Shown: positions 1 to 64,000 of the stretch, in pieces
Numbering within the stretch: position 1 is the stretch's first letter
Layout: each line of letters begins with the position of its first letter
NCBI GenBank assembly: GCA_937997635.1
Contig: CALLFA010000049.1
Span: 1-64,000, forward strand
DNA length: 64,000 bases
From: an uncultured Saprospiraceae bacterium
Lineage (GTDB): Bacteria > Bacteroidota > Bacteroidia > Chitinophagales > Saprospiraceae
Reading direction: 5' to 3'
Notes under the pieces: model-generated
The model's database searches: none
What the model saw: only the letters and a program-made list of their open reading frames with translations
What the model was told of the DNA's origin: nothing
Position numbers and translations under genes: made by a program

Positions 1-230
1 ACTTTATGGGAAAAACGTCAAGGTTAATTTGTACAATGGATCAACCAACTTGGTTTTATAGAATTATCAATAGATCTCCAAGTCATTATGCAATGAAAAA
101 ATTAACGTTAAATTTCATTGGAGTAAAATCTGTTAAAATAACTGCAATCGGACCTTTGAGACTATCAAAAGAAAAATTCAGGAATAAGTGGATAAAAAAA
201 GTAGAAAAATTAGGCGAACAGAACAAATGA
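1..230 (+). CDS. C-terminal fragment of a probable flavodoxin-fold NAD(P)H-dependent oxidoreductase (truncated by window edge)
   Basis: ORF open to the left edge; 'TMDQPTWFYRIINRSPSHYAMKKLTLNFIGVKSVKI...' resembles the C-terminus of small NAD(P)H/FMN oxidoreductases. Recognition from memory only. Confidence 0.45.
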   Translation, partial: FMGKTSRLICTMDQPTWFYRIINRSPSHYAMKKLTLNFIGVKSVKITAIGPLRLSKEKFRNKWIKKVEKLGEQNK

Positions 231-506
231 ACAACAATTAGCTGTTCTGCATCTAAGAAGGGACAGAGTGCACCTCTCACTACTTATACTTTTATTCGTC
301 ATATTAATTATATCCAATATTTATATGAATAAGTTTTTAGCTTAGATATACCCAGCGCACTTGAGTGTGACCTCCCATTTTATCAGTATCTGCGTGCAAA
401 ACCTCGTAGGTCGACATTATGTCTTCAGCTATGAACAATAATTAAAAGCGGAAGACAATCCCGAAGGATTGCCTTCCATCACTAAATAAAGTGTCATCTC
501 TTGTTA

Positions 507-1253
507 TTAATTTCTTCCAGCGATTACTCCTCCATCAGTATCCCAAATCGCGCCTGTAACCCAAGACGCTTTATCTGACAGTAAGAATAATATGCTATTT
601 GCAATATCTTCAGGAGTTCCATTTCTACCAATTGGATGAAATGCATTAAAACCCTTTAAAGCTTCTTGTGCTTCGCTTTCTCCTCCAAAAACACCATGGT
701 ATACTGGTGTATTGACAACAGCAGGAGATACAGCGTTAACTCTAATGTTGTGATCAGCTAATTCCATGGCCAAATGTTGTGTCAGCGCATGTAATCCAGC
801 TTTTTGCATTGAATAGGCAGAAGATGGTGTTGCTTTCACCGCTTGTTTTGCCCACATAGAACCGATATTCACTATCGATCCTCCACCACTTTTCTGCATG
901 GCTCTTGCAGTTGCTTGTGTTAAGAAAAAGAAACCTCGATTTAGATCTAAGTATGAATCATAATCCTCATTGGTGTGGTCTAGAAATGGTTTAGGCCCAA
1001 ATATACCAGAAGCATTCACTAAGAAATCAACATTTGAGAGACTACCAATTTTATCAATCAAGTTATTGACTTGCTCACGGTTAGTAATGTCTATTTGATG
1101 CTTAACTAGATTTGGTGCGTCGGATACTTTATCCGGGCTTCTGCCAACAATATGAACAGTCGCACCATTTTCAAGTAATTGATGTGTTGTGGCTTTTCCT
1201 ATACCACTTGTGCCACCGATGACGATAGCTACTTTGTTTTTAAAATCTGACAT
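507..1253 (-). CDS. SDR family NAD(P)-dependent oxidoreductase
   Basis: 248 aa; N-terminal '[15 protein letters not shown]' Rossmann motif, '[21 protein letters not shown]' (YxxxK), C-terminal '[12 protein letters not shown]'. Confidence 0.95.
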
Positions 1254-1277
1254 GTGTAATGTGTTTAATTGTAATAT

Positions 1278-1295
1278 AGACAGACAAGTCTGTCT
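1278..1295. promoter_or_regulatory. Inverted-repeat operator candidate upstream of the SDR gene (AGACAGAC-AA-GTCTGTCT)
   Basis: Perfect 8-bp arms around a 2-nt centre; 24 nt upstream of the SDR start; shares the 14-mer AGACAAGTCTGTCT with the site upstream of the tetR-like gene. Confidence 0.8.
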
Positions 1296-1313
1296 TTTAA
1301 TAAATAATTTTTT

Positions 1314-1874
1314 TTATATTATTTGAGCACAGATAGTTTTCGCTTCTTTAATTGGCCAATTCTTTTGATGAAGATGACTTTCACCAACAGCACTTTCATA
1401 CAGCAAATATATTTGTCGAATCTTCGAGTTTCGACTCTTGGAAGATTTTGTTTTAAAATTTACAACAGTCAATTCTTTGATAAACTCAATAAATTGATTC
1501 TTTTGATTTTGAATTTCCTTTCGAATATGTTTATCGTTTTTGGGTATCTCGGACATTGTCTTAATGCACCAACAACCATTAAACGTCTTCTTATTAAAAA
1601 ACAGCTCTAAATAATCAAAAATTGAAAGGATACGCGATGTATTGTCTGGCTTTGAGTAGCAAAACTCTTTTATATCATCCAAAAAATTACGATTCATGAA
1701 TTTCAAATACGCCAAACACAATTCTTCTTTTGACTCAAAATGATTGTAAAGAGTCGCTTTAGCTATCCCAGATTCGTGAATAATTTCATTTATCCCAGTA
1801 GAATTATACCCATTCTTATAGAACAGCTCTGAGGCAGTTTTAATGATGTGATCTTTTATTTCTACTCTTTTCAC
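1314..1874 (-). CDS. TetR/AcrR family transcriptional regulator
   Basis: 186 aa; N-terminal HTH 'IIKTASELFYKNGYNSTGINEIIHESGIAKATLYNHFESKEELCLAYL'. Confidence 0.95.
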   Translation of the reverse strand: MKRVEIKDHIIKTASELFYKNGYNSTGINEIIHESGIAKATLYNHFESKEELCLAYLKFMNRNFLDDIKEFCYSKPDNTSRILSIFDYLELFFNKKTFNGCWCIKTMSEIPKNDKHIRKEIQNQKNQFIEFIKELTVVNFKTKSSKSRNSKIRQIYLLYESAVGESHLHQKNWPIKEAKTICAQII

Positions 1875-1900
1875 AATACAAAGATATACAATTTAATCTA

Positions 1901-1920
1901 AGTAGACAAGTCTGTCTACT
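1901..1920. promoter_or_regulatory. Inverted-repeat operator candidate upstream of the tetR-like gene (AGTAGACA-AGTC-TGTCTACT)
   Basis: Perfect 8-bp arms; 26 nt upstream of the start; contains the same 14-mer AGACAAGTCTGTCT as 1282-1295. Confidence 0.8.
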
Positions 1921-2041
1921 TATTGCTCGAATTACACATTCCTATTACTGATATTTCGAGCTTCCGCTGGTCGCAGATAACCAATGATTTCTGATGTTAA
2001 ACTGATATCCCAGTGGTCTATTTCAATTTCCTCAAATAGAA

Positions 2042-2076
2042 AAAGGCTCCTCAATCTTACATCAAGAAGCCTTTTC
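2042..2076 (-). terminator. Probable rho-independent terminator for the 3106-aa gene
   Basis: Minus strand reads AAAAGGCTTCTTGATGTAAGATTGAGGAGCCTTTTT: 8-bp stem followed by a T run, just past the stop at 2106. Confidence 0.6.
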
Positions 2077-2105
2077 TAAATATGGTTTTTTAAAATCTTA
2101 TTCTA

Positions 2106-5100
2106 TTAGTGTTGAACCACGATACGCTCATTTAAGACAATCCAAGGATGTCTGATTGAGGCGTAATAAATTCCTGATTGAAGTGATGACACATCGATGG
2201 ACTTAGTCGTTTCACCAATTTCCAAATTCATAGACTCCTTCATCATCAATCTTCCATTTGCGTCATTAAGTTCAATCGTTATTGGACCTTCAATGTTGCT
2301 CGAATTGATTCGCAGCACCAGTTCATCGTTGGCTGGATTTCCTAAGGCGACTAAACTTACTGTTGGTTCTGTCAATCCACTATCTGGACATTGATCTCCA
2401 CTTACTCTTGACAATTGAATGAAATTACTTGACAATTCAAAACAAGAAGCAATAGGGACTTGTGTCACATCTTCTTGAGAGCCAATAGTAAACTGAGCTG
2501 TTGTACCAGTATGTGAAACGCCATAGATTCTACAATTGCCAACACTAAGACTTTCAAGATCTACAGAACCACTTGTATTTACTGCAAGAAACCTATTATT
2601 GATATCTGTAATTAAGTAGGTATACGATAAATTTGATTCTGAGTCGTTGAATAAGTTGATGACATCTCTTATACTATCTTGTACACAAATGGTAAGTTCT
2701 GTAGCCATGTCATCTGCATTGACTGAGCCACCATCAACTATATCTGTCCTCACTGTGATCGGATTAGAGAATTCAAAACATCCATCTAAATCACTAACAT
2801 TCTCTCCGAGCACAATACCTAGAACTGTACCAAACGAGCCCAAGTGCCATACCTGAACTATTTCCTCTCCAAAGTCATCGAAATTGAAGTTAGAATTTAG
2901 TTCTGCAGCAAGTATGACTCCTAATGTATCAGTGACTACCCAGACAGACTCCTGACCCGCTGGAACTGTCAAATTAATGCCTAAAAAATTATCCTCTCCG
3001 TCACCGGCACAAACAACAGTTTCTACAGTACCATCATCCAATTCGATGCTACCACCAACAGCTGGACAATCAAGACAATCGGTTTCTACGATGACCTCTA
3101 CTGGATTTGACAAATCAAAACATCCACCAATGTTGTCTATATTTCCACCAATAATTACATTATCAAACATACCGATAAAGCCAACATGGTACACCAGGCT
3201 AGTACCTGCATCCTCGCCTTCAAAGTCAATGTTTACTTCTCCTTCAATTCTTGCAATAATACCTGCTGTATCGGTAACAAGGAAAACTTCACCATTACCA
3301 GCTGCCGCATCTACTTCGAATGTGATAAGGTCAATAAAGCCGTCACCACTACATACGGTAATTGAAGTTTGACCGCCATTTGCAGTTAAATTACCACCGT
3401 CAGCCAAACACATATTCATATCTGCACAGTCGATTTCTTTTTCAATTCTTAGTGGATTTGATAAAGCAAAACATCCTTCCAAATCATTGGCATTGGAGTC
3501 AATTAGCAGACCAGTAACGGAATCTTCAATAGTTAAATTCCACAACAAGCAAACGCCTTCTCCACTACCTTCAAAATTGAACATAGGTCCTTCAGGGAAA
3601 CTTAATATCACGCCCAAAGTATCTGTAATGACCCATACACTTGTATCTCCTATACCTGGCGTTACATTTACCATAAGGGCTTCATCCATATTGTCGTCTA
3701 CACAGACAGTAGTCATATCTAATCCCCCATCAAATGAAATTACAGCAGCAATTACACCACAACTTTGTTGACCACAATCGTTTTCCTTGGTCACAGTCAA
3801 CGGATTTGAGAGTTCAAAACAACCACTGAGCATGGAAGCATTTGCGCCAACAGTAAGACCTGATATGCTATCCATAAAAATCAAATGCCATATTTGGCAG
3901 ACACCAGCATCTTGCCCTTCAAAGTTGAATGGTGGACCATCAGACAAGAAAAGAATGACACCTGTATTGTCAGTGACTAACCACTGCATACTGTCATTAC
4001 CAATACTCGTTAGATTTACATTTATACTATCATCCATGCCATCATCCGTGCAAACTGTGATCGAATCTCCACCCCCATCAAACGAAATAATTGAAGGTGC
4101 AATTTCGCAGAGCGCAGTGGCACAATTAGTCTCTTTTATAAGCGTAACAGAATTAGATAAATCAAAACACCCTTGTAGATCCATGACATTCATACCCTGG
4201 TTAAGTCCTATAAGATTTGAAGAATAAGACATATGCCATATCTGAGTTCCTGCACTGCCATCTGGTATCATGAATGGAGGACCGCTATTAAATAATTGTA
4301 TGATGTTTCCGTCATCATCTGTCAACAACCAAATGCTCAATTCACCTTCTTCGCCGGTTAAAACGAGATTGACCTCTGCGTCTACACCATCATCATCACA
4401 GATAGTAATTTCAGCGTTACCATTACCATCATCAATTGTCCCTCCGTTAAATGTGCCAGCGTCTTGAATGACTGTTATTGCATTTGAAATGTCAAGACAA
4501 CCATTTAATTCATTGATGTTTTGTCCAAGTTCACCACCCGAGAGTGTGTCCCTGAGACTCACATGATAGATTAAAGTGACTCCTGCACCTATACCTTCAA
4601 GGTCAATAAATGGTGTCAATTGCAATGCAATTATCTGACCTGTTGTGTCTGCGGCTACGAAGACTGAATTCGCACCAACGTTGTCGGTAACAATGACTTC
4701 AAATTCATCACTGATGCCATCGAGTGCACAAATAGTAATTTCTGTAGACCCATCCGCAAGTGCTATTGCCCCACCATCCACAACACATGTATCTGTAGCA
4801 CAACCGATTTCTTTATTTATAATGATCGCATTTGATAATTCAAAACAACCCATTAAATCATTGGTGTTATCTCCATCTCTAATGATGAAAGATGAATCTC
4901 GAACGGTCGCATGGACAACAAGGCATCTGCCTTCGTCTGATCCTTCAAAATCTATGGTAGAACCATCAAATGTTTGCGTCACATTACCCGCACTATCAGT
5001 CAATAGCCACATACTGATACCTGAAGCACCTGTAAGCGTAAAGTCTATTGGATCAGCAATTTCATCATCTGCACAAATGGTTATTTCGGTTTCTCCATTA

Positions 5101-8100
5101 CTTGTTGAAATCGCTCCGCCTGAAACCACGCAAGGTGGAGGAGCTACACAGCTTTCTTTTTCTACTGTAATTATATTAGATAAATTAACACAGCCAGTCA
5201 CATCAGTAATATTTACACCCGGCCTTAGTCCTCCAAATGGCTCTAGGACACTAGCATAATAGATCAAACACACACCTGTATCAGATCCTTCAAAATTGAA
5301 TAAAGGCTCATTTTCTAAATCTAAGATAATGCCATCTGCATCTGTAATAACAAAAAATCCCGCTCCCGTATTTCCAGTCAACATGACTTCGAGATTCTCA
5401 TTCATACCATCATCAACACATAAGGTAGTCTCAATCTCACCATCCAGTAAGGCAATAGAACCAGGGAGTATTTCAGCACATTCCGGATTAGCACAAGCAC
5501 CAGACAATCTCACCACTGTAATGGCATTTGATAAGCTATGGCAACCTTCTAAAGTAGCTATATCCATTCCTAACATAAGATTGAATGTAGAATCTCTAGT
5601 ACTGATGTGCCATATCTGACACATACCAATAGCTGAACTTTCAAAATCAAAAGTGTTGTCACTACCCTCTTGAATTCCGATTATTGTTCCAACAGAATCT
5701 ACAATAATCCATTGGCTTATACCTGTATTTGAATTAAGGTCAACGGTGAACTGATCACTCATATTATCGGTGACACAAATCTCAATATCAGTACCAAGAT
5801 CCATTATGGAAATAGCACCACCAGATACGGTACATTCAACATTCGAACACAATTCTCTTGTTATTGCAAGTCCTTCGGAAATCTGAAAACAGCCTCCAAG
5901 TTCACTAATTGAATTTCCAGGAATTAATCCAGTTATTTCATCTAATGCCGCTATGTGTCTAATAAAACATTGTCCTGAAGGCTCACCTTCAAAATTAAAA
6001 ATATTATCGTTTTGAGTTGTAAGAATAATGTCATTTGCGTCTGTTGTCACCCAAATACTACCACCAATATTGTCAACGACATCGACTACAATATTTTCAT
6101 CCATATTGTCATCAACACAAATTGTAACAGCTGTCTGTCCATTCATCGTAGAAATGGAACCACTCATAATATCATCACAAACCAATGGTGCACAACCATC
6201 AATTTTAGATATTTCTACTGAGTTAGACAATACAAAGCATCCGTTTACAGAAGTGATGGCTTGACCAACTTCAAAATTTTCTAAGTCACCATCTGATGAC
6301 ACGTGCCAGATAAAGCATCTACCTGGTGTATTATTGGTAAAGTCAAAACTCGGTTCATTTTGGATAGTTATAATGTTTCCTTGAGGGTCCGTGACTATAT
6401 AATTAGACGTACCCGAATTTCCATCTAAGCTAATGTTCACCACATCTGGTTCATCATCAGTCACACATAGGATGAGGAATGTTTCGTTATTTGTTGTTTC
6501 AATATTTCCACCATTGACAGCACAATCTGGAGGACCACAGCCTACCTCTCTGATCACATTGATCTGATTAGACAGCGCAAAATTTCCAGTCACATCAGCA
6601 ATATTTTGTCCTGCCTGCAAGCCAAAAACATCTCCAAAGGAAGCCACATGCCATATCTGGGCAATACCTGCACCAGAGCCTTCAAATTCGAACGTAGCTA
6701 CTGCTTGGACTATTAAAATTTGACCAGTAGTATCTGTGACAATCCAAGTACTTTCACCCATACTGCCATTTAATGTGAGAGATATTCTGTCTGACTCTCC
6801 GTCATCTGCACAGACCGTTATGTCTCCAGCTCCACCTCCGACATCTGATGTAATGCTACCGCCAACAGGGACAGGAGCTGGGTTACAATCTTCGAGTTTG
6901 TTTACAGTTAGTGGATTTGAAAGATCAAAACAACCTTGGATATCCGTCAAATTATTGCCTACGTCAAAACCAGTGATTGGATCACGCAATGCTACATTAT
7001 AAATAAAATTAGTGCCACCACCGGTACCTTCAAAATTAAATACACTTTCTACTTGTATGACAAGAATCTCACCCCTAGCATCTGTCACGGCCCATAATCT
7101 TGCGCCGTCACCTCCTTGTAAAACAAGCTGGATATTATCATTTTCACCATCAGTCACGCAAACATCCAATACTGTTAAGGAATCTGAACTCATGACGACA
7201 CCACCATCTACGCTACACGTATTTGGTCCACATTCTCTAACCTTAATGATAGAAATCGGGTTTGACAAGTCAAAGCAGCCACCAAGTCCATTTATGTTTA
7301 CGCCTGCAGCAAATCCTGTAACAGGATCTAATAAACTAATGTGATATAGAAAACAAGTACCAGCTTCAAATCCTTCAAAATTGAAATCTAGTGTACCCCT
7401 GATATCTGAAATAATTCCTTGCTCATCAGTCAGTATCCAGGCTGTTGCCCCCACATTCCCTGTCAATGATACATCAAGCACATCATTTTGACCATCATCC
7501 ACACAAATTGTGGAAGTAGTCGTACCATTAGAAAAAGTCAAGCTTCCACCTTCTACAATACATGGATCTGGACCACAATTAATTTCTTTAGTAACTCTAA
7601 TTGGCGTAGACAATGAAAAACAACCTCCAAGATTAGAGATTAATTCTCCAGCAGTAAATCCTGTGATTGTATTTTCAAGACTTAAATGATAGATCAAACA
7701 AACTCCTTCACCACCACCTTCAAAAGTGAAGATATTCGTGTTTTGAGTTCTTAATATTTGACCACTCGCATCAGTTATAACCCAGGTAGACGGACCTACA
7801 TTTCCTGTCAATGAAATTTCCAGACCTTCTACCATTCCATCATCTGCACATACCGTGAGACTTGACACTCCACCTGGTCCAGCTATCGTTCCTGAAGATA
7901 CATTACATGTCGGCGCACCGCAATTATCAATTTTATTTACTGTCACTGGATTTGACAATGCAAAGCATCCTGCCAATTGATTGACATTGGATCCCACTGA
8001 AAATCCGTCAAGGGTTCCTGTCAAGCTTAAGTGCCAGATGGTACATGTACCGAAAGGACTATTCGTAAAATCAAATGATGAATCATTTTGAATTTCTAAG

Positions 8101-11100
8101 ATGTTGCCTTGGTTGTCTGTCACTAACCATATGGATGAACCTCGATTTTCACTCAAAGTGACAGTCACAACATCAGCTTCCATATCGACAACGCACACAT
8201 TTACTGTGGACTCTCCTTCTATGGAAATAGTCCCACCTAATACATCACACACTGGTGCGCCACAATTGTCAAGTTTAGTCACTGTAACTGGATTAGACAG
8301 AGAAAAGCAACCAGCCAATTGATTGACATTGGATCCCACTGAAAATCCTCCAAGAGTTCCTGTGAGGCTTAAGTGCCAAATGGTACATGTACCAATAGGA
8401 CTATTTGTAAAATCAAATGACGAATCATTTTGAATTGCTAAGATGTTGCCTTGTGCATCAGTGACGAGCCAAGTGGACGAACCTTGATTACCAGTCAATG
8501 TGACGGGTATAATATCGGCTTCATCGTCTACCACGCATACGCTTAATGATGTCTCTCCTTCTACCGAGATAGTTCCACCTAATACATCACACACTGGCAT
8601 GCCACAATTATCAAGTTTATTTACTTGAATCGAATTTGACAATTCAAAACAACCATCTATGCCAGAGACATTAGCGCCAATAGCAAATCCCGTAAGCGGA
8701 TCTTGCAGACTCATGTGCCATATAAAACAAACGCCAACTTCAGCATTTGTGAAATCAAAGTTTGAGTCATTTTGAATAGCAAGAATGTTTCCTGATTCAT
8801 CAGTGACCAACCATATGGATGACCCTGAATTACCGCTCAAATTGACATCCACGATATCTTGTTGTGAATCGACCACACACAAATCAACGGCGACTGCTCC
8901 ACCTATATCAATCATTCCTGCTTGCACATCACAAACAAGTACACCGCAACCAGTTTCAAGAATCACAATAATCTGATTTGACAGATCAAAACATCCAGTC
9001 AAGTTAGCAATATTACCACCTGGATTTAAGCCACCTACTGTATCATCTGAACTGATATGCACGATGGAAAAACTACCAGCTGGAGATCCTTCAAATTGAA
9101 AATCAGCGTTTTGTTGAATACTAATAATGACTCCCTGATCATCGACTAAAAGCCAAGCAGAAGAACCAGAATTATCAGACAACATTGGCGTTATACTGTC
9201 AGGCAAACCATCGTCCGCACAGAAATTAAATTGTGTGAATCCTCCAAAAGATATACTACCACCTTGGACAGTACACGTCTGAAAACAATCTGTTTCTTTG
9301 GTGATGTTTATAGGATTTGAAATATCAAAACAACCTTCTATGTCACTTACGCTATTGCCCAAAACAAAACCAGTTATTGGATCCAATAAACTCATATGCC
9401 AGATTTGGCAACTCGAAATATCTGCATTGTCAAATACAAAAACCGGAGAATTTTGAATGGTTATTATATTTCCATTAAGATCAGTGACAAGCCATGTTGA
9501 AGAGCCAGAATTACCAGACAATACTACGGTGACTGTATTCTGAGAAGGATCTTCTACGCAAATTGATACATCTGTAGATCCATCTTGTAGAGCAATGTTG
9601 CCTGCATCAATATCACATACGAAACCGCAATTGATTTCTCTAGTGATGGTGATTGGATTTGATAAATCAAAGCAGCCAATTATATCAGAGACATTTCTTC
9701 CAGCTGAAAAACCCGCTTCAATGTCACCAGCACTTAAATGCCATAATTGACAAACTCCTTCACCAGCTCCTTCTAGGTTAAACATGTTACTTCTATTTAT
9801 CAACATGATGTTGCCTAAAGTATCTGTCAGCAACCAGAATGTATCTCCAATATTATTAGAGACCACTGGTGTGATTAAATCTGGTTCGCCATCATCAACA
9901 CAGATCGTCAATTCAGTTTGACCATTTGCTGAAATAATTCCACCTATAACATTACATACTGGTATGCCACAATTGATTTCTTTGGTAATTGAAATTGCAT
10001 TTGAGAATTCAAAGCAGCCCATGATGTCACTGATGTTTTCACCTATTCCAAAATTTGAGATTGGATCTTGGAGGCTCATGTGTCTGATAATACAAGTCTG
10101 GAGAGCGATCCCTTCAAAATTGAATATTGGAGAATTTTGATTACGCAGAATGACTCCATTTTCATCTGTTACGATCCAAGTTGAAGCACCTACGTTACCC
10201 GTCACTATAAATTCCAATTGATCGTCTATACCATCATCTGCACATACAGTTGGAGAAGCTCCATTGGCCAATTCGATTACACCTGCATCAACATCGCAGA
10301 CTACAATTGCACAATCTGTTTCTTTCACAATCGTGACAGGCTCACTAGAAGTAAAACAACCGTCAAAATCTAGAAGTGGAGATCCGATTTGAATAGTCGG
10401 AACATCATCTAAAAAGTTAAATAATATCAATTGACAATCACCATCAGTCGAATGAATCAATGGTAACTCACTTCTATTTGAAAATACTTCAATGACATTT
10501 TTATCAGAATCAAGCAATACAAATCTTGAGAGACTTGCAGTATCTAGTACAACTGTAAGCACGTCGGCTATATCATCATCAAAACATATAAAAATAGAAT
10601 CTTGATCATTATTCAGTAAAGAGAGTGTTGGTTCTCCGAAAACAATTACTGGAGTCGGAATGTCGCACAGCACATTGCAATCAACGATCTTTTCGATGAT
10701 AAAAGGTCTCGAAAAATCAATACAACCAGATATTTTGTTAACGTTTTGCCCTATTCTGACTTGGACATCTCCAAAGGAAGAATAGTGATGAATGTTAACT
10801 ATACCTGCTCCCGTACCTTCAAAATTAAACTGAGGGGTACTTACCAATTGAGTAATGATTCCTTTTGAATCAGTGACTAACCAACCTTGGGTATCACCTC
10901 TTACAGAGGTCACTTCTAGCGTAATATTATCTGGCACTCCATCTGATACACAAATGGTCTGTTCAATTTCTACGACTGACCTAACAAAGCCAGAAAATGG
11001 AGAAAACAAGTTTATGACTATTTCATTTGATAAGCCAAACCAACCTTTCAGTTTTTTAATATTGAGGCCTACTCTTGGTCCTATGGTAAATTCGTCATAT

Positions 11101-11426
11101 CCTATATGGAGTATTCTGTAGGCATTTTTGTCTAAGCCAGTTAGATTAAAACTTGGTATTGTGGACAATTGTCTGATGACACCAGCGTCACTCGTTAGCA
11201 CAAAGATTGATGAATCTCCAACATTGTCGACTAAATCAATATTTATCACATCCAAAACATTATCCGTTATACATATCTCTGTAGGATCACTTGTCGATAT
11301 CGTTCCACCAGCAGGCTTATTGTCAAATGACCCAGCATATGACATACTGTTGATAAGCAGGAAATGGAAACAGACATATAGAAATACCCTCAAAGAATCG
11401 GAATTCGACCTGACTCTCATAAACAA
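2106..11426 (-). CDS. Giant secreted repeat protein (3106 aa) with signal peptide, ~26 tandem ~110-aa repeats and C-terminal T9SS type A sorting domain
   Basis: Repeat consensus about C-x-V-x-G-G-x-I ... I-C-V-D-D-G-x-x-D ... L-x-G-N-x-G-x-S-x-W-L-V-T-D-x-x-G-x-I-L ... F-x-F-E-G ... C-x-I-W-H-x-S ... G-C-F-x-L-S-N-P-I-x-V-x-K. C-terminus 'ALGNPANDELVLRINSSN...GRLMMKESMNLEIGETTKSIDVSSLQSGIYYASI...ERIVVQH' is a Por secretion tail. Confidence 0.9.
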   Translation of the reverse strand: MFMRVRSNSDSLRVFLYVCFHFLLINSMSYAGSFDNKPAGGTISTSDPTEICITDNVLDVINIDLVDNVGDSSIFVLTSDAGVIRQLSTIPSFNLTGLDKNAYRILHIGYDEFTIGPRVGLNIKKLKGWFGLSNEIVINLFSPFSGFVRSVVEIEQTICVSDGVPDNITLEVTSVRGDTQGWLVTDSKGIITQLVSTPQFNFEGTGAGIVNIHHYSSFGDVQVRIGQNVNKISGCIDFSRPFIIEKIVDCNVLCDIPTPVIVFGEPTLSLLNNDQDSIFICFDDDIADVLTVVLDTASLSRFVLLDSDKNVIEVFSNRSELPLIHSTDGDCQLILFNFLDDVPTIQIGSPLLDFDGCFTSSEPVTIVKETDCAIVVCDVDAGVIELANGASPTVCADDGIDDQLEFIVTGNVGASTWIVTDENGVILRNQNSPIFNFEGIALQTCIIRHMSLQDPISNFGIGENISDIMGCFEFSNAISITKEINCGIPVCNVIGGIISANGQTELTICVDDGEPDLITPVVSNNIGDTFWLLTDTLGNIMLINRSNMFNLEGAGEGVCQLWHLSAGDIEAGFSAGRNVSDIIGCFDLSNPITITREINCGFVCDIDAGNIALQDGSTDVSICVEDPSQNTVTVVLSGNSGSSTWLVTDLNGNIITIQNSPVFVFDNADISSCQIWHMSLLDPITGFVLGNSVSDIEGCFDISNPINITKETDCFQTCTVQGGSISFGGFTQFNFCADDGLPDSITPMLSDNSGSSAWLLVDDQGVIISIQQNADFQFEGSPAGSFSIVHISSDDTVGGLNPGGNIANLTGCFDLSNQIIVILETGCGVLVCDVQAGMIDIGGAVAVDLCVVDSQQDIVDVNLSGNSGSSIWLVTDESGNILAIQNDSNFDFTNAEVGVCFIWHMSLQDPLTGFAIGANVSGIDGCFELSNSIQVNKLDNCGMPVCDVLGGTISVEGETSLSVCVVDDEADIIPVTLTGNQGSSTWLVTDAQGNILAIQNDSSFDFTNSPIGTCTIWHLSLTGTLGGFSVGSNVNQLAGCFSLSNPVTVTKLDNCGAPVCDVLGGTISIEGESTVNVCVVDMEADVVTVTLSENRGSSIWLVTDNQGNILEIQNDSSFDFTNSPFGTCTIWHLSLTGTLDGFSVGSNVNQLAGCFALSNPVTVNKIDNCGAPTCNVSSGTIAGPGGVSSLTVCADDGMVEGLEISLTGNVGPSTWVITDASGQILRTQNTNIFTFEGGGEGVCLIYHLSLENTITGFTAGELISNLGGCFSLSTPIRVTKEINCGPDPCIVEGGSLTFSNGTTTSTICVDDGQNDVLDVSLTGNVGATAWILTDEQGIISDIRGTLDFNFEGFEAGTCFLYHISLLDPVTGFAAGVNINGLGGCFDLSNPISIIKVRECGPNTCSVDGGVVMSSDSLTVLDVCVTDGENDNIQLVLQGGDGARLWAVTDARGEILVIQVESVFNFEGTGGGTNFIYNVALRDPITGFDVGNNLTDIQGCFDLSNPLTVNKLEDCNPAPVPVGGSITSDVGGGAGDITVCADDGESDRISLTLNGSMGESTWIVTDTTGQILIVQAVATFEFEGSGAGIAQIWHVASFGDVFGLQAGQNIADVTGNFALSNQINVIREVGCGPPDCAVNGGNIETTNNETFLILCVTDDEPDVVNISLDGNSGTSNYIVTDPQGNIITIQNEPSFDFTNNTPGRCFIWHVSSDGDLENFEVGQAITSVNGCFVLSNSVEISKIDGCAPLVCDDIMSGSISTMNGQTAVTICVDDNMDENIVVDVVDNIGGSIWVTTDANDIILTTQNDNIFNFEGEPSGQCFIRHIAALDEITGLIPGNSISELGGCFQISEGLAITRELCSNVECTVSGGAISIMDLGTDIEICVTDNMSDQFTVDLNSNTGISQWIIVDSVGTIIGIQEGSDNTFDFESSAIGMCQIWHISTRDSTFNLMLGMDIATLEGCHSLSNAITVVRLSGACANPECAEILPGSIALLDGEIETTLCVDDGMNENLEVMLTGNTGAGFFVITDADGIILDLENEPLFNFEGSDTGVCLIYYASVLEPFGGLRPGVNITDVTGCVNLSNIITVEKESCVAPPPCVVSGGAISTSNGETEITICADDEIADPIDFTLTGASGISMWLLTDSAGNVTQTFDGSTIDFEGSDEGRCLVVHATVRDSSFIIRDGDNTNDLMGCFELSNAIIINKEIGCATDTCVVDGGAIALADGSTEITICALDGISDEFEVIVTDNVGANSVFVAADTTGQIIALQLTPFIDLEGIGAGVTLIYHVSLRDTLSGGELGQNINELNGCLDISNAITVIQDAGTFNGGTIDDGNGNAEITICDDDGVDAEVNLVLTGEEGELSIWLLTDDDGNIIQLFNSGPPFMIPDGSAGTQIWHMSYSSNLIGLNQGMNVMDLQGCFDLSNSVTLIKETNCATALCEIAPSIISFDGGGDSITVCTDDGMDDSINVNLTSIGNDSMQWLVTDNTGVILFLSDGPPFNFEGQDAGVCQIWHLIFMDSISGLTVGANASMLSGCFELSNPLTVTKENDCGQQSCGVIAAVISFDGGLDMTTVCVDDNMDEALMVNVTPGIGDTSVWVITDTLGVILSFPEGPMFNFEGSGEGVCLLWNLTIEDSVTGLLIDSNANDLEGCFALSNPLRIEKEIDCADMNMCLADGGNLTANGGQTSITVCSGDGFIDLITFEVDAAAGNGEVFLVTDTAGIIARIEGEVNIDFEGEDAGTSLVYHVGFIGMFDNVIIGGNIDNIGGCFDLSNPVEVIVETDCLDCPAVGGSIELDDGTVETVVCAGDGEDNFLGINLTVPAGQESVWVVTDTLGVILAAELNSNFNFDDFGEEIVQVWHLGSFGTVLGIVLGENVSDLDGCFEFSNPITVRTDIVDGGSVNADDMATELTICVQDSIRDVINLFNDSESNLSYTYLITDINNRFLAVNTSGSVDLESLSVGNCRIYGVSHTGTTAQFTIGSQEDVTQVPIASCFELSSNFIQLSRVSGDQCPDSGLTEPTVSLVALGNPANDELVLRINSSNIEGPITIELNDANGRLMMKESMNLEIGETTKSIDVSSLQSGIYYASIRHPWIVLNERIVVQH

Positions 11427-11717
11427 AAATTAAATATTGTTAAAAGCTAAATATGAAGGCTCTATATCAAGGCGAAGTGCCTTTCAGTGGTGGATTTACC
11501 AAACAAATGTACAAAACATATTACAATATTTTATAATATGTAGGGGAATTTGGTATAAAATTTGTCTTTAGTATGTTAGAATCCCTGTTTTTAGGGGTTG
11601 CTAAATTAAAAATGAATCCATAATTTATAAAAAATTTAAACCATGATCGTATTCTCAATTGCAGTATTAGTTGTTGTTGTTTACGGAGAGAAGTTTGTGA
11701 AAGAAGCGTTGCAGTAA

Positions 11718-12197
11718 TTATTTTACCGCTTTGTACATCGTACGTACAGCTTCCTCACTAAACGTACCCAATAGGCCAGTCTGAAAAATATATTCTCTAT
11801 CGCCATTTAATTTGATGTGGCGAAAGTCATAGTTGATGTTATCATCATCAATTTTCTTTTCGAAAATGAACCCATCATCGTATTCTTCGATAATTTTAGA
11901 AAAGAACTGACCACCTTTTACAGTTTGTAACTGATCTTCTAAAATTTCAGCAATTTCAAAAGTCGTGCTCTCTGAAGCGATCAATTGAATGTTAAAATCT
12001 TTATCATTCATAATTGTCACATCCTTCCAAATTCCAATATCGTCTACAGTTACTTCTACATCATCTGGAGCATTTAATTCTAACGGTATTCCATATTGAA
12101 GAAGACTAAGTGATTTGCCTTCTGGTTGGCTCGAACAAGCGACTAGAGAAACAAGGATAAAGATCGTGCAGATAAACTTCATACTGTAAAGAAACAT
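11718..12197 (-). CDS. Putative lipoprotein of unknown function
   Basis: 159 aa; N-terminus 'MKFICTIFILVSLVACSSQ' with lipobox-like LVAC. Confidence 0.7.
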   Translation of the reverse strand: MFLYSMKFICTIFILVSLVACSSQPEGKSLSLLQYGIPLELNAPDDVEVTVDDIGIWKDVTIMNDKDFNIQLIASESTTFEIAEILEDQLQTVKGGQFFSKIIEEYDDGFIFEKKIDDDNINYDFRHIKLNGDREYIFQTGLLGTFSEEAVRTMYKAVK

Positions 12198-12211
12198 ATA
12201 ATAAAGAAAAC

Positions 12212-12240
12212 AAAAAACCCTTTACATAAAATGCAAAGGG
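12212..12240 (-). terminator. Rho-independent terminator after the thioredoxin-like gene 12270-12881
   Basis: Minus strand CCCTTTGCAT-TTT-ATGTAAAGGG followed by TTTTTT. Confidence 0.75.
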
Positions 12241-12269
12241 CTATTTGCTATTATTTTATCTAATAATGA

Positions 12270-12881
12270 TTAGGCTTTTTTTGACTTGATGGAACATCCA
12301 ATTGCTTTTGTCGTAGCTGGATCAGGAGTTTTGCCCATTCTGATCGACTCAACTGCATTCTCAATATAATTTATTGACACTGATTCTGGATCTCTTGGGC
12401 TATCGTCAATAGCACCGATATATTTGACCATTCTTTCTTTATCAAGCACATAGACGTGAGGGGTCTTAGTTGCTCCATAAGCAGGAAAGACTTCTTGTTT
12501 TTCATCAAATACATAAGGAAATTCAAACCCCTTCTCGCTCGCTCTCACTTTCATTTCAGAAAAGCTATCACCTGGTTTAATGGATGGATCATTAGGATTT
12601 ATTGCTATGACAGGAAAACCATCATTACTGAATTTCTTATGTAGATCAATGATTCTGTCTTCATACTTAACTGCCCAAGGACAAGTGTTACAGGTGAATA
12701 TAACGATATAGCCTTCTGCGCTTTCAAAATCGCTTAACGACACCATTTCGCCATCGATATTTTTGAGAGAAAAATCAGTTGCTATGTCACCAACCTTGTA
12801 ACCATCACCTGGATCTGTTGCTAAGATTTCTAAAGAGAAAAAAGAAATTAATAAAAAACTAAGGATTGTTATTTGTCTCAT
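12270..12881 (-). CDS. Redoxin/thioredoxin-like family protein (secreted)
   Basis: 203 aa; signal peptide; 'GDIATDFSLKNIDGEMVSLSDF', 'IVIFTCNTCPWAVKYEDRI' CxxC, 'ATKTPHVYVLDKE'. Confidence 0.85.
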   Translation of the reverse strand: MRQITILSFLLISFFSLEILATDPGDGYKVGDIATDFSLKNIDGEMVSLSDFESAEGYIVIFTCNTCPWAVKYEDRIIDLHKKFSNDGFPVIAINPNDPSIKPGDSFSEMKVRASEKGFEFPYVFDEKQEVFPAYGATKTPHVYVLDKERMVKYIGAIDDSPRDPESVSINYIENAVESIRMGKTPDPATTKAIGCSIKSKKA

Positions 12882-12885
12882 AAAT

Positions 12886-13383
12886 TTAACCTTCTAAAAA
12901 CTTGGAAATAAAATTTTGTAATTCGTTATAGCTTGAAAAGTCAGCTTCTTCAAACTGTCTTTTGTTTTTATCAAATAAAAGTGTCGCTGGGATAGCTCCT
13001 GACCAATCTGTAGACACCTTATCGATCCACTCATTGTATCTCGTGTCATCCAATAGCCATACTTCGGATTGAATATTTTTCTTTGTTAATAATGGAATAA
13101 CCTTTCGGTTGACTAGCTTTTTATCATCAAGACTTATCAAGACGACTTTCAACGGCTTTTCAAATTCATCAGATGAGTTTAACTCTTCGAAATACGGCAG
13201 TTCTTTCACACAAGGTTTGCACCATGTTGCCCAAAAATTAATGATGTATGTCGTGTCAGAGTCCGTACTTAGCATAGATTCCATTTGATCAAACTTGTCA
13301 AATACTCTAACATTCTTGTCTGATGTCTGCGAAAATGCCACAAAACCAACGGAAGTAAGCAATAGGCTGAATATGAATTTCAT
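12886..13383 (-). CDS. TlpA-like thioredoxin family protein
   Basis: 165 aa; signal peptide; 'YIINFWATWCKPCVKELPYFEEL' WCxxC active site. Confidence 0.9.
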   Translation of the reverse strand: MKFIFSLLLTSVGFVAFSQTSDKNVRVFDKFDQMESMLSTDSDTTYIINFWATWCKPCVKELPYFEELNSSDEFEKPLKVVLISLDDKKLVNRKVIPLLTKKNIQSEVWLLDDTRYNEWIDKVSTDWSGAIPATLLFDKNKRQFEEADFSSYNELQNFISKFLEG

Positions 13384-13489
13384 ATAGTCTTAATAACGAT
13401 TATACTACCAAAATGTTTCCTTAACGAAAGTCTTGTAGATTTATTCAAACTTGCTTTTGAAATGTTATGAAAATGAATTGCAGGTACTC

Positions 13490-16400
13490 TTAATTCAGTT
13501 TGTACTTGAGTCCCATATCTTGTATTTCATCAATAAATTGTAAATCTGCGTTTACTTTATTGGACGGGGCTACTAGTTGGATTTTCATTTCGTCCTCCAT
13601 GTCAAAGACCTCCATACTCAATCCATGTTTGCCTTGACTATTGGTAATGAGTTTTTGCATTTTTTGGACTAGATTATCATCGATTTGTTTGAGGTCAATT
13701 TGCAATGTGATGGATTTTGTCAAAGCCTTTCCTACCGAATCAAGTAAACGAATATTAGTCACTTTGAAATATGGATTATCGTTAAATCCTGTTGTGTTTT
13801 TACCTTCTACATAAACCACTTGACCAGAATGCAACAACTCTTTGTATTTGAGATAGTCATCTCTGTATAATCTGAATTCTAGCGCACCGTCAAAATCTTG
13901 TATGGCGAATCTTCCGTATCCTAGTCCTTTCTGATTGACACCGTGAAAGGCTTCTGTGACAATACCTGCCAACTTTAGTGTTCTGTCTTTATATTGCTCA
14001 GCTTTATCTAACGGACAAGAAGTAAAGTTCTCCAGTTCAAGTTTGTAATCATCTAACGGATGACCGCTAATATAAATACCAGTGACTTCTTTTTCCTTTT
14101 CTAATTTTGTGATAAGTGGCCATGGTTTCGTCGCTGGCATCTCAGGTTCTTGGATAAACTCATCAGAGATATCTCCAAAAAGAGAGTTTTGATTTTGACT
14201 TTTTTGAGCTTGAAATGAATTGCCAAATTTAATGGCATGTTCGAGCAGAGTTGAGAAAGTCAAAGACTCTGTAAAATAAGCAGATCGTTTATGTTTGAAT
14301 AAATCTAAGGCGCCACTCAGTACTAAACTTTCAAAGCATTTTTTATTTACAGATCTAAGGTTGACACGTTTGGTCATATCAAAAATACTGACAAATTCTC
14401 CTTTTTCGCGCTCTTCCAAAATTGCACCAACAGGTCCCTCTCCTACTCCTTTAATGGCAGATAAGCCAAACCTGATTTGCCCTTGGCTATTCACATTAAA
14501 TTTAAGTCTACTCTCATTGATATCTGGACCTAACACTTCCAACTTCATGCGTTTGCACTCTCTTAGAAATTTATTCAAACTGTCAATGTTGTTTTTGTTA
14601 TGATTTAACACAGAAGCCATAAATGCTGCAGGGTAATGAGCTTTGAGATATGCCGTCTGGAATGCAATAAAGGCATAACATGTCGAGTGAGACTTATTAA
14701 ATGCGTATGACGCAAATGCTTCCCAATCCTTCCATATTTTTTCTACAGTAGCAGGTGGGTGTCCATTTTTCTCACATCCACTTTGAAATTTAGGATACAT
14801 CTCATCGATCAGCTTTTTCTTTTTCTTACCCATTGCTTTACGCAACATATCCGCTTCACCTTTACTGAATCCAGCAAGTTTTTGAGAGAGTAACATCACC
14901 TGTTCCTGATAGACAGTTATCCCATAGGTTTCAGAAAGATATTCCTCCATATCTTCAAGATCATATTTGATCTCTTCTCGGCCATGTTTTCTGGATACGA
15001 AATTTGGTATGTATTGCATTGGCCCGGGACGATAAAGGGCGTTCATGGCAATGAGGTCATCAAATTTATCTGGCTTGAGTTCTTTCAGACTTTTCTGCAT
15101 ACCAGTAGACTCATATTGAAAGATTCCTACTGTTTCACCTCGTTGGAATAATTCATACGTCTTTTTATCTTCTAATGATACTGTATCTATATCTAGGTCA
15201 ATATCGTGTCTGATTTTGATAATATCGACGGCATCCTTAATAATTGTTAGCGTCTTGAGGCCAAGGAAATCCATTTTCAATAAACCCGCATCTTCCACCA
15301 CACTATTGTCAAACTGGCTGACTTGTAAGTCAGAATCCTTTGCTACTGAAACAGGCACATAGTTGGTCATATCATCTGGCGTAATGATGACACCACAGGC
15401 ATGAATTCCCGTATTTCTGATTGATCCTTCAAGCTTTTGTGCCGAACGAATCATTTCTCCTATCTGTGTTTTTTCCTCTGCTAACTGTCTAAACTTTAAG
15501 GCCTTTTCATTGTCCTCAGGGATCATTGCGGATTTCAACTTCTTATCTACGCCACCTTTTGCTAAGACTTTTTTTAGTGAAGCACCGAGGTGTGTCGGAA
15601 ATGTCTTAGCCACTCGATCTACTTCTGACAAAGGTATTTGCATGACCCTCCCTACATCTCTGAGGCTAGACTTCGCAGCCATTGTCCCATAAGTAATAAT
15701 CTGAGCCACTTGATTTTGACCATATTTATCGATGACATAATCGATGACTTTACTCCTTCCTTCATCATCAAAATCTATATCGATATCAGGCATGGATACC
15801 CGTTCAGGATTCAAAAATCGCTCAAAAAGTAAATCGTATTTGATGGGGTCAATATTGGTAATGCCAAGGCAGTAAGCAACGGCAGAACCAGCTGCAGAAC
15901 CTCTGCCAGGCCCCACGGAAACACCTATTTCTCGTGCAGTGCTTGTGAAGTCTTGGACAATAAGAAAATACCCTGGATAGCCTGAATTTTTAATAACCCC
16001 CAATTCAAAATTTAGCCTTGTCTCGATGTCTGCAGTTATTGTTCCGTAGCGCCTCTTGGCTCCTTCATAGGTCAAATGCCTCAGATAATCATCCTGAGTT
16101 GTAAATCCTCCTGGCAGTGGGAAAGCTGGAAGGACAACATCTCTTGCCAGATTCATTGATTCCACCTTGCTGACAATCTCCATTGTATTATCGATAGACT
16201 CCGGGATATCTGCGAATAAAGCGTTCATTTGATCTTTAGTTTTGAAGTAAAAATCTGAACTAGGAAATTTGAATCTGTTTGTGTCTATAATGTTTGATCC
16301 TGTATTGATGCAAAGAAGGATATCGTGGTAAAGAGAATCCTCTTCTTCTACATAATGTGAATCATTGGTGGCTATGATTTTTACATCGTGTTTACGTGCC

Positions 16401-17011
16401 AACTTTATGAGTTCTTGATTGACATCTTCTTGGCTCATACCAGTGTCGTCAATTGTCTCCATACCGCTGTGTCGTTGCAACTCTATATAGAAATCTTCAC
16501 CAAACACATCTAGCCACCATTTCAATAACTCTTCTGCTTTTTCTAATTGACCTTTAAGAATCGTTTGTGGGATTTCAGCACCTATACAACAACTGGTAGC
16601 AATGACACCTTCATGATATTGTAGTAAAAGTTCTTTATCGATCCGCGGAAATTTACTGTATAAACCTTCTTTAAACCCAAGCGAACAGAGTTTACTCAAA
16701 TTTAAGTAGCCTTGTTTATTTTTTGCAAGCAAAAGCTGATGGTACCTTCTGTCTCTCTCCCCTGCTGATTTTGAAAATGATTTGATGTGTCTGTCTTCGA
16801 CGAGATAAAATTCACATCCGATGATTGGCTTGATGTTTCTCTTTTGTGCTTCGGCTACGAATTTGAATGCGCCAAACATATTGCCATGATCCGTTAACGC
16901 AACAGCAGTTTGGCCATCATTAACTGCCTTTTCCATCATAGTGGCTATGTCAGAAGCTCCATCCAATAATGAATATTGAGTGTGACAATGGAGATGGCAA
17001 AAATCTGGCAT
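13490..17011 (-). CDS. dnaE: DNA polymerase III subunit alpha
   Basis: 1173 aa; PHP start 'FCHLHCHTQYSLLDGA', 'GPGRGSAAGSAVAYCLGITNIDPIKYDLLFERFLNPERVSMPDIDIDFDDEGR', 'YNKSHSTCYA'-type region (AFNKSHSTCYAFIAFQTAYLKAHYPAAFMA). Confidence 0.98.
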   Translation of the reverse strand: MPDFCHLHCHTQYSLLDGASDIATMMEKAVNDGQTAVALTDHGNMFGAFKFVAEAQKRNIKPIIGCEFYLVEDRHIKSFSKSAGERDRRYHQLLLAKNKQGYLNLSKLCSLGFKEGLYSKFPRIDKELLLQYHEGVIATSCCIGAEIPQTILKGQLEKAEELLKWWLDVFGEDFYIELQRHSGMETIDDTGMSQEDVNQELIKLARKHDVKIIATNDSHYVEEEDSLYHDILLCINTGSNIIDTNRFKFPSSDFYFKTKDQMNALFADIPESIDNTMEIVSKVESMNLARDVVLPAFPLPGGFTTQDDYLRHLTYEGAKRRYGTITADIETRLNFELGVIKNSGYPGYFLIVQDFTSTAREIGVSVGPGRGSAAGSAVAYCLGITNIDPIKYDLLFERFLNPERVSMPDIDIDFDDEGRSKVIDYVIDKYGQNQVAQIITYGTMAAKSSLRDVGRVMQIPLSEVDRVAKTFPTHLGASLKKVLAKGGVDKKLKSAMIPEDNEKALKFRQLAEEKTQIGEMIRSAQKLEGSIRNTGIHACGVIITPDDMTNYVPVSVAKDSDLQVSQFDNSVVEDAGLLKMDFLGLKTLTIIKDAVDIIKIRHDIDLDIDTVSLEDKKTYELFQRGETVGIFQYESTGMQKSLKELKPDKFDDLIAMNALYRPGPMQYIPNFVSRKHGREEIKYDLEDMEEYLSETYGITVYQEQVMLLSQKLAGFSKGEADMLRKAMGKKKKKLIDEMYPKFQSGCEKNGHPPATVEKIWKDWEAFASYAFNKSHSTCYAFIAFQTAYLKAHYPAAFMASVLNHNKNNIDSLNKFLRECKRMKLEVLGPDINESRLKFNVNSQGQIRFGLSAIKGVGEGPVGAILEEREKGEFVSIFDMTKRVNLRSVNKKCFESLVLSGALDLFKHKRSAYFTESLTFSTLLEHAIKFGNSFQAQKSQNQNSLFGDISDEFIQEPEMPATKPWPLITKLEKEKEVTGIYISGHPLDDYKLELENFTSCPLDKAEQYKDRTLKLAGIVTEAFHGVNQKGLGYGRFAIQDFDGALEFRLYRDDYLKYKELLHSGQVVYVEGKNTTGFNDNPYFKVTNIRLLDSVGKALTKSITLQIDLKQIDDNLVQKMQKLITNSQGKHGLSMEVFDMEDEMKIQLVAPSNKVNADLQFIDEIQDMGLKYKLN

Positions 17012-17091
17012 AGGCTTAAGTTCTAATATTCAAAAATAGATTAATATGAAATAGCAACACGATGTTGAGGGTAAAAGTTATTCACAAAAAA

Positions 17092-17115
17092 AAGCCCACC
17101 CTGAAGAGTGAGCTT
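17092..17115 (-). terminator. Rho-independent terminator after 17141-18328
   Basis: Minus strand AAGCTCAC-TCTTCAGG-GTGGGCTT followed by a T run; lies just downstream of the 395-aa gene stop. Confidence 0.7.
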
Positions 17116-17140
17116 TATATGCTTTATTTTTTCACTTTAC

Positions 17141-18328
17141 CTATGCTAAAGCGATATCGGTTTCTTCTCTTAATTTTATAACCCCAAAGATTAAAAACAA
17201 CAATGTCAGAGACATTAGCCCCCATTCTCCCATGGTAGGAATAAAGGCGGCAGGTGGCATTGGAACAGTCACTCCAGGAGGTCTAAATGCACCTGATGCA
17301 GCCGTATCCGCATCAATAAGAACAGAATCATAGATGGTATCACCGCAATATATGATGAAGCCTTCGTCATCACCAATGCCGAAGTCAAACTCGATTCCTC
17401 TTTCTAATGTCAAGCAACTAAATGGTGCTATAGTTATTCCAAATAAGGCATCTCCATCATCGGGGAAATCAGCCTCATCATCAGACACAATAGCTCCATC
17501 TAAAGAAACCAAACTTGCAGAATTATTACAAATGGTGACATTATCAGGTCCTCCATCAGGGTCATCAAAAACGATTTCCAAAATAAAAATATCAGCTGCC
17601 GCAGGATCACAAGGTTCAATGAAACTGATTTGGTCTTCATCGGTATCCCAAGATTGCGAAATACTTTCACCGCCACATTCGATGGTAAAACTATCAGCTC
17701 CTCCCAACCCAAATGAGAAGTCTTCATTTCTAAATAGAGTCAAACAACCTCCCGCTGGGACTGTTTGATTAATCAAAATTTCTGCTTCATCTGGACCTTC
17801 ACTATCAAATACAGAGGCGCCGTCCAATCGGATGTCTTCGTTTGTACTGTTGCAAATGACAACAAAATCGTCATCATTATTAACACCTGTAATTGTAAGG
17901 TTTGCAAGATCAGCTCCTGAACAAGCTACTGGTGGTGCTTCAAATTGAAAAAAGCCACCTGGAGGATCTACAGGAATATTCACGCTTATAGACGAACCAT
18001 CTGGACAAGAAAGAGTAAAGGTTTCACCAGTTCCACCACTAAATCCAAAATCAAAATCTGTGCCTTCGACAAATGTCATACAACCTAGACCTTGGATTGT
18101 TGTTTCAGCCAATGTCTGCGTACTACCACCATTGGGACTACTGTCCATAATCATTGTCATGTCAGAGAGTGTGACTGGATCAGGACAACGATTGCATAAT
18201 GTGAAATTATCATCCCCTGTCACTTGAACAGATGAAATATATATACAATCTAAAGCAGCTGCATCACATGCCAAAATATCGCTAAACGCTAAAATTGATA
18301 GCACAACAGAAATGATAATAGTCTTCAT
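17141..18328 (-). CDS. Secreted protein with three lamin-tail-like repeats and a C-terminal IPTL-CTERM-like sorting motif
   Basis: 395 aa; three ~100-aa units with '(F/V)xxCN...L.....(C)LT(L/F)....FxFGxG...F.(I/L).C'; C-terminus 'FIPTMGEWGLMSLTLLFLIFGVIKLREE' = PT.xEWG + TM + basic tail. Confidence 0.8.
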   Translation of the reverse strand: MKTIIISVVLSILAFSDILACDAAALDCIYISSVQVTGDDNFTLCNRCPDPVTLSDMTMIMDSSPNGGSTQTLAETTIQGLGCMTFVEGTDFDFGFSGGTGETFTLSCPDGSSISVNIPVDPPGGFFQFEAPPVACSGADLANLTITGVNNDDDFVVICNSTNEDIRLDGASVFDSEGPDEAEILINQTVPAGGCLTLFRNEDFSFGLGGADSFTIECGGESISQSWDTDEDQISFIEPCDPAAADIFILEIVFDDPDGGPDNVTICNNSASLVSLDGAIVSDDEADFPDDGDALFGITIAPFSCLTLERGIEFDFGIGDDEGFIIYCGDTIYDSVLIDADTAASGAFRPPGVTVPMPPAAFIPTMGEWGLMSLTLLFLIFGVIKLREETDIALA

Positions 18329-18568
18329 GAGAATGTCGGTTATTACATTGAAAATTTTATGGATTTATAATATCTTGAATATCAAGTATAAATACATAAA
18401 ATTATTCTTTAATTTATTATAAATTTTCCTTACTCAATATAGGTCTTCTACTTTATATATTAATTTTTTATTCTTATTTTATGCTAAATATTTAAACTAT
18501 ATGTTTCGAGTCTCTCTGAGTATAGTGACGAGGCTTTCGTATACACAATTTCCAATAAGCGAGTTTAT

Positions 18569-19201
18569 ATGATTAACATTATAATTGCAGATGATCATCA
18601 GATTGTTTTAGACGGGTTGAAAACTCTTCTGAGTACAGAGGATGACATTCGAGTGATGGACACATTTACCAACGGTCATGATGCTGTCATGTATTGCAAG
18701 GACTTCCAAGTCGACGTTGCTTTGTTAGACATTAACATGCCAGTCATGGATGGGATAACGGCTTGTCAAAATATTACGGCAAAAAATACAAATGTTATCG
18801 CCTTAACCAATCATCAGGAACTTGTTTATATCTACAAAATGCTAAATGCAGGGGCTCTCGGTTATGTACTGAAGACCACCAATAAATCCACCTTAATTCA
18901 AGCGGTAAAAACTGTATCGAATCAGGAAAACTTCTTTTGTGAAGATGTTCGAAAACAGCTCATCAACATGGATTCGTTTCACCATGCTGAAGAAAAACTA
19001 GAAACTCCGACTATTTCAAAAAGAGAGAAGGAAATTTTGCGATTAATTATCAAAGAAAATACCACTAAAGAAATTGCAGCCCAGTTGTTCATTGGTCAAT
19101 CAACAGTAGAGACGCACAGAAAAAATTTGCTGAAAAAATTGAGAGTAAAAAATACGGCTGGGTTAGTCAGATTAGCATATGAAACAAATCTACTGGCTTA
19201 A
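18569..19201 (+). CDS. LuxR/NarL family two-component response regulator
   Basis: 210 aa; receiver 'INIIIADDHQIVLDGL...VALLDINMPVMDG', C-terminal HTH 'TISKREKEILRLIIKENTTKEIAAQLFIGQSTVETHRKNLLKKL'. Confidence 0.95.
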   Translation: MINIIIADDHQIVLDGLKTLLSTEDDIRVMDTFTNGHDAVMYCKDFQVDVALLDINMPVMDGITACQNITAKNTNVIALTNHQELVYIYKMLNAGALGYVLKTTNKSTLIQAVKTVSNQENFFCEDVRKQLINMDSFHHAEEKLETPTISKREKEILRLIIKENTTKEIAAQLFIGQSTVETHRKNLLKKLRVKNTAGLVRLAYETNLLA

Positions 19202-21065
19202 TTTATTTACAACACTCTTATTCCTTTCTTATCCATCTGATATTTGGAGTGAACAAACAGATGATGTTGACAACAACACTTTAATCATAAACTCCATACA
19301 CAAGAACTACCCAGTTGGCCAACACATTAGTTATTATGTTGACACCTCTAAAGCATTAACTGTATCTGACTTTGCTGAATTCGACAGCCTTTGGAAAATA
19401 AATAAGAAACAGAGACTGAGCTTTGGACCAGAACAAGCACATCACTGGATACAATTTAAAGTCAAAAACAATTTATCAGAAACAGTACCAATTGTTCTAA
19501 ATTATGAATACGCACATGTGGCCGAATTCAGTATTTACAGAATGGAAAGAGATTCGATCATCCCTTTAGGGACTTATGGTGACAACTATCCATTTGACAA
19601 CAGGAAAATTAAACACCCACACTTTTTAATTTTTGATCAATTAGATGTAGAAGATACTGCCACTTATTTACTCAAAATAAATCAAGAAGGACAGGACCTA
19701 CCAGTTCCATTATTTATCTCGAGCCAATATCACTTTTTTGAGGATGATCACAATACAAGACTTATTCACGGTTTTAGCTTTGGCTTAACCCTACTTATTG
19801 CTCTAGGTATTCTTGGTCTGTTTGTGATACTTAAAAATCAATATTTTTTATTGCAGTTTATCGCTTCACTATTCAGCTTATTTTATGTGCTTGCTGAAGA
19901 AGGTTATGGCTACATGTATCTGTGGGGGTTCTCGCCAAGGCTAAATGGAATATCAAGGCCCTTCTCGCTAGGAATAGTTGTTATTTTTTCTCTGTTATTT
20001 ACATCCAGTTTCCTGAAATTCAAACACAGCAATTATTTAAAATATCCAATTTTGATTTGTTTGCTCTACATGCTTTTTGCGCACCCAATATTTTTGTTGC
20101 CTATTCATACAGATAAGACGATTGGTCCTTTGATTTCTATATTTCTGTTGATGGCACTTTTCATTGCTCTTTTAAATATTGGCATCTGTTTGCAAAAAAT
20201 GTTTGTTGAAAAATCTAGAGATGCTGTGTTCTTATTGACCATTTTTGTTTTACCTGTCATTGGCATATTGCTGAGAACAATTTCTTTTCAAGGTGGAATA
20301 GCTAATTTATTTACAAAACACACTGGGATAATTATTTTAACCCTTCAGACCACACTACTTGGCGGGTACTTATTGTATCGTTCTATTTCCATCATTCGAG
20401 AAAATCAAAACATTAAGTTGACTTTGGCTGAAGAAAGACAACAAGCTTCTGATTCAATCTTACATTCTCTCCATCAAGAAAGAGAGCGAATTTCCATGAA
20501 TATTCACGATAGTCTATCCAGCCTGTTATCTGCAGCAAAAATTAATTTAGAAACTTTAAAAGATTCATTTACAGAATTAAAAAACAATAAAGAGTATGTA
20601 ACCACGAATGTCCTGCTGACCAAAGTTAGTAATGAAATGGCTCTTGTGGCGCAAAATCTAATGCCGAAAACGCTGAAAGAATTTGGACTCATCGACGAAG
20701 TCAAAAAACATATAAACCTATTAAAAGAAAATACGGATATACAGATAAATCTTGAATACAGCGGATTCGAGGAAAGGCTTCCAGAGAAAATAGAGCTAGA
20801 ATTATTTTACATCACGATGGAAGTCCTAGACAATACAATAAAGTATTCTAAAGCGGCTACAGTATTGATTCAATTTATGAAGTACGATAATGAGATTGTC
20901 GTTATATATGAGGACGATGGTATCGGTTTTGATGTTCATTTGATTAGAAAAGGAGCTAATGGACTAGCCAATATAAGGAACCGTATAACACTATTGTATG
21001 GAGAAACAGACATCCATTCTAAACTAAACGATGGAACAACCATTACCCTTAATATCCCATTATGA
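19179..21065 (+). CDS. 7TMR-DISM-type sensor histidine kinase
   Basis: 628 aa; N-terminal extracytoplasmic 7TMR-DISM extracellular-like domain, ~7 hydrophobic helices, 'RERISMNIHDSLSSLLSAAKINL' dimerisation/phosphoacceptor, HATPase 'NGLANIRNRITLLYG'. Overlaps the response regulator by 23 nt. Confidence 0.9.
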   Translation: MKQIYWLNLFTTLLFLSYPSDIWSEQTDDVDNNTLIINSIHKNYPVGQHISYYVDTSKALTVSDFAEFDSLWKINKKQRLSFGPEQAHHWIQFKVKNNLSETVPIVLNYEYAHVAEFSIYRMERDSIIPLGTYGDNYPFDNRKIKHPHFLIFDQLDVEDTATYLLKINQEGQDLPVPLFISSQYHFFEDDHNTRLIHGFSFGLTLLIALGILGLFVILKNQYFLLQFIASLFSLFYVLAEEGYGYMYLWGFSPRLNGISRPFSLGIVVIFSLLFTSSFLKFKHSNYLKYPILICLLYMLFAHPIFLLPIHTDKTIGPLISIFLLMALFIALLNIGICLQKMFVEKSRDAVFLLTIFVLPVIGILLRTISFQGGIANLFTKHTGIIILTLQTTLLGGYLLYRSISIIRENQNIKLTLAEERQQASDSILHSLHQERERISMNIHDSLSSLLSAAKINLETLKDSFTELKNNKEYVTTNVLLTKVSNEMALVAQNLMPKTLKEFGLIDEVKKHINLLKENTDIQINLEYSGFEERLPEKIELELFYITMEVLDNTIKYSKAATVLIQFMKYDNEIVVIYEDDGIGFDVHLIRKGANGLANIRNRITLLYGETDIHSKLNDGTTITLNIPL

Positions 21066-21833
21066 ATGTGTCATTTTGTAGATGCCCAAAGCATTTTTAG
21101 TGGTTACTTCTGCCACTTCTTCAATTGAAATACCCTTCACTGTCGCAATCTTCTCAGCAACTAATGGAATATATGACGGTTCGTTTCTTTTGCCTCTATG
21201 TGGGTGTGGTGTAAGGTAAGGCGCATCTGTTTCAAGTACTATCCTATCGAGAGGAATTTCTTTTAAGACATCATCCATTTTAGCATTTTTAAAGGTAATG
21301 ACTCCTCCTAAGCCAACATGAAAGTCAAGATCAATAATTTCATTTGCTTGATCGATAGTACCATTAAAACAATGAAATATCCCAAACAGGTTTTCTTCTT
21401 TGGCAAGTCGAACTTCTGTTATACAATCATCCAATGAATCACGGGAATGGATTACAATCGGTAAATCAAACTCTTTGGCCCACTGCATTTGAACTCTAAA
21501 AGCATCCTTTTGGGCTTCAATAAACTCTTTGCTCCAATAGTAATCAAGTCCAATCTCTCCTATTGCAACAACACTATTTTGCTTAAGTAACTGCGATAAA
21601 GCATTTAACTGACTGTCTACCAAGCTGTCTACAGAGCAAGGGTGCAAACCAATCATTGGATGACAAATATTGGGATAATTCTGTACACAGGACATAACTT
21701 GCTCCCATGAGGAAGTATCGATATTGGGTAAAAACAATTTATTTACCTTGGCATCTAGTGATCGTTGTATACACTCATGTTGATCATCTGCAAACTGATC
21801 AAGATAAATATGAGTATGTGTGTCAATAAACAT
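21060..21833 (-). CDS. TatD family metal-dependent hydrolase
   Basis: Start taken at 'MFIDTHTHIYLDQF' (21833) rather than the longer ORF start at 21926; 'GEIGLDYYW', 'LPIVIHSRDSLDD', 'ETDAPYLTPHPHRGKRNEPSYI'. Confidence 0.93.
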   Translation of the reverse strand: MFIDTHTHIYLDQFADDQHECIQRSLDAKVNKLFLPNIDTSSWEQVMSCVQNYPNICHPMIGLHPCSVDSLVDSQLNALSQLLKQNSVVAIGEIGLDYYWSKEFIEAQKDAFRVQMQWAKEFDLPIVIHSRDSLDDCITEVRLAKEENLFGIFHCFNGTIDQANEIIDLDFHVGLGGVITFKNAKMDDVLKEIPLDRIVLETDAPYLTPHPHRGKRNEPSYIPLVAEKIATVKGISIEEVAEVTTKNALGIYKMTHS

Positions 21834-21848
21834 ACATTTGTTTTTAGG

Positions 21849-22481
21849 ATGGCAAAGAAACAAAAATACTACGTTGTTTGGAAAGGACATGAGCCAGGAA
21901 TCTATACCAATTGGACTGATTGTCAATTGCAGATAAAAAGTTATTCAGGAGCAGAGTACAAATCATTTAAAACCTTACAGGAAGCTGAGCTTGCTTATGG
22001 TGGTGAATATGCGGATTTCAAAGAAAGCAAAGATGCCGACAAGCCAAATCTATTGATTGAAAATATCGAGGAAATCAAACGCAACAGTATCTCTGTAGAT
22101 GCCGCTTGTAGTGGTAATCCAGGAGATATGGAATATAGAGGTGTGGATACTTTTTCAAAAGATGAAATTTTCAGACAAGGGCCATTCGAATATGGGACAA
22201 ACAATGTAGGCGAATTTCTTGCACTCGTACATGCATTGGCATTACTGGATAAAGGGAAGGCTTACGACAAGATTATTTATACCGATTCTAAAACTGCAAT
22301 GGCTTGGGTCAGGAACAAGCGGGTCAAAACTCAGCTCAAACAAACGCCACAAAATAAAATCCTATTTGAACTGATAGACCGCGGAATAACATGGTTGAAG
22401 AATAATGAAGTCAGGAATCCTATAGTCAAATGGGATACTAAAAACTGGGGTGAAATTCCGGCTGACTTCGGCAGAAAATAA
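21849..22481 (+). CDS. Ribonuclease H1 with N-terminal viroplasmin (caulimovirus VI-type) domain
   Basis: Start taken at 'MAKKQKYYVVWKGHEPGIYTNWTDCQLQIKSYSGAEYKSF'; RNase H core 'ISVDAACSGNPGDMEYRGV', 'NNVGEFLALVHAL', 'IIYTDSKTAMAWV'. Confidence 0.93.
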   Translation: MAKKQKYYVVWKGHEPGIYTNWTDCQLQIKSYSGAEYKSFKTLQEAELAYGGEYADFKESKDADKPNLLIENIEEIKRNSISVDAACSGNPGDMEYRGVDTFSKDEIFRQGPFEYGTNNVGEFLALVHALALLDKGKAYDKIIYTDSKTAMAWVRNKRVKTQLKQTPQNKILFELIDRGITWLKNNEVRNPIVKWDTKNWGEIPADFGRK

Positions 22482-23042
22482 TTATTTCCTATTATAAAAT
22501 TTCATTTTGTAATCCACACTAATTGCTCCCTTCCTGATTGATTCTAATTTTCTTTTTATCAATCTCTTTTTAACAGGCTTGACATAATCAAGAAACAATT
22601 TGCCTTCAATGTGGTCATATTCGTGTTGGATCACACGTGCATTAATGCCTTCAAACTCTTGTGTTACGCGAGTAAAATCAGGCGTATCATACTCGATGAC
22701 AATTTTTTCATTTCTCTCCACATCGGCTCTCACATTTGGTATACTCAGACATCCTTCTTCATATGCCCATGGTTTTCCTGTTTGTTCTTTAATGTCAGCA
22801 TTGATAAACACCTGTTTTATGCCTTTCTCTTTGTCTTCATCTTCTAATACTTGTTCCGTATCTATAAGAAATAATCGGATAGATTTACCTATTTGAGGAG
22901 CTGCCAACCCTACACCCTGGGCGTTATACATAGTACTCCACATATCCTCAATAAGTTGATCAAGTCCTTCAAAATCTTTGTCAATTTCATCAGCAACTCT
23001 CTTCAAGATAGGAGTCCCGTATGCAATAATTGGTAAAATCAT
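22482..23042 (-). CDS. def: Peptide deformylase
   Basis: 186 aa; 'GVGLAAPQIGKSIRL', 'EEGCLSIPNVRADV', 'VIQHEYDHIEGKLFLDYV' - the three PDF motifs. Confidence 0.98.
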   Translation of the reverse strand: MILPIIAYGTPILKRVADEIDKDFEGLDQLIEDMWSTMYNAQGVGLAAPQIGKSIRLFLIDTEQVLEDEDKEKGIKQVFINADIKEQTGKPWAYEEGCLSIPNVRADVERNEKIVIEYDTPDFTRVTQEFEGINARVIQHEYDHIEGKLFLDYVKPVKKRLIKRKLESIRKGAISVDYKMKFYNRK

Positions 23043-23449
23043 ATATGACCTAAATATTCTTGTAAAATAATAACAGCGCTCATTTTATCAATTAAATATT
23101 TATCTCGGCGCTTTTGTTTTTTGACACCTGCTAATATCAATGCTTGTTTAGCTTGAGCGCTAGAAAAACCTTCATCTATTGTATCTGTGACTATATTAGG
23201 AAATTTAGCATTCAATTTCTTAATGAACTTCAGAATTTTTGAAACAATTGGTGTTGGAGTGTTGTCTGAATAAGACGGCATTCCTACAACAATTTTTTCG
23301 ACTTCCTCCTTCTTCAGGTACTCTTCAATATATGCAAATAACTCTTTGGAGTCTAAGCCTGTCAAGGGATTGACCGCAATACCTAAGGGATCTGTCACTG
23401 CCAGCCCACTTCTTTTTTCTCCGTAATCTATTCCTAAAATTCTTGCCAC
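23039..23449 (-). CDS. ruvX: Holliday junction resolvase-like protein RuvX/YqgF
   Basis: 136 aa; 'ARILGIDYGEKRSGLAVTDPLGI', 'IVVGMPSY', 'TIDEGFSSAQAKQAL'. 4-nt overlap with def. Confidence 0.95.
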   Translation of the reverse strand: MARILGIDYGEKRSGLAVTDPLGIAVNPLTGLDSKELFAYIEEYLKKEEVEKIVVGMPSYSDNTPTPIVSKILKFIKKLNAKFPNIVTDTIDEGFSSAQAKQALILAGVKKQKRRDKYLIDKMSAVIILQEYLGHI

Positions 23450-23494
23450 AAGCTATAAAAAGTACAATATTAACGAACTCTTGGTTATTTAAAA

Positions 23495-23530
23495 CAAAAA
23501 AGGCCTGCTCTAGTTCCCTAGAGCAAGGCC
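23495..23530 (-). terminator. Rho-independent terminator after 23563-28470
   Basis: Minus strand AGGCCTTGCTCTAG-GGAA-CTAGAGCAGGCCT followed by TTTTT. Confidence 0.85.
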
Positions 23531-23562
23531 TCATCCCAAAAACAGTAAACTTTATCTTTATT

Positions 23563-26500
23563 CTAATTGATAATAATCATTTGTTTAGTTAGACTTTGAT
23601 CATTGTACGTGAGTGTATAGTACAATACACCTGTCGCATTCAATTCATCCTTTTTTAGGACAATCGAATTAGAACCTGCTTGATAATACCCAGTTTTGTT
23701 TGCTACAACTTGACCTGTGTAGGTATGTACCATTAAAGAAACATTTCCAGCAGCAGGGATAACAAAATCAACATTTGTCAAATCCTTAAATGGATTAGGA
23801 ACATTCTGAGAAAGTACTACGCCGAATTCGTTATGTAAATCTTCATCTACCTGCTCTATCCTAATAATTTGATTATCGAAATACGCTTCTGCTGACGTTA
23901 TTGATGAGTTTATTTCACTCTTCTCATAATTGACAGCTCCATTGACTTTGCTAAATTCGACAGTGAATAATCCTTGGCCAGCATTAATCTTGGTTGGATT
24001 AGTTTCATGCCAACTTACAGTTATCGCACCTTTTTCATCATGGATTCCAAAGTTTTCGTTAGAGATTAAACCAACACCATCAAGCCTTAATCCCTTGTAA
24101 ATCAGATTATTATAATCGTACTTAAGTGTGAATTGATATCCATCAAGCGTGATAGTATTATCAGCAATAACAGATAATGCAATGTTATTCCGATCTGATT
24201 CACTTTCATGGATTTGTAGACTAAGCACTTCTGAAGACCTGGTTTCTGCATTTGTAAACCCATTTACCTCAGCAGAATAATTAACATCTCCAGTTTTGAT
24301 TCCAATAAAATCTACAACCTTGTCTTCTTGTAGTTCTGATATACGATATGTGCTAGCATAATTATCAGATAATGGATTTTGGTCATCAAAAAATCTATAC
24401 TCTTTATTTATAAAATTCCAAACGCTGTTACCATTAAATGATTGAGACATACCCAGAATAACCTTCCGAAGTTCAACAATATCTAGGGCTGAAATTGATT
24501 GATCACTATTGATATCCGCAGCGATGAATTTGTACGGAGAATCTAAATTCAATGAGCCTAATATATGCTTTTGAATAATCACTAAATCCAAGGTTGATAC
24601 ACCATTTATCGGACTATCGTTATTCTTTTCCGGATTGATCACGTATTCTCCACCGATTTGCATATTTGGAAATGCATATTCACCATCTCTATCTGTATTT
24701 ACATTCGCTTCTGCTCCTTCAAGCTTGACATTGACATCAGACACCATGACTTCATCTGGACGTGAAATCGAACCTGAAATAATCGCACTAAGACCACTCT
24801 CAGTATCACTTTCTTTGCCATCACAACCCATCATCGTATCACCATTGCAAACATTTCCATTGTCTTGGACAGAGACAGTAGCCTCGCAGAATGATTGTCT
24901 GACTACTTGCTCACCTTCATGATCAGGAATCTCACCATTTTCGTCAACTGTTGTAAAATAAATAGGAATTGTAGTCGTGCCTATATCTTCACAACACAAT
25001 AATATGTTACTCTGATTAATATCAGTAGCGCTAAATGAAATAGCTACTCCATCAGCACAAGATGTATTCACATCTTTAGTGAAATCGCTTGCCCACAATG
25101 TGACATTACCATGTTCATTTAGACTTACTGCCAATCCATCAAGACAAAACGCGGTAGGTGCTTTACAAAAGTCAACCACAATATTGGTCACTTCATTTGT
25201 AGCGTTTCCACACTTATCGTATAAAGCATATTCAAATGTATATGAACCAATAGGCAACACCTGCTCAACGGTCAATTCGAATCCGTCTTGTTGACCTTCC
25301 AAAACCACCATTCCATTTTCATCAGTCAGACAATAGTACCATTCTAGTTCTGATCTCTCAGAGCAAGATCTACCACGAACCTGGCCTCTTCTTTGGATAA
25401 CAACAGTAGCAGGGCCACAAGATTGATCAAATGAGCAGAACTTTTGCTTATCCTGATGACCAAAAGTCATATTGTTCACTATAAAAGGCTCAGTATCGTC
25501 TTTAATGAAAAACACTTGTGGATCCAGTCTGACTCTGTCGTCAAATACACCATCAACTCTGGCATCATTGAAGTTACACCAATTAATGATCTGCCAATCT
25601 CTAATAATTTTATAGCAAAATTCACTATTGTTTTGAGTTCCGTTACAATCTCTTATGGTGTTACCAGCAAACAACACTTGATCCTCAAACTGAACACCCA
25701 ATAGATCGCAATTGTCCTCACCAGGGAAACTTGGTTCTCCAAATGCAGATGGAGGAAACAGATTTTCTGTATTTGTATCAAAACCAACACATACACCAGT
25801 ACCCACATCTGGGACACACAATATAGAATCTCTAAGTTCAGTGATAACAATTGTTTCAAAATTAAAGGTATCCGTTGGTATGAATTCCAACACCTGTTCG
25901 CATGGATCAGTTGCAAATTCTCTCTGACCAGGATTATATGCTGTAAATTTTCGGATAATCTCACCTCGACCACATTCATCTCTCATATCCATAGGGTCTA
26001 ATTCTTCAATAATTAAATTAGTAGCACAATTGTCTAGAGCATAACCATTATTAAAAGACACTGTATTCGGGTCTGGCACACTTGTACCTTCTGGTGTTTC
26101 GCCAGGATAAAAACCAACAAAATTAGTTGCAGATGAACCTGATCCCGTCAAAGCAAAACCATCTATCGCTTCTAATTGGCCACCATTGATGACAGTACCA
26201 AAGAAGGCATCTAAATTTTCTACATCTACTGGGCTGAATTCACATGCCAAAACTAAGTTTGGTGGGCAAATAATCTGAGGTTGTGATTTGTCTTGCAATT
26301 CAACAGACACCATACATTCATTAAAGTTACCCCATTTATCAATGGTCCTCATGACTACTAATGTCTCGTCGCCATTCAAATCACCACAGCAAAAATGAAT
26401 CGAGTTACTAAACCCGCAAACGTCTTCTAATTCAATTATATATAATTGTTCATTCACTCCAAGTTCATCAAGACCTGGTTTGTTTACCGAGGTAATTATC

Positions 26501-28470
26501 TCATCAGCACTAAAGTAACTTGGTATGTTGTTGGCACCAAAAAATGCTTCTAATCGACCATCAATCCATTGCACCTCTAGTCCTATCAAGGAATCCAAAC
26601 TCGCTTGCTCATTTGCATCTAATTGTTGATCTGGAGAGATACCTGCATTACCGTCAAGTGCAACTAAATATCCTCCATACGCTATACCTAGCTGAGCGGC
26701 TTTCCTCTCGATGACTGGCTTATCAGATAAATAGTAATGATGGCCATCAAAAATACCTAGGGAAGTAAAATCATCGAAGACTGGAGGGTGAAGTGAACAA
26801 TCGCAATTCTCAGGGGTCATCTTTCTGACAACCGTTGTTTGGAGTCCACAATCATCGTAGCTACCATCATCAAAGGAAGAAGCGAATACCTCAGCGGCCC
26901 CATTAAACGTCAAGGATATCACTAAGTTATCGTCACAAATAGGGACAGGAGGCGTATTATCCCATACAGAAATCCTGATAGTATCGTCTGTAAATTGCTG
27001 GCATCGATCAAATGCTCTATAGATAATGTCATTTTCACCTTCAGGAATAGTTATAAACCTTTCAGCTGCTATCAGTTTATCGAAATTTCTAAGAATACCA
27101 TTAGGGTGTATAACATCAATCCTGTCTATTTCACTACAGGCATCAATAAATTCTACATTTGGTAGATTTACCGTAGCATTACATTCAAACCCATTCGTTG
27201 AGACTTCAAAATCTGGTTGCTCTTCTAAAACAACAGGACCTTGTGTGTCAGCAATTTCGATGAATTGGACGCATAAAACTTCATTTTCTTCAGAACAGTG
27301 CCATTCATTAATTAGCCACGTTCTTCTGATTTTAATGACACAATTAGTCTGTCCTAAGTACAGATCACTAAAACTAACCCCAACATTGCAATTACTTAGC
27401 AAATCAAGCGCATCAGGATGACCGCCAGCTAAAGGTCTCAAATACACAGTCTCCTCTTCGACAATAGTAGGGTCTGGATTGATGTCTTTTATGAGTCTTG
27501 GCACTCCTGCTCCACCCTCAGAAAGTGGGATTGCAGCTGGGACTTGTATAGGTCCATCAGATGTGTTTAATGTAATGGTCGTAAACTCATCTATTTCTGC
27601 ACAATTAATTGCGGTCATATCTCTAGCAACTAAATTTTCTGGACAAATCAGTAATGTACTGTCCAAATCAGTATTCATTGAATCTAAAATTGGCGCATTT
27701 GCAGGATCTAAGGTGAGCTCTGGATACAATCTTTCTACTCTAATGGTAATGTCACATGGATCTGTTCTATTACCAAATTCGTCAATCGCATAGGCCAAAA
27801 CTTCAATTATTCTTGTGTAATTGTCCTCCTTCATATCTGCACAATTAGCTGCCCTATCATTCTGTTCTAACACGACAACTTCGAAATCACTACATTCTGT
27901 GAAGACCTCACGCATAAGCGCTACATCAATTTGTGAACCATCACAACATTTAAGCACTCTATCATTAATGACAAGATCTGGATTTCCACAATCAATTTGA
28001 GGTGGACGTTTGTCTTCAATCAGAGCAGTGTTCCAACAAGAATTAAGAACTGTTGTGCCTGAAACTGCAACCACATTGACTTGCACTTCTTCTCCAATAA
28101 TTCCAGAAGGATCAAAAGCAATCGTATCTGTAAAACCTATGGGACTAGGAGTGCTGAATAATTCGACACCGTGTATATCGCTAATTTCAATAAGATACAT
28201 CGCTCCTGGATCGTCACATGGACCGGTCAATACAAATTCTGGTGCGAGCTCAGCTTCACAATTGATATTGCCATTACCATCGTCCGAAAGACCAATGGAG
28301 ACGTTTAAGCCTTTACAAGATAGAGGACATTGTGATTGAGCTGTAAAATGGAAGGCCAATAGTACTACAATACACATCGATAGCTTCCTCAAATTACATG
28401 AAAATGAATTTCTCATGAGATACCTTTTTTGGATAAATGTTACTGTTTTGGGTACTGCCTTATACAGCAT
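23563..28470 (-). CDS. Giant secreted protein (1635 aa) with dockerin-like module, cohesin-like module and T9SS type A sorting domain
   Basis: HYR-like/PKD-like Cys-rich modules; dockerin-like 'NGVSTLDLVIIQKHILGSLNLDSPYKFIAADINSDQSISALDIVELRKVILGM'; cohesin-like 'ITLDGYQFTLKYDYNNLIYKGL...GAITVSWHE'; tail 'LSQNVPNPFKDLTNVDFVIPAAGNVSLMVHTYTGQVV...YYTLTYNDQSLTKQMIIIN'. Confidence 0.9.
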   Translation of the reverse strand: MLYKAVPKTVTFIQKRYLMRNSFSCNLRKLSMCIVVLLAFHFTAQSQCPLSCKGLNVSIGLSDDGNGNINCEAELAPEFVLTGPCDDPGAMYLIEISDIHGVELFSTPSPIGFTDTIAFDPSGIIGEEVQVNVVAVSGTTVLNSCWNTALIEDKRPPQIDCGNPDLVINDRVLKCCDGSQIDVALMREVFTECSDFEVVVLEQNDRAANCADMKEDNYTRIIEVLAYAIDEFGNRTDPCDITIRVERLYPELTLDPANAPILDSMNTDLDSTLLICPENLVARDMTAINCAEIDEFTTITLNTSDGPIQVPAAIPLSEGGAGVPRLIKDINPDPTIVEEETVYLRPLAGGHPDALDLLSNCNVGVSFSDLYLGQTNCVIKIRRTWLINEWHCSEENEVLCVQFIEIADTQGPVVLEEQPDFEVSTNGFECNATVNLPNVEFIDACSEIDRIDVIHPNGILRNFDKLIAAERFITIPEGENDIIYRAFDRCQQFTDDTIRISVWDNTPPVPICDDNLVISLTFNGAAEVFASSFDDGSYDDCGLQTTVVRKMTPENCDCSLHPPVFDDFTSLGIFDGHHYYLSDKPVIERKAAQLGIAYGGYLVALDGNAGISPDQQLDANEQASLDSLIGLEVQWIDGRLEAFFGANNIPSYFSADEIITSVNKPGLDELGVNEQLYIIELEDVCGFSNSIHFCCGDLNGDETLVVMRTIDKWGNFNECMVSVELQDKSQPQIICPPNLVLACEFSPVDVENLDAFFGTVINGGQLEAIDGFALTGSGSSATNFVGFYPGETPEGTSVPDPNTVSFNNGYALDNCATNLIIEELDPMDMRDECGRGEIIRKFTAYNPGQREFATDPCEQVLEFIPTDTFNFETIVITELRDSILCVPDVGTGVCVGFDTNTENLFPPSAFGEPSFPGEDNCDLLGVQFEDQVLFAGNTIRDCNGTQNNSEFCYKIIRDWQIINWCNFNDARVDGVFDDRVRLDPQVFFIKDDTEPFIVNNMTFGHQDKQKFCSFDQSCGPATVVIQRRGQVRGRSCSERSELEWYYCLTDENGMVVLEGQQDGFELTVEQVLPIGSYTFEYALYDKCGNATNEVTNIVVDFCKAPTAFCLDGLAVSLNEHGNVTLWASDFTKDVNTSCADGVAISFSATDINQSNILLCCEDIGTTTIPIYFTTVDENGEIPDHEGEQVVRQSFCEATVSVQDNGNVCNGDTMMGCDGKESDTESGLSAIISGSISRPDEVMVSDVNVKLEGAEANVNTDRDGEYAFPNMQIGGEYVINPEKNNDSPINGVSTLDLVIIQKHILGSLNLDSPYKFIAADINSDQSISALDIVELRKVILGMSQSFNGNSVWNFINKEYRFFDDQNPLSDNYASTYRISELQEDKVVDFIGIKTGDVNYSAEVNGFTNAETRSSEVLSLQIHESESDRNNIALSVIADNTITLDGYQFTLKYDYNNLIYKGLRLDGVGLISNENFGIHDEKGAITVSWHETNPTKINAGQGLFTVEFSKVNGAVNYEKSEINSSITSAEAYFDNQIIRIEQVDEDLHNEFGVVLSQNVPNPFKDLTNVDFVIPAAGNVSLMVHTYTGQVVANKTGYYQAGSNSIVLKKDELNATGVLYYTLTYNDQSLTKQMIIIN

Positions 28471-28714
28471 TTACTGTAACATAAATCTTATGTTAATGAA
28501 TTTTGATTTTCAAACTTTGAATGATCTACATCGATCATCAGCTCTCATCAAAATCAGGTAGGATTGGATTTAGGTATCTATTATCTACTAGGTGGGAATC
28601 AGTCGCAATAGTAAAGGTTCAATACGACTTGAGAACAAATATAGATTTAATATAATATGTTGTATCTCTTGTATATGGGTATTTTTTACATATAAATTTT
28701 ACAATATAAAAAAA

Positions 28715-28741
28715 GCCCCCCTCCAATAAATGGAGAGAGGC
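28715..28741 (-). terminator. Rho-independent terminator after 28803-33833
   Basis: Minus strand GCCTCTCTCCA-TTTAT-TGGAGGGGGGC (with GU pairs) followed by TTTTTTT. Confidence 0.8.
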
Positions 28742-28802
28742 CATCCCAAAAACCGATTTTATCTTATTTGATTGAGATATTATCGGTATAAAAACTCAAT
28801 CT

Positions 28803-31800
28803 CTATTCAATCACAATCATTTTTCTTGTCGCGATATTATCACCACTTTCTAATTCGTAGTATAGTACGCCAGCAACACCAACTTGTGTTTTAGTCAATA
28901 CTATTTCGTTATATCCTTTAGCGTATGTGCCATTCATTGTCATGATTGACTTTCCAGCTACATCGAATACTGTTAATCTAGCAGTACCTGCTTCAGGCAA
29001 GTTAAATCCAATAACCGTTTCCTCTCCAAATGGATTTGGTGAGTTTTGGTATAGATCAAATGCTGAAGTAAGATCCTGTGAACCAATGTTTAAGTTAACA
29101 TCTGCTCTGTCTAAAGAAGTACCTACATAAGCTTCAGCTTTAGTCAAACTTGAATTCAAGTTCAACGCTGTGCTTAAACGACCTTCTGAAGTAGCTCTAA
29201 ATACTAGTGTGAATAATACATCACTTGTACTTACTGCTTGAGCTTCACCCCAACTCATTGTCAATTGACCTTTGCTTACTCCTACGTTAGTATCAGAAAC
29301 ATCAATCGCACCTGCTGTTACACTCTGTAACTCTAAGCCTGCGTGATCTAATGTAAACTGGTAACCTGAAATTGCATTGAAGTTATCAGCACTTACTGGT
29401 ACTGATACTACTTGACCAGCGTCGAACGTATTGTCCTCTGCAGTCAATGTTAGCAATCCATTTGTACGAGTTTCTCCAATCATTAAGCTATTCGCTGCTG
29501 CATCACCATTGATATCTCCAATCTTAACACCGATGAAGTTTTCAGTCATCATGTCAGTAGAAAGGTTACCAATTGCAATGTTTTCATTGAATGGGAACGG
29601 ATTCGTAGCATCAAAGAACTCTTGTGATGCGTCTACAAATCTCCAACTGCTATTATTAGATAATTCAAGTACTTTTCCTAAGATCAACTCTCTCAACTCT
29701 ACAAGGTCACTTGCAGTAATTGAACCACTATTGTTGATATCCGCAGCTAAGTGGCTGTATGGGCTATCAAACGGTGTAAGACCAAGGATGTGCTTTTGAA
29801 TCAATACGATATCCAATGTACTTACGCCATTGCTGTAATCATTTGATTTATCAGCAGATAAGTCATAGTCGAATGTCAATGGATTGTTGTTGAAAGCATA
29901 ATTACCAGCGTCACCTGTTACAGCGCTCTTAGGGAATTCTGCTCCAGCATTTCCATTTACAGATACAATTGCATCGTCAACCATGTCTCCAAATCTTGTT
30001 GCAATGTTACCAGCGATAGTCGCTTGAGAGCCAGATTGCTCACCACCTTCGCCGTTTCCACAATCACCACCAACTAGTACTCCTACTTGACAGAAATCTG
30101 TATTACCAGATACATCTGTAATGAATACGTTTAGTTCGTAGAAATTTGCAAGATCGTCACAACTGAATGTGAAGTTAGGTGTAGCATCTTCTGCATCTGT
30201 ACCTGCAAGACCTATAGAGAATACTAAATCATCATCAGATGTACAATTATCAAAGCTACCTAGATCAAAATCTGCAGCCCAGATTTCAACTCCACCTCCT
30301 GCTTCCATGAATGCCGTAGTCACTCCTGAAATACAAAGTGGTGTTGGAGCTTTTGAATCTCCAAATGTGTGTTCTGATCTAGTAGTTGTAGTGTTTCCAC
30401 AACCATCTGTTACTGTCCAAGTAATTGTATGAGTATCTCCTGGAGAACCTTCTCCTGAGCCCATCGTAAATGATGCACCAGAACCAGTTCTTGTAACCGG
30501 ATCTGCACCAGGTTCTGTTCTTACCACAACCCAAGTCAATAGATCTGCACCTACATCCTCACCACCACAAGCATCAGTAGCTGTTGCTGTTATTGGAGCA
30601 GAACCAGTACAAGCGCCATTTTGACCTTTAGCAGTGTTACCACCGTTAGTCGCTACCTCTGAATCCTCTACTGAAACTTCAGGAGCAGAATCATCAACAA
30701 CGTTAATCACTTGATCGAATGTATAGAAACCATCTGCATCAAAACTATCATCATCTTCATATCTAAAGTAACGAGTCAAACCTGTCGCTTCAGCACATCC
30801 TTCACAAGCAGTACCATCAGTCCAATCCTCTACAGCGATGAAATCTTCACGACCTCTGTCGTTTTCATCATCAACGCCACTTTGGTTAGGATCCCAAGTA
30901 CACCAGTCAATGACTGTCCATCTGTTGATTATTTTCAAGCATGCGTCAGAAGCAAGTACTTCTTCAACTTCCAAGCTAAATCCAACAAGACCACATGGGT
31001 TATCACACCATACTGGTGGATCAGCTGGCACGTTAGAAGAACATGTCTGAACAGCTCCCATTTGTACATCAATATCATCGAACGTAGCTAATTCATCATC
31101 AGGGTCACATTCAAGGTTAATGCCTTCCTCAACTTCTCCATTATAATGGATTGGCCACTTAATTGTTAATGGATCGAAAGCGTCAGCAGTACCTTCTACA
31201 GTAATTGTCTGCGTACATCTTGGCTCACCATCAGAATGAGCACCATCACCATCTTGATCGATGATGTACTCTCTTATAATCTGACCTGTACCACAACCAT
31301 TCTCTACAACAACATCTTCACCTAATTGAGTAGCAGTCGCGCCGTCACAAACAGCAGCTATTGGAGAAGGACCGTCAACATCATCAGGATTCTCTAAACA
31401 ATTAATTGTAACATCTTCACATACAAGAGCTACTGCTGATTTATCAACAACCTGTACTTCTACCATACATTGGTTGACATTTCCAGCTGCATCTGTTACC
31501 TGTACGATTACCATAACCAACTCTCCTGCATCTTGGCAGCAGAATTTCACAAATGGACCAAAATCGTCAGATACCGGAGAAACTCCTTCTTCTATACACT
31601 CTCCGAATTTATCATATGTCAAGCAAATGTCTTCGCCACCTGTACATTCAGCTTCACAACATCCGTCCATTCGAGCAACTTCTACTGTTACATCACTACA
31701 ACCTGAATCGTTAGAACCAGCATCAAAATCTGTAGCAGCAATTTGTGCACCACCACCTGTTGTTAATGTAACTGTTAAGTTATTATTACAAACTGGAACT

Positions 31801-33833
31801 GGAGGAACATTATCAATTACTCTAAGTCCAAAAGTAGCATCAGAAGAGTTACCACAACCATCAGCTACATTGATAGTTATTGTTACAGAATCTGTAACAA
31901 ATAAACCTACGATATAACCTGATTCAGCATCAAACGTACCATGAGATAAATTAACTATTGGCTCTAGTTCAGAACCATCACAACCGTTAGTTGCACTAGG
32001 TAAATCTAAAGGAACTACAGCAGTACATGTCCATGGATCTATAGAAACAACTGGATCAACTGTTAAGTCTCCAAGTTCTGGATCTTCTGTATTTGAAACT
32101 TCGATAAATTGTTGATCATTTAGAACAACAGGTCCAGCTTGAGCGTCACACCAGTCAATTACTGACCAAGTTCTAATGAGTTTAAACCCACCACCACAAG
32201 CTTCGAATGGTCCAATATCAGATTTTGATACGATTAAGTTACAGTAACTTCCGTCTGTGATATGAACAATACCATTTGTTGTAGCAGGAGCTAGACAATT
32301 GCCTATTGGGAATGTTTCTAAAACATCATCATCTCCATTAATCAACTCACAAGCAACACAAGCTCCATCGTCATTTACGCAAATAGGATTTCCATTGACA
32401 TCAATTGGGAATGTTTTACATACCATTGAATCTCTTACTTCCTTATTTACAACAGGTAACAATACCCAAACTTCAGTATCTGGAGTTGCAGGATCATTAT
32501 CAGCATCGACAGGTATTGCCACTAATTGATCAGTGGTGTCAATAACTATTTCAAAGTGATCTAAAACACACTCTTCTCTTACAGCACCAATCTGTGTATG
32601 GTGATCTTCGAAAAATGGAAATGCTAATGAACCGCTTCCTGTAGCTGCGTATATATCAGCAGGGTCAGCGTCAGCATCCAATTCACCACAATCAAGATTT
32701 ACAGAGAAAGGAGCTCTAATATTGATATCAGCAATATCTAACTTCTCCGTTCCGAACCCTTGAGTTAATATAACTTCTTTGGTTACAGCACCATGTCTTT
32801 CAACATTAGCTGTATAAGTAACTACGCTTGTACCACTACAAGCATCACCAGTTGTTGTTGTCTGAACATTGATGTCGCCAACAATATCTAAGAAACAACC
32901 TCTGTCTATCATTGTTTCTATATCCTCAACTGTAATGAATCCTTCTGGGAATGATTGTGAATCATCTTCACTACACCATGCAATACAAGGAATACAGTCT
33001 GGAACAGTTAAATCTACTCTACAAACAGCATCAGGAGCTTCTTCTGGAGATGGAATTAAAGCACCAGTTGGATCGAAGACACTTGGGTTCAACGAAACAG
33101 TAACTGTTCCTGCACCATCATCTGACACCGTACATGTGGCTGTACACCAACCATCGGGGGCATCTGGACAGGAATAAATAACTGGCACTGTTGAAGCCAC
33201 ACTTCCTACGGAAGAACAAACTTCCTCCACACCATCACCGTCTAAATCGGCCATAACTGGTGTATAAGTAAAAGTCATGTCACCAGCAAGTAATTCGCTA
33301 ATGTGCACTTCTTCTACATCAGGACTTGAACCAGGAATAACAACACATGGGCTATTCAGGGTTGGCAATAAGTTAAGCTCTACAGTAACAGTTCCCCAAC
33401 AAGAATTACCTGTTGACGTTTCTGTAACTCTGTATGTTACAGGTCCTGTATTCGCAATTGATCCTAAATTTAAAGGATTAACTGGAACTGCACTTTGACA
33501 ACCTGTCATGCCGGTTAGATCAAAGTCGGCAGCGGTAATGGCACCATCGCCATTTGAATCAGCACCAAATTCCTGACAAGAGTACATAGATCCACCAGAT
33601 AGATTGCCTATGTCAACTAAGAAAGTCGGTCCAAAGGCAACGCCTAGAGAACCAACATCACCTTCTAGTAACATGTCAGCAGTAATACCTTCGCAGTCGG
33701 AATTCAGTGAGATTTGAACATTATCATTACAGGCTAGAGTGGGACCACTCTGACTGAATGACATCTGTGGAATCGCAAACATGCAACTTAGCACGAAACA
33801 ACACCACAAGTGAGTAAAATTCTTCACTTTCAT
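28803..33833 (-). CDS. Giant secreted protein (1676 aa), paralogue of 23563-28470: dockerin-like + cohesin-like + T9SS type A sorting domain
   Basis: 'NGVSTLDIVLIQKHILGLTPFDSPYSHLAADINNSGSITASDLVELRELILGK'; cohesin-like 'FDAGQVVSVPVSADNFNAISGYQFTLDHAGLELQSV...GQLTMSWGEAQAVSTSDVLFTLVF'; tail 'LYQNSPNPFGEETVIGFNLPEAGTARLTVFDVAGKSIMTMNG...YYELESGDNIATRKMIVIE'. Confidence 0.92.
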   Translation of the reverse strand: MKVKNFTHLWCCFVLSCMFAIPQMSFSQSGPTLACNDNVQISLNSDCEGITADMLLEGDVGSLGVAFGPTFLVDIGNLSGGSMYSCQEFGADSNGDGAITAADFDLTGMTGCQSAVPVNPLNLGSIANTGPVTYRVTETSTGNSCWGTVTVELNLLPTLNSPCVVIPGSSPDVEEVHISELLAGDMTFTYTPVMADLDGDGVEEVCSSVGSVASTVPVIYSCPDAPDGWCTATCTVSDDGAGTVTVSLNPSVFDPTGALIPSPEEAPDAVCRVDLTVPDCIPCIAWCSEDDSQSFPEGFITVEDIETMIDRGCFLDIVGDINVQTTTTGDACSGTSVVTYTANVERHGAVTKEVILTQGFGTEKLDIADINIRAPFSVNLDCGELDADADPADIYAATGSGSLAFPFFEDHHTQIGAVREECVLDHFEIVIDTTDQLVAIPVDADNDPATPDTEVWVLLPVVNKEVRDSMVCKTFPIDVNGNPICVNDDGACVACELINGDDDVLETFPIGNCLAPATTNGIVHITDGSYCNLIVSKSDIGPFEACGGGFKLIRTWSVIDWCDAQAGPVVLNDQQFIEVSNTEDPELGDLTVDPVVSIDPWTCTAVVPLDLPSATNGCDGSELEPIVNLSHGTFDAESGYIVGLFVTDSVTITINVADGCGNSSDATFGLRVIDNVPPVPVCNNNLTVTLTTGGGAQIAATDFDAGSNDSGCSDVTVEVARMDGCCEAECTGGEDICLTYDKFGECIEEGVSPVSDDFGPFVKFCCQDAGELVMVIVQVTDAAGNVNQCMVEVQVVDKSAVALVCEDVTINCLENPDDVDGPSPIAAVCDGATATQLGEDVVVENGCGTGQIIREYIIDQDGDGAHSDGEPRCTQTITVEGTADAFDPLTIKWPIHYNGEVEEGINLECDPDDELATFDDIDVQMGAVQTCSSNVPADPPVWCDNPCGLVGFSLEVEEVLASDACLKIINRWTVIDWCTWDPNQSGVDDENDRGREDFIAVEDWTDGTACEGCAEATGLTRYFRYEDDDSFDADGFYTFDQVINVVDDSAPEVSVEDSEVATNGGNTAKGQNGACTGSAPITATATDACGGEDVGADLLTWVVVRTEPGADPVTRTGSGASFTMGSGEGSPGDTHTITWTVTDGCGNTTTTRSEHTFGDSKAPTPLCISGVTTAFMEAGGGVEIWAADFDLGSFDNCTSDDDLVFSIGLAGTDAEDATPNFTFSCDDLANFYELNVFITDVSGNTDFCQVGVLVGGDCGNGEGGEQSGSQATIAGNIATRFGDMVDDAIVSVNGNAGAEFPKSAVTGDAGNYAFNNNPLTFDYDLSADKSNDYSNGVSTLDIVLIQKHILGLTPFDSPYSHLAADINNSGSITASDLVELRELILGKVLELSNNSSWRFVDASQEFFDATNPFPFNENIAIGNLSTDMMTENFIGVKIGDINGDAAANSLMIGETRTNGLLTLTAEDNTFDAGQVVSVPVSADNFNAISGYQFTLDHAGLELQSVTAGAIDVSDTNVGVSKGQLTMSWGEAQAVSTSDVLFTLVFRATSEGRLSTALNLNSSLTKAEAYVGTSLDRADVNLNIGSQDLTSAFDLYQNSPNPFGEETVIGFNLPEAGTARLTVFDVAGKSIMTMNGTYAKGYNEIVLTKTQVGVAGVLYYELESGDNIATRKMIVIE

Positions 33834-34495
33834 GAGATTGAGTTTTGGTTATTGAATTTTAGAAACAAAAAAAATTGTGTGAATGAATAGGATTATCTTA
33901 GAACAAGCACAAAATCTATGAATCAGATAACGTGCTGTTAATTCGTCTTCGATTTTCGGTTGTTGACTTATCGTTTTGCGATTAAACCATTCAAACAAAC
34001 TTATAAACTGATTAGAACCTAGATGATTGCTGGGATTTCGTCGATCGCTAGTGCAATAAATATCTAGTTGATTTCGTCTTTTCAGCTCATGGATGTACAA
34101 CAGAATAGACATACTTTTACGTCTCTGGTGCTTACACCTCCCACAAATATACATTTTCAAATATGAAACACGTATGAATTTGACAAGGTATTTTTTATAT
34201 TATAAGAAATGATAATTTGTAAATATTGTTCGAGATCGGACATCATTTTAAACAATCAGATCAAAATTGTTAAAATTGAAGCGTATAGTTGATTGATAAT
34301 CAATCTTTTATCTAATTAAAAACACAAATTTGATTTTGTAGAGTAAAGTCAGTTTTTATCCGATTGATCAAAAAAATAATTGTGATTTATTTCTAACAGA
34401 CATTTTGATAAACCTATGTAAATTCGCCATTATATATTAAAAAGACGACATATTTAATAGCCTGAATACCAACAATTTAGAATTTACGATTTTTC

Positions 34496-35440
34496 TTACT
34501 TCTCTACAGTCGTTTCCCTACGTATTCTGTCAATGGTATATGTAAAGGACAACTCATGACTACCGTTGTTAAACTGTTGGAAATCGTTGAATGAGATGTT
34601 ATAGGAATAAAAGAAACCAAAATCGTCAATATTTACTCCTGCTAAGAAACCAAATCTGTTTTCTCCACCTACAGAATAGGTCAATCCACCTGTTAAAGAT
34701 TCGTCTAAGAATTTCAACCTCAAATTAAGGTCTGCGTGTGTCGGTGTTAACATTAAGTACTTATATACTATAGAAGGTTCTATGACTAAATCATAATCTG
34801 GCAATCGATGTCTGTATCCCAAATGAACGATGGCTCCAAACTCTTTGTCACCTGTAGTTCCGCTGTCAAAATCATTCAGCATTGAGCTAACTAATGATGG
34901 CAGTGTAAGTCCATAAATGACTTTATCCATGTATTCTCCGTATAATCCTAGGCTGACATCAAAAAATTGTGAGCCATTAAGTCTATCGAGTATTTCTACA
35001 TCATTTTGTGCGACAAGAATTGAGCTAGCATCAGTAGCTGAAATTTGATGTTGCAAATATTCTAAGGATAATCCAGCTCTTACATTGTTGGTTTCAGATT
35101 CGATGCCGTATGAAACAGACACTTGTCCCTTTAATGTTTCGAATGATGCGAATCTGTCGCTGAGCAATTGAGCACCAATGCCTATTCTATTTCCGATTGC
35201 CCCATCATAGCTGAAGGTATACGTACTAGGTGCTCCTGGGAAACTTGCCCAAGTATTTCTGTAATTAACCAACAATTCATGGTTATCTCGAAAACCTGTA
35301 TAACCAGGATTGATTAAAATTGGATGTACATGAGCTTGCGTGAAGATTCCTCTTTCACTGTGCAATCTGACCTGAGCAGATAAATCTGTTCCCAAGACAA
35401 GTACAACTAAAACTACGATTAAGCGCAATATATTTTTCAT
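34496..35440 (-). CDS. PorP/SprF family type IX secretion system membrane protein
   Basis: 314 aa; 'HPILINPGYTGFRDNHELLVNYRNTWASFPGAPSTYTFSYDG' and beta-barrel-like C-terminus; adjacent to a type B sorting-domain protein, the usual PorP/SprF pairing. Confidence 0.93.
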   Translation of the reverse strand: MKNILRLIVVLVVLVLGTDLSAQVRLHSERGIFTQAHVHPILINPGYTGFRDNHELLVNYRNTWASFPGAPSTYTFSYDGAIGNRIGIGAQLLSDRFASFETLKGQVSVSYGIESETNNVRAGLSLEYLQHQISATDASSILVAQNDVEILDRLNGSQFFDVSLGLYGEYMDKVIYGLTLPSLVSSMLNDFDSGTTGDKEFGAIVHLGYRHRLPDYDLVIEPSIVYKYLMLTPTHADLNLRLKFLDESLTGGLTYSVGGENRFGFLAGVNIDDFGFFYSYNISFNDFQQFNNGSHELSFTYTIDRIRRETTVEK

Positions 35441-35471
35441 ATTCGGTCTGCTTCCAGTTTAGGATTAAATA

Positions 35472-38400
35472 TTAATTGCCACTTTTTAGAACTGTGACTG
35501 TTCCTCTGTATATCACTATGTTTGCACCTGTTCCTTGTGTAAATACCCACATGTATCCCCCTTCAGGTAATTGTTCGCCATCTTGGTTAACGCCATTCCA
35601 ACCATTTTGGTAATTGGTCTCCGCATATACAATTCGTCCCCATCTGTCATACACACCCAACTGATTAGGAATATTTTCATTGATATCGTTACAAGAGAAT
35701 ACTAAGGTTTCATTTAGGTTATCACCATTCGGGGTAATGATTGGAGTCCCAGGACACGTACCTGCAACTGGAGGAGGCGGTGGTGGAGTGGTTCCATCAC
35801 ATTCTACTTCAATACCAGAAACTTCCATCTGCTCACAACCATCAGAAATCACAGCGGTAACTGTAGCTGAACTTACCCCTGTCACTATTCTTTGATCATT
35901 AGGATCGACAACACCTTCGGACCATTCTACTGTAAAGTCTCCTGATCCTCCTGTTGTATTCAATGTAATGGTACCATCGGTTCCGTCACAAGTAACCACT
36001 GCTTCTGCAGTAAACGATTGATACTCATCTATCACTATTGTCCTATTGACAGCCGTACCACAGGCATCATCTGCTGTGATTTCGTATGTGCCAGGTGCTA
36101 GATTTCCTAATGGGAAAATGGTTTCAACACCATTGACTCTAACAACTCTGTCTTCACAACCACCAACTACTTGACCAATAATGCCTCCATCTTCTAAATC
36201 TACGCAAGAGATAGGTGATGCTGCAAGTTCATCAAGGAATATAGCTGCCCATTGTATTTCTGTAAAGAAGATAGTAGGACAATCGGTACCATCAGATATA
36301 GTCAAGGTATATTCTCCAGGTGGTAACTCCTCCCTGTTTAATTCATTTGATCCGTCACTCCAAGCAAACGTCAGCATATCTTGCGGACTAGTGATGTCTA
36401 TTGTAACAGCACCATTATTGGCTTCTCTATTCGTTGCATTGACCACATCAGAAGTGAAATCAACATTTCCTTCTAAGGTTAACGTCACTCTTGTTGTCGC
36501 ATTAATGCTGTCGTCATTATTATCAGTTACTTCTATTTCGTATTGACCAGCTTCAAGATTTGAGATATCTTCTTGAGAAGATGTGAAGCCGTTTGGTCCA
36601 GTCCATCTGTAAATATAATTACCACATCCTCCTGTGACATCTATAAAGATGGATCCTGCGTTTCTCGCATCACAAGTTGGGCGTATGACTGATCCTTCTT
36701 GTATTTCAATTTGAGGTACAGAAGACGACAATGTAAATGACTCAATAGCCACATTTCCATTATCATCTGTAACTCTTACTGTCCACTCACCTGGTGCTAC
36801 TCTAAAAATATCTTCTTCATTTGAAGTTTCTCCATTAGGACCTGTCCACATAAAGCCGTAAGGTGAACATCCACCTGTCACTGATATTTCAATTCGCGAT
36901 CCACCATTACATGAACCATCTTCTAAATTATCTAAGTTTATAGTTAGAGGATCTGAAGAACTTACTGATCCTGCTAATGGCACTGTACGAACGAATGTAC
37001 AATTATTGCCGTCAGTTATGGTCACTTGATAAGTTGCAGCATCAAGTCCGGATTGATTTTGAGTTGCTGGTAATCCACCTGACCAAGCAAATGTAAATGG
37101 AACTGTGCCTCCAAGAATCTGAGTCGTGATGCTACCACCAGTCGTACAAGTCGCATCTACAGTTGAAAAACTGATGTCAGGTGCTCCTGGTGTTTGAATT
37201 GTATAATCTCTCATAGATGTCGTTCCCTGAGCATCTACTGCTGTTAATGTATATGTTCCAGAAGGTACAGCTTGCAAATTACAGTCACCAACGCTAGATC
37301 TTATCACACTACCATCTTCTCTAGTCCATGTACATGTCACTGGAGAAACAAAACCATTCGGTGCAGAAATAAGGATTGAACCAGTATTATCGTCAGGACA
37401 TTCTGGATTGGTAATCTCTCCAGGACCAAGTACAATTTCTGTACCCATCGGGCAATCTATTGCTATTGAACCAGACTGTACATTTACGGGTAAAATAACA
37501 TTATTACTATCTGTAAATTCTATAGACAATGTTGCGTTGTCAACGAATGTTACTGGTGAGGAATTTGTTGTTTCACATGTCCCGATCACATTAAAACACA
37601 ATGTGAATATTGTCGTGTTGTCGGCTAAGGTCACAGGTGAAAAAGGCGACCAGCTTATTCTTAAATTGCCAGGATCAGTTAAATTTGAATTTGAATCACC
37701 AAAACCATCCAATACACCTGGATTCATTAATGAAGCAAACGTCATGAATGCTGGATCCCACTGAATATTTAACTGAGCACTTTGAATATCGGTAAAGTTT
37801 GATGCACTTATATCAACACAAGACTGCTGCCCTGTCATAGCATTTGAGACAGTCGTTGACGTTAATTGTAAATCACCAGCAGGTGGTGGTGGTGGTGGAG
37901 GAGGATCTATACCTGGGTCTCCTACTTGGACAAAACCGTTATCGATACATGAGGCAAGAGGCACACCTGCGCCACTTGCTATTTCTAAAGCAAATCCTGG
38001 CAAGTCACCAACTTCAATTGTTGAGGATTCTCCATCTGCTCCAGCGGCATCAAAACACAATTCAAATAATGTTGTGCCATCGTCTACTGTTACAGGATCA
38101 TCTCCAAGGCCGATTAACCACAATAACCTCAATTCACCATCCGAAATATTGTTTTCATTCAGTGATATTCCTGTTATGGCAACTTCATTTAAGCCTGTGT
38201 ATGTTAGTACATCTACATCCCAACTAAAACCTGCCTGAATACTTGCAATATCTGAGAAATTTCCAGCTGTTACTGGTATACACATATTCTGACCTGGATC
38301 AGTATTTTGAGTTTCGAGGATTAGAGATACGTCTGACGAACCTTCACATACGTCATCACCGTCTCCCATGTTATCGCCGCCATCGCCGCCGTCACCGCCA

Positions 38401-40130
38401 TCTCCACCGTCACCGCCGTCACCAGTTCCAATTAGCGCTTGGCCTTGAGATAAACATAGCGTTTGTGCTAAAGCCTCACCATTGGCAATTTCAACACCAA
38501 AATTTGTCAAGTCCACAAATTCTATATCTGAAGTTTGGCCGTTTGAGCCACTTCCATCAAAGCATATTTCGAATAAAACTGATCCATCTTCTGGTGAGAT
38601 ATTATCTCCTCCAAATGGGACAAGCCACAATACTCTTAAAATTCCTTCATTAATCAGGTTCTCGTTTAATGTTATTCCTGATAAGGTTCGTTCATTCACT
38701 CCAGTAAATGTTAACACGTTAGGATCCCACTCTATTCCAGTCTGTAAGCTTGCTATATCAACCCAATTGCCGCTGGTAACAGGGAAACACGTGTTTCCAC
38801 CTGCTGCAACTGATCCTCCTTGTATGACTAGACTAGTGTCATCTGAATCAGCACATACATTTTGGGTGCCGCCTGTTTGACCACCATTATCACCACCGCC
38901 ATTATCGCCACCTCCGTTATCACCACCTCCGTTGTCACCGCCACCGTTATCACCACCGCCGTTATCGCCGCCGCCGTTATCACCGCCACCGTTGTCACCG
39001 CCACCGTCACTCGGCTGTCCTACATTTACTCTTCCATTTTGTGTACATACATCGAATGTATTTCCTTCACCACTCGCAACTTCAATATTGAAAGATGGTA
39101 ATGAGGATAAGCTAACTTCTGCAGATTCGCCATCATTGGCTTGAACATCAAAACAAATTTCAAATAAAACAGAACCATCATCCAAGGTGACAGGAACATC
39201 AGAAAATCCAATTATCCATAGAAGTCTTATTTCTCCAGCGTCAGCTTGCGTAGCGTTTTCTGTGATTCCGTTTATGTTTATTTCATTAACTCCTGTAAAG
39301 TTTAATTCTGTTGGATCCCAAGTGACACCTGTTTGCAAACTGGCCACGTTAGTGAAATTTGCTGCACTAACAGGAACGCAAATATTCACTCCTGAATCTG
39401 TAGCTTCAATACAATCAAAAGCCAAAACAACACCAGCATCTCCATCACAATTGGAGTCGCAATCAGGGAATGTTGTGCCACCGTTGTTACCACCATTATT
39501 GCCACCGCCATTGTCGCCGCCACCATTATCACCACCACCGTTGTCACCGCCTCCGTTATCACCACCCCCATTGTCACCACCTCCATTGTCACCACCTCCG
39601 TTAGCATCACAATTTTCTCCTTCAATATCGACGACAGAATTAGTTGAAACAGCTCCAATTACTTCAAAATCATTATTAACAAATCTGGCAACTTCAATTG
39701 CTCTTGGTGTATTAGAAATATCGATCGTTGTCTGAGCACATTCTACACCTACACCATTTAGACGAATGGTAAACAGTCTTGTGCCATCCTCCAAACTTCT
39801 TGGTTCGGCACTAGCTAAATTCCACGAAACTGTCAATTCACCTTCATCAACAGCGACTGCTCCTGGTGGAGTTGCTATATTTCCTTGAAAAGAAAACTCT
39901 TCTAATACGGTAGTTACATTTTCAATACTATTATATGTCAACACAGTAGGATCCCAGTTAATGGAGAACTGTAATGAGGCAATATCAGTAAAATCGCTTA
40001 CTGATACATCTATATCTACTGTTTCACCAGGCTGAGCTGTTCCTCCTGTAAAAACAACCGAAATTTGAGATTGCAGTACTGTCAGGGAGGACAAAGCGAG
40101 AAAACAGGTGCAAAAAAAGGTTTTAAACAT
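35472..40130 (-). CDS. Scaffoldin-like protein (1552 aa): ~5 cohesin-like domains, GGGDN / GGD / poly-Pro linkers, SprB-like repeats, T9SS type B (gliding motility-associated) C-terminal sorting domain
   Basis: Repeated 'xxPGxxxxxxVxxxNFTDIASLQxxIxWDPxxLTFxGxNE...G(E/I)LRLLWxxxxxxxVTxxDGxxLFEICFD' units; SprB-like 'GSITTQILGGTVPFTFAWSGGLPATQNQSGLDAATYQVTITDGNNCT'; C-terminus 'PIITPNGDNLNETLVFSCNDI...LGVYDRWGRIVYAETNYQNGWNG...LPEGGYMWVF...YRGTVTVLK'. Confidence 0.92.
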   Translation of the reverse strand: MFKTFFCTCFLALSSLTVLQSQISVVFTGGTAQPGETVDIDVSVSDFTDIASLQFSINWDPTVLTYNSIENVTTVLEEFSFQGNIATPPGAVAVDEGELTVSWNLASAEPRSLEDGTRLFTIRLNGVGVECAQTTIDISNTPRAIEVARFVNNDFEVIGAVSTNSVVDIEGENCDANGGGDNGGGDNGGGDNGGGDNGGGDNGGGDNGGGNNGGNNGGTTFPDCDSNCDGDAGVVLAFDCIEATDSGVNICVPVSAANFTNVASLQTGVTWDPTELNFTGVNEININGITENATQADAGEIRLLWIIGFSDVPVTLDDGSVLFEICFDVQANDGESAEVSLSSLPSFNIEVASGEGNTFDVCTQNGRVNVGQPSDGGGDNGGGDNGGGDNGGGDNGGGDNGGGDNGGGDNGGGDNGGQTGGTQNVCADSDDTSLVIQGGSVAAGGNTCFPVTSGNWVDIASLQTGIEWDPNVLTFTGVNERTLSGITLNENLINEGILRVLWLVPFGGDNISPEDGSVLFEICFDGSGSNGQTSDIEFVDLTNFGVEIANGEALAQTLCLSQGQALIGTGDGGDGGDGGDGGDGGDNMGDGDDVCEGSSDVSLILETQNTDPGQNMCIPVTAGNFSDIASIQAGFSWDVDVLTYTGLNEVAITGISLNENNISDGELRLLWLIGLGDDPVTVDDGTTLFELCFDAAGADGESSTIEVGDLPGFALEIASGAGVPLASCIDNGFVQVGDPGIDPPPPPPPPAGDLQLTSTTVSNAMTGQQSCVDISASNFTDIQSAQLNIQWDPAFMTFASLMNPGVLDGFGDSNSNLTDPGNLRISWSPFSPVTLADNTTIFTLCFNVIGTCETTNSSPVTFVDNATLSIEFTDSNNVILPVNVQSGSIAIDCPMGTEIVLGPGEITNPECPDDNTGSILISAPNGFVSPVTCTWTREDGSVIRSSVGDCNLQAVPSGTYTLTAVDAQGTTSMRDYTIQTPGAPDISFSTVDATCTTGGSITTQILGGTVPFTFAWSGGLPATQNQSGLDAATYQVTITDGNNCTFVRTVPLAGSVSSSDPLTINLDNLEDGSCNGGSRIEISVTGGCSPYGFMWTGPNGETSNEEDIFRVAPGEWTVRVTDDNGNVAIESFTLSSSVPQIEIQEGSVIRPTCDARNAGSIFIDVTGGCGNYIYRWTGPNGFTSSQEDISNLEAGQYEIEVTDNNDDSINATTRVTLTLEGNVDFTSDVVNATNREANNGAVTIDITSPQDMLTFAWSDGSNELNREELPPGEYTLTISDGTDCPTIFFTEIQWAAIFLDELAASPISCVDLEDGGIIGQVVGGCEDRVVRVNGVETIFPLGNLAPGTYEITADDACGTAVNRTIVIDEYQSFTAEAVVTCDGTDGTITLNTTGGSGDFTVEWSEGVVDPNDQRIVTGVSSATVTAVISDGCEQMEVSGIEVECDGTTPPPPPPVAGTCPGTPIITPNGDNLNETLVFSCNDINENIPNQLGVYDRWGRIVYAETNYQNGWNGVNQDGEQLPEGGYMWVFTQGTGANIVIYRGTVTVLKSGN
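37882..37912 (-). repeat. Poly-proline linker-encoding tract
   Basis: Encodes 'PPPPPPPP' between cohesin-like units 4 and 5. Confidence 0.75.
38365..38422 (-). repeat. (GGD)n linker-encoding short tandem repeat
   Basis: 9-bp unit encoding GGDGGDGGDGGDGGD between cohesin-like units 3 and 4. Confidence 0.85.
38881..39007 (-). repeat. (GGGDN)n linker-encoding 15-bp tandem repeat
   Basis: About 8 copies of a 15-bp unit (plus strand CCACCNCCRTTATCR-type) encoding GGGDN. Confidence 0.9.
39481..39603 (-). repeat. (GGGDN)n linker-encoding 15-bp tandem repeat, second array
   Basis: About 6-7 copies plus degenerate GGGNN/GGNN units, between cohesin-like units 1 and 2. Confidence 0.9.
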
Positions 40131-40362
40131 TGTTGTTGTGTTTTATAGGACGGCTTACACTAAGCTGACAAAGTTAAGAAATAGTTTATGTATTTAGTGT
40201 TATACGTCATTTGAACAAGAAATAAACCCTATTGATAAAGGAAGAAATTGCCTTGGTATATCCGTTACGACTTTTCTTCATTATATAAGTTTCATAAATT
40301 GGCTTGATTCATTATTATCTAGCCTTATAATATTGATAGCATTAATTATTCCAATTTTAACA

Positions 40363-43300
40363 TTATTGAACACAAACTATCTTTTTCGTCATTTTTTGAG
40401 CACCAGAAATCAGCTGGCACAGGTAAACGCCAGGCCCATTTAATTGGTTTGCGCTAAGTGTTATTGTATGCCTTTCTTTATTACTTAACGTCTGTTTTAA
40501 TACAAGTCTTCCACTTTCATCAAGGATTCGCATTTCACTTTCACCTTCAACTGAATCTGCAATTATGTTGATAACAGTCTGATTAATAAAGGGATTTGGT
40601 CCAATGTTTACTGTAATGGCTGTATTCACAGAAGATTCTAGGTCTATATCGAGACCTCTAGTTTCATAGTTTTCTGTATATATTTCTCCACGTAATCGAC
40701 TGTTTATCAATGATATAACAGGTACTTCTCCTATAATATTTTCTGCTTTACGCCTAAACGTCACAAGCAATAATTCGTCTTTATCAAGTGCTTGGTTTGT
40801 TGTATGGTTCCAGCTCACGTTTAACTGCCCATCTTGTACATGGTAATGTTCACTAGAAAAATTCTTTAATCTAGACTCTATATTCACCAACTCATACAGT
40901 GAATCATCGAAGTCCGCACTAAACTGTATGCCTCTAAGGCTTATATCTTCCGTTGGCTGAAATCTGACAATTACATCACTGTTTTTGATAGTCTGAGACT
41001 GGATGAGTGTTAGCTTATTGGAATTTCGGGTCTCTACATGCTTAATTCTGGATGAAGGACTTGCTGAGTCGTTGACATCTCCAACTTTCACAGCTGTGAA
41101 GTCTTTAATAGCATTGGCCTCATTTAAGTCTTCGATATCTATAAACTCGGAAAATGGCCATGGCGAAAGAGGATCAAAGAACTCTTGACCGCTGTTAACG
41201 AACTTCCATGACCTGTTGTCTGGAAAATTCTCATCTAGTCCCAGAAGCACTTTTCTTAAAATTACGATGTCAGAAGCTGACAGACTCCCATTATTGCTGA
41301 CATCCGAAGCTATAATTTTATATGGGTCGCTAAATGGTCTGTTTCCAACGATATGATTCTGGATCAATACGAGATCTAGTGTACTTACACCATTTAATGG
41401 ATCATCTTCTTTTTGAGCTGTTACTTGATAATTGTAACCAATTGACATTCCACTAAACTCGTACTGTCCAAGTTGATCAGTCTTATCTTTGTAATATGCA
41501 TCTATGCTTGGTTGGTAAAGCTCTATCTCTACATCTTCTACAAACTGATTAGTGGAAGTCATCACGGCACCTTGTATATCAGTAATCCCTTCCACTGGTG
41601 AGTCTGGATCGCACGCTTGGTTAGCTTGAATTTCTATTTGACTTCTACAAAAGTCTGAATTATCTTGCTGGTCAAAGACCCACACTTCTACTTCCTGAAA
41701 GCCAACATCATCACAATCAAAGCTCAACACAGGACTCAAACTGTCTTGTGAATTGGCTACTCTAATGAGATAGGTTAATTCATTGTCTAAGCAATTATCT
41801 GCACTTGATAAATCCAAATCATTTGCCCAAATTTCTACATCTCCTGTGGAGCCGGAAATGACGGTTGTTATTTCTCCACGACAAATTGCTGTTGGAGGTA
41901 CATCGTCAATGATAGCGAAGGTATCTTGACAAGAAGACAGATTGCCACACTGATCTTCTGCATACCAAGTAATGACATGAGTCCCAAAAGGGACAACGTT
42001 GCTGGCGTACTTGATGCCTTGTCCATTTGTTGTTTCTCCATTTTGAAATTCGATCTTATACTCCACTTTCAACTCATTTAAAGGGGTACAATCGTCAGAT
42101 ACATTTGCTGTAAATTCTACAGCAACACTGCAATCTCCAGTTGGGCCATTAAATTGCTTGATCATGCAATTGTCTTCAAATTGTGGAGGGATACTGTTGT
42201 GAAATTCGAGCTTTTGCGTGTAGCTCCAAATTCCTTTTGTAGATGTCAGATTAGATTCATCATACTGGCACCAATCAATGACAGTCCATTTTCTCAATAT
42301 TTTGGTACACGCGTTTTCGTCAGTAAGAAATTCTTCATCACTGTGATTTGCCACGACCAATGAGCAACCAAGAGTTAAAGAGTCTATAGTAGGACTACCC
42401 GTTATCGCTGGATCGACAGCATCTTGATTGCAATCAGATTCACTTACATAGTCTGATGGCCAATTGGCAGGATGCATTTCGAAAGGTATTTCTATCAAAA
42501 CCTGGATGTGCTGATCATAAGAATCTAAGATGACGTTTTGAGAATTTCGCAATGACCACCTTCTGATCACAGAGCCAACTTTACATTGATTTGTCGTATA
42601 CTGATCTTCATAATCAATACTATAGACCGCACAATCTTCGTCAATGGTTGGATTTCCCATTTCCTTTTGGTCCAGATCTTCATGGCAATAGATTGTTTGA
42701 TCTGGTGGAAATGTGCGAAATCTAGGTGTTACATTTTCAACGATAGACACATTTACCGTGCAGGTATTCTTATTTCCTGAACTGTCTTCAACTTGTAACA
42801 TGACTTGATGATCAGTGCTGACATCCAAACAGCAAAAATCTACATACGGAGCAAAATCAATAATCGTTGAATCGGTACATTCTGACAAAGACAACCGCTT
42901 TATACTCAACTCAACATCCGAACAAGCATCAAAACTTCCATTATCGAAGGATTCTGCATAAACACGCGCTTTCCCATCACTAGACAAGGTTACAGAGTTA
43001 TTTTCTTCGCAGACTGGAATCGGAGCATTGTAGTCATCTATGACTACTTCATAATAGCAACTTGTTTCATTGCCGCATTCATCATAGGCTGTGCATGTAA
43101 TCCAGCTTCTTCCACCAGGCATATTGTTAATCCAATAGTCTCCATTTTGCTCAAACGCATCAACTTTGGTTAGATTTTCATAAGGACTTTCTCCTTCTAC
43201 TACGGGTCTGTAAGCAAACTCGAATGTAAAGTTTCCAGAACCACAACCATAGCCGATCTGTGGCGTCTCAATTTTTAATCTGGATAAGCCGCAATTTATG

Positions 43301-46300
43301 CCGTCAGAATCATAGCTTTTTACTTCGTCGATGCAGGTGATTATAGGACCAAATTCATCAACGACTTGTATCACTTGGTAGCCAAATAACGGATTATTGT
43401 ATGCATCACCTCTAGGTAAACACCAATCGAGCAAGGTCCATTTTCTTATGATTTTATAACTATGGCCACATTGTGGTATGATTTGATCTTCAAACCCAAT
43501 TTCTAAGCTACAATGACCACTGGAGCCACTTATTGGGTGATTCTGATACCTTGGGTAGCCCGTCAATTCCGGGTCAGGCTTATCGTCCGCATTGAGATCA
43601 TACGAGGCAACGTCTGTACACGCTATATGCATGTCTGCAGGAAATTGAATGTCGTTTAATTCAAATGCTTTGTATATGATTGTGTATTCACAAGGTCGAG
43701 ATTCGTTATTGTAATTGTCGATTGCCACATAAGTTGTCGTCTTTTTTCCCCTAAGAGAATTATTGGTATCGCATGTAAAATCTTCAATCTCGACGTTTCT
43801 TTTTTCTATAGTAAAGGAACTACACGCATCTTCTACCCAAGCTGAAATATCCTTTATTGGATCAGGTAAATGGCAACTGATTGTATCCATTTCAGGGCAA
43901 TAAATGATTGGTGGTTTTTTATCTTCTAAAGTAATGGTACCCCAACAAGAATTATCTGTCGCTTGACCCAATTCAAATACTTGTGCTTGGATGGTTTTAC
44001 CGATGTATTGTTTGCCAATTGGATTGGGAATTAGCGCATTATTATTTGCTGGATCTGACAGGACAACATAGTAATTATCCAAGCACTCTCTGACATCTCC
44101 TTCTAGTAATATTTCAGGTCTTATGAAGGCGCTGCATTCATCATCAATACCAATATTTACGCCATTACTGCTACACGCAAGGCCACAGGATTCTATGTGC
44201 GGAATGTATTCGAATTCTACTTGGTAAAAAATAGAACAACTGTCGTATTGATCGTCACTATTTCCTGGAAAGGTACAACCAGAAAAGACGGTAAATACTC
44301 GCTCAATTTCATATGATTGAGGACCTGTTTGGCGAATAATGTCTCCATGATTTACATCATAATTGGTACTGCCGCAATTGCTAATGACCTGTATGGCATT
44401 GTAGTCTGGCTCTGGGATCTGGTCAAATGATTCAAATATTCGATTGGAAGAAGAAGGACAGTCAATCAATAATTTTTTCAGAGGTGGAGCTACGATAATG
44501 GAACGGCATTCAGCGTTATTTTTTGGGTTTTTACATGTCGGCGAATTTACGACACCAACTTCTATTTTATAAGGTGTGTTATACGGATAAATTAACTCAA
44601 ATTCTGCACGAGTATTGCTAGTTAGCTCAGATGAATTACTTAAGCAAACTGGTGCAGAAATTGAAATTGCTTTTCCTGTTAAGTCGATCGCTTCAAGTTG
44701 CCCATTTAAGCCACCCAATTCAATATTAACTGAATAAGTTTCATTTTTTAAGTCTGTAATTTTAGGTGAAGACAATACTATCGGAGCGATACAATCATCT
44801 GTATTTTCGCAACCCATTCTTGTACCAAATGCATTGACAATTAAGCCATTCGGTCCATCACCAATATGCACGTTAGTTGTCCTGTCCCAAATTGCTAAAT
44901 AATAATTTTTTGGTATTGAAAAATCAGGTTCATCTATTATAATTGATTGCCAAAATTCACTGGATAAACCTGATCGTATAAACGTCAAACTGCTACAATT
45001 CCCAGATGCGGTATGTTGACCATTTGTTCCTTCAATATGACTGTTTGATAAATATAAAGCCCAAGCTAAATCTTCATCGTCATCCAAAAACAATTGGAAA
45101 GAACTGACTAATGGTCGCACATCAAAATTAACCCAAATGATATCTTCACCTACTTGAGGAATGCTTGGCGAAGACAAATAACCTGTATGCGGATTATAGT
45201 AATTATTGTTGTTGAACTCTATTTCAAAAGCTGATGGATCATAGGTGTATGTTGGTGCTTCCAAAGTCATAAAATTACCTTCGATTCCACACTTAACAAT
45301 ACCGCCTGAAGTAGCAGTATCGTCGATACTGCCATCCGCTTTCCATGAAGAGCCAGAATTAAAGCGTTGGGTAGCCAAACAAGGTGTCGATTGAGCACAT
45401 TCATTGGTCACTTTAATGATGATTTCAGCAGCTTCACTTTGGCAAGGACTTGTCTCATTAAAGTCAAAAGAATAGGTGTATACATATGTCCGTACAGTAG
45501 TCACAGAAGTAAACTGTAATAGGCCAGATGTCGGATCGAAAACACCCCCATCTTCAGGTTGAGGTCCAGACCATTGTCCACCAGGATCTTGGGCATTGAG
45601 TAGTGTATTTAAATCAATGGTTATATCTCCTTCTTCGAATGTGCATATTTCGTGTTTGGATCCATTGCCTGCCTCTGGTTGAGCACTGACGTAAACGGTT
45701 GCAATAGCTTCAGCTGGGCTACAGGCGACTTGATCATTATTTACACTCAATTGAAACTCATACTTACCAATTGGAAGGAAGCTAAAATCAACATTATGTG
45801 GATTTGATATATCAACATAAGCTCCGCTTATATCCACCCAGACTCCTCCCAGTGGTGTTTCTTCTATTCCTAAAATTGATGATAAATCAACGATAGCATC
45901 TCCATGGTCACAGATTGTATAAGCACCACTGGTGCCAACTGCGCTGCCTTCAACGACTAATGTTAAGTCTGAAACTGTTGTATTTTCTCCACATAAAGTT
46001 GATTCAAACGTATATTCAAACACATAGTCTCCTGCAACTAAATCTGTCGTTTCAATTATCCCTGATTGCGGATTAAATTGTATGTCTTCTGGTAAAATCG
46101 TGCCGATACTTGGCCTAAAAATACCGCCAAGTTGACTATTATTTGTCAGTAAATCATTGAGATTTTCAGTGTTTACTTCGCCCTCACAGACCAATATTTG
46201 TTGGTTTAAACCAGCGGCTTGTGGCACACCATCAATGACAAATACAGTGACTAATGACTCGCTATTTATACAGTCAGGTCCATTTTCAAAACGATAAATA

Positions 46301-49300
46301 AATTGATATTCACCAGGGAATGCATTTGCCGGAATAAACATGCCATTTGAAAAAGCAGAACCAGGTGGATTCGAAGTATTTGGCTCCCAAATTCCACCTA
46401 TATCTCCTCCCGTATCCAAGGCAAAAGCAGGTAGATTTTCAACATTTCCGCATAAGGTAAAACTTGTATCTGAACCCGCTGAATTTTGTTCTTCTATCGT
46501 TATCAATAATGAGGATTCTACGTTTTCAGAACACTCCCCTATTACCTCTATTAGATAGGTATATTTAAAAATTCCTGCATCTAATGCTGATAAATGAACT
46601 GCTAAAGGATTAGTCAAATCGACACCAGAATTATCAACATCTACCCAGTTACCTCCCGTTTGTTCTATTTGAAGTAATGCATTAAAATCAAGCACATTTT
46701 CGTCTCCTTCACACAATGTCAACTGTTTGTTATACCCTTGAATTGGTTCTGCCGATACTATAGATAATACAAATGTAACATCTGATAATTCGCATTCTTC
46801 AGAGCCAAAAAACTCATAAGTGAAGACATAATTGCCGATGCCTAAATTGGACAAATCGACAGCAGTTGGATCTGATAAATCAAGGCCTGAACCATCATTA
46901 TCCATCCATTGGCCACCCGTGTCAAAATCTTGTAATTGATCGAAAAAATTGATTGTTGCGGATGATAAATAATCCTTACAAAGAGTCGTATTTGTTGAAA
47001 TACCGGCATTTAGCTCATTGGTTATTTCAATAGTTATTACTTCTGGGTCTAAATCGCAAGAGCCTGCAAATGCATATTCAATAACGAAACGTTGAGGAGC
47101 AAATAGATCACGAGGATTAAATACGCCTGAATAACGATCAAAAGCATCAGGATTGCCTTGTTGAAGGGTAAATAGTCCTCCGGCTGACGCCCCATTTGCT
47201 TCTACAATAGAAACTATGTTAAGTTCATTTGTTGATCCTTCACAAAGCCTAATCTCTAATGGTCTTTTTAGTTGTTGAATCTCATCTGAAATGGTTAGTG
47301 ACAAGACAGATTGTTGTTTCGCACAAGCACCATTTTGTTCCTGTTTGTACACGACAAAATAGCTTCCCGTATTGGCTGCTGAATAATCCAATATACCTGA
47401 CTCAGCATCTAAATCTAATAGATTAGAATTTGCTCCTGTAATTGTCCAAGAGCCACCTGAATCAATGTTAGGAATGACATCAAAAAGACGTAAAGTCCCT
47501 TCGCCAGCACATATCTGTAAAGACATGTCCTGACCCGCTGAATGGAGTTCCCATATTGTTAGATCTAACTGCATTTGCACAGGTGTACAGCTTTGAGCAG
47601 CACCTATTTCGTAAGTATAACTCAAATGTTCTACATCGTCTATTTGCAGTTGTTCAAGATCAAGACTATTTGAAATTTCAATATTGTTCTCATCAAACCA
47701 TTGTCCTCCTTTTACCGTCTCACCCAACAAACTAAATAAGTCCAAATCAGTTGACATGGATTCGCACAGTTCGACGGCAACATCTTGTCCTAATGTGGGT
47801 GGATCAGCACTTATTTCAAGCATAATGGTTGCCTCAGACTTATGGCATCCAAATGGGCCTTCAAACTGATAGGCAAAGGTGTAAGATCCAATTGGTAAGG
47901 CAGCAGCATCAACTTGTGTTGGATCAGAAATATCCAGACCAGTTTGATCGATATCAACCCAATTACCACCTTGCGACCCAATAAATGCACCTTGTCCCGT
48001 CAAATCAACAATGCCATTGCAACTTACCACAAATCCTCCTGGACCAGGGTCAGGTTGCTCTCCTTCAATAATTAGAGTGGCAATTGAGGTTTCAGATGAT
48101 ACACATCCATCATATATATTAGATTGATATTCAAACTGATAAATACCATCTGTCAGATTTTGTATATCAAATTCTTGTGGGGTTTCAATTACCAATGTGC
48201 TTTGCATATCTGTCCATTGTCCTCCCATTTCTTCATTTGATATGACATCAAACAAATTGACTGTTGAAATCCCACCACGGCATATATAGGCATCACCGTC
48301 TATTCCTACAGAAGGCTGAGTAATCACTTCTATCATAACAGAAGTCTCTTGAACACCACACCCTTCAATATCTGAAAAGGCATAGCTAAACGCATAAGTT
48401 CCTGGTGCAACACTACTCGGAGAAAAGGTCGAAGGAGCGGTAAATCCAGCTGTTTGACCGGCCATCCAATTTCCTCCAGAATCAGGATTGCCACTAAGCA
48501 AATCAAAAAGATCTATATCAGTGGCAGTGGTGCAGACTATTCTATCATTAGCTATACCAGTATTTTTTCTTTCATTAATGGTTAAATAAACTATTGATTC
48601 CCCACTACAATTAGGAAATGAATAGGTAAATCCATAGACATTATTTGGTGGGATAATTGATGCTCCTTCAACAGAAAAAGTGCCATCAGAGCCAAAAACG
48701 CCTCCTTGTGGATTTGAAGGCAACTCGGTCCACACACCACCAAAATCTTCTCCTGTCAACAAGGAAAATAAATCGACACTCTCTGGAGTATCCGAGCAGA
48801 TTTTTCTATTTGAAGCTTCTCCAGTATCTGGTATAAAACTGATGACATTGATGCTCACCGTTGCTTCTTGAACTGGGCATGTTCCTGTATCAAGTGAATA
48901 GATGAAATCGTATTTACCTTTGCCGCCAACAGGGTTAAATGTTGAATTGCTAGCCTCAAAAATACCACCAGCTGGATTATTGCCTTCTCGCCACTGGCCA
49001 CCTTGCTGAGCATCTACCAATAGTGTTTCTAGTGCTATCAGGTTGGATTCATTACAAGATTGTATGGTCAAGCCTTCTCCTGCATTGGGAGCAGGCATAA
49101 CATTCACAATGGCGAATGTGGTGCCGTCTTGGATACACTGTCCGAAAGAGCTGTAAGTGTAGCCAAATGTGTATGCGCCAGGCTGCATTCCAACTGGATC
49201 AAAAATTGAATTGTTGTCTTGGAATCCGGCTGGTGAATCCCCTTGACCAGCCCAAAACCACTCACCATTTGGTGGTTCATTTATCAATAAAGAATTTAAA

Positions 49301-49557
49301 TCTACTGAAGGTACATCTGTGTTACAGATTGCGATATTGTTAGCTATGGGACATTGGGAGTGTGCATTGAAGCTTAGGAATAGGACACCTATGCACACAA
49401 GTAAAGTCAGACGACAGAGGGTCTGTGAGATACTTTGGTAAGCGTATCCATTTTTTAATTTACTTAGAATAACATCTCTGTTCATAAAACATCCGATTGT
49501 GATGTAACATGTTCGTGTATACCAAATACTGGGGGATAGGTGAAGAGTTACCTTCAA
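40363..49557 (-). CDS. Giant secreted protein (3064 aa): ~15 N-terminal ~100-aa repeats, then the same Cys-rich/dockerin-like/cohesin-like/T9SS type A architecture as its two paralogues
   Basis: Repeats with 'C......(V/I)DLFxLLxGxxxGGxWxDxxxxG...F.P..L.pGxYxFxYxFxxxxxC'; 'NGVSTLDLVLIQNHIVGNRPFSDPYKIIASDVSNNGSLSASDIVILRKVLLGL'; cohesin-like 'ISLRGIQFSADFDDSLYELVNIES...GQLNVSWNHT'; tail 'IGPNPFINQTVINIIADSVEGESEMRILDESGRLVLKQ...MTKKIVCVQ'. Confidence 0.9.
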   Translation of the reverse strand: MKVTLHLSPSIWYTRTCYITIGCFMNRDVILSKLKNGYAYQSISQTLCRLTLLVCIGVLFLSFNAHSQCPIANNIAICNTDVPSVDLNSLLINEPPNGEWFWAGQGDSPAGFQDNNSIFDPVGMQPGAYTFGYTYSSFGQCIQDGTTFAIVNVMPAPNAGEGLTIQSCNESNLIALETLLVDAQQGGQWREGNNPAGGIFEASNSTFNPVGGKGKYDFIYSLDTGTCPVQEATVSINVISFIPDTGEASNRKICSDTPESVDLFSLLTGEDFGGVWTELPSNPQGGVFGSDGTFSVEGASIIPPNNVYGFTYSFPNCSGESIVYLTINERKNTGIANDRIVCTTATDIDLFDLLSGNPDSGGNWMAGQTAGFTAPSTFSPSSVAPGTYAFSYAFSDIEGCGVQETSVMIEVITQPSVGIDGDAYICRGGISTVNLFDVISNEEMGGQWTDMQSTLVIETPQEFDIQNLTDGIYQFEYQSNIYDGCVSSETSIATLIIEGEQPDPGPGGFVVSCNGIVDLTGQGAFIGSQGGNWVDIDQTGLDISDPTQVDAAALPIGSYTFAYQFEGPFGCHKSEATIMLEISADPPTLGQDVAVELCESMSTDLDLFSLLGETVKGGQWFDENNIEISNSLDLEQLQIDDVEHLSYTYEIGAAQSCTPVQMQLDLTIWELHSAGQDMSLQICAGEGTLRLFDVIPNIDSGGSWTITGANSNLLDLDAESGILDYSAANTGSYFVVYKQEQNGACAKQQSVLSLTISDEIQQLKRPLEIRLCEGSTNELNIVSIVEANGASAGGLFTLQQGNPDAFDRYSGVFNPRDLFAPQRFVIEYAFAGSCDLDPEVITIEITNELNAGISTNTTLCKDYLSSATINFFDQLQDFDTGGQWMDNDGSGLDLSDPTAVDLSNLGIGNYVFTYEFFGSEECELSDVTFVLSIVSAEPIQGYNKQLTLCEGDENVLDFNALLQIEQTGGNWVDVDNSGVDLTNPLAVHLSALDAGIFKYTYLIEVIGECSENVESSLLITIEEQNSAGSDTSFTLCGNVENLPAFALDTGGDIGGIWEPNTSNPPGSAFSNGMFIPANAFPGEYQFIYRFENGPDCINSESLVTVFVIDGVPQAAGLNQQILVCEGEVNTENLNDLLTNNSQLGGIFRPSIGTILPEDIQFNPQSGIIETTDLVAGDYVFEYTFESTLCGENTTVSDLTLVVEGSAVGTSGAYTICDHGDAIVDLSSILGIEETPLGGVWVDISGAYVDISNPHNVDFSFLPIGKYEFQLSVNNDQVACSPAEAIATVYVSAQPEAGNGSKHEICTFEEGDITIDLNTLLNAQDPGGQWSGPQPEDGGVFDPTSGLLQFTSVTTVRTYVYTYSFDFNETSPCQSEAAEIIIKVTNECAQSTPCLATQRFNSGSSWKADGSIDDTATSGGIVKCGIEGNFMTLEAPTYTYDPSAFEIEFNNNNYYNPHTGYLSSPSIPQVGEDIIWVNFDVRPLVSSFQLFLDDDEDLAWALYLSNSHIEGTNGQHTASGNCSSLTFIRSGLSSEFWQSIIIDEPDFSIPKNYYLAIWDRTTNVHIGDGPNGLIVNAFGTRMGCENTDDCIAPIVLSSPKITDLKNETYSVNIELGGLNGQLEAIDLTGKAISISAPVCLSNSSELTSNTRAEFELIYPYNTPYKIEVGVVNSPTCKNPKNNAECRSIIVAPPLKKLLIDCPSSSNRIFESFDQIPEPDYNAIQVISNCGSTNYDVNHGDIIRQTGPQSYEIERVFTVFSGCTFPGNSDDQYDSCSIFYQVEFEYIPHIESCGLACSSNGVNIGIDDECSAFIRPEILLEGDVRECLDNYYVVLSDPANNNALIPNPIGKQYIGKTIQAQVFELGQATDNSCWGTITLEDKKPPIIYCPEMDTISCHLPDPIKDISAWVEDACSSFTIEKRNVEIEDFTCDTNNSLRGKKTTTYVAIDNYNNESRPCEYTIIYKAFELNDIQFPADMHIACTDVASYDLNADDKPDPELTGYPRYQNHPISGSSGHCSLEIGFEDQIIPQCGHSYKIIRKWTLLDWCLPRGDAYNNPLFGYQVIQVVDEFGPIITCIDEVKSYDSDGINCGLSRLKIETPQIGYGCGSGNFTFEFAYRPVVEGESPYENLTKVDAFEQNGDYWINNMPGGRSWITCTAYDECGNETSCYYEVVIDDYNAPIPVCEENNSVTLSSDGKARVYAESFDNGSFDACSDVELSIKRLSLSECTDSTIIDFAPYVDFCCLDVSTDHQVMLQVEDSSGNKNTCTVNVSIVENVTPRFRTFPPDQTIYCHEDLDQKEMGNPTIDEDCAVYSIDYEDQYTTNQCKVGSVIRRWSLRNSQNVILDSYDQHIQVLIEIPFEMHPANWPSDYVSESDCNQDAVDPAITGSPTIDSLTLGCSLVVANHSDEEFLTDENACTKILRKWTVIDWCQYDESNLTSTKGIWSYTQKLEFHNSIPPQFEDNCMIKQFNGPTGDCSVAVEFTANVSDDCTPLNELKVEYKIEFQNGETTNGQGIKYASNVVPFGTHVITWYAEDQCGNLSSCQDTFAIIDDVPPTAICRGEITTVISGSTGDVEIWANDLDLSSADNCLDNELTYLIRVANSQDSLSPVLSFDCDDVGFQEVEVWVFDQQDNSDFCRSQIEIQANQACDPDSPVEGITDIQGAVMTSTNQFVEDVEIELYQPSIDAYYKDKTDQLGQYEFSGMSIGYNYQVTAQKEDDPLNGVSTLDLVLIQNHIVGNRPFSDPYKIIASDVSNNGSLSASDIVILRKVLLGLDENFPDNRSWKFVNSGQEFFDPLSPWPFSEFIDIEDLNEANAIKDFTAVKVGDVNDSASPSSRIKHVETRNSNKLTLIQSQTIKNSDVIVRFQPTEDISLRGIQFSADFDDSLYELVNIESRLKNFSSEHYHVQDGQLNVSWNHTTNQALDKDELLLVTFRRKAENIIGEVPVISLINSRLRGEIYTENYETRGLDIDLESSVNTAITVNIGPNPFINQTVINIIADSVEGESEMRILDESGRLVLKQTLSNKERHTITLSANQLNGPGVYLCQLISGAQKMTKKIVCVQ

Positions 49558-49589
49558 AGCTTAATAGGGGGGAGAAAGCTTGTTAAATC

Positions 49590-50270
49590 TCAGATTAGTT
49601 GATGGTCAATAGCAAACCTTATCAGGTTAACGGTGTTTTTTACATTTAGCTTACGCATTATATTTTTGCGATGGACACCTACTGTTTGGTGGCTAATGTA
49701 TAGTCTATCTGCTATTTCCTTATTGTTTAGAGCTTTGGTGATTAATTGAAGAATCTCCTGTTCTCTTTTTGTTAATTTTTGTTGAATGAGAAATCTGTCT
49801 TGAAAATGGTTTGATTTTACACCATTCACATGAACTTCTCCATTTGTTTTCTGAGGAGGTGTAATGTGGACGCCTTCGGAAAGGAAAGTATTGCCCATTT
49901 CCAATTCTGTAAAGCATTTCAAGATTTCTCTAGAGCTATTTTTCTTTGAATAAAAGCCATCTGCTCCACTTAGGAATGACTTTTTGACCAACTTATGATC
50001 TGTATATGAAGACACCACACAAATTTTTGTAGCTGGATTAGTTGACTTGACTTGGCCTATTATCTCCATGCTGTCTGGACTTGTAAAATTGATCTCCATG
50101 AAGAGAACATCGATATCCAGATCAACAACCATTTGCACAATGTCATTGGCGTCAGTAATGCTTTCCAGAAGATTTATTTGAGGTCCTTGCATACTTCTAA
50201 GCAGCGAACTAAATCCTTCTGAAAATAGCTTTTGGCTATCTGCAATTAATATGTTGAGTTGCGTTTTCAT
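49590..50270 (-). CDS. LuxR/NarL family response regulator with atypical receiver domain
   Basis: 226 aa; 'LNILIADSQKLFSEGF', 'DVLFMEINFTSPDSMEII' at the phosphosite, HTH 'KLTKREQEILQLITKALNNKEIADRLYISHQTVGVHRKNIMRKL'. Confidence 0.92.
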   Translation of the reverse strand: MKTQLNILIADSQKLFSEGFSSLLRSMQGPQINLLESITDANDIVQMVVDLDIDVLFMEINFTSPDSMEIIGQVKSTNPATKICVVSSYTDHKLVKKSFLSGADGFYSKKNSSREILKCFTELEMGNTFLSEGVHITPPQKTNGEVHVNGVKSNHFQDRFLIQQKLTKREQEILQLITKALNNKEIADRLYISHQTVGVHRKNIMRKLNVKNTVNLIRFAIDHQLI

Positions 50271-50370
50271 CTACAATAAAATCGGTTAGGTTATATAGAA
50301 TGATTTTTACTAATATGTTATTTTATGCAAATTAAATGCCAAAGTTGGGATACATAACATATTATCAATT

Positions 50371-51348
50371 TTATAAATATGATTTCACTTCGCTAATTGT
50401 GTGTTTACCGTCTATTGTAAGTGTATAGATAAAGCCAGGTTGAATGGAATATGCACCAATATCACCAGTCTTACTAATCGCAATATACCCAACTTGCAAT
50501 TCCTTATAATCTTGTTTTCTGACTATCCGCATCACCCCTTCTTCACAAGCTTCTTGAGCAGTCATTCCTTGTCTCATTAATTCAACAATCAAAAAAGAGC
50601 CAACTGATTTCAGGACTAATTCTCCCATACCAGTTGCTGTTGCTGCACCAATCTCATTATCAACAAATAATCCTGCTCCTACGACCGGGCTATCCCCTAT
50701 TCGACCAGGCATTTTATAGCCTAATCCACTCGTTGTGCATGCGCCAGCAAGATCAGCATTTGCATCAATGCCAAGAATCCCAATGGTATCGTGTAATTCA
50801 ATATTAATCTTTGGTTTATATTCTGACGTAACGAGCCATTCTTTCCATTCCTGCTTGGATTTCTCCGTAAGCAAGTTGGTTTTACTAAAACCAGAATCCA
50901 AGGCAAATTGTAAAGCTCCATCACCAGTTAACATAACATGCGGTGTATCTTCCATTACTTTTCTTGCTACTGAAACTGGATGCATGATGTGTTGTAATGC
51001 TGTGACCGCCCCGTAGTTTCCTTTACTGTCCATTATACAGGCGTCCAATGTCACATTACCATCGCGATCTGGTCGCCCTCCATAACCAACAGATTGGTCG
51101 TTGGGGTCTGCTTCAGGGATTCTTGCTCCTGCTTCAACAGCGTCAAGTATAGAATTGGAATTCTTTAATGAATCCCAAGCGGCCTGATTTGCTTTTTCAT
51201 TTTTCCAAGTAGATAATATGAATGGTAGAGTATTGTTATTTTGCACTGTATTTTCACAAGATTGAAGAAGTTGTATACCAGCTCCAACACCTATAGTTTT
51301 GTGTAAACTTTGTTTAAGAAAATGTCTGCGCCCTTTGTCGTTTTTCAC
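50371..51348 (-). CDS. N(4)-(beta-N-acetylglucosaminyl)-L-asparaginase (glycosylasparaginase, Ntn-hydrolase)
   Basis: 'HDTIGILGIDANADLAGACTTSGLGYKMPGRIGDSPVVGAGLFVDNEIGAATATGMGE' with autocleavage/catalytic Thr in HDT; Tat-like N-terminus 'KGRRHFLKQS'. Start uncertain: GTG at 51348 suggested; the ATG ORF extends to 51426 but overlaps the divergent acyltransferase. Confidence 0.9.
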   Translation of the reverse strand: MKNDKGRRHFLKQSLHKTIGVGAGIQLLQSCENTVQNNNTLPFILSTWKNEKANQAAWDSLKNSNSILDAVEAGARIPEADPNDQSVGYGGRPDRDGNVTLDACIMDSKGNYGAVTALQHIMHPVSVARKVMEDTPHVMLTGDGALQFALDSGFSKTNLLTEKSKQEWKEWLVTSEYKPKINIELHDTIGILGIDANADLAGACTTSGLGYKMPGRIGDSPVVGAGLFVDNEIGAATATGMGELVLKSVGSFLIVELMRQGMTAQEACEEGVMRIVRKQDYKELQVGYIAISKTGDIGAYSIQPGFIYTLTIDGKHTISEVKSYL

Positions 51349-51401
51349 AATGTATATACCTGATTTATGGGTGAAAATAAATAAAGATTTTAAGTAATCT
51401 A

Positions 51402-52289
51402 ATGAATAACAAAAAACATAAAGCAAATCTCACAGGAATCGCAGTTTTGCGACCTCTACTGCGTTTATTCAGCATAATTCCTATAGATGCACTCTACATT
51501 TTATCTCCTATTTTGAAGATTGTTCTCCAATATATTCCAAGCTATAGAAGGAATGTTATTTACGATAATCTGAGAAATAGCTTGGTCTATGAAGAGGATC
51601 AGACCATCCGAACATTACAATCTTCTTATTATTCACATCTGTCTGAAATCATACTGGAGAATCTCAAATTATTTTCCGGAAGTAAGCATTATTCAATGAG
51701 TTTTGAAATGGTTAATCCCGAAATCTTGAATGAAGCGTATGATAATAATCAAGATGTTATTGTTGTATCGGGACATTTGGGAAATTGGGAGTTAGGGTTT
51801 TCAGAAGCTGCAAAGTATGTCAAGCACAGCATATGCGGTATTTACAAGGAACAATCTAACCAAGAGTTTGATAAATACCTTAGAAATTTGCGTTCTCAAC
51901 GAGGCTTACAACTCGTTAAAGAAAGTCAATTCATCAGAACCATTTTATCAGATAAATCGAAACCCAGGCTTTTTCTGCTCATACCAGATCAAAACCCACG
52001 TCAAAATAAAAGCATCAGGTTTTTTAATTTTCTCAATCAACGAACTCCTTTCAGCAATAGTCTTGAAAAAATTGCCCTCAAATACGAATTACCAGTGCTG
52101 TACGCTGATATCATCAAATTGAAAAGAGGGAAGTATCAAGCACAATTAAGCTGGATACATGATGGAAAAGCGGGTCGAGAGATTAATATAACAGAACAAT
52201 ATTCTAAATTACTGGAAAGAAATATTCTCTCGGATCCATCTATTTGGCTGTGGTCGCATCGAAGGTGGAAGCATGTGCATGATGTTTAA
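51402..52289 (+). CDS. Lysophospholipid/lipid A biosynthesis acyltransferase (LpxL/HtrB family)
   Basis: 295 aa; 'VIVVSGHLGNWELGFSEA', 'LFLLIPDQNPRQNKSIRFFNFLNQRTPFSNSLEKIALKYELPVLYADI', 'DPSIWLWSHRRWKH'. Confidence 0.93.
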   Translation: MNNKKHKANLTGIAVLRPLLRLFSIIPIDALYILSPILKIVLQYIPSYRRNVIYDNLRNSLVYEEDQTIRTLQSSYYSHLSEIILENLKLFSGSKHYSMSFEMVNPEILNEAYDNNQDVIVVSGHLGNWELGFSEAAKYVKHSICGIYKEQSNQEFDKYLRNLRSQRGLQLVKESQFIRTILSDKSKPRLFLLIPDQNPRQNKSIRFFNFLNQRTPFSNSLEKIALKYELPVLYADIIKLKRGKYQAQLSWIHDGKAGREINITEQYSKLLERNILSDPSIWLWSHRRWKHVHDV

Positions 52290-52408
52290 TAAGTATCAAG
52301 GGCAAGTATCAAAAGAATTTAGGCGTTGCTGCAGGCGTCTCGCCTCAGCGGTAGGATTGGCTTGTTTGCTACACGAGCCATCTAGCCTCGGCAGAAAGTA
52401 GAAGCATA

Positions 52409-54313
52409 CTACTCCTTAACGAGTTTTAAAACAGTGAAGTTAATGCCTTGCTCTATGACAATATTGTAAAGGCCTTTGCTCAGACCATTAAGGACATCGT
52501 AGCTAAAAAAGTTATTTCCCTCTTGTAAGGTTTTCTGGTCTACAAATACTGTCCGTCCTGCATTGTCGATGATTCTAAGATTCATATTAGATAAGTCCTC
52601 AGCGAAGACTTTAAGATTAAACACGCCAGCTGTTGGATTAGGATACACCTCAGCTGCAAGTTGGATTTCTTCAATATCTGGACCTGTAGGAATTTGATTA
52701 TAAGGCATCGCTGAAAACACATTTTCTTGCATAATGTCTATATCTGTGTTACGCATGATGATGTCTCTAAAGCTGGTATTAAGTATGAGTTCTTTCTCTT
52801 TAGCAGTCAGAGCTGGATCATTTTCAAAATAAAATCTGTCACTATCTCTCAGTAATTGAAATTGACGCATCATAATGATCATAATAGTCTGACCAAATAG
52901 TGCATCTGGCATCGGTTCTTCAGCCAACATGCCTACCCATGAATCGATGTTGTCTACTGAATCGTACGCTGAGCTTATAAGGGCTGCTTCATCTTCATCA
53001 CCAGTAATGTCATAAAACGTATTCACTAATGGCAAGCCAAAATTTTCTCTTACAGTATTAAAATCTGGAATACCACGCTCTCTTCCTCTATTGATGTTAA
53101 TTGCTGCTAGATCCAACCCACCACCAGTACCTGGAGGTCCAAATAAGAAGTTTCGAACATCATCTATCACGCGGCAATCCATTGCTTGTTGGACTTGAGT
53201 TGCCATTCCTTGAAAGTAAGGGTCTATTCCATCAGCTATTAAAATGGACGCTGGATTGAAAAACGCATCCCTCAAGGAGATGTGTCCTCTTGGTAATACC
53301 TCACCATCGGCATTGATTCGAATGATGTTGCTATTGATCAATGTATGACCTAATCTAAATGCAGAAGCAGAGAATACATTAAATATTCCTGGCTCTAATT
53401 GCTCTTGGTAGCCATTGTAGTTTGGAAGATTTACTCCCATGCTTGGCAGCCATTCATTAAAAACTATATTTTGGAAATAAGCAGACACATGTCTTCGTGC
53501 TTTTTGAAACAGTTGTTCATCTGTCAAAGATGGGTCATCAGCTTTAAATTCATCGCATAATCTATTGTGTTCTTTGACAAACAACGTATGCATAGCAATC
53601 AACAATGGATTTTCATTCGCTCTTATATCACCAGCAACAAACAGCTTGGTGTTTGTACGTGTATCATTTGCCATGAATGGTGCAGATTCATCTTTTGCAC
53701 CATTGAATTCATTATTTACAGTATTCCAAGGCAGTAGATCTCCTTTGGATACTTTCAGCTTTCCATCCACTTTAGATCTTAACCAATCTGCTCTTTCTTC
53801 ATCTGACCCATAGACTGCCGAAGCATCGAGAAAGCCTGTTATCAAATTCACGTGTTCGCGTGGATTCTCAATAGATGTGCCAGTACCGTGAGCAGCTTCG
53901 GATCTGAGCATACTTATTTTACTTCCTTCTGCGAAAAATTCATCTCCCGCTAATACTTCAATTGATGCATCTTCAGCAAAATCTCCTTCAACGAGGGTGA
54001 TGTCATGATCAACAAACTGCCCAAAAACCCAAACAAAATCACTTAAATTGCCTTTATCGAAGATGACATCTTCCTGATCAAAAATAAGGTTGCTGATTTG
54101 ACGAGGGTTCATTCGATCCTGACCACCCATTTCACTTATGCCATCTGCATACCCATACTCGGTCACCCTGAGCAAATTTGCACCATTAGCACCTAGCTCT
54201 GAATTTTGGTTATTGTTAGAACCATCGACATTTTGATATACTTGAGAAAAACCTACTTGCGTATGAATAATGCAAGAGAAAATAAACAGGCAGTAAAATC
54301 GGATTACACACAT
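52409..54313 (-). CDS. Animal-type heme peroxidase family protein with T9SS type A sorting domain
   Basis: 634 aa; 'FVWVFGQFVDHDITLVEGD', 'LITGFLDASAVYGSDEERADWLRS', 'LLIAMHTLFVKEHNRLCDEF', 'AFRLGHTLI', 'GLDLAAININRGRERGIPDFNTVRE'; tail 'VYPNPTAGVFNLKVFAEDLSNMNLRIIDNAGRTVF...GLYNIVIEQGINFTVLKLVKE'. Confidence 0.94.
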   Translation of the reverse strand: MCVIRFYCLFIFSCIIHTQVGFSQVYQNVDGSNNNQNSELGANGANLLRVTEYGYADGISEMGGQDRMNPRQISNLIFDQEDVIFDKGNLSDFVWVFGQFVDHDITLVEGDFAEDASIEVLAGDEFFAEGSKISMLRSEAAHGTGTSIENPREHVNLITGFLDASAVYGSDEERADWLRSKVDGKLKVSKGDLLPWNTVNNEFNGAKDESAPFMANDTRTNTKLFVAGDIRANENPLLIAMHTLFVKEHNRLCDEFKADDPSLTDEQLFQKARRHVSAYFQNIVFNEWLPSMGVNLPNYNGYQEQLEPGIFNVFSASAFRLGHTLINSNIIRINADGEVLPRGHISLRDAFFNPASILIADGIDPYFQGMATQVQQAMDCRVIDDVRNFLFGPPGTGGGLDLAAININRGRERGIPDFNTVRENFGLPLVNTFYDITGDEDEAALISSAYDSVDNIDSWVGMLAEEPMPDALFGQTIMIIMMRQFQLLRDSDRFYFENDPALTAKEKELILNTSFRDIIMRNTDIDIMQENVFSAMPYNQIPTGPDIEEIQLAAEVYPNPTAGVFNLKVFAEDLSNMNLRIIDNAGRTVFVDQKTLQEGNNFFSYDVLNGLSKGLYNIVIEQGINFTVLKLVKE

Positions 54314-54709
54314 CTTTCTTAGTATAGACTGTAAATATAATGAAAAAGGCTTATTTCATCAGTTTGCAAGCTTCAATATGGCCAGAAAATTTGGCATTTT
54401 ATTGAAGTGCCACGATAAAATGGAACTAAAAGAACAGAATGACATAAATAAAAATTGATATACAATACTTCTCTAAAGTGTAATTTATTAAAATTCAATT
54501 TATTAAATATAAATTTGTATTGATGTATTGTTAAAATTTCTAATTGAATACTAATGTCAGATTAAAGCAATAATCGAGGTATTTTTAACATTAGTAATGG
54601 AGAATTATCATTCATTCGATTCATGATTAATCAATTAACAGAGTCTCTAGTAATCACTTCATAAATATTCATCATATTTACATATGACACAGTTTAAACC
54701 CATATTGAT

Positions 54710-55498
54710 TTGACATTAAAGAGATTCCTTATTCACTTGGCACTGATGATCTTATTCTTTACGATCATACTTTATGGTACGATGTGCAGTTTGAAACAAT
54801 ACACGAATCATGGTCAAAAGTTAGAGTTGCCGAGTTATATTGACAAGCATATTGATTATGCTCAGAATGATGCAGAAGATCGAGGCTTTCAGATTGTCAT
54901 TAATGATTCCATCCACAAGGTAGGAATCCCTGGAGGACAAATTTTAATTCAGAATCCTAAGCCAAATTCCTTTGTAAAAGAGAACAGGAAGGTCTATGTC
55001 ACTACATCTAAGTACGTCCCAGACAACTTCAAAAGCGAATATTTAGGTAGAATTTATGGTTCGCCATTTTATATGAAGGAAAGAGAGCTTAGGCGCCAAG
55101 ACATCTATTCTAATGTCATCGACAGGAAATACGACAGAGGTGAGCCTGATATGATCTTAGAAGCCTATTATAAAGGAAAACCTCTATTAAATCCAAACAA
55201 TCAGACGATTGATAACATCAATATCCCGAAAGGTGAAACAATTGATTTTGTTATAAGTACTAATGAAGGTGGAGAAACTGAGCTACCAAATCTTGTTTGC
55301 AAAACGATTAGTGCGGCAAAATGGATTATAGAGTTTTCAAAGCTAAATCTCAACATTGTGGAGGAAGGGGTCATCAGCGATATGTCCAACGCCTATATAG
55401 TTAAACAAGAGCCTTCTCTTAATGATATGATCAACATACCAATGGGAGAAACCATTGTTGTTCACATTTCTCAGCAGAAACCAACAGGGTGTCCTTAG
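54710..55498 (+). CDS. PASTA domain-containing membrane-anchored protein
   Basis: 262 aa; single N-terminal TM, then PASTA-like units 'LELPSYIDKHIDYAQNDAEDRGFQIVIND...GGQILIQNPKPNSFVKENRKVYVTTS' and 'ELPNLVCKTISAAKWIIEFSKLNLNIVEEG...AYIVKQEPSLNDMINIPMGETIVVHIS'. Start codon not certain (track start is not necessarily ATG-supported). Confidence 0.8.
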   Translation: MTLKRFLIHLALMILFFTIILYGTMCSLKQYTNHGQKLELPSYIDKHIDYAQNDAEDRGFQIVINDSIHKVGIPGGQILIQNPKPNSFVKENRKVYVTTSKYVPDNFKSEYLGRIYGSPFYMKERELRRQDIYSNVIDRKYDRGEPDMILEAYYKGKPLLNPNNQTIDNINIPKGETIDFVISTNEGGETELPNLVCKTISAAKWIIEFSKLNLNIVEEGVISDMSNAYIVKQEPSLNDMINIPMGETIVVHISQQKPTGCP

Positions 55499-55697
55499 AA
55501 ATATTTTAAGAAAAAGCCATATATTTATAGACATTCGAACGTTTATTCTATTTATCTGTCGTGTAGAGGCATCTTACTCAATTTTTTAGAAATGTTAAAT
55601 TTATTAAGGAATTTGGTGACTGATTTAGAGAAAGGGCGTCAGAATCTGTGTTAGACAAACATATTTCACAAAATAAATAATAATAAATCTCACTAAA

Positions 55698-56357
55698 ATG
55701 AATGTAGTTGAAGCAATACGCGGATCATTAACAAATACTTTTAATGGTTTCGCAGAATTTATCCCAAAATTATTCGGAGCCCTTATTATCCTTCTTATTG
55801 GTTGGTTGATTGCAAGAGCTATCAAGTTTGCATTATCCAAAGTCCTTAAGGCTGTCAATTTCGATTCTTTAACAGAAAAAGTAGGAATCAATGGTTATAT
55901 GGCTAAAGCAGGTCTTAAAGCAAGAGGCTCAGATTTGATCGCGAAATTGGGTTACTGGATCGTTATGTTTACAGTACTTACCTTATTTTTTAACTCTTTA
56001 GGTCTAGAATCTGTTTCTGGTCTATTACAGGATGTTATAAACTTTATCCCGAACATTATTGTCGCTTGTATCCTTCTTGTTATTGGAATGTATTTAGCTC
56101 AATTTGTACAAGGTTTAGCTGAAGGTGCGTTAAAAGCAGGTGGATTCTCAAACCCTGGTTTGGTCGGTAAAATCGCTTACGGAGCTGTTATGTTCTTGAC
56201 TGTTACATTGGTTCTTAATCAATTAAGCATCGGTGATGGTATCCTTGATAAAATCATTTCAATTGTACTAGGTGCTCTTGGTTTAGGTTTATCAATTGCA
56301 TTTGGTTTAGGTGGTGTTGATTGGGCTAAAAAGACAATCAATAATATTGGAAAGTAA
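55698..56357 (+). CDS. Small mechanosensitive-channel-like TM-helix repeat protein
   Basis: 219 aa; 'FIPKLFGALIILLIGWLIARAIKFALSKVLKAVNFDSL', 'FIPNIIVACILLVIGMYLAQFVQGLAEGAL', 'GLGLSIAFGLGGVDWAKKTI'. Confidence 0.88.
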   Translation: MNVVEAIRGSLTNTFNGFAEFIPKLFGALIILLIGWLIARAIKFALSKVLKAVNFDSLTEKVGINGYMAKAGLKARGSDLIAKLGYWIVMFTVLTLFFNSLGLESVSGLLQDVINFIPNIIVACILLVIGMYLAQFVQGLAEGALKAGGFSNPGLVGKIAYGAVMFLTVTLVLNQLSIGDGILDKIISIVLGALGLGLSIAFGLGGVDWAKKTINNIGK

Positions 56358-56376
56358 TCCACGTTGAAAATATATT

Positions 56377-56412
56377 AAAGCCCTGTGAGTCTTACTCGCA
56401 GGGCTTTTTTTA
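56377..56412 (+). terminator. Strong rho-independent terminator after 55698-56357
   Basis: AAAGCCCTGTGAGT-CTT-ACTCGCAGGGCTTT followed by TTTT; 14-bp stem with one GU. Confidence 0.92.
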
Positions 56413-56441
56413 TGTCAAAAATTAAAAACTGGTATATGCGT

Positions 56442-57112
56442 TTTGTACCTACGGCGCAATGATTTATATGTGGTCTGATGACTACCGATATTTAGTCCCT
56501 ATGGGACACTTTAATAACATTTATGAATTATCTGGTCACCTAGTACGCAATGCTTTCGTCCCGTAGGGACGATATGTGGGTAGTGAAATTAATTGATTGC
56601 ATTGTCGTGCCGTTAGGTACGGAATATGTGTAAACACCTATTGCAAGATCACGGTTTGTACCTAAGGCACAATGATTTATATGTGGTCTGATGACTACCA
56701 ATATTTAGTCCCTGTGGGACTCTTTAATAACATTTATGTAATATCTGGTCACCTAGTACCCAAAGCTTTCGTCCCGTAGGGACGATATGTGGGTAGTGAA
56801 ATTAATTGATTGCATTGCCGTGCCGTTAGGTACGGAATATGTGTACGTACACCTATTCCAAGATCACGGTTTGTACCTACGACACAATGATTTTATATGT
56901 GTGTAATGACTACCGATATTTAGTCCCTATGGGACTCTTTAATAACATTTATATAATATCTGGTCACCTAGTACGCAAAGCTTTCGTCCCGTAGGGACGA
57001 TATATGGGTAGTGTAATTAATTGAATGTAGTTGCCGTGCCGTTAGGTACGGAATATGTGTAAACACCTATTACAAGATCAAGGTTTGTACAAACGGCACA
57101 ATGATTTATATT
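56442..57112. repeat. Tandem array of ~214-bp imperfect repeats (3 full copies + partial fourth) containing several small hairpins
   Basis: 'TTTGTA' unit starts at 56442, 56655, 56870 and 57084 (periods 213, 215, 214). Each full unit has TAGTCCCTATGGGAC-type, CGTCCCGTAGGGACG and GTGCCGTTAGGTACGG palindromes. Confidence 0.95.
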
Positions 57113-57647
57113 AAAACTTATTCTTCCACATCATTGACTCCACTGGCTTTATTGTCCGTTCGTTGTATTTAGCATTTGCTTTACGATTATAATAATTCTT
57201 GACATCGCCATCAATTTGAAAATAGATCAATTGTCCGATTGGCATTCCTGCATATACTCTCACTGGTTTTACACAAGAAATCTCTAATGTCCAAGTGTTG
57301 CAAAACCCAACATCGCCTTTACCAGCTGTCGCATGAATGTCTATACCCAGTCGACCAATACTAGATTTACCCTCTAAAAACGGGACTGTTTTATGCGTTT
57401 CCGTGTATTCTTCTGTGACTCCTAAGTACAATTCACCTGGCTGCAAAACAAAGCCAGAATCAGGGATTTCAAAATGATTGACAGTATTGTGCTTTTTCGC
57501 GTCAAGTATATCGTCATGATAGACCGCCAAATATTCTCCCAAATGAACATCATATGAGTTAGTACCAAGGCATTCTGGTCTGTATGGGTCAATCAATATT
57601 TCCCCTTTATCTATTGCTTCTTTAATTTTCAGGTCGGTTAATATCAT
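57111..57647 (-). CDS. dcd: dCTP deaminase
   Basis: 178 aa; 'LIDPYRPECLGTNSYDVHLGEYLAVY', 'FLEGKSSIGRLGIDIHATAGKGDVGFCNTWTLEISC', 'YAGMPIGQLIYFQ'. Confidence 0.96.
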   Translation of the reverse strand: MILTDLKIKEAIDKGEILIDPYRPECLGTNSYDVHLGEYLAVYHDDILDAKKHNTVNHFEIPDSGFVLQPGELYLGVTEEYTETHKTVPFLEGKSSIGRLGIDIHATAGKGDVGFCNTWTLEISCVKPVRVYAGMPIGQLIYFQIDGDVKNYYNRKANAKYNERTIKPVESMMWKNKF

Positions 57648-57688
57648 ATCTAAACTGTGATGAGGACAATATTAACTAATTTTATCCT

Positions 57689-58339
57689 ATGCCATTGATT
57701 TACAAGATTATTGATTCACCTAAGTCAACAATTGCCGTGTGGAAAGTGACGGAATCTGCTGAATTTCTAGCTGATCGATTAGAGCTTAAAAATGCTAAGG
57801 AGAAACTTTCTCGAATGCATCCGAAGCGTAAACTGGAATGGTTAGCATCAAGACATGTTATCTGCTCGATGCTGAATAATTTTAATGCCTCCAAAATTAA
57901 AAATGATTCTTTTGGTAGACCTTATCATGAGGATATTGATGTCAACATATCCATCAGCCATACAATTGGTTATGTAGCGGTATACTTAAGTAATAAAACC
58001 ATTGGCATCGACATCCAACAAATAACGCCGAAAATAAAGTTGATTGCGCATAAATTTTTAGACATCAACACCCTGCATGAACTTCATCCAGCAGAAAATT
58101 TAGTTGCGCTACATTATTTGTGGGGTGCAAAAGAATGTATGTACAAGTGCTATGGTAAGAAAAAACTTGATTTTAGAGAAAACCTGAAAGTTTCAACTGA
58201 AAAGTTGGTTTTTGCAGATACTAAATTGACATTTCCCTGTAACACAGTTGGGTTGATTTCAAAAGGACTCTATCAAAAAGATATGATGATATCAGGTGTC
58301 AAAATAAATGATGCCTTACTTGTTTATGCGCATGACTAA
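57689..58339 (+). CDS. 4'-phosphopantetheinyl transferase superfamily protein
   Basis: 216 aa; 'ISISHTIGYVAVYLSNKTIGIDIQQITPKIKLIAHKFL', 'LHYLWGAKECMYKCYGKKKLDFRENL' (WxxKE-like motif). Confidence 0.9.
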   Translation: MPLIYKIIDSPKSTIAVWKVTESAEFLADRLELKNAKEKLSRMHPKRKLEWLASRHVICSMLNNFNASKIKNDSFGRPYHEDIDVNISISHTIGYVAVYLSNKTIGIDIQQITPKIKLIAHKFLDINTLHELHPAENLVALHYLWGAKECMYKCYGKKKLDFRENLKVSTEKLVFADTKLTFPCNTVGLISKGLYQKDMMISGVKINDALLVYAHD

Positions 58340-58453
58340 TGAATTCACATTCCAACTCGTGTTGTACATCCTATGCCACCTTCTGGGTCATTAATGCTTT
58401 ACTAATCGCCTTGGGTACTAGATGTCTAGATTACTAAATGTAAGGATTTCAAG

Positions 58454-59221
58454 TCATGACATTGACTCTCCTATCAGTCGAATTCCGTTTAAGGTGAGGT
58501 CTTTCTTGACAAGATCAAATTCAGATTCCAACGGAGTCAAAACACCTGAAAGCCCGCCTGTCGCAATTCGTTTGAAGCGCTTGCCTTTTTCTTTTTCAAT
58601 GGTTTGCAAAATTTCTTTTACCAAACCTATATAGCCTCGAAAGACACCAGCTTGAATAGCGTTTGCTGTATTTTTTCCAATGGCAGAAGCAGGCAGATAA
58701 GCCTGAACCTCTGGGAGTTGCGCTGTACTTCCATGTAAGGTACGCAATGCTGTATTTAGTCCAGGCGCAATTGCAACTCCTTGGATATGATAGTCTTTTT
58801 GGACAACCGTAAATGTCAGTGCGGTACCAAAATCTACGATGATTGTATCGTCATTTTCTTCGTACAAAGCAGCTACTGCATTTGCAATTAGGTCGGTTCC
58901 CATCTCATCTGGATTATCAGTATGAATTGATAGTCCTGGATAAGAATCGAATTGAATCTTATTTATTTTCGCTTTAAACAATGCTGAAAGCATCTCTACA
59001 AATGAATCATCCATGTAAGGCACAACACTGCTCAAACTCACATATTTGATGGCCAATAAATCAATTTTTTCTTCCAACAATGCATCAACAATCCTTTTTT
59101 GATAATACATCCGACTTTCTTCGTTCTTAATTGTTTCCCAGCGCCAAACGTGCAGACAGTTTGTGCCATCATACAGGCCACAAACAACATTAGAGTTCCC
59201 TATATCAAAAACGATATGCAT
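58454..59221 (-). CDS. coaX: Type III pantothenate kinase
   Basis: Start taken at 'MHIVFDIGNSNVVCGLYDG' (59221); 'DEMGTDLIANAVAALYE', 'TIIVDFGTALTFTVV', 'GVAIAPGLNTALRTLHGSTAQLPEV', 'ATGGLSGVL'. Confidence 0.95.
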   Translation of the reverse strand: MHIVFDIGNSNVVCGLYDGTNCLHVWRWETIKNEESRMYYQKRIVDALLEEKIDLLAIKYVSLSSVVPYMDDSFVEMLSALFKAKINKIQFDSYPGLSIHTDNPDEMGTDLIANAVAALYEENDDTIIVDFGTALTFTVVQKDYHIQGVAIAPGLNTALRTLHGSTAQLPEVQAYLPASAIGKNTANAIQAGVFRGYIGLVKEILQTIEKEKGKRFKRIATGGLSGVLTPLESEFDLVKKDLTLNGIRLIGESMS

Positions 59222-60216
59222 TATTTCACTATATTTTTTGTTATCCACCACGACTTTACTCCATCAATTAGAGGTGGCTTTTCGTAAGATAATTTTATTC
59301 GCTGTTTTGCGATTTGTGCTAAAATTTTCCAGTGAAGGTGTACATCATTTAAAATTCTACCAAACTTATATTTAGGGTCATAAATGTGCAATGGTTCTGA
59401 TTTTGCACCATTTAATTCCAACAACTTAAACTCTCCTTTTTTCATTGCTTCAACAGAGTCTGCTTTAAGATCAAGTCTGCAAAAGTCAATGCCTTTGATT
59501 TGTTCAAACAGCTTAGATGCCCATTTCACTAGATTATCGTCGATCGTTTCGTTAAGAGAATGAAATTTTGCTCCTCTAGAATAGTTGCCTATAATATCGA
59601 CACGTTTCGCTTCTCCTTTTGCCAATGTCATGTTTAATTCGTCTTGAAATTTGTCTTTTATCCACTCCTTTTTTAGGAAAGGATTTTCGTCTTCATCTAT
59701 TAGCTGTTCTAATGTTTTGACCCCGTCTCCGACAACTTCTGGGTATGTCTTTTCGATAAAAGAGCTGACACCTACAACACCAGTTTTTGGATATCGATAC
59801 ATTAAAACAGAAAATTCTCGCTTATAATCGACAAATTCTTGTAAGAGAAAATCCTTTGAACCATACAGTTTTTTGTATTCGTCAAGTTGTTCATCATTAT
59901 CCAATTTTGCAACAAGAAAGCCTTTAAAGCCAATATCTGGTTTAATGATAATGGGATAATCCAATTTAATGTCAGTTGTATCTGCATCCGTCGCAGTTGG
60001 CGAAACCAATACTGTTTTAGGAATCCAGTATGAAGGCAATAGTTTGTATACTTCAGATTTTCGATCATCAAACATACCTCCTAATCTGATGGCTGGATTT
60101 GAAGCAGCATAAAAATGTACAGATAGAAATCTAATGCAATACCAACAGTAATAGCTGATTGACTGATAAAAGAAGAGTTTAGAAACCCAATATCCTCTGT
60201 CTGACTGCTTTCTCAC
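59221..60216 (-). CDS. ATP-grasp domain protein (D-Ala-D-Ala ligase/RimK-like fold)
   Basis: 331 aa; 'LDYPIIIKPDIGFKGFLVAKLDN', 'DFLLQEFVDYKREFSVLMYRYP', 'GIDFCRLDLKADSVEAMKKGEFKLLELNGAKSEPLHIYDP'. Stop overlaps the coaX start (TAATG). N-terminal start uncertain. Confidence 0.85.
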   Translation of the reverse strand: MRKQSDRGYWVSKLFFYQSISYYCWYCIRFLSVHFYAASNPAIRLGGMFDDRKSEVYKLLPSYWIPKTVLVSPTATDADTTDIKLDYPIIIKPDIGFKGFLVAKLDNDEQLDEYKKLYGSKDFLLQEFVDYKREFSVLMYRYPKTGVVGVSSFIEKTYPEVVGDGVKTLEQLIDEDENPFLKKEWIKDKFQDELNMTLAKGEAKRVDIIGNYSRGAKFHSLNETIDDNLVKWASKLFEQIKGIDFCRLDLKADSVEAMKKGEFKLLELNGAKSEPLHIYDPKYKFGRILNDVHLHWKILAQIAKQRIKLSYEKPPLIDGVKSWWITKNIVK

Positions 60217-60242
60217 TCCAATAAAAATATATTAATCATAAG

Positions 60243-63104
60243 TTACGCATATTCTTCCATAGGTGGACAAGTGCAAATCAAGTTGCGATCACCATGAGCA
60301 TTGTCAACACGCGAAACTGATGGCCAAAACTTAAATACTTCCTGCTGATATTTCATAGGAAATACGGCTTCCTCTCTCGAATATGCATATGGCCATTCGC
60401 TAGCACATGCCAAAGACAAGGTATGTGGCGCATTGGTTAAAGTATTTGAATCAGCAGACATGTCACCCCTTGCAACTTTATCAATTTCTTTTTTAATCAA
60501 CAACATTGCTTCACAAAAGCGGTCTAGTTCATCCAAACTTTCACTTTCTGTGGGCTCTATCATAATGGTACCAGCCACTGGAAATGACAATGTAGGTGCA
60601 TGAAAACCGTAATCCATTAAACGTTTAGCGACATCTTCTGCCAAAATACCAATTGACTTATACATCCTAAGATCAATTATCAACTCATGAGCAGTTCTCT
60701 CATTTTTGCCTATATAAAGGATTTCATATTCTGACTTAAGTCTGTCTTTGATGTAATTGGCATTTAGAATAGCCATTTCAGTAGACCTTTTCAAACCAGT
60801 ATAACCCAATAGCCTGATGTAGGCGTACGAAATAAGTAATATACTAGCACTGCCATAAGGTGCAGCGGAAACAGATTTTATGGACGAAGATCCGTTATCG
60901 TCTTCAATAAAATGACCTGGTAAAAAAGGTGCTAAAGATTCGTTTACACATATGGGGCCCATTCCAGGGCCTCCTCCTCCATGGGGAATGGCAAATGTTT
61001 TATGTAAGTTGAGATGACAGACATCCGCACCGATAAGTCCAGGGCTAGTCAATCCTACTTGTGCATTCATATTAGCTCCATCCATATACACTTTGCCTCC
61101 AAAATCATGGACCACTCGACATATTTCTCTAATGTCTTCTTCAAAAACACCATGCGTTGATGGATAGGTCACCATTAATGCAGCGAGTGAATCTTTGTGC
61201 AATTCGGCCTTTTCTTTCAAATCTGGCAAATCTATATTACCGAGTTCATCACATTCTACAACAACGACTTTCATACCAGCCATGATGGCACTTGCAGGAT
61301 TTGTACCATGTGCTGAAGAAGGTATGATGGCTATGTTTCTGTGGGTGTCGCCTCTAGATTTATGATATTCTCTGATGACCATAAGGCCTGTGTACTCCCC
61401 TTGCGCACCCGAATTGGGCTGAAGTGAACAAGCGTCAAATCCCGTGATTTCAGCCAAATAGGCTTCTAATTCTTCAAAAACCTGTTGGTATCCTTGGGAC
61501 TGTTCTTTTGGGCAAAAGGGATGGAGATTTGCAAATTCTGGAAAGGAAACCGGAAACAATTCAGTCGCTGCATTCAATTTCATGGTACAAGATCCTAGCG
61601 GAATCATCGAATGCATGAGTGACAAATCTTTGTTTTCTAAACGTTTGATGTATCGCATCATTTCTGTTTCAGACCGATACTTTTTAAATATCGGATGTTG
61701 CAAAAATGAACTTTTGCGCTCAAAATCAGGTGAAATATCTTTATAGGCTACCTTGTTATTTGTGTCTACCTTATTAGCAGAAGGCAGTTGAGAAAAAGTG
61801 TCAACAAGGTCATTAACTTCTGATTCTCCACAAGTCTCGTCAAGACTTATACTGACTTGTCCTTTGATTTCATTAAATAGATTTATCTGTTTACTTTGAA
61901 TAATCTCTTTTTCCTCTTCTTGCAACTCTACAGTGACAGTATCAAACAGTTCTCCTTCTTTAACGACAAAACCCAACAGACTTAATTTATCTCTCAGCAA
62001 TGAAGCATGGGCATGGATGCGAGTAGCAATGTAATTCAATCCTTCTGCTCCATGATAAACAGCATACATGCCAGCCATCACCGCCAATAATGCTTGTGCC
62101 GTACAAATGTTAGAGGTTGCTTTTTCTCTTTTTATGTGTTGCTCCCTTGTTTGCAATGCCATTCGATATGCTTGATTACCAGCAGCATCAATGGACAAGC
62201 CTATTATTCTTCCAGGAATTTGTCTTTTATACTCTTCTTTTGTAGCAAAATAAGCAGCGTGAGGCCCCCCAAACCCTATTGGCACCCCTAATCGCTGAGT
62301 GGTCCCTACACATGCATCAGCGCCCCAATCACCTGGAGGCGTATACAACACTAAGCTTAATAAGTCTGCGGCTGCGATTACGTACACGTTATTTTCTTCG
62401 CACTTCTTTTTAAATGACGTGTAATCGTTCACTATTCCTTCAGCATCTGGGTATTGGACACAGGCTGCAAAAAAGCTTTGGTCTATATCTACGGAATCCC
62501 AAGCTCCTTCTACAAGTTCAATCTCTAATGGTTCGGCACGTAATGCTAATATTTCTTTTGTCTGTTGGAATAATTTTCTATCAACAAATACGCGCCTGAC
62601 TTGATCTCCTTTTACTCGTTTGTTTCGAATGTTGTAAAACATCGTCATTGCCTCAGCTGCAGCAGTGCCTTCATCCAGCAAACTAGCATTGGCAATAGGC
62701 AATCCAGTCAAATCACTTACAACCGTTTGGAAGTTCATCAATGCTTCCATTCTCCCTTGAGAGATTTCGGCCTGATAAGGCGTGTACTGCGTGTACCATC
62801 CGGGGTTCTGAAAAATATTTCTAAGAATGACTGATGGCGTTATGGTCCCATAGTAACCTTGTCCAATAAAGTTTTTCGCCAAAACATTTTTTTCCCCGAT
62901 TGCCTTGATGTGATTGAGATAATCATATTCTGACATTGCATCGGGGACATTTAGATTATCATGTTTTCTGATCGATTGTGGTATCGTCTCACTAATCAAT
63001 TTATCTACTGATTCTACACCTATTGTATTCAGCATATGGTCAACTGTTTCCTCATCAATGCCTACATGCCTATTAAGGAAGTTACTTGGGTCATTATTAA
63101 TCAT
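60243..63104 (-). CDS. gcvP: Glycine dehydrogenase (aminomethyl-transferring), P-protein
   Basis: 953 aa; 'FIGQGYYGTITPSVILRNIFQNPGWYTQYTPYQAEISQGRMEALMNFQTVVSDLTGL', 'MIPLGSCTMKLNAATEL', 'DVCHLNLHKTFAIPHGGGGPGMGPI'. Confidence 0.98.
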   Translation of the reverse strand: MINNDPSNFLNRHVGIDEETVDHMLNTIGVESVDKLISETIPQSIRKHDNLNVPDAMSEYDYLNHIKAIGEKNVLAKNFIGQGYYGTITPSVILRNIFQNPGWYTQYTPYQAEISQGRMEALMNFQTVVSDLTGLPIANASLLDEGTAAAEAMTMFYNIRNKRVKGDQVRRVFVDRKLFQQTKEILALRAEPLEIELVEGAWDSVDIDQSFFAACVQYPDAEGIVNDYTSFKKKCEENNVYVIAAADLLSLVLYTPPGDWGADACVGTTQRLGVPIGFGGPHAAYFATKEEYKRQIPGRIIGLSIDAAGNQAYRMALQTREQHIKREKATSNICTAQALLAVMAGMYAVYHGAEGLNYIATRIHAHASLLRDKLSLLGFVVKEGELFDTVTVELQEEEKEIIQSKQINLFNEIKGQVSISLDETCGESEVNDLVDTFSQLPSANKVDTNNKVAYKDISPDFERKSSFLQHPIFKKYRSETEMMRYIKRLENKDLSLMHSMIPLGSCTMKLNAATELFPVSFPEFANLHPFCPKEQSQGYQQVFEELEAYLAEITGFDACSLQPNSGAQGEYTGLMVIREYHKSRGDTHRNIAIIPSSAHGTNPASAIMAGMKVVVVECDELGNIDLPDLKEKAELHKDSLAALMVTYPSTHGVFEEDIREICRVVHDFGGKVYMDGANMNAQVGLTSPGLIGADVCHLNLHKTFAIPHGGGGPGMGPICVNESLAPFLPGHFIEDDNGSSSIKSVSAAPYGSASILLISYAYIRLLGYTGLKRSTEMAILNANYIKDRLKSEYEILYIGKNERTAHELIIDLRMYKSIGILAEDVAKRLMDYGFHAPTLSFPVAGTIMIEPTESESLDELDRFCEAMLLIKKEIDKVARGDMSADSNTLTNAPHTLSLACASEWPYAYSREEAVFPMKYQQEVFKFWPSVSRVDNAHGDRNLICTCPPMEEYA

Positions 63105-63309
63105 GCAATCAGGTTCGTGTTTTCAATAGTCAAGTACAAAATCTCGAAAGTCACAAATATAATCATTGTATAAACATATTTATAGAAGTAAATATATCTG
63201 CGGCTCGTTCCTTTTAAATTCCTTTACGGTTACGTTAAGTTTTGGTGTTTCGTTTTCGAGAACCTAGCATCCAACCGAGAATAAACTATAGATAATCAAA
63301 TTCTCCAAT

Positions 63310-63468
63310 TGTTATGCTTTTGTAGAAACTAAGATGCGTCCTTGTAGGTTTCACTATTAAATTCAGTCCTTATCTTTGACATACAGTTTAAGGGTGTTAA
63401 AAAATTGTTAGTCGAGCCTCTGAAAAGTCAGAAGGCTCTTCTTTTTTGGACAACTTCAAAACTCATTA
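63310..63468 (+). repeat. Copy 1 of a ~160-bp direct repeat ending in a terminator-like hairpin
   Basis: TGTTATGCTTTTGTAGAAACTAAGATGCG...GTTTAAGGGTGTTAAAAAATTGTTAGTCGAGCCTCTGAAAAGTCAGAAGGCTCTTCTTTTTTGGACAACTTCAAAACTC; near-identical copy 242 bp downstream. Confidence 0.92.
63414..63447 (+). terminator. Terminator-like hairpin in copy 1
   Basis: GAGCCTCTGA-AAAG-TCAGAAGGCTC (one bulge) followed by TTCTTTTTT. Confidence 0.75.
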
Positions 63469-63551
63469 ACTACTGTTCGCAGTCTACTTTCTCTCTCCTT
63501 AACCAACCGAATTCCTGCTATCTAAACGTTTGTTAAGCCTAATTTTTATGC

Positions 63552-63713
63552 TGTTGTGCTTTTGTAGAAGCCAAGATGCATGCTTGTAGGTTTCATTACT
63601 ATATTCTGCCCCTATCTTTGATATACAGTTTAAGGGTGTTAAAAAATTGTTTAGTCGAGCCTCTGAAAAGTCAGAAGGCTCTTCTTTTTTTTGGACAGCT
63701 TCAAAACTCTTTA
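63552..63713 (+). repeat. Copy 2 of the ~160-bp direct repeat
   Basis: TGTTGTGCTTTTGTAGAAGCCAAGATGCATG...GTTTAAGGGTGTTAAAAAATTGTTTAGTCGAGCCTCTGAAAAGTCAGAAGGCTCTTCTTTTTTTTGGACAGCTTCAAAACTC. Confidence 0.92.
63657..63692 (+). terminator. Terminator-like hairpin in copy 2
   Basis: Same GAGCCTCTGA-AAAG-TCAGAAGGCTC stem followed by TTCTTTTTTTT. Confidence 0.75.
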
Positions 63714-63809
63714 AGTCAATCTTCCAGCGGTTGGTTTCAATCTAAGATAAGTTTATACTGCCAAAAGAGCGACATGGTGCGCTATCTATTATTATCTGTG
63801 GTGCTCCAT

Positions 63810-63995
63810 TCACCCTAGATTTATTCTCAATTCAAGGTTTCCGCCTAGACCAAATTCAACGATTTTTTTTAAAGTTGAAATTCGTACTTCTTTGATATTA
63901 TTCTCGAGTTTAGAAATGTATGATTTTGTTGTACCAACTTTATCTGCTAGTTCTTGTTGAGTCAATCCTGACTTAAGCCGAGCTTCTCTAATCAT
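63810..63995 (-). CDS. XRE-family helix-turn-helix protein (possible antitoxin), may extend past the window
   Basis: 61 aa; 'IREARLKSGLTQQELADKVGTTKSYISKLENNIKEVRISTLKKIVEFGLGGNLELRI'. Confidence 0.85.
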   Translation of the reverse strand: MIREARLKSGLTQQELADKVGTTKSYISKLENNIKEVRISTLKKIVEFGLGGNLELRINLG

Positions 63996-64000
63996 ATAAC

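Follow-up and report, generated by a model that had tools for sequence, protein, structure and literature searches.

Gene content of the cluster

The analyzed DNA (the window), a stretch of 64,000 nucleotides, comes from contig 49 in the draft genome (5.36 Mb) of an uncultured bacterium of Saprospiraceae, a family of mostly aquatic bacteria. Five clustered genes were distinguished within it, all on the minus strand, i.e., a gene of a giant protein (49557-40363), a polycohesin scaffold gene (40130-35472), a PorP/SprF gene (35440-34496), and two further giant genes (33833-28803 and 28470-23563), and their re-examination showed that the coordinates given in an earlier note, made from the sequence alone, were right.

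The scaffold (P0001, 1552 aa) comprises a signal peptide and five cohesins on linkers rich in D, N, and G, and also contains SprB repeats and a sorting domain of type B (CHU_C) (Pfam E-values: 8.5e-29 for Cohesin (PF00963), 7e-14 for SprB and 8e-17 for CHU_C). Where the earlier note spoke of about five cohesin-like domains, there are five Pfam-grade cohesins, which together reach 101 bits against the Pfam cut-off of 24.1. With a local cohesin HMM they were placed, on the minus strand, at 39684-40055 (E 7e-34), 39072-39410 (4e-31), 38481-38828 (7e-27), 37974-38321 (1e-30), and 37509-37859 (3e-31). A search of the PDB with a scaffold-cohesin profile gave 17 matches, all of them cohesins and none of any other fold, the fold of the scaffold domains being in this case assigned by sequence; a chance match was rejected as the source of the cohesin call. 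Apart from P0001, no ORF of the genome has several matches to PF00963. Its sorting domain (35532-35741, minus strand) matched CHU_C (8.1e-17) and TIGR04131 (3.7e-8; 33.4 bits, just below the cut-off of 35).

The gene of P0005, a putative shuttle or anchor (34496-35440, minus strand), starts 31 bp downstream of the scaffold gene, so the PorP/SprF gene is located directly downstream of the cohesin gene, as had been noticed before; the protein matched PF11751 (PorP_SprF, 3.9e-42) and the NCBIfam T9SS_PorP_fam model (2e-50).

Elsewhere in the window, a 3106 aa protein (2106-11426, minus strand) has a T9SS sorting tail as its sole Pfam-recognized part. Another gene, a few genes away from the cluster (52409-54313, minus strand), codes for a protein of the animal haem peroxidase family (An_peroxidase 8e-140) that bears a type A tail of the T9SS and could act as a cross-linker of surface proteins.

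The C-terminal cassette of the giant proteins

Each of the three giants ends with a cassette of about 405 aa, composed of an Ig-like (carboxypeptidase-regulatory-like) domain, a dockerin, a spacer carrying the motifs WRFVD..FFD..NPWPF and DFIGVKIGDVN, a cohesin-like domain of its own and a type A T9SS tail. Two of these features were absent from the earlier note, namely the cohesin-like domain that directly follows the dockerin and the difference in tail type between the giants (type A) and the scaffold (type B). In the 1635 aa protein (23563-28470, minus strand; cassette profile E 1e-128) the cassette spans 23566-24783, with the X-dockerin-like module at 24253-24783 and the cohesin-like domain at about 23827-24220. 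The 1676 aa protein (28803-33833, minus strand), also matched by the cassette profile, has its X-dockerin-like module (Ig-like domain, dockerin, and spacer, delimited with the use of the AF2 model and couplings) at 29490-30020 (Dockerin_1 4.4e-8), its cohesin-like domain at 29067-29456 (PF00963 6.6e-9), and its type A sorting domain at 28806-29057 (TIGR04183 1.9e-6), all on the minus strand. The largest protein (3064 aa; 40363-49557, minus strand; cassette profile E 9e-123) additionally contains a HYR domain (3.8e-8), and its cassette is located at 40366-41577 (X-dockerin-like module at 41047-41577, cohesin-like domain at about 40627-41016). Ahead of the cassette, conserved cysteine positions recur across about 800 residues, which agrees with the previous description of these proteins as Cys-rich.

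A dockerin, predicted before for each giant, was found in all three: the locally scored Dockerin_1 matches (29.2 bits at 24457-24600, 31.0 at 29682-29828, and 26.2 at 41242-41388) are all above the Pfam cut-off, while in the full-length hmmscan those of the first and the third giant are just under it (22.3 and 20.4 against 22.9). Similarly, the PF00963 match of the cassette cohesin reaches 38.1 bits locally, and none is listed by the full-length hmmscan of that protein. The two calcium-loop-helix repeats of a type I dockerin (PF00404) are present, with helices at cassette residues 68-78, 87-93, and 103-113 in the AF2 model, and a search for related sequences gave mostly cellulosomal dockerins. 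The calcium positions D70, D94, and D105 are 100% conserved. Loop 2 is canonical, and loop 1 is a variant without the canonical Asp at position 5. As for the recognition positions, T68 (97%) and H77 (98%) of repeat 1 are conserved, and position 104 of repeat 2 is variable.

Dockerin modules and cargo in the whole genome

As a strict dockerin regular expression recovered just three modules, profile searches were adopted. An iterated profile, built from the C-termini of the three giants and run on the window genome, revealed 34 ORFs sharing the cassette, which total about 79,000 aa by open-frame lengths, i.e., about 4% of the genome; it also matched all five scaffold cohesins, solely via its cohesin part (i-E from 1e-5 to 7e-13). 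With a module-only profile, 42 dockerin modules were counted, compared with 39 in one and 47 in another genome of its genus. The three giants of the window are therefore not special, and the concept of the cluster as a local three-ligand system was rejected.

Five more proteins of this genome (L019:3916-5787, L021:3366-6011, L037:2788-4494, L043:415-2334, and L044:961-2610) have signal-peptide-like N-termini and a C-terminal dockerin module, and possess neither a cohesin nor a T9SS tail. One of them has a trypsin-like region (a weak Trypsin_2 match in L043), one carries 12 MopE metal-binding repeats and one a DM13 domain. One idea is that such proteins might leave the periplasm riding on a cohesin-bearing T9SS substrate.

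No glycoside hydrolase (GH) or CBM was recognized with Pfam in P0001-P0004, nor in 31 further paralogs from the window genome, for which the C-terminal ~1,100 residues were scanned; four of these contain HYR in that part. Among 34 complete cassette proteins of relatives, Pfam indicated HYR (14 proteins), HYR_4C (seven), C-type lectin (four) and further domains of Ig-like or surface type. Families of glycoside hydrolases, CBMs or proteases gave no match; the sampled cassette proteins thus have no recognizable enzyme domains. The previous statement that GH, CBM, and protease motifs are missing holds for GHs and CBMs in the scanned proteins; with regard to proteases it is not quite right genome-wide, because of the trypsin-like region mentioned above. 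A cellulosome was rejected, since dockerin-bearing glycoside hydrolases and a scaffold CBM are absent from all sets scanned.

Structure and residue couplings of the cassette

The AF2 model of the whole cassette (75 sequences) has a pLDDT of 94.5 and a pTM of 0.80, and that of residues 1-318 a pLDDT of 96.2 and a pTM of 0.91. If two domains of 176 and about 130 residues floated independently, a pTM near 0.55 would be expected by our own estimate, and the value of 0.91 argues for a dockerin module packed firmly, in the model, on the cohesin of its own chain. With the 318-residue, tail-less model as the Foldseek query, the best PDB matches were nearly all cohesins, some of them non-cellulosomal, and with the full cassette model Ig folds dominated. 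Among the best matches of the cassette cohesin were the non-cellulosomal folds of an Archaeoglobus fulgidus cohesin (2xdh) and a Clostridium perfringens cohesin-like module (2jh2). A. fulgidus reportedly has a cohesin and a dockerin within one chain; these two systems are not known to involve a T9SS or a PorP-partnered polycohesin, and have far fewer ligands.

The confident packing of a cohesin present in cis raises the possibility that the cassette dockerins have a partner other than the scaffold; dockerins engaging solely within their own chain were among the outcomes that, according to the earlier note, would refute its proposal. The module and the cohesin could instead form a rigid intramolecular stalk in front of the sorting domain, leaving the scaffold cohesins to bind something else or each other; in line with this, the two travel together in the 34 ORFs of the window genome and family-wide. 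The residue couplings (plm-DCA, 257 sequences, Neff 243) speak against such a stalk. Strong couplings reach 2.2-3.6 per 1000 pairs inside the block of the Ig-like domain, dockerin and spacer, which they show as one X-dockerin-like unit at the level of sequence covariation, and the frequency for dockerin with cohesin is 0.25 per 1000. For the module paired with the cohesin, no excess over the module-tail control was seen (Fisher p 0.11-0.78, with limited power). The stalk also leaves unexplained the dockerins without a cohesin and the co-occurrence of scaffold and cassettes described below, and we consider it unlikely.

The presence of one dockerin and one cohesin per cassette would also allow the dockerin of one giant to bind the cohesin of the next, in filaments beginning on a PorP-anchored polycohesin. 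Both cohesin classes share the outward residues Q221, S/T223, T254, T293, and E296, as this arrangement would have it, and its third point of support is a small gene that encodes a single-cohesin protein of about 265 aa with a tail of type A and is located directly upstream of the scaffold gene in 20 loci outside the genus of the window (L164, L166-L171, L173, L174, L176, L179, L340-L343, L346, L348, L352, L354, and L358). The linker is short, however, which together with the AF2 packing favors self-binding, and such a chain seems improbable to us. We give a small chance, too, to the broader idea of the cassette as a self-assembling unit, whose adhesins would chain into a filament or sheet from the anchored polycohesin as an enzyme-free cohesin-dockerin coat.

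The two cohesin classes differ in Y298, which is 100% conserved in the cassette cohesins and not in those of the scaffold, and in a Cys at cassette position 273, found in 83% of scaffold cohesins and missing from cassette cohesins. Since many scaffold cohesins also have a Cys in an N-terminal strand, a disulphide within the scaffold cohesin domain is possible.

Distribution of the system within Saprospiraceae

Strong scaffold-type cohesin matches and dockerin cassettes were compared across 150 genomes of the family, the cohesin threshold being a proxy for the scaffold, as it also admits single-cohesin genes. Both elements occurred in 130 genomes and neither in 14, with the cassette only in five and the cohesin only in one (Fisher 9e-15, a statistic that ignores phylogeny). 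The 14 co-absences are spread over 11 genera, and one of the five cassette-only genomes (G128) has a locus with three cohesins and PorP, recognized with a weaker threshold and by locus inspection. In a class-wide draw of 295 genomes, the module was present outside the family in five, in one or two copies each.

The synteny of PorP/SprF with a multi-cohesin gene, suggested earlier as a check, was confirmed: in 42 genomes (the window and 41 further ones) a polycohesin gene with a type B (CHU_C) tail is directly adjacent to a PorP/SprF gene, which lies downstream in 39 of them (the window included) and upstream in three. Seventeen of these genomes come from a set unused in model building. The number of cohesins per polycohesin gene varies between species from 2 to 10 (five in the window). 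The locus is also carried by a named isolate, Portibacter marinus (L065), with the scaffold at 259-3315, PorP at 3340-4260, and two cassette genes.

Several variants were observed as well. A 1967-aa ORF in L189 has two cohesins, mixed tail matches and no PorP, and the same genome contains a standard locus (L188). Proteins of L191 (6862-8979), L193 (13-3468), and L201 (6330-11585) have a dockerin and a type A tail together with additional cohesins, and are possible adaptor scaffoldins. Single-cohesin type B proteins of about 1,500-2,100 aa (L353:169-4845, L357:5175-9806, and L172:6665-12940) constitute a separate conserved group, which was left out of the polycohesin count.

In a maximum likelihood tree of 52 PorPs, 24 rows formed one clade (support 100/99); 22 of them adjoin a polycohesin; the remaining rows are the window PorP (L316) and one located beside a contig-truncated scaffold (L192). 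The scaffold-linked PorPs of L184 and L187, both of the upstream type, are placed outside the clade. There are 8-13 PorP paralogs per genome, yet the scaffold-linked ones belong mostly to this single clade, and the tree supports the view that a dedicated PorP lineage would serve the polycohesin scaffold.

This linkage, together with the co-loss in 11 genera, bears on a further possibility, i.e., that the cohesin- and dockerin-like parts are mere structural spacers of T9SS proteins, something else accounting for the conservation of the locus. Low-score Dockerin_1 matches do occur in unrelated control genomes, but the structural match to cohesins and the invariant calcium positions are likewise at odds with simple spacers, which makes this account very improbable.

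Proposed function and relation to known systems

The explanation that we favor, with moderate confidence, is a scaffoldin system of non-cellulosomal type, exported by the T9SS and serving to display adhesins on the cell surface. The polycohesin would be secreted via its type B tail and retained at the outer membrane by the adjacently encoded PorP/SprF. Its cohesins would receive the dockerin modules (about 42) of giant, cysteine-rich, HYR- or lectin-like proteins, each exported through its own type A tail, and a modular adhesive coat would result. The built-in cohesin of an adhesin might cap its own dockerin until the scaffold is reached, or take the dockerin of the next adhesin. Dockerins would bind to cohesins in trans, the dockerin set being the obvious candidate ligand pool of the scaffold, and the giants are probably adhesive. 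Counting against this reading, about 42 modules compete for five cohesins, loop 1 of the dockerin has no Asp5, and repeat 2 varies at its recognition positions. The initial proposal of a scaffold with ligands is thus backed by domain identity, co-occurrence, synteny, PorP lineage, and the HYR/lectin cargo, and was incomplete as a ligand inventory, since the ligands, about forty in number, have cohesins of their own, and five more dockerin proteins lack cohesin and tail.

The role of P0005 in exporting or retaining the scaffold is presumed by homology to the pairs SprB-SprF and PG1035-PorP, in which PorP-like proteins are bound by proteins with a type B CTD (PMC9143113). Cognate sprF-like genes are commonly located directly downstream, and type B substrates are known or predicted adhesins (PMC12618676). 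The window shares this gene order with both pairs, and its scaffold has SprB repeats, whereas those adhesins are not described as having cohesins (PMC9143113, PMC12618676).

The clostridial cellulosome (CipA-type scaffoldin, type I/II cohesins, X-dockerin) is similar in having one multi-cohesin scaffold, tens of dockerin proteins per genome and a dockerin beside an Ig-like X-type module. It differs in its S-layer anchor, in place of the type B tail and PorP of a Gram-negative bacterium, and in its glycoside hydrolase cargo, in place of putative adhesins each with its own cohesin. In the openly accessible literature on cohesins or dockerins with T9SS, Saprospiraceae, gliding motility or Bacteroidetes, no account of such a system was found. 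The nearest published one there appears to be the T9SS-like scaffoldin of Candidatus Stygibacter (Cloacimonadota), with tandem cohesins, a C-terminal surface-attachment domain (CTD) and dockerin partners; in the parts of that account available to us, the scaffold has CBMs, the dockerin proteins are hydrolases and peptidases, and no PorP linkage is reported (PMC8542988).

Most members of one Bacteroidota family thus have a scaffoldin-dockerin system whose cargo is adhesin-like and whose T9SS PorP partner is probably dedicated to it. The family appears to have taken cellulosome-type cohesins and dockerins to hang dozens of giant adhesin-like proteins via this secretion partner. If true, this would be a modular docking layer for T9SS surface display and an added non-catalytic use of cohesin-dockerin chemistry, and would supply new Gram-negative cohesin-dockerin pairs; as Portibacter marinus carries the locus, the system is open to direct testing.
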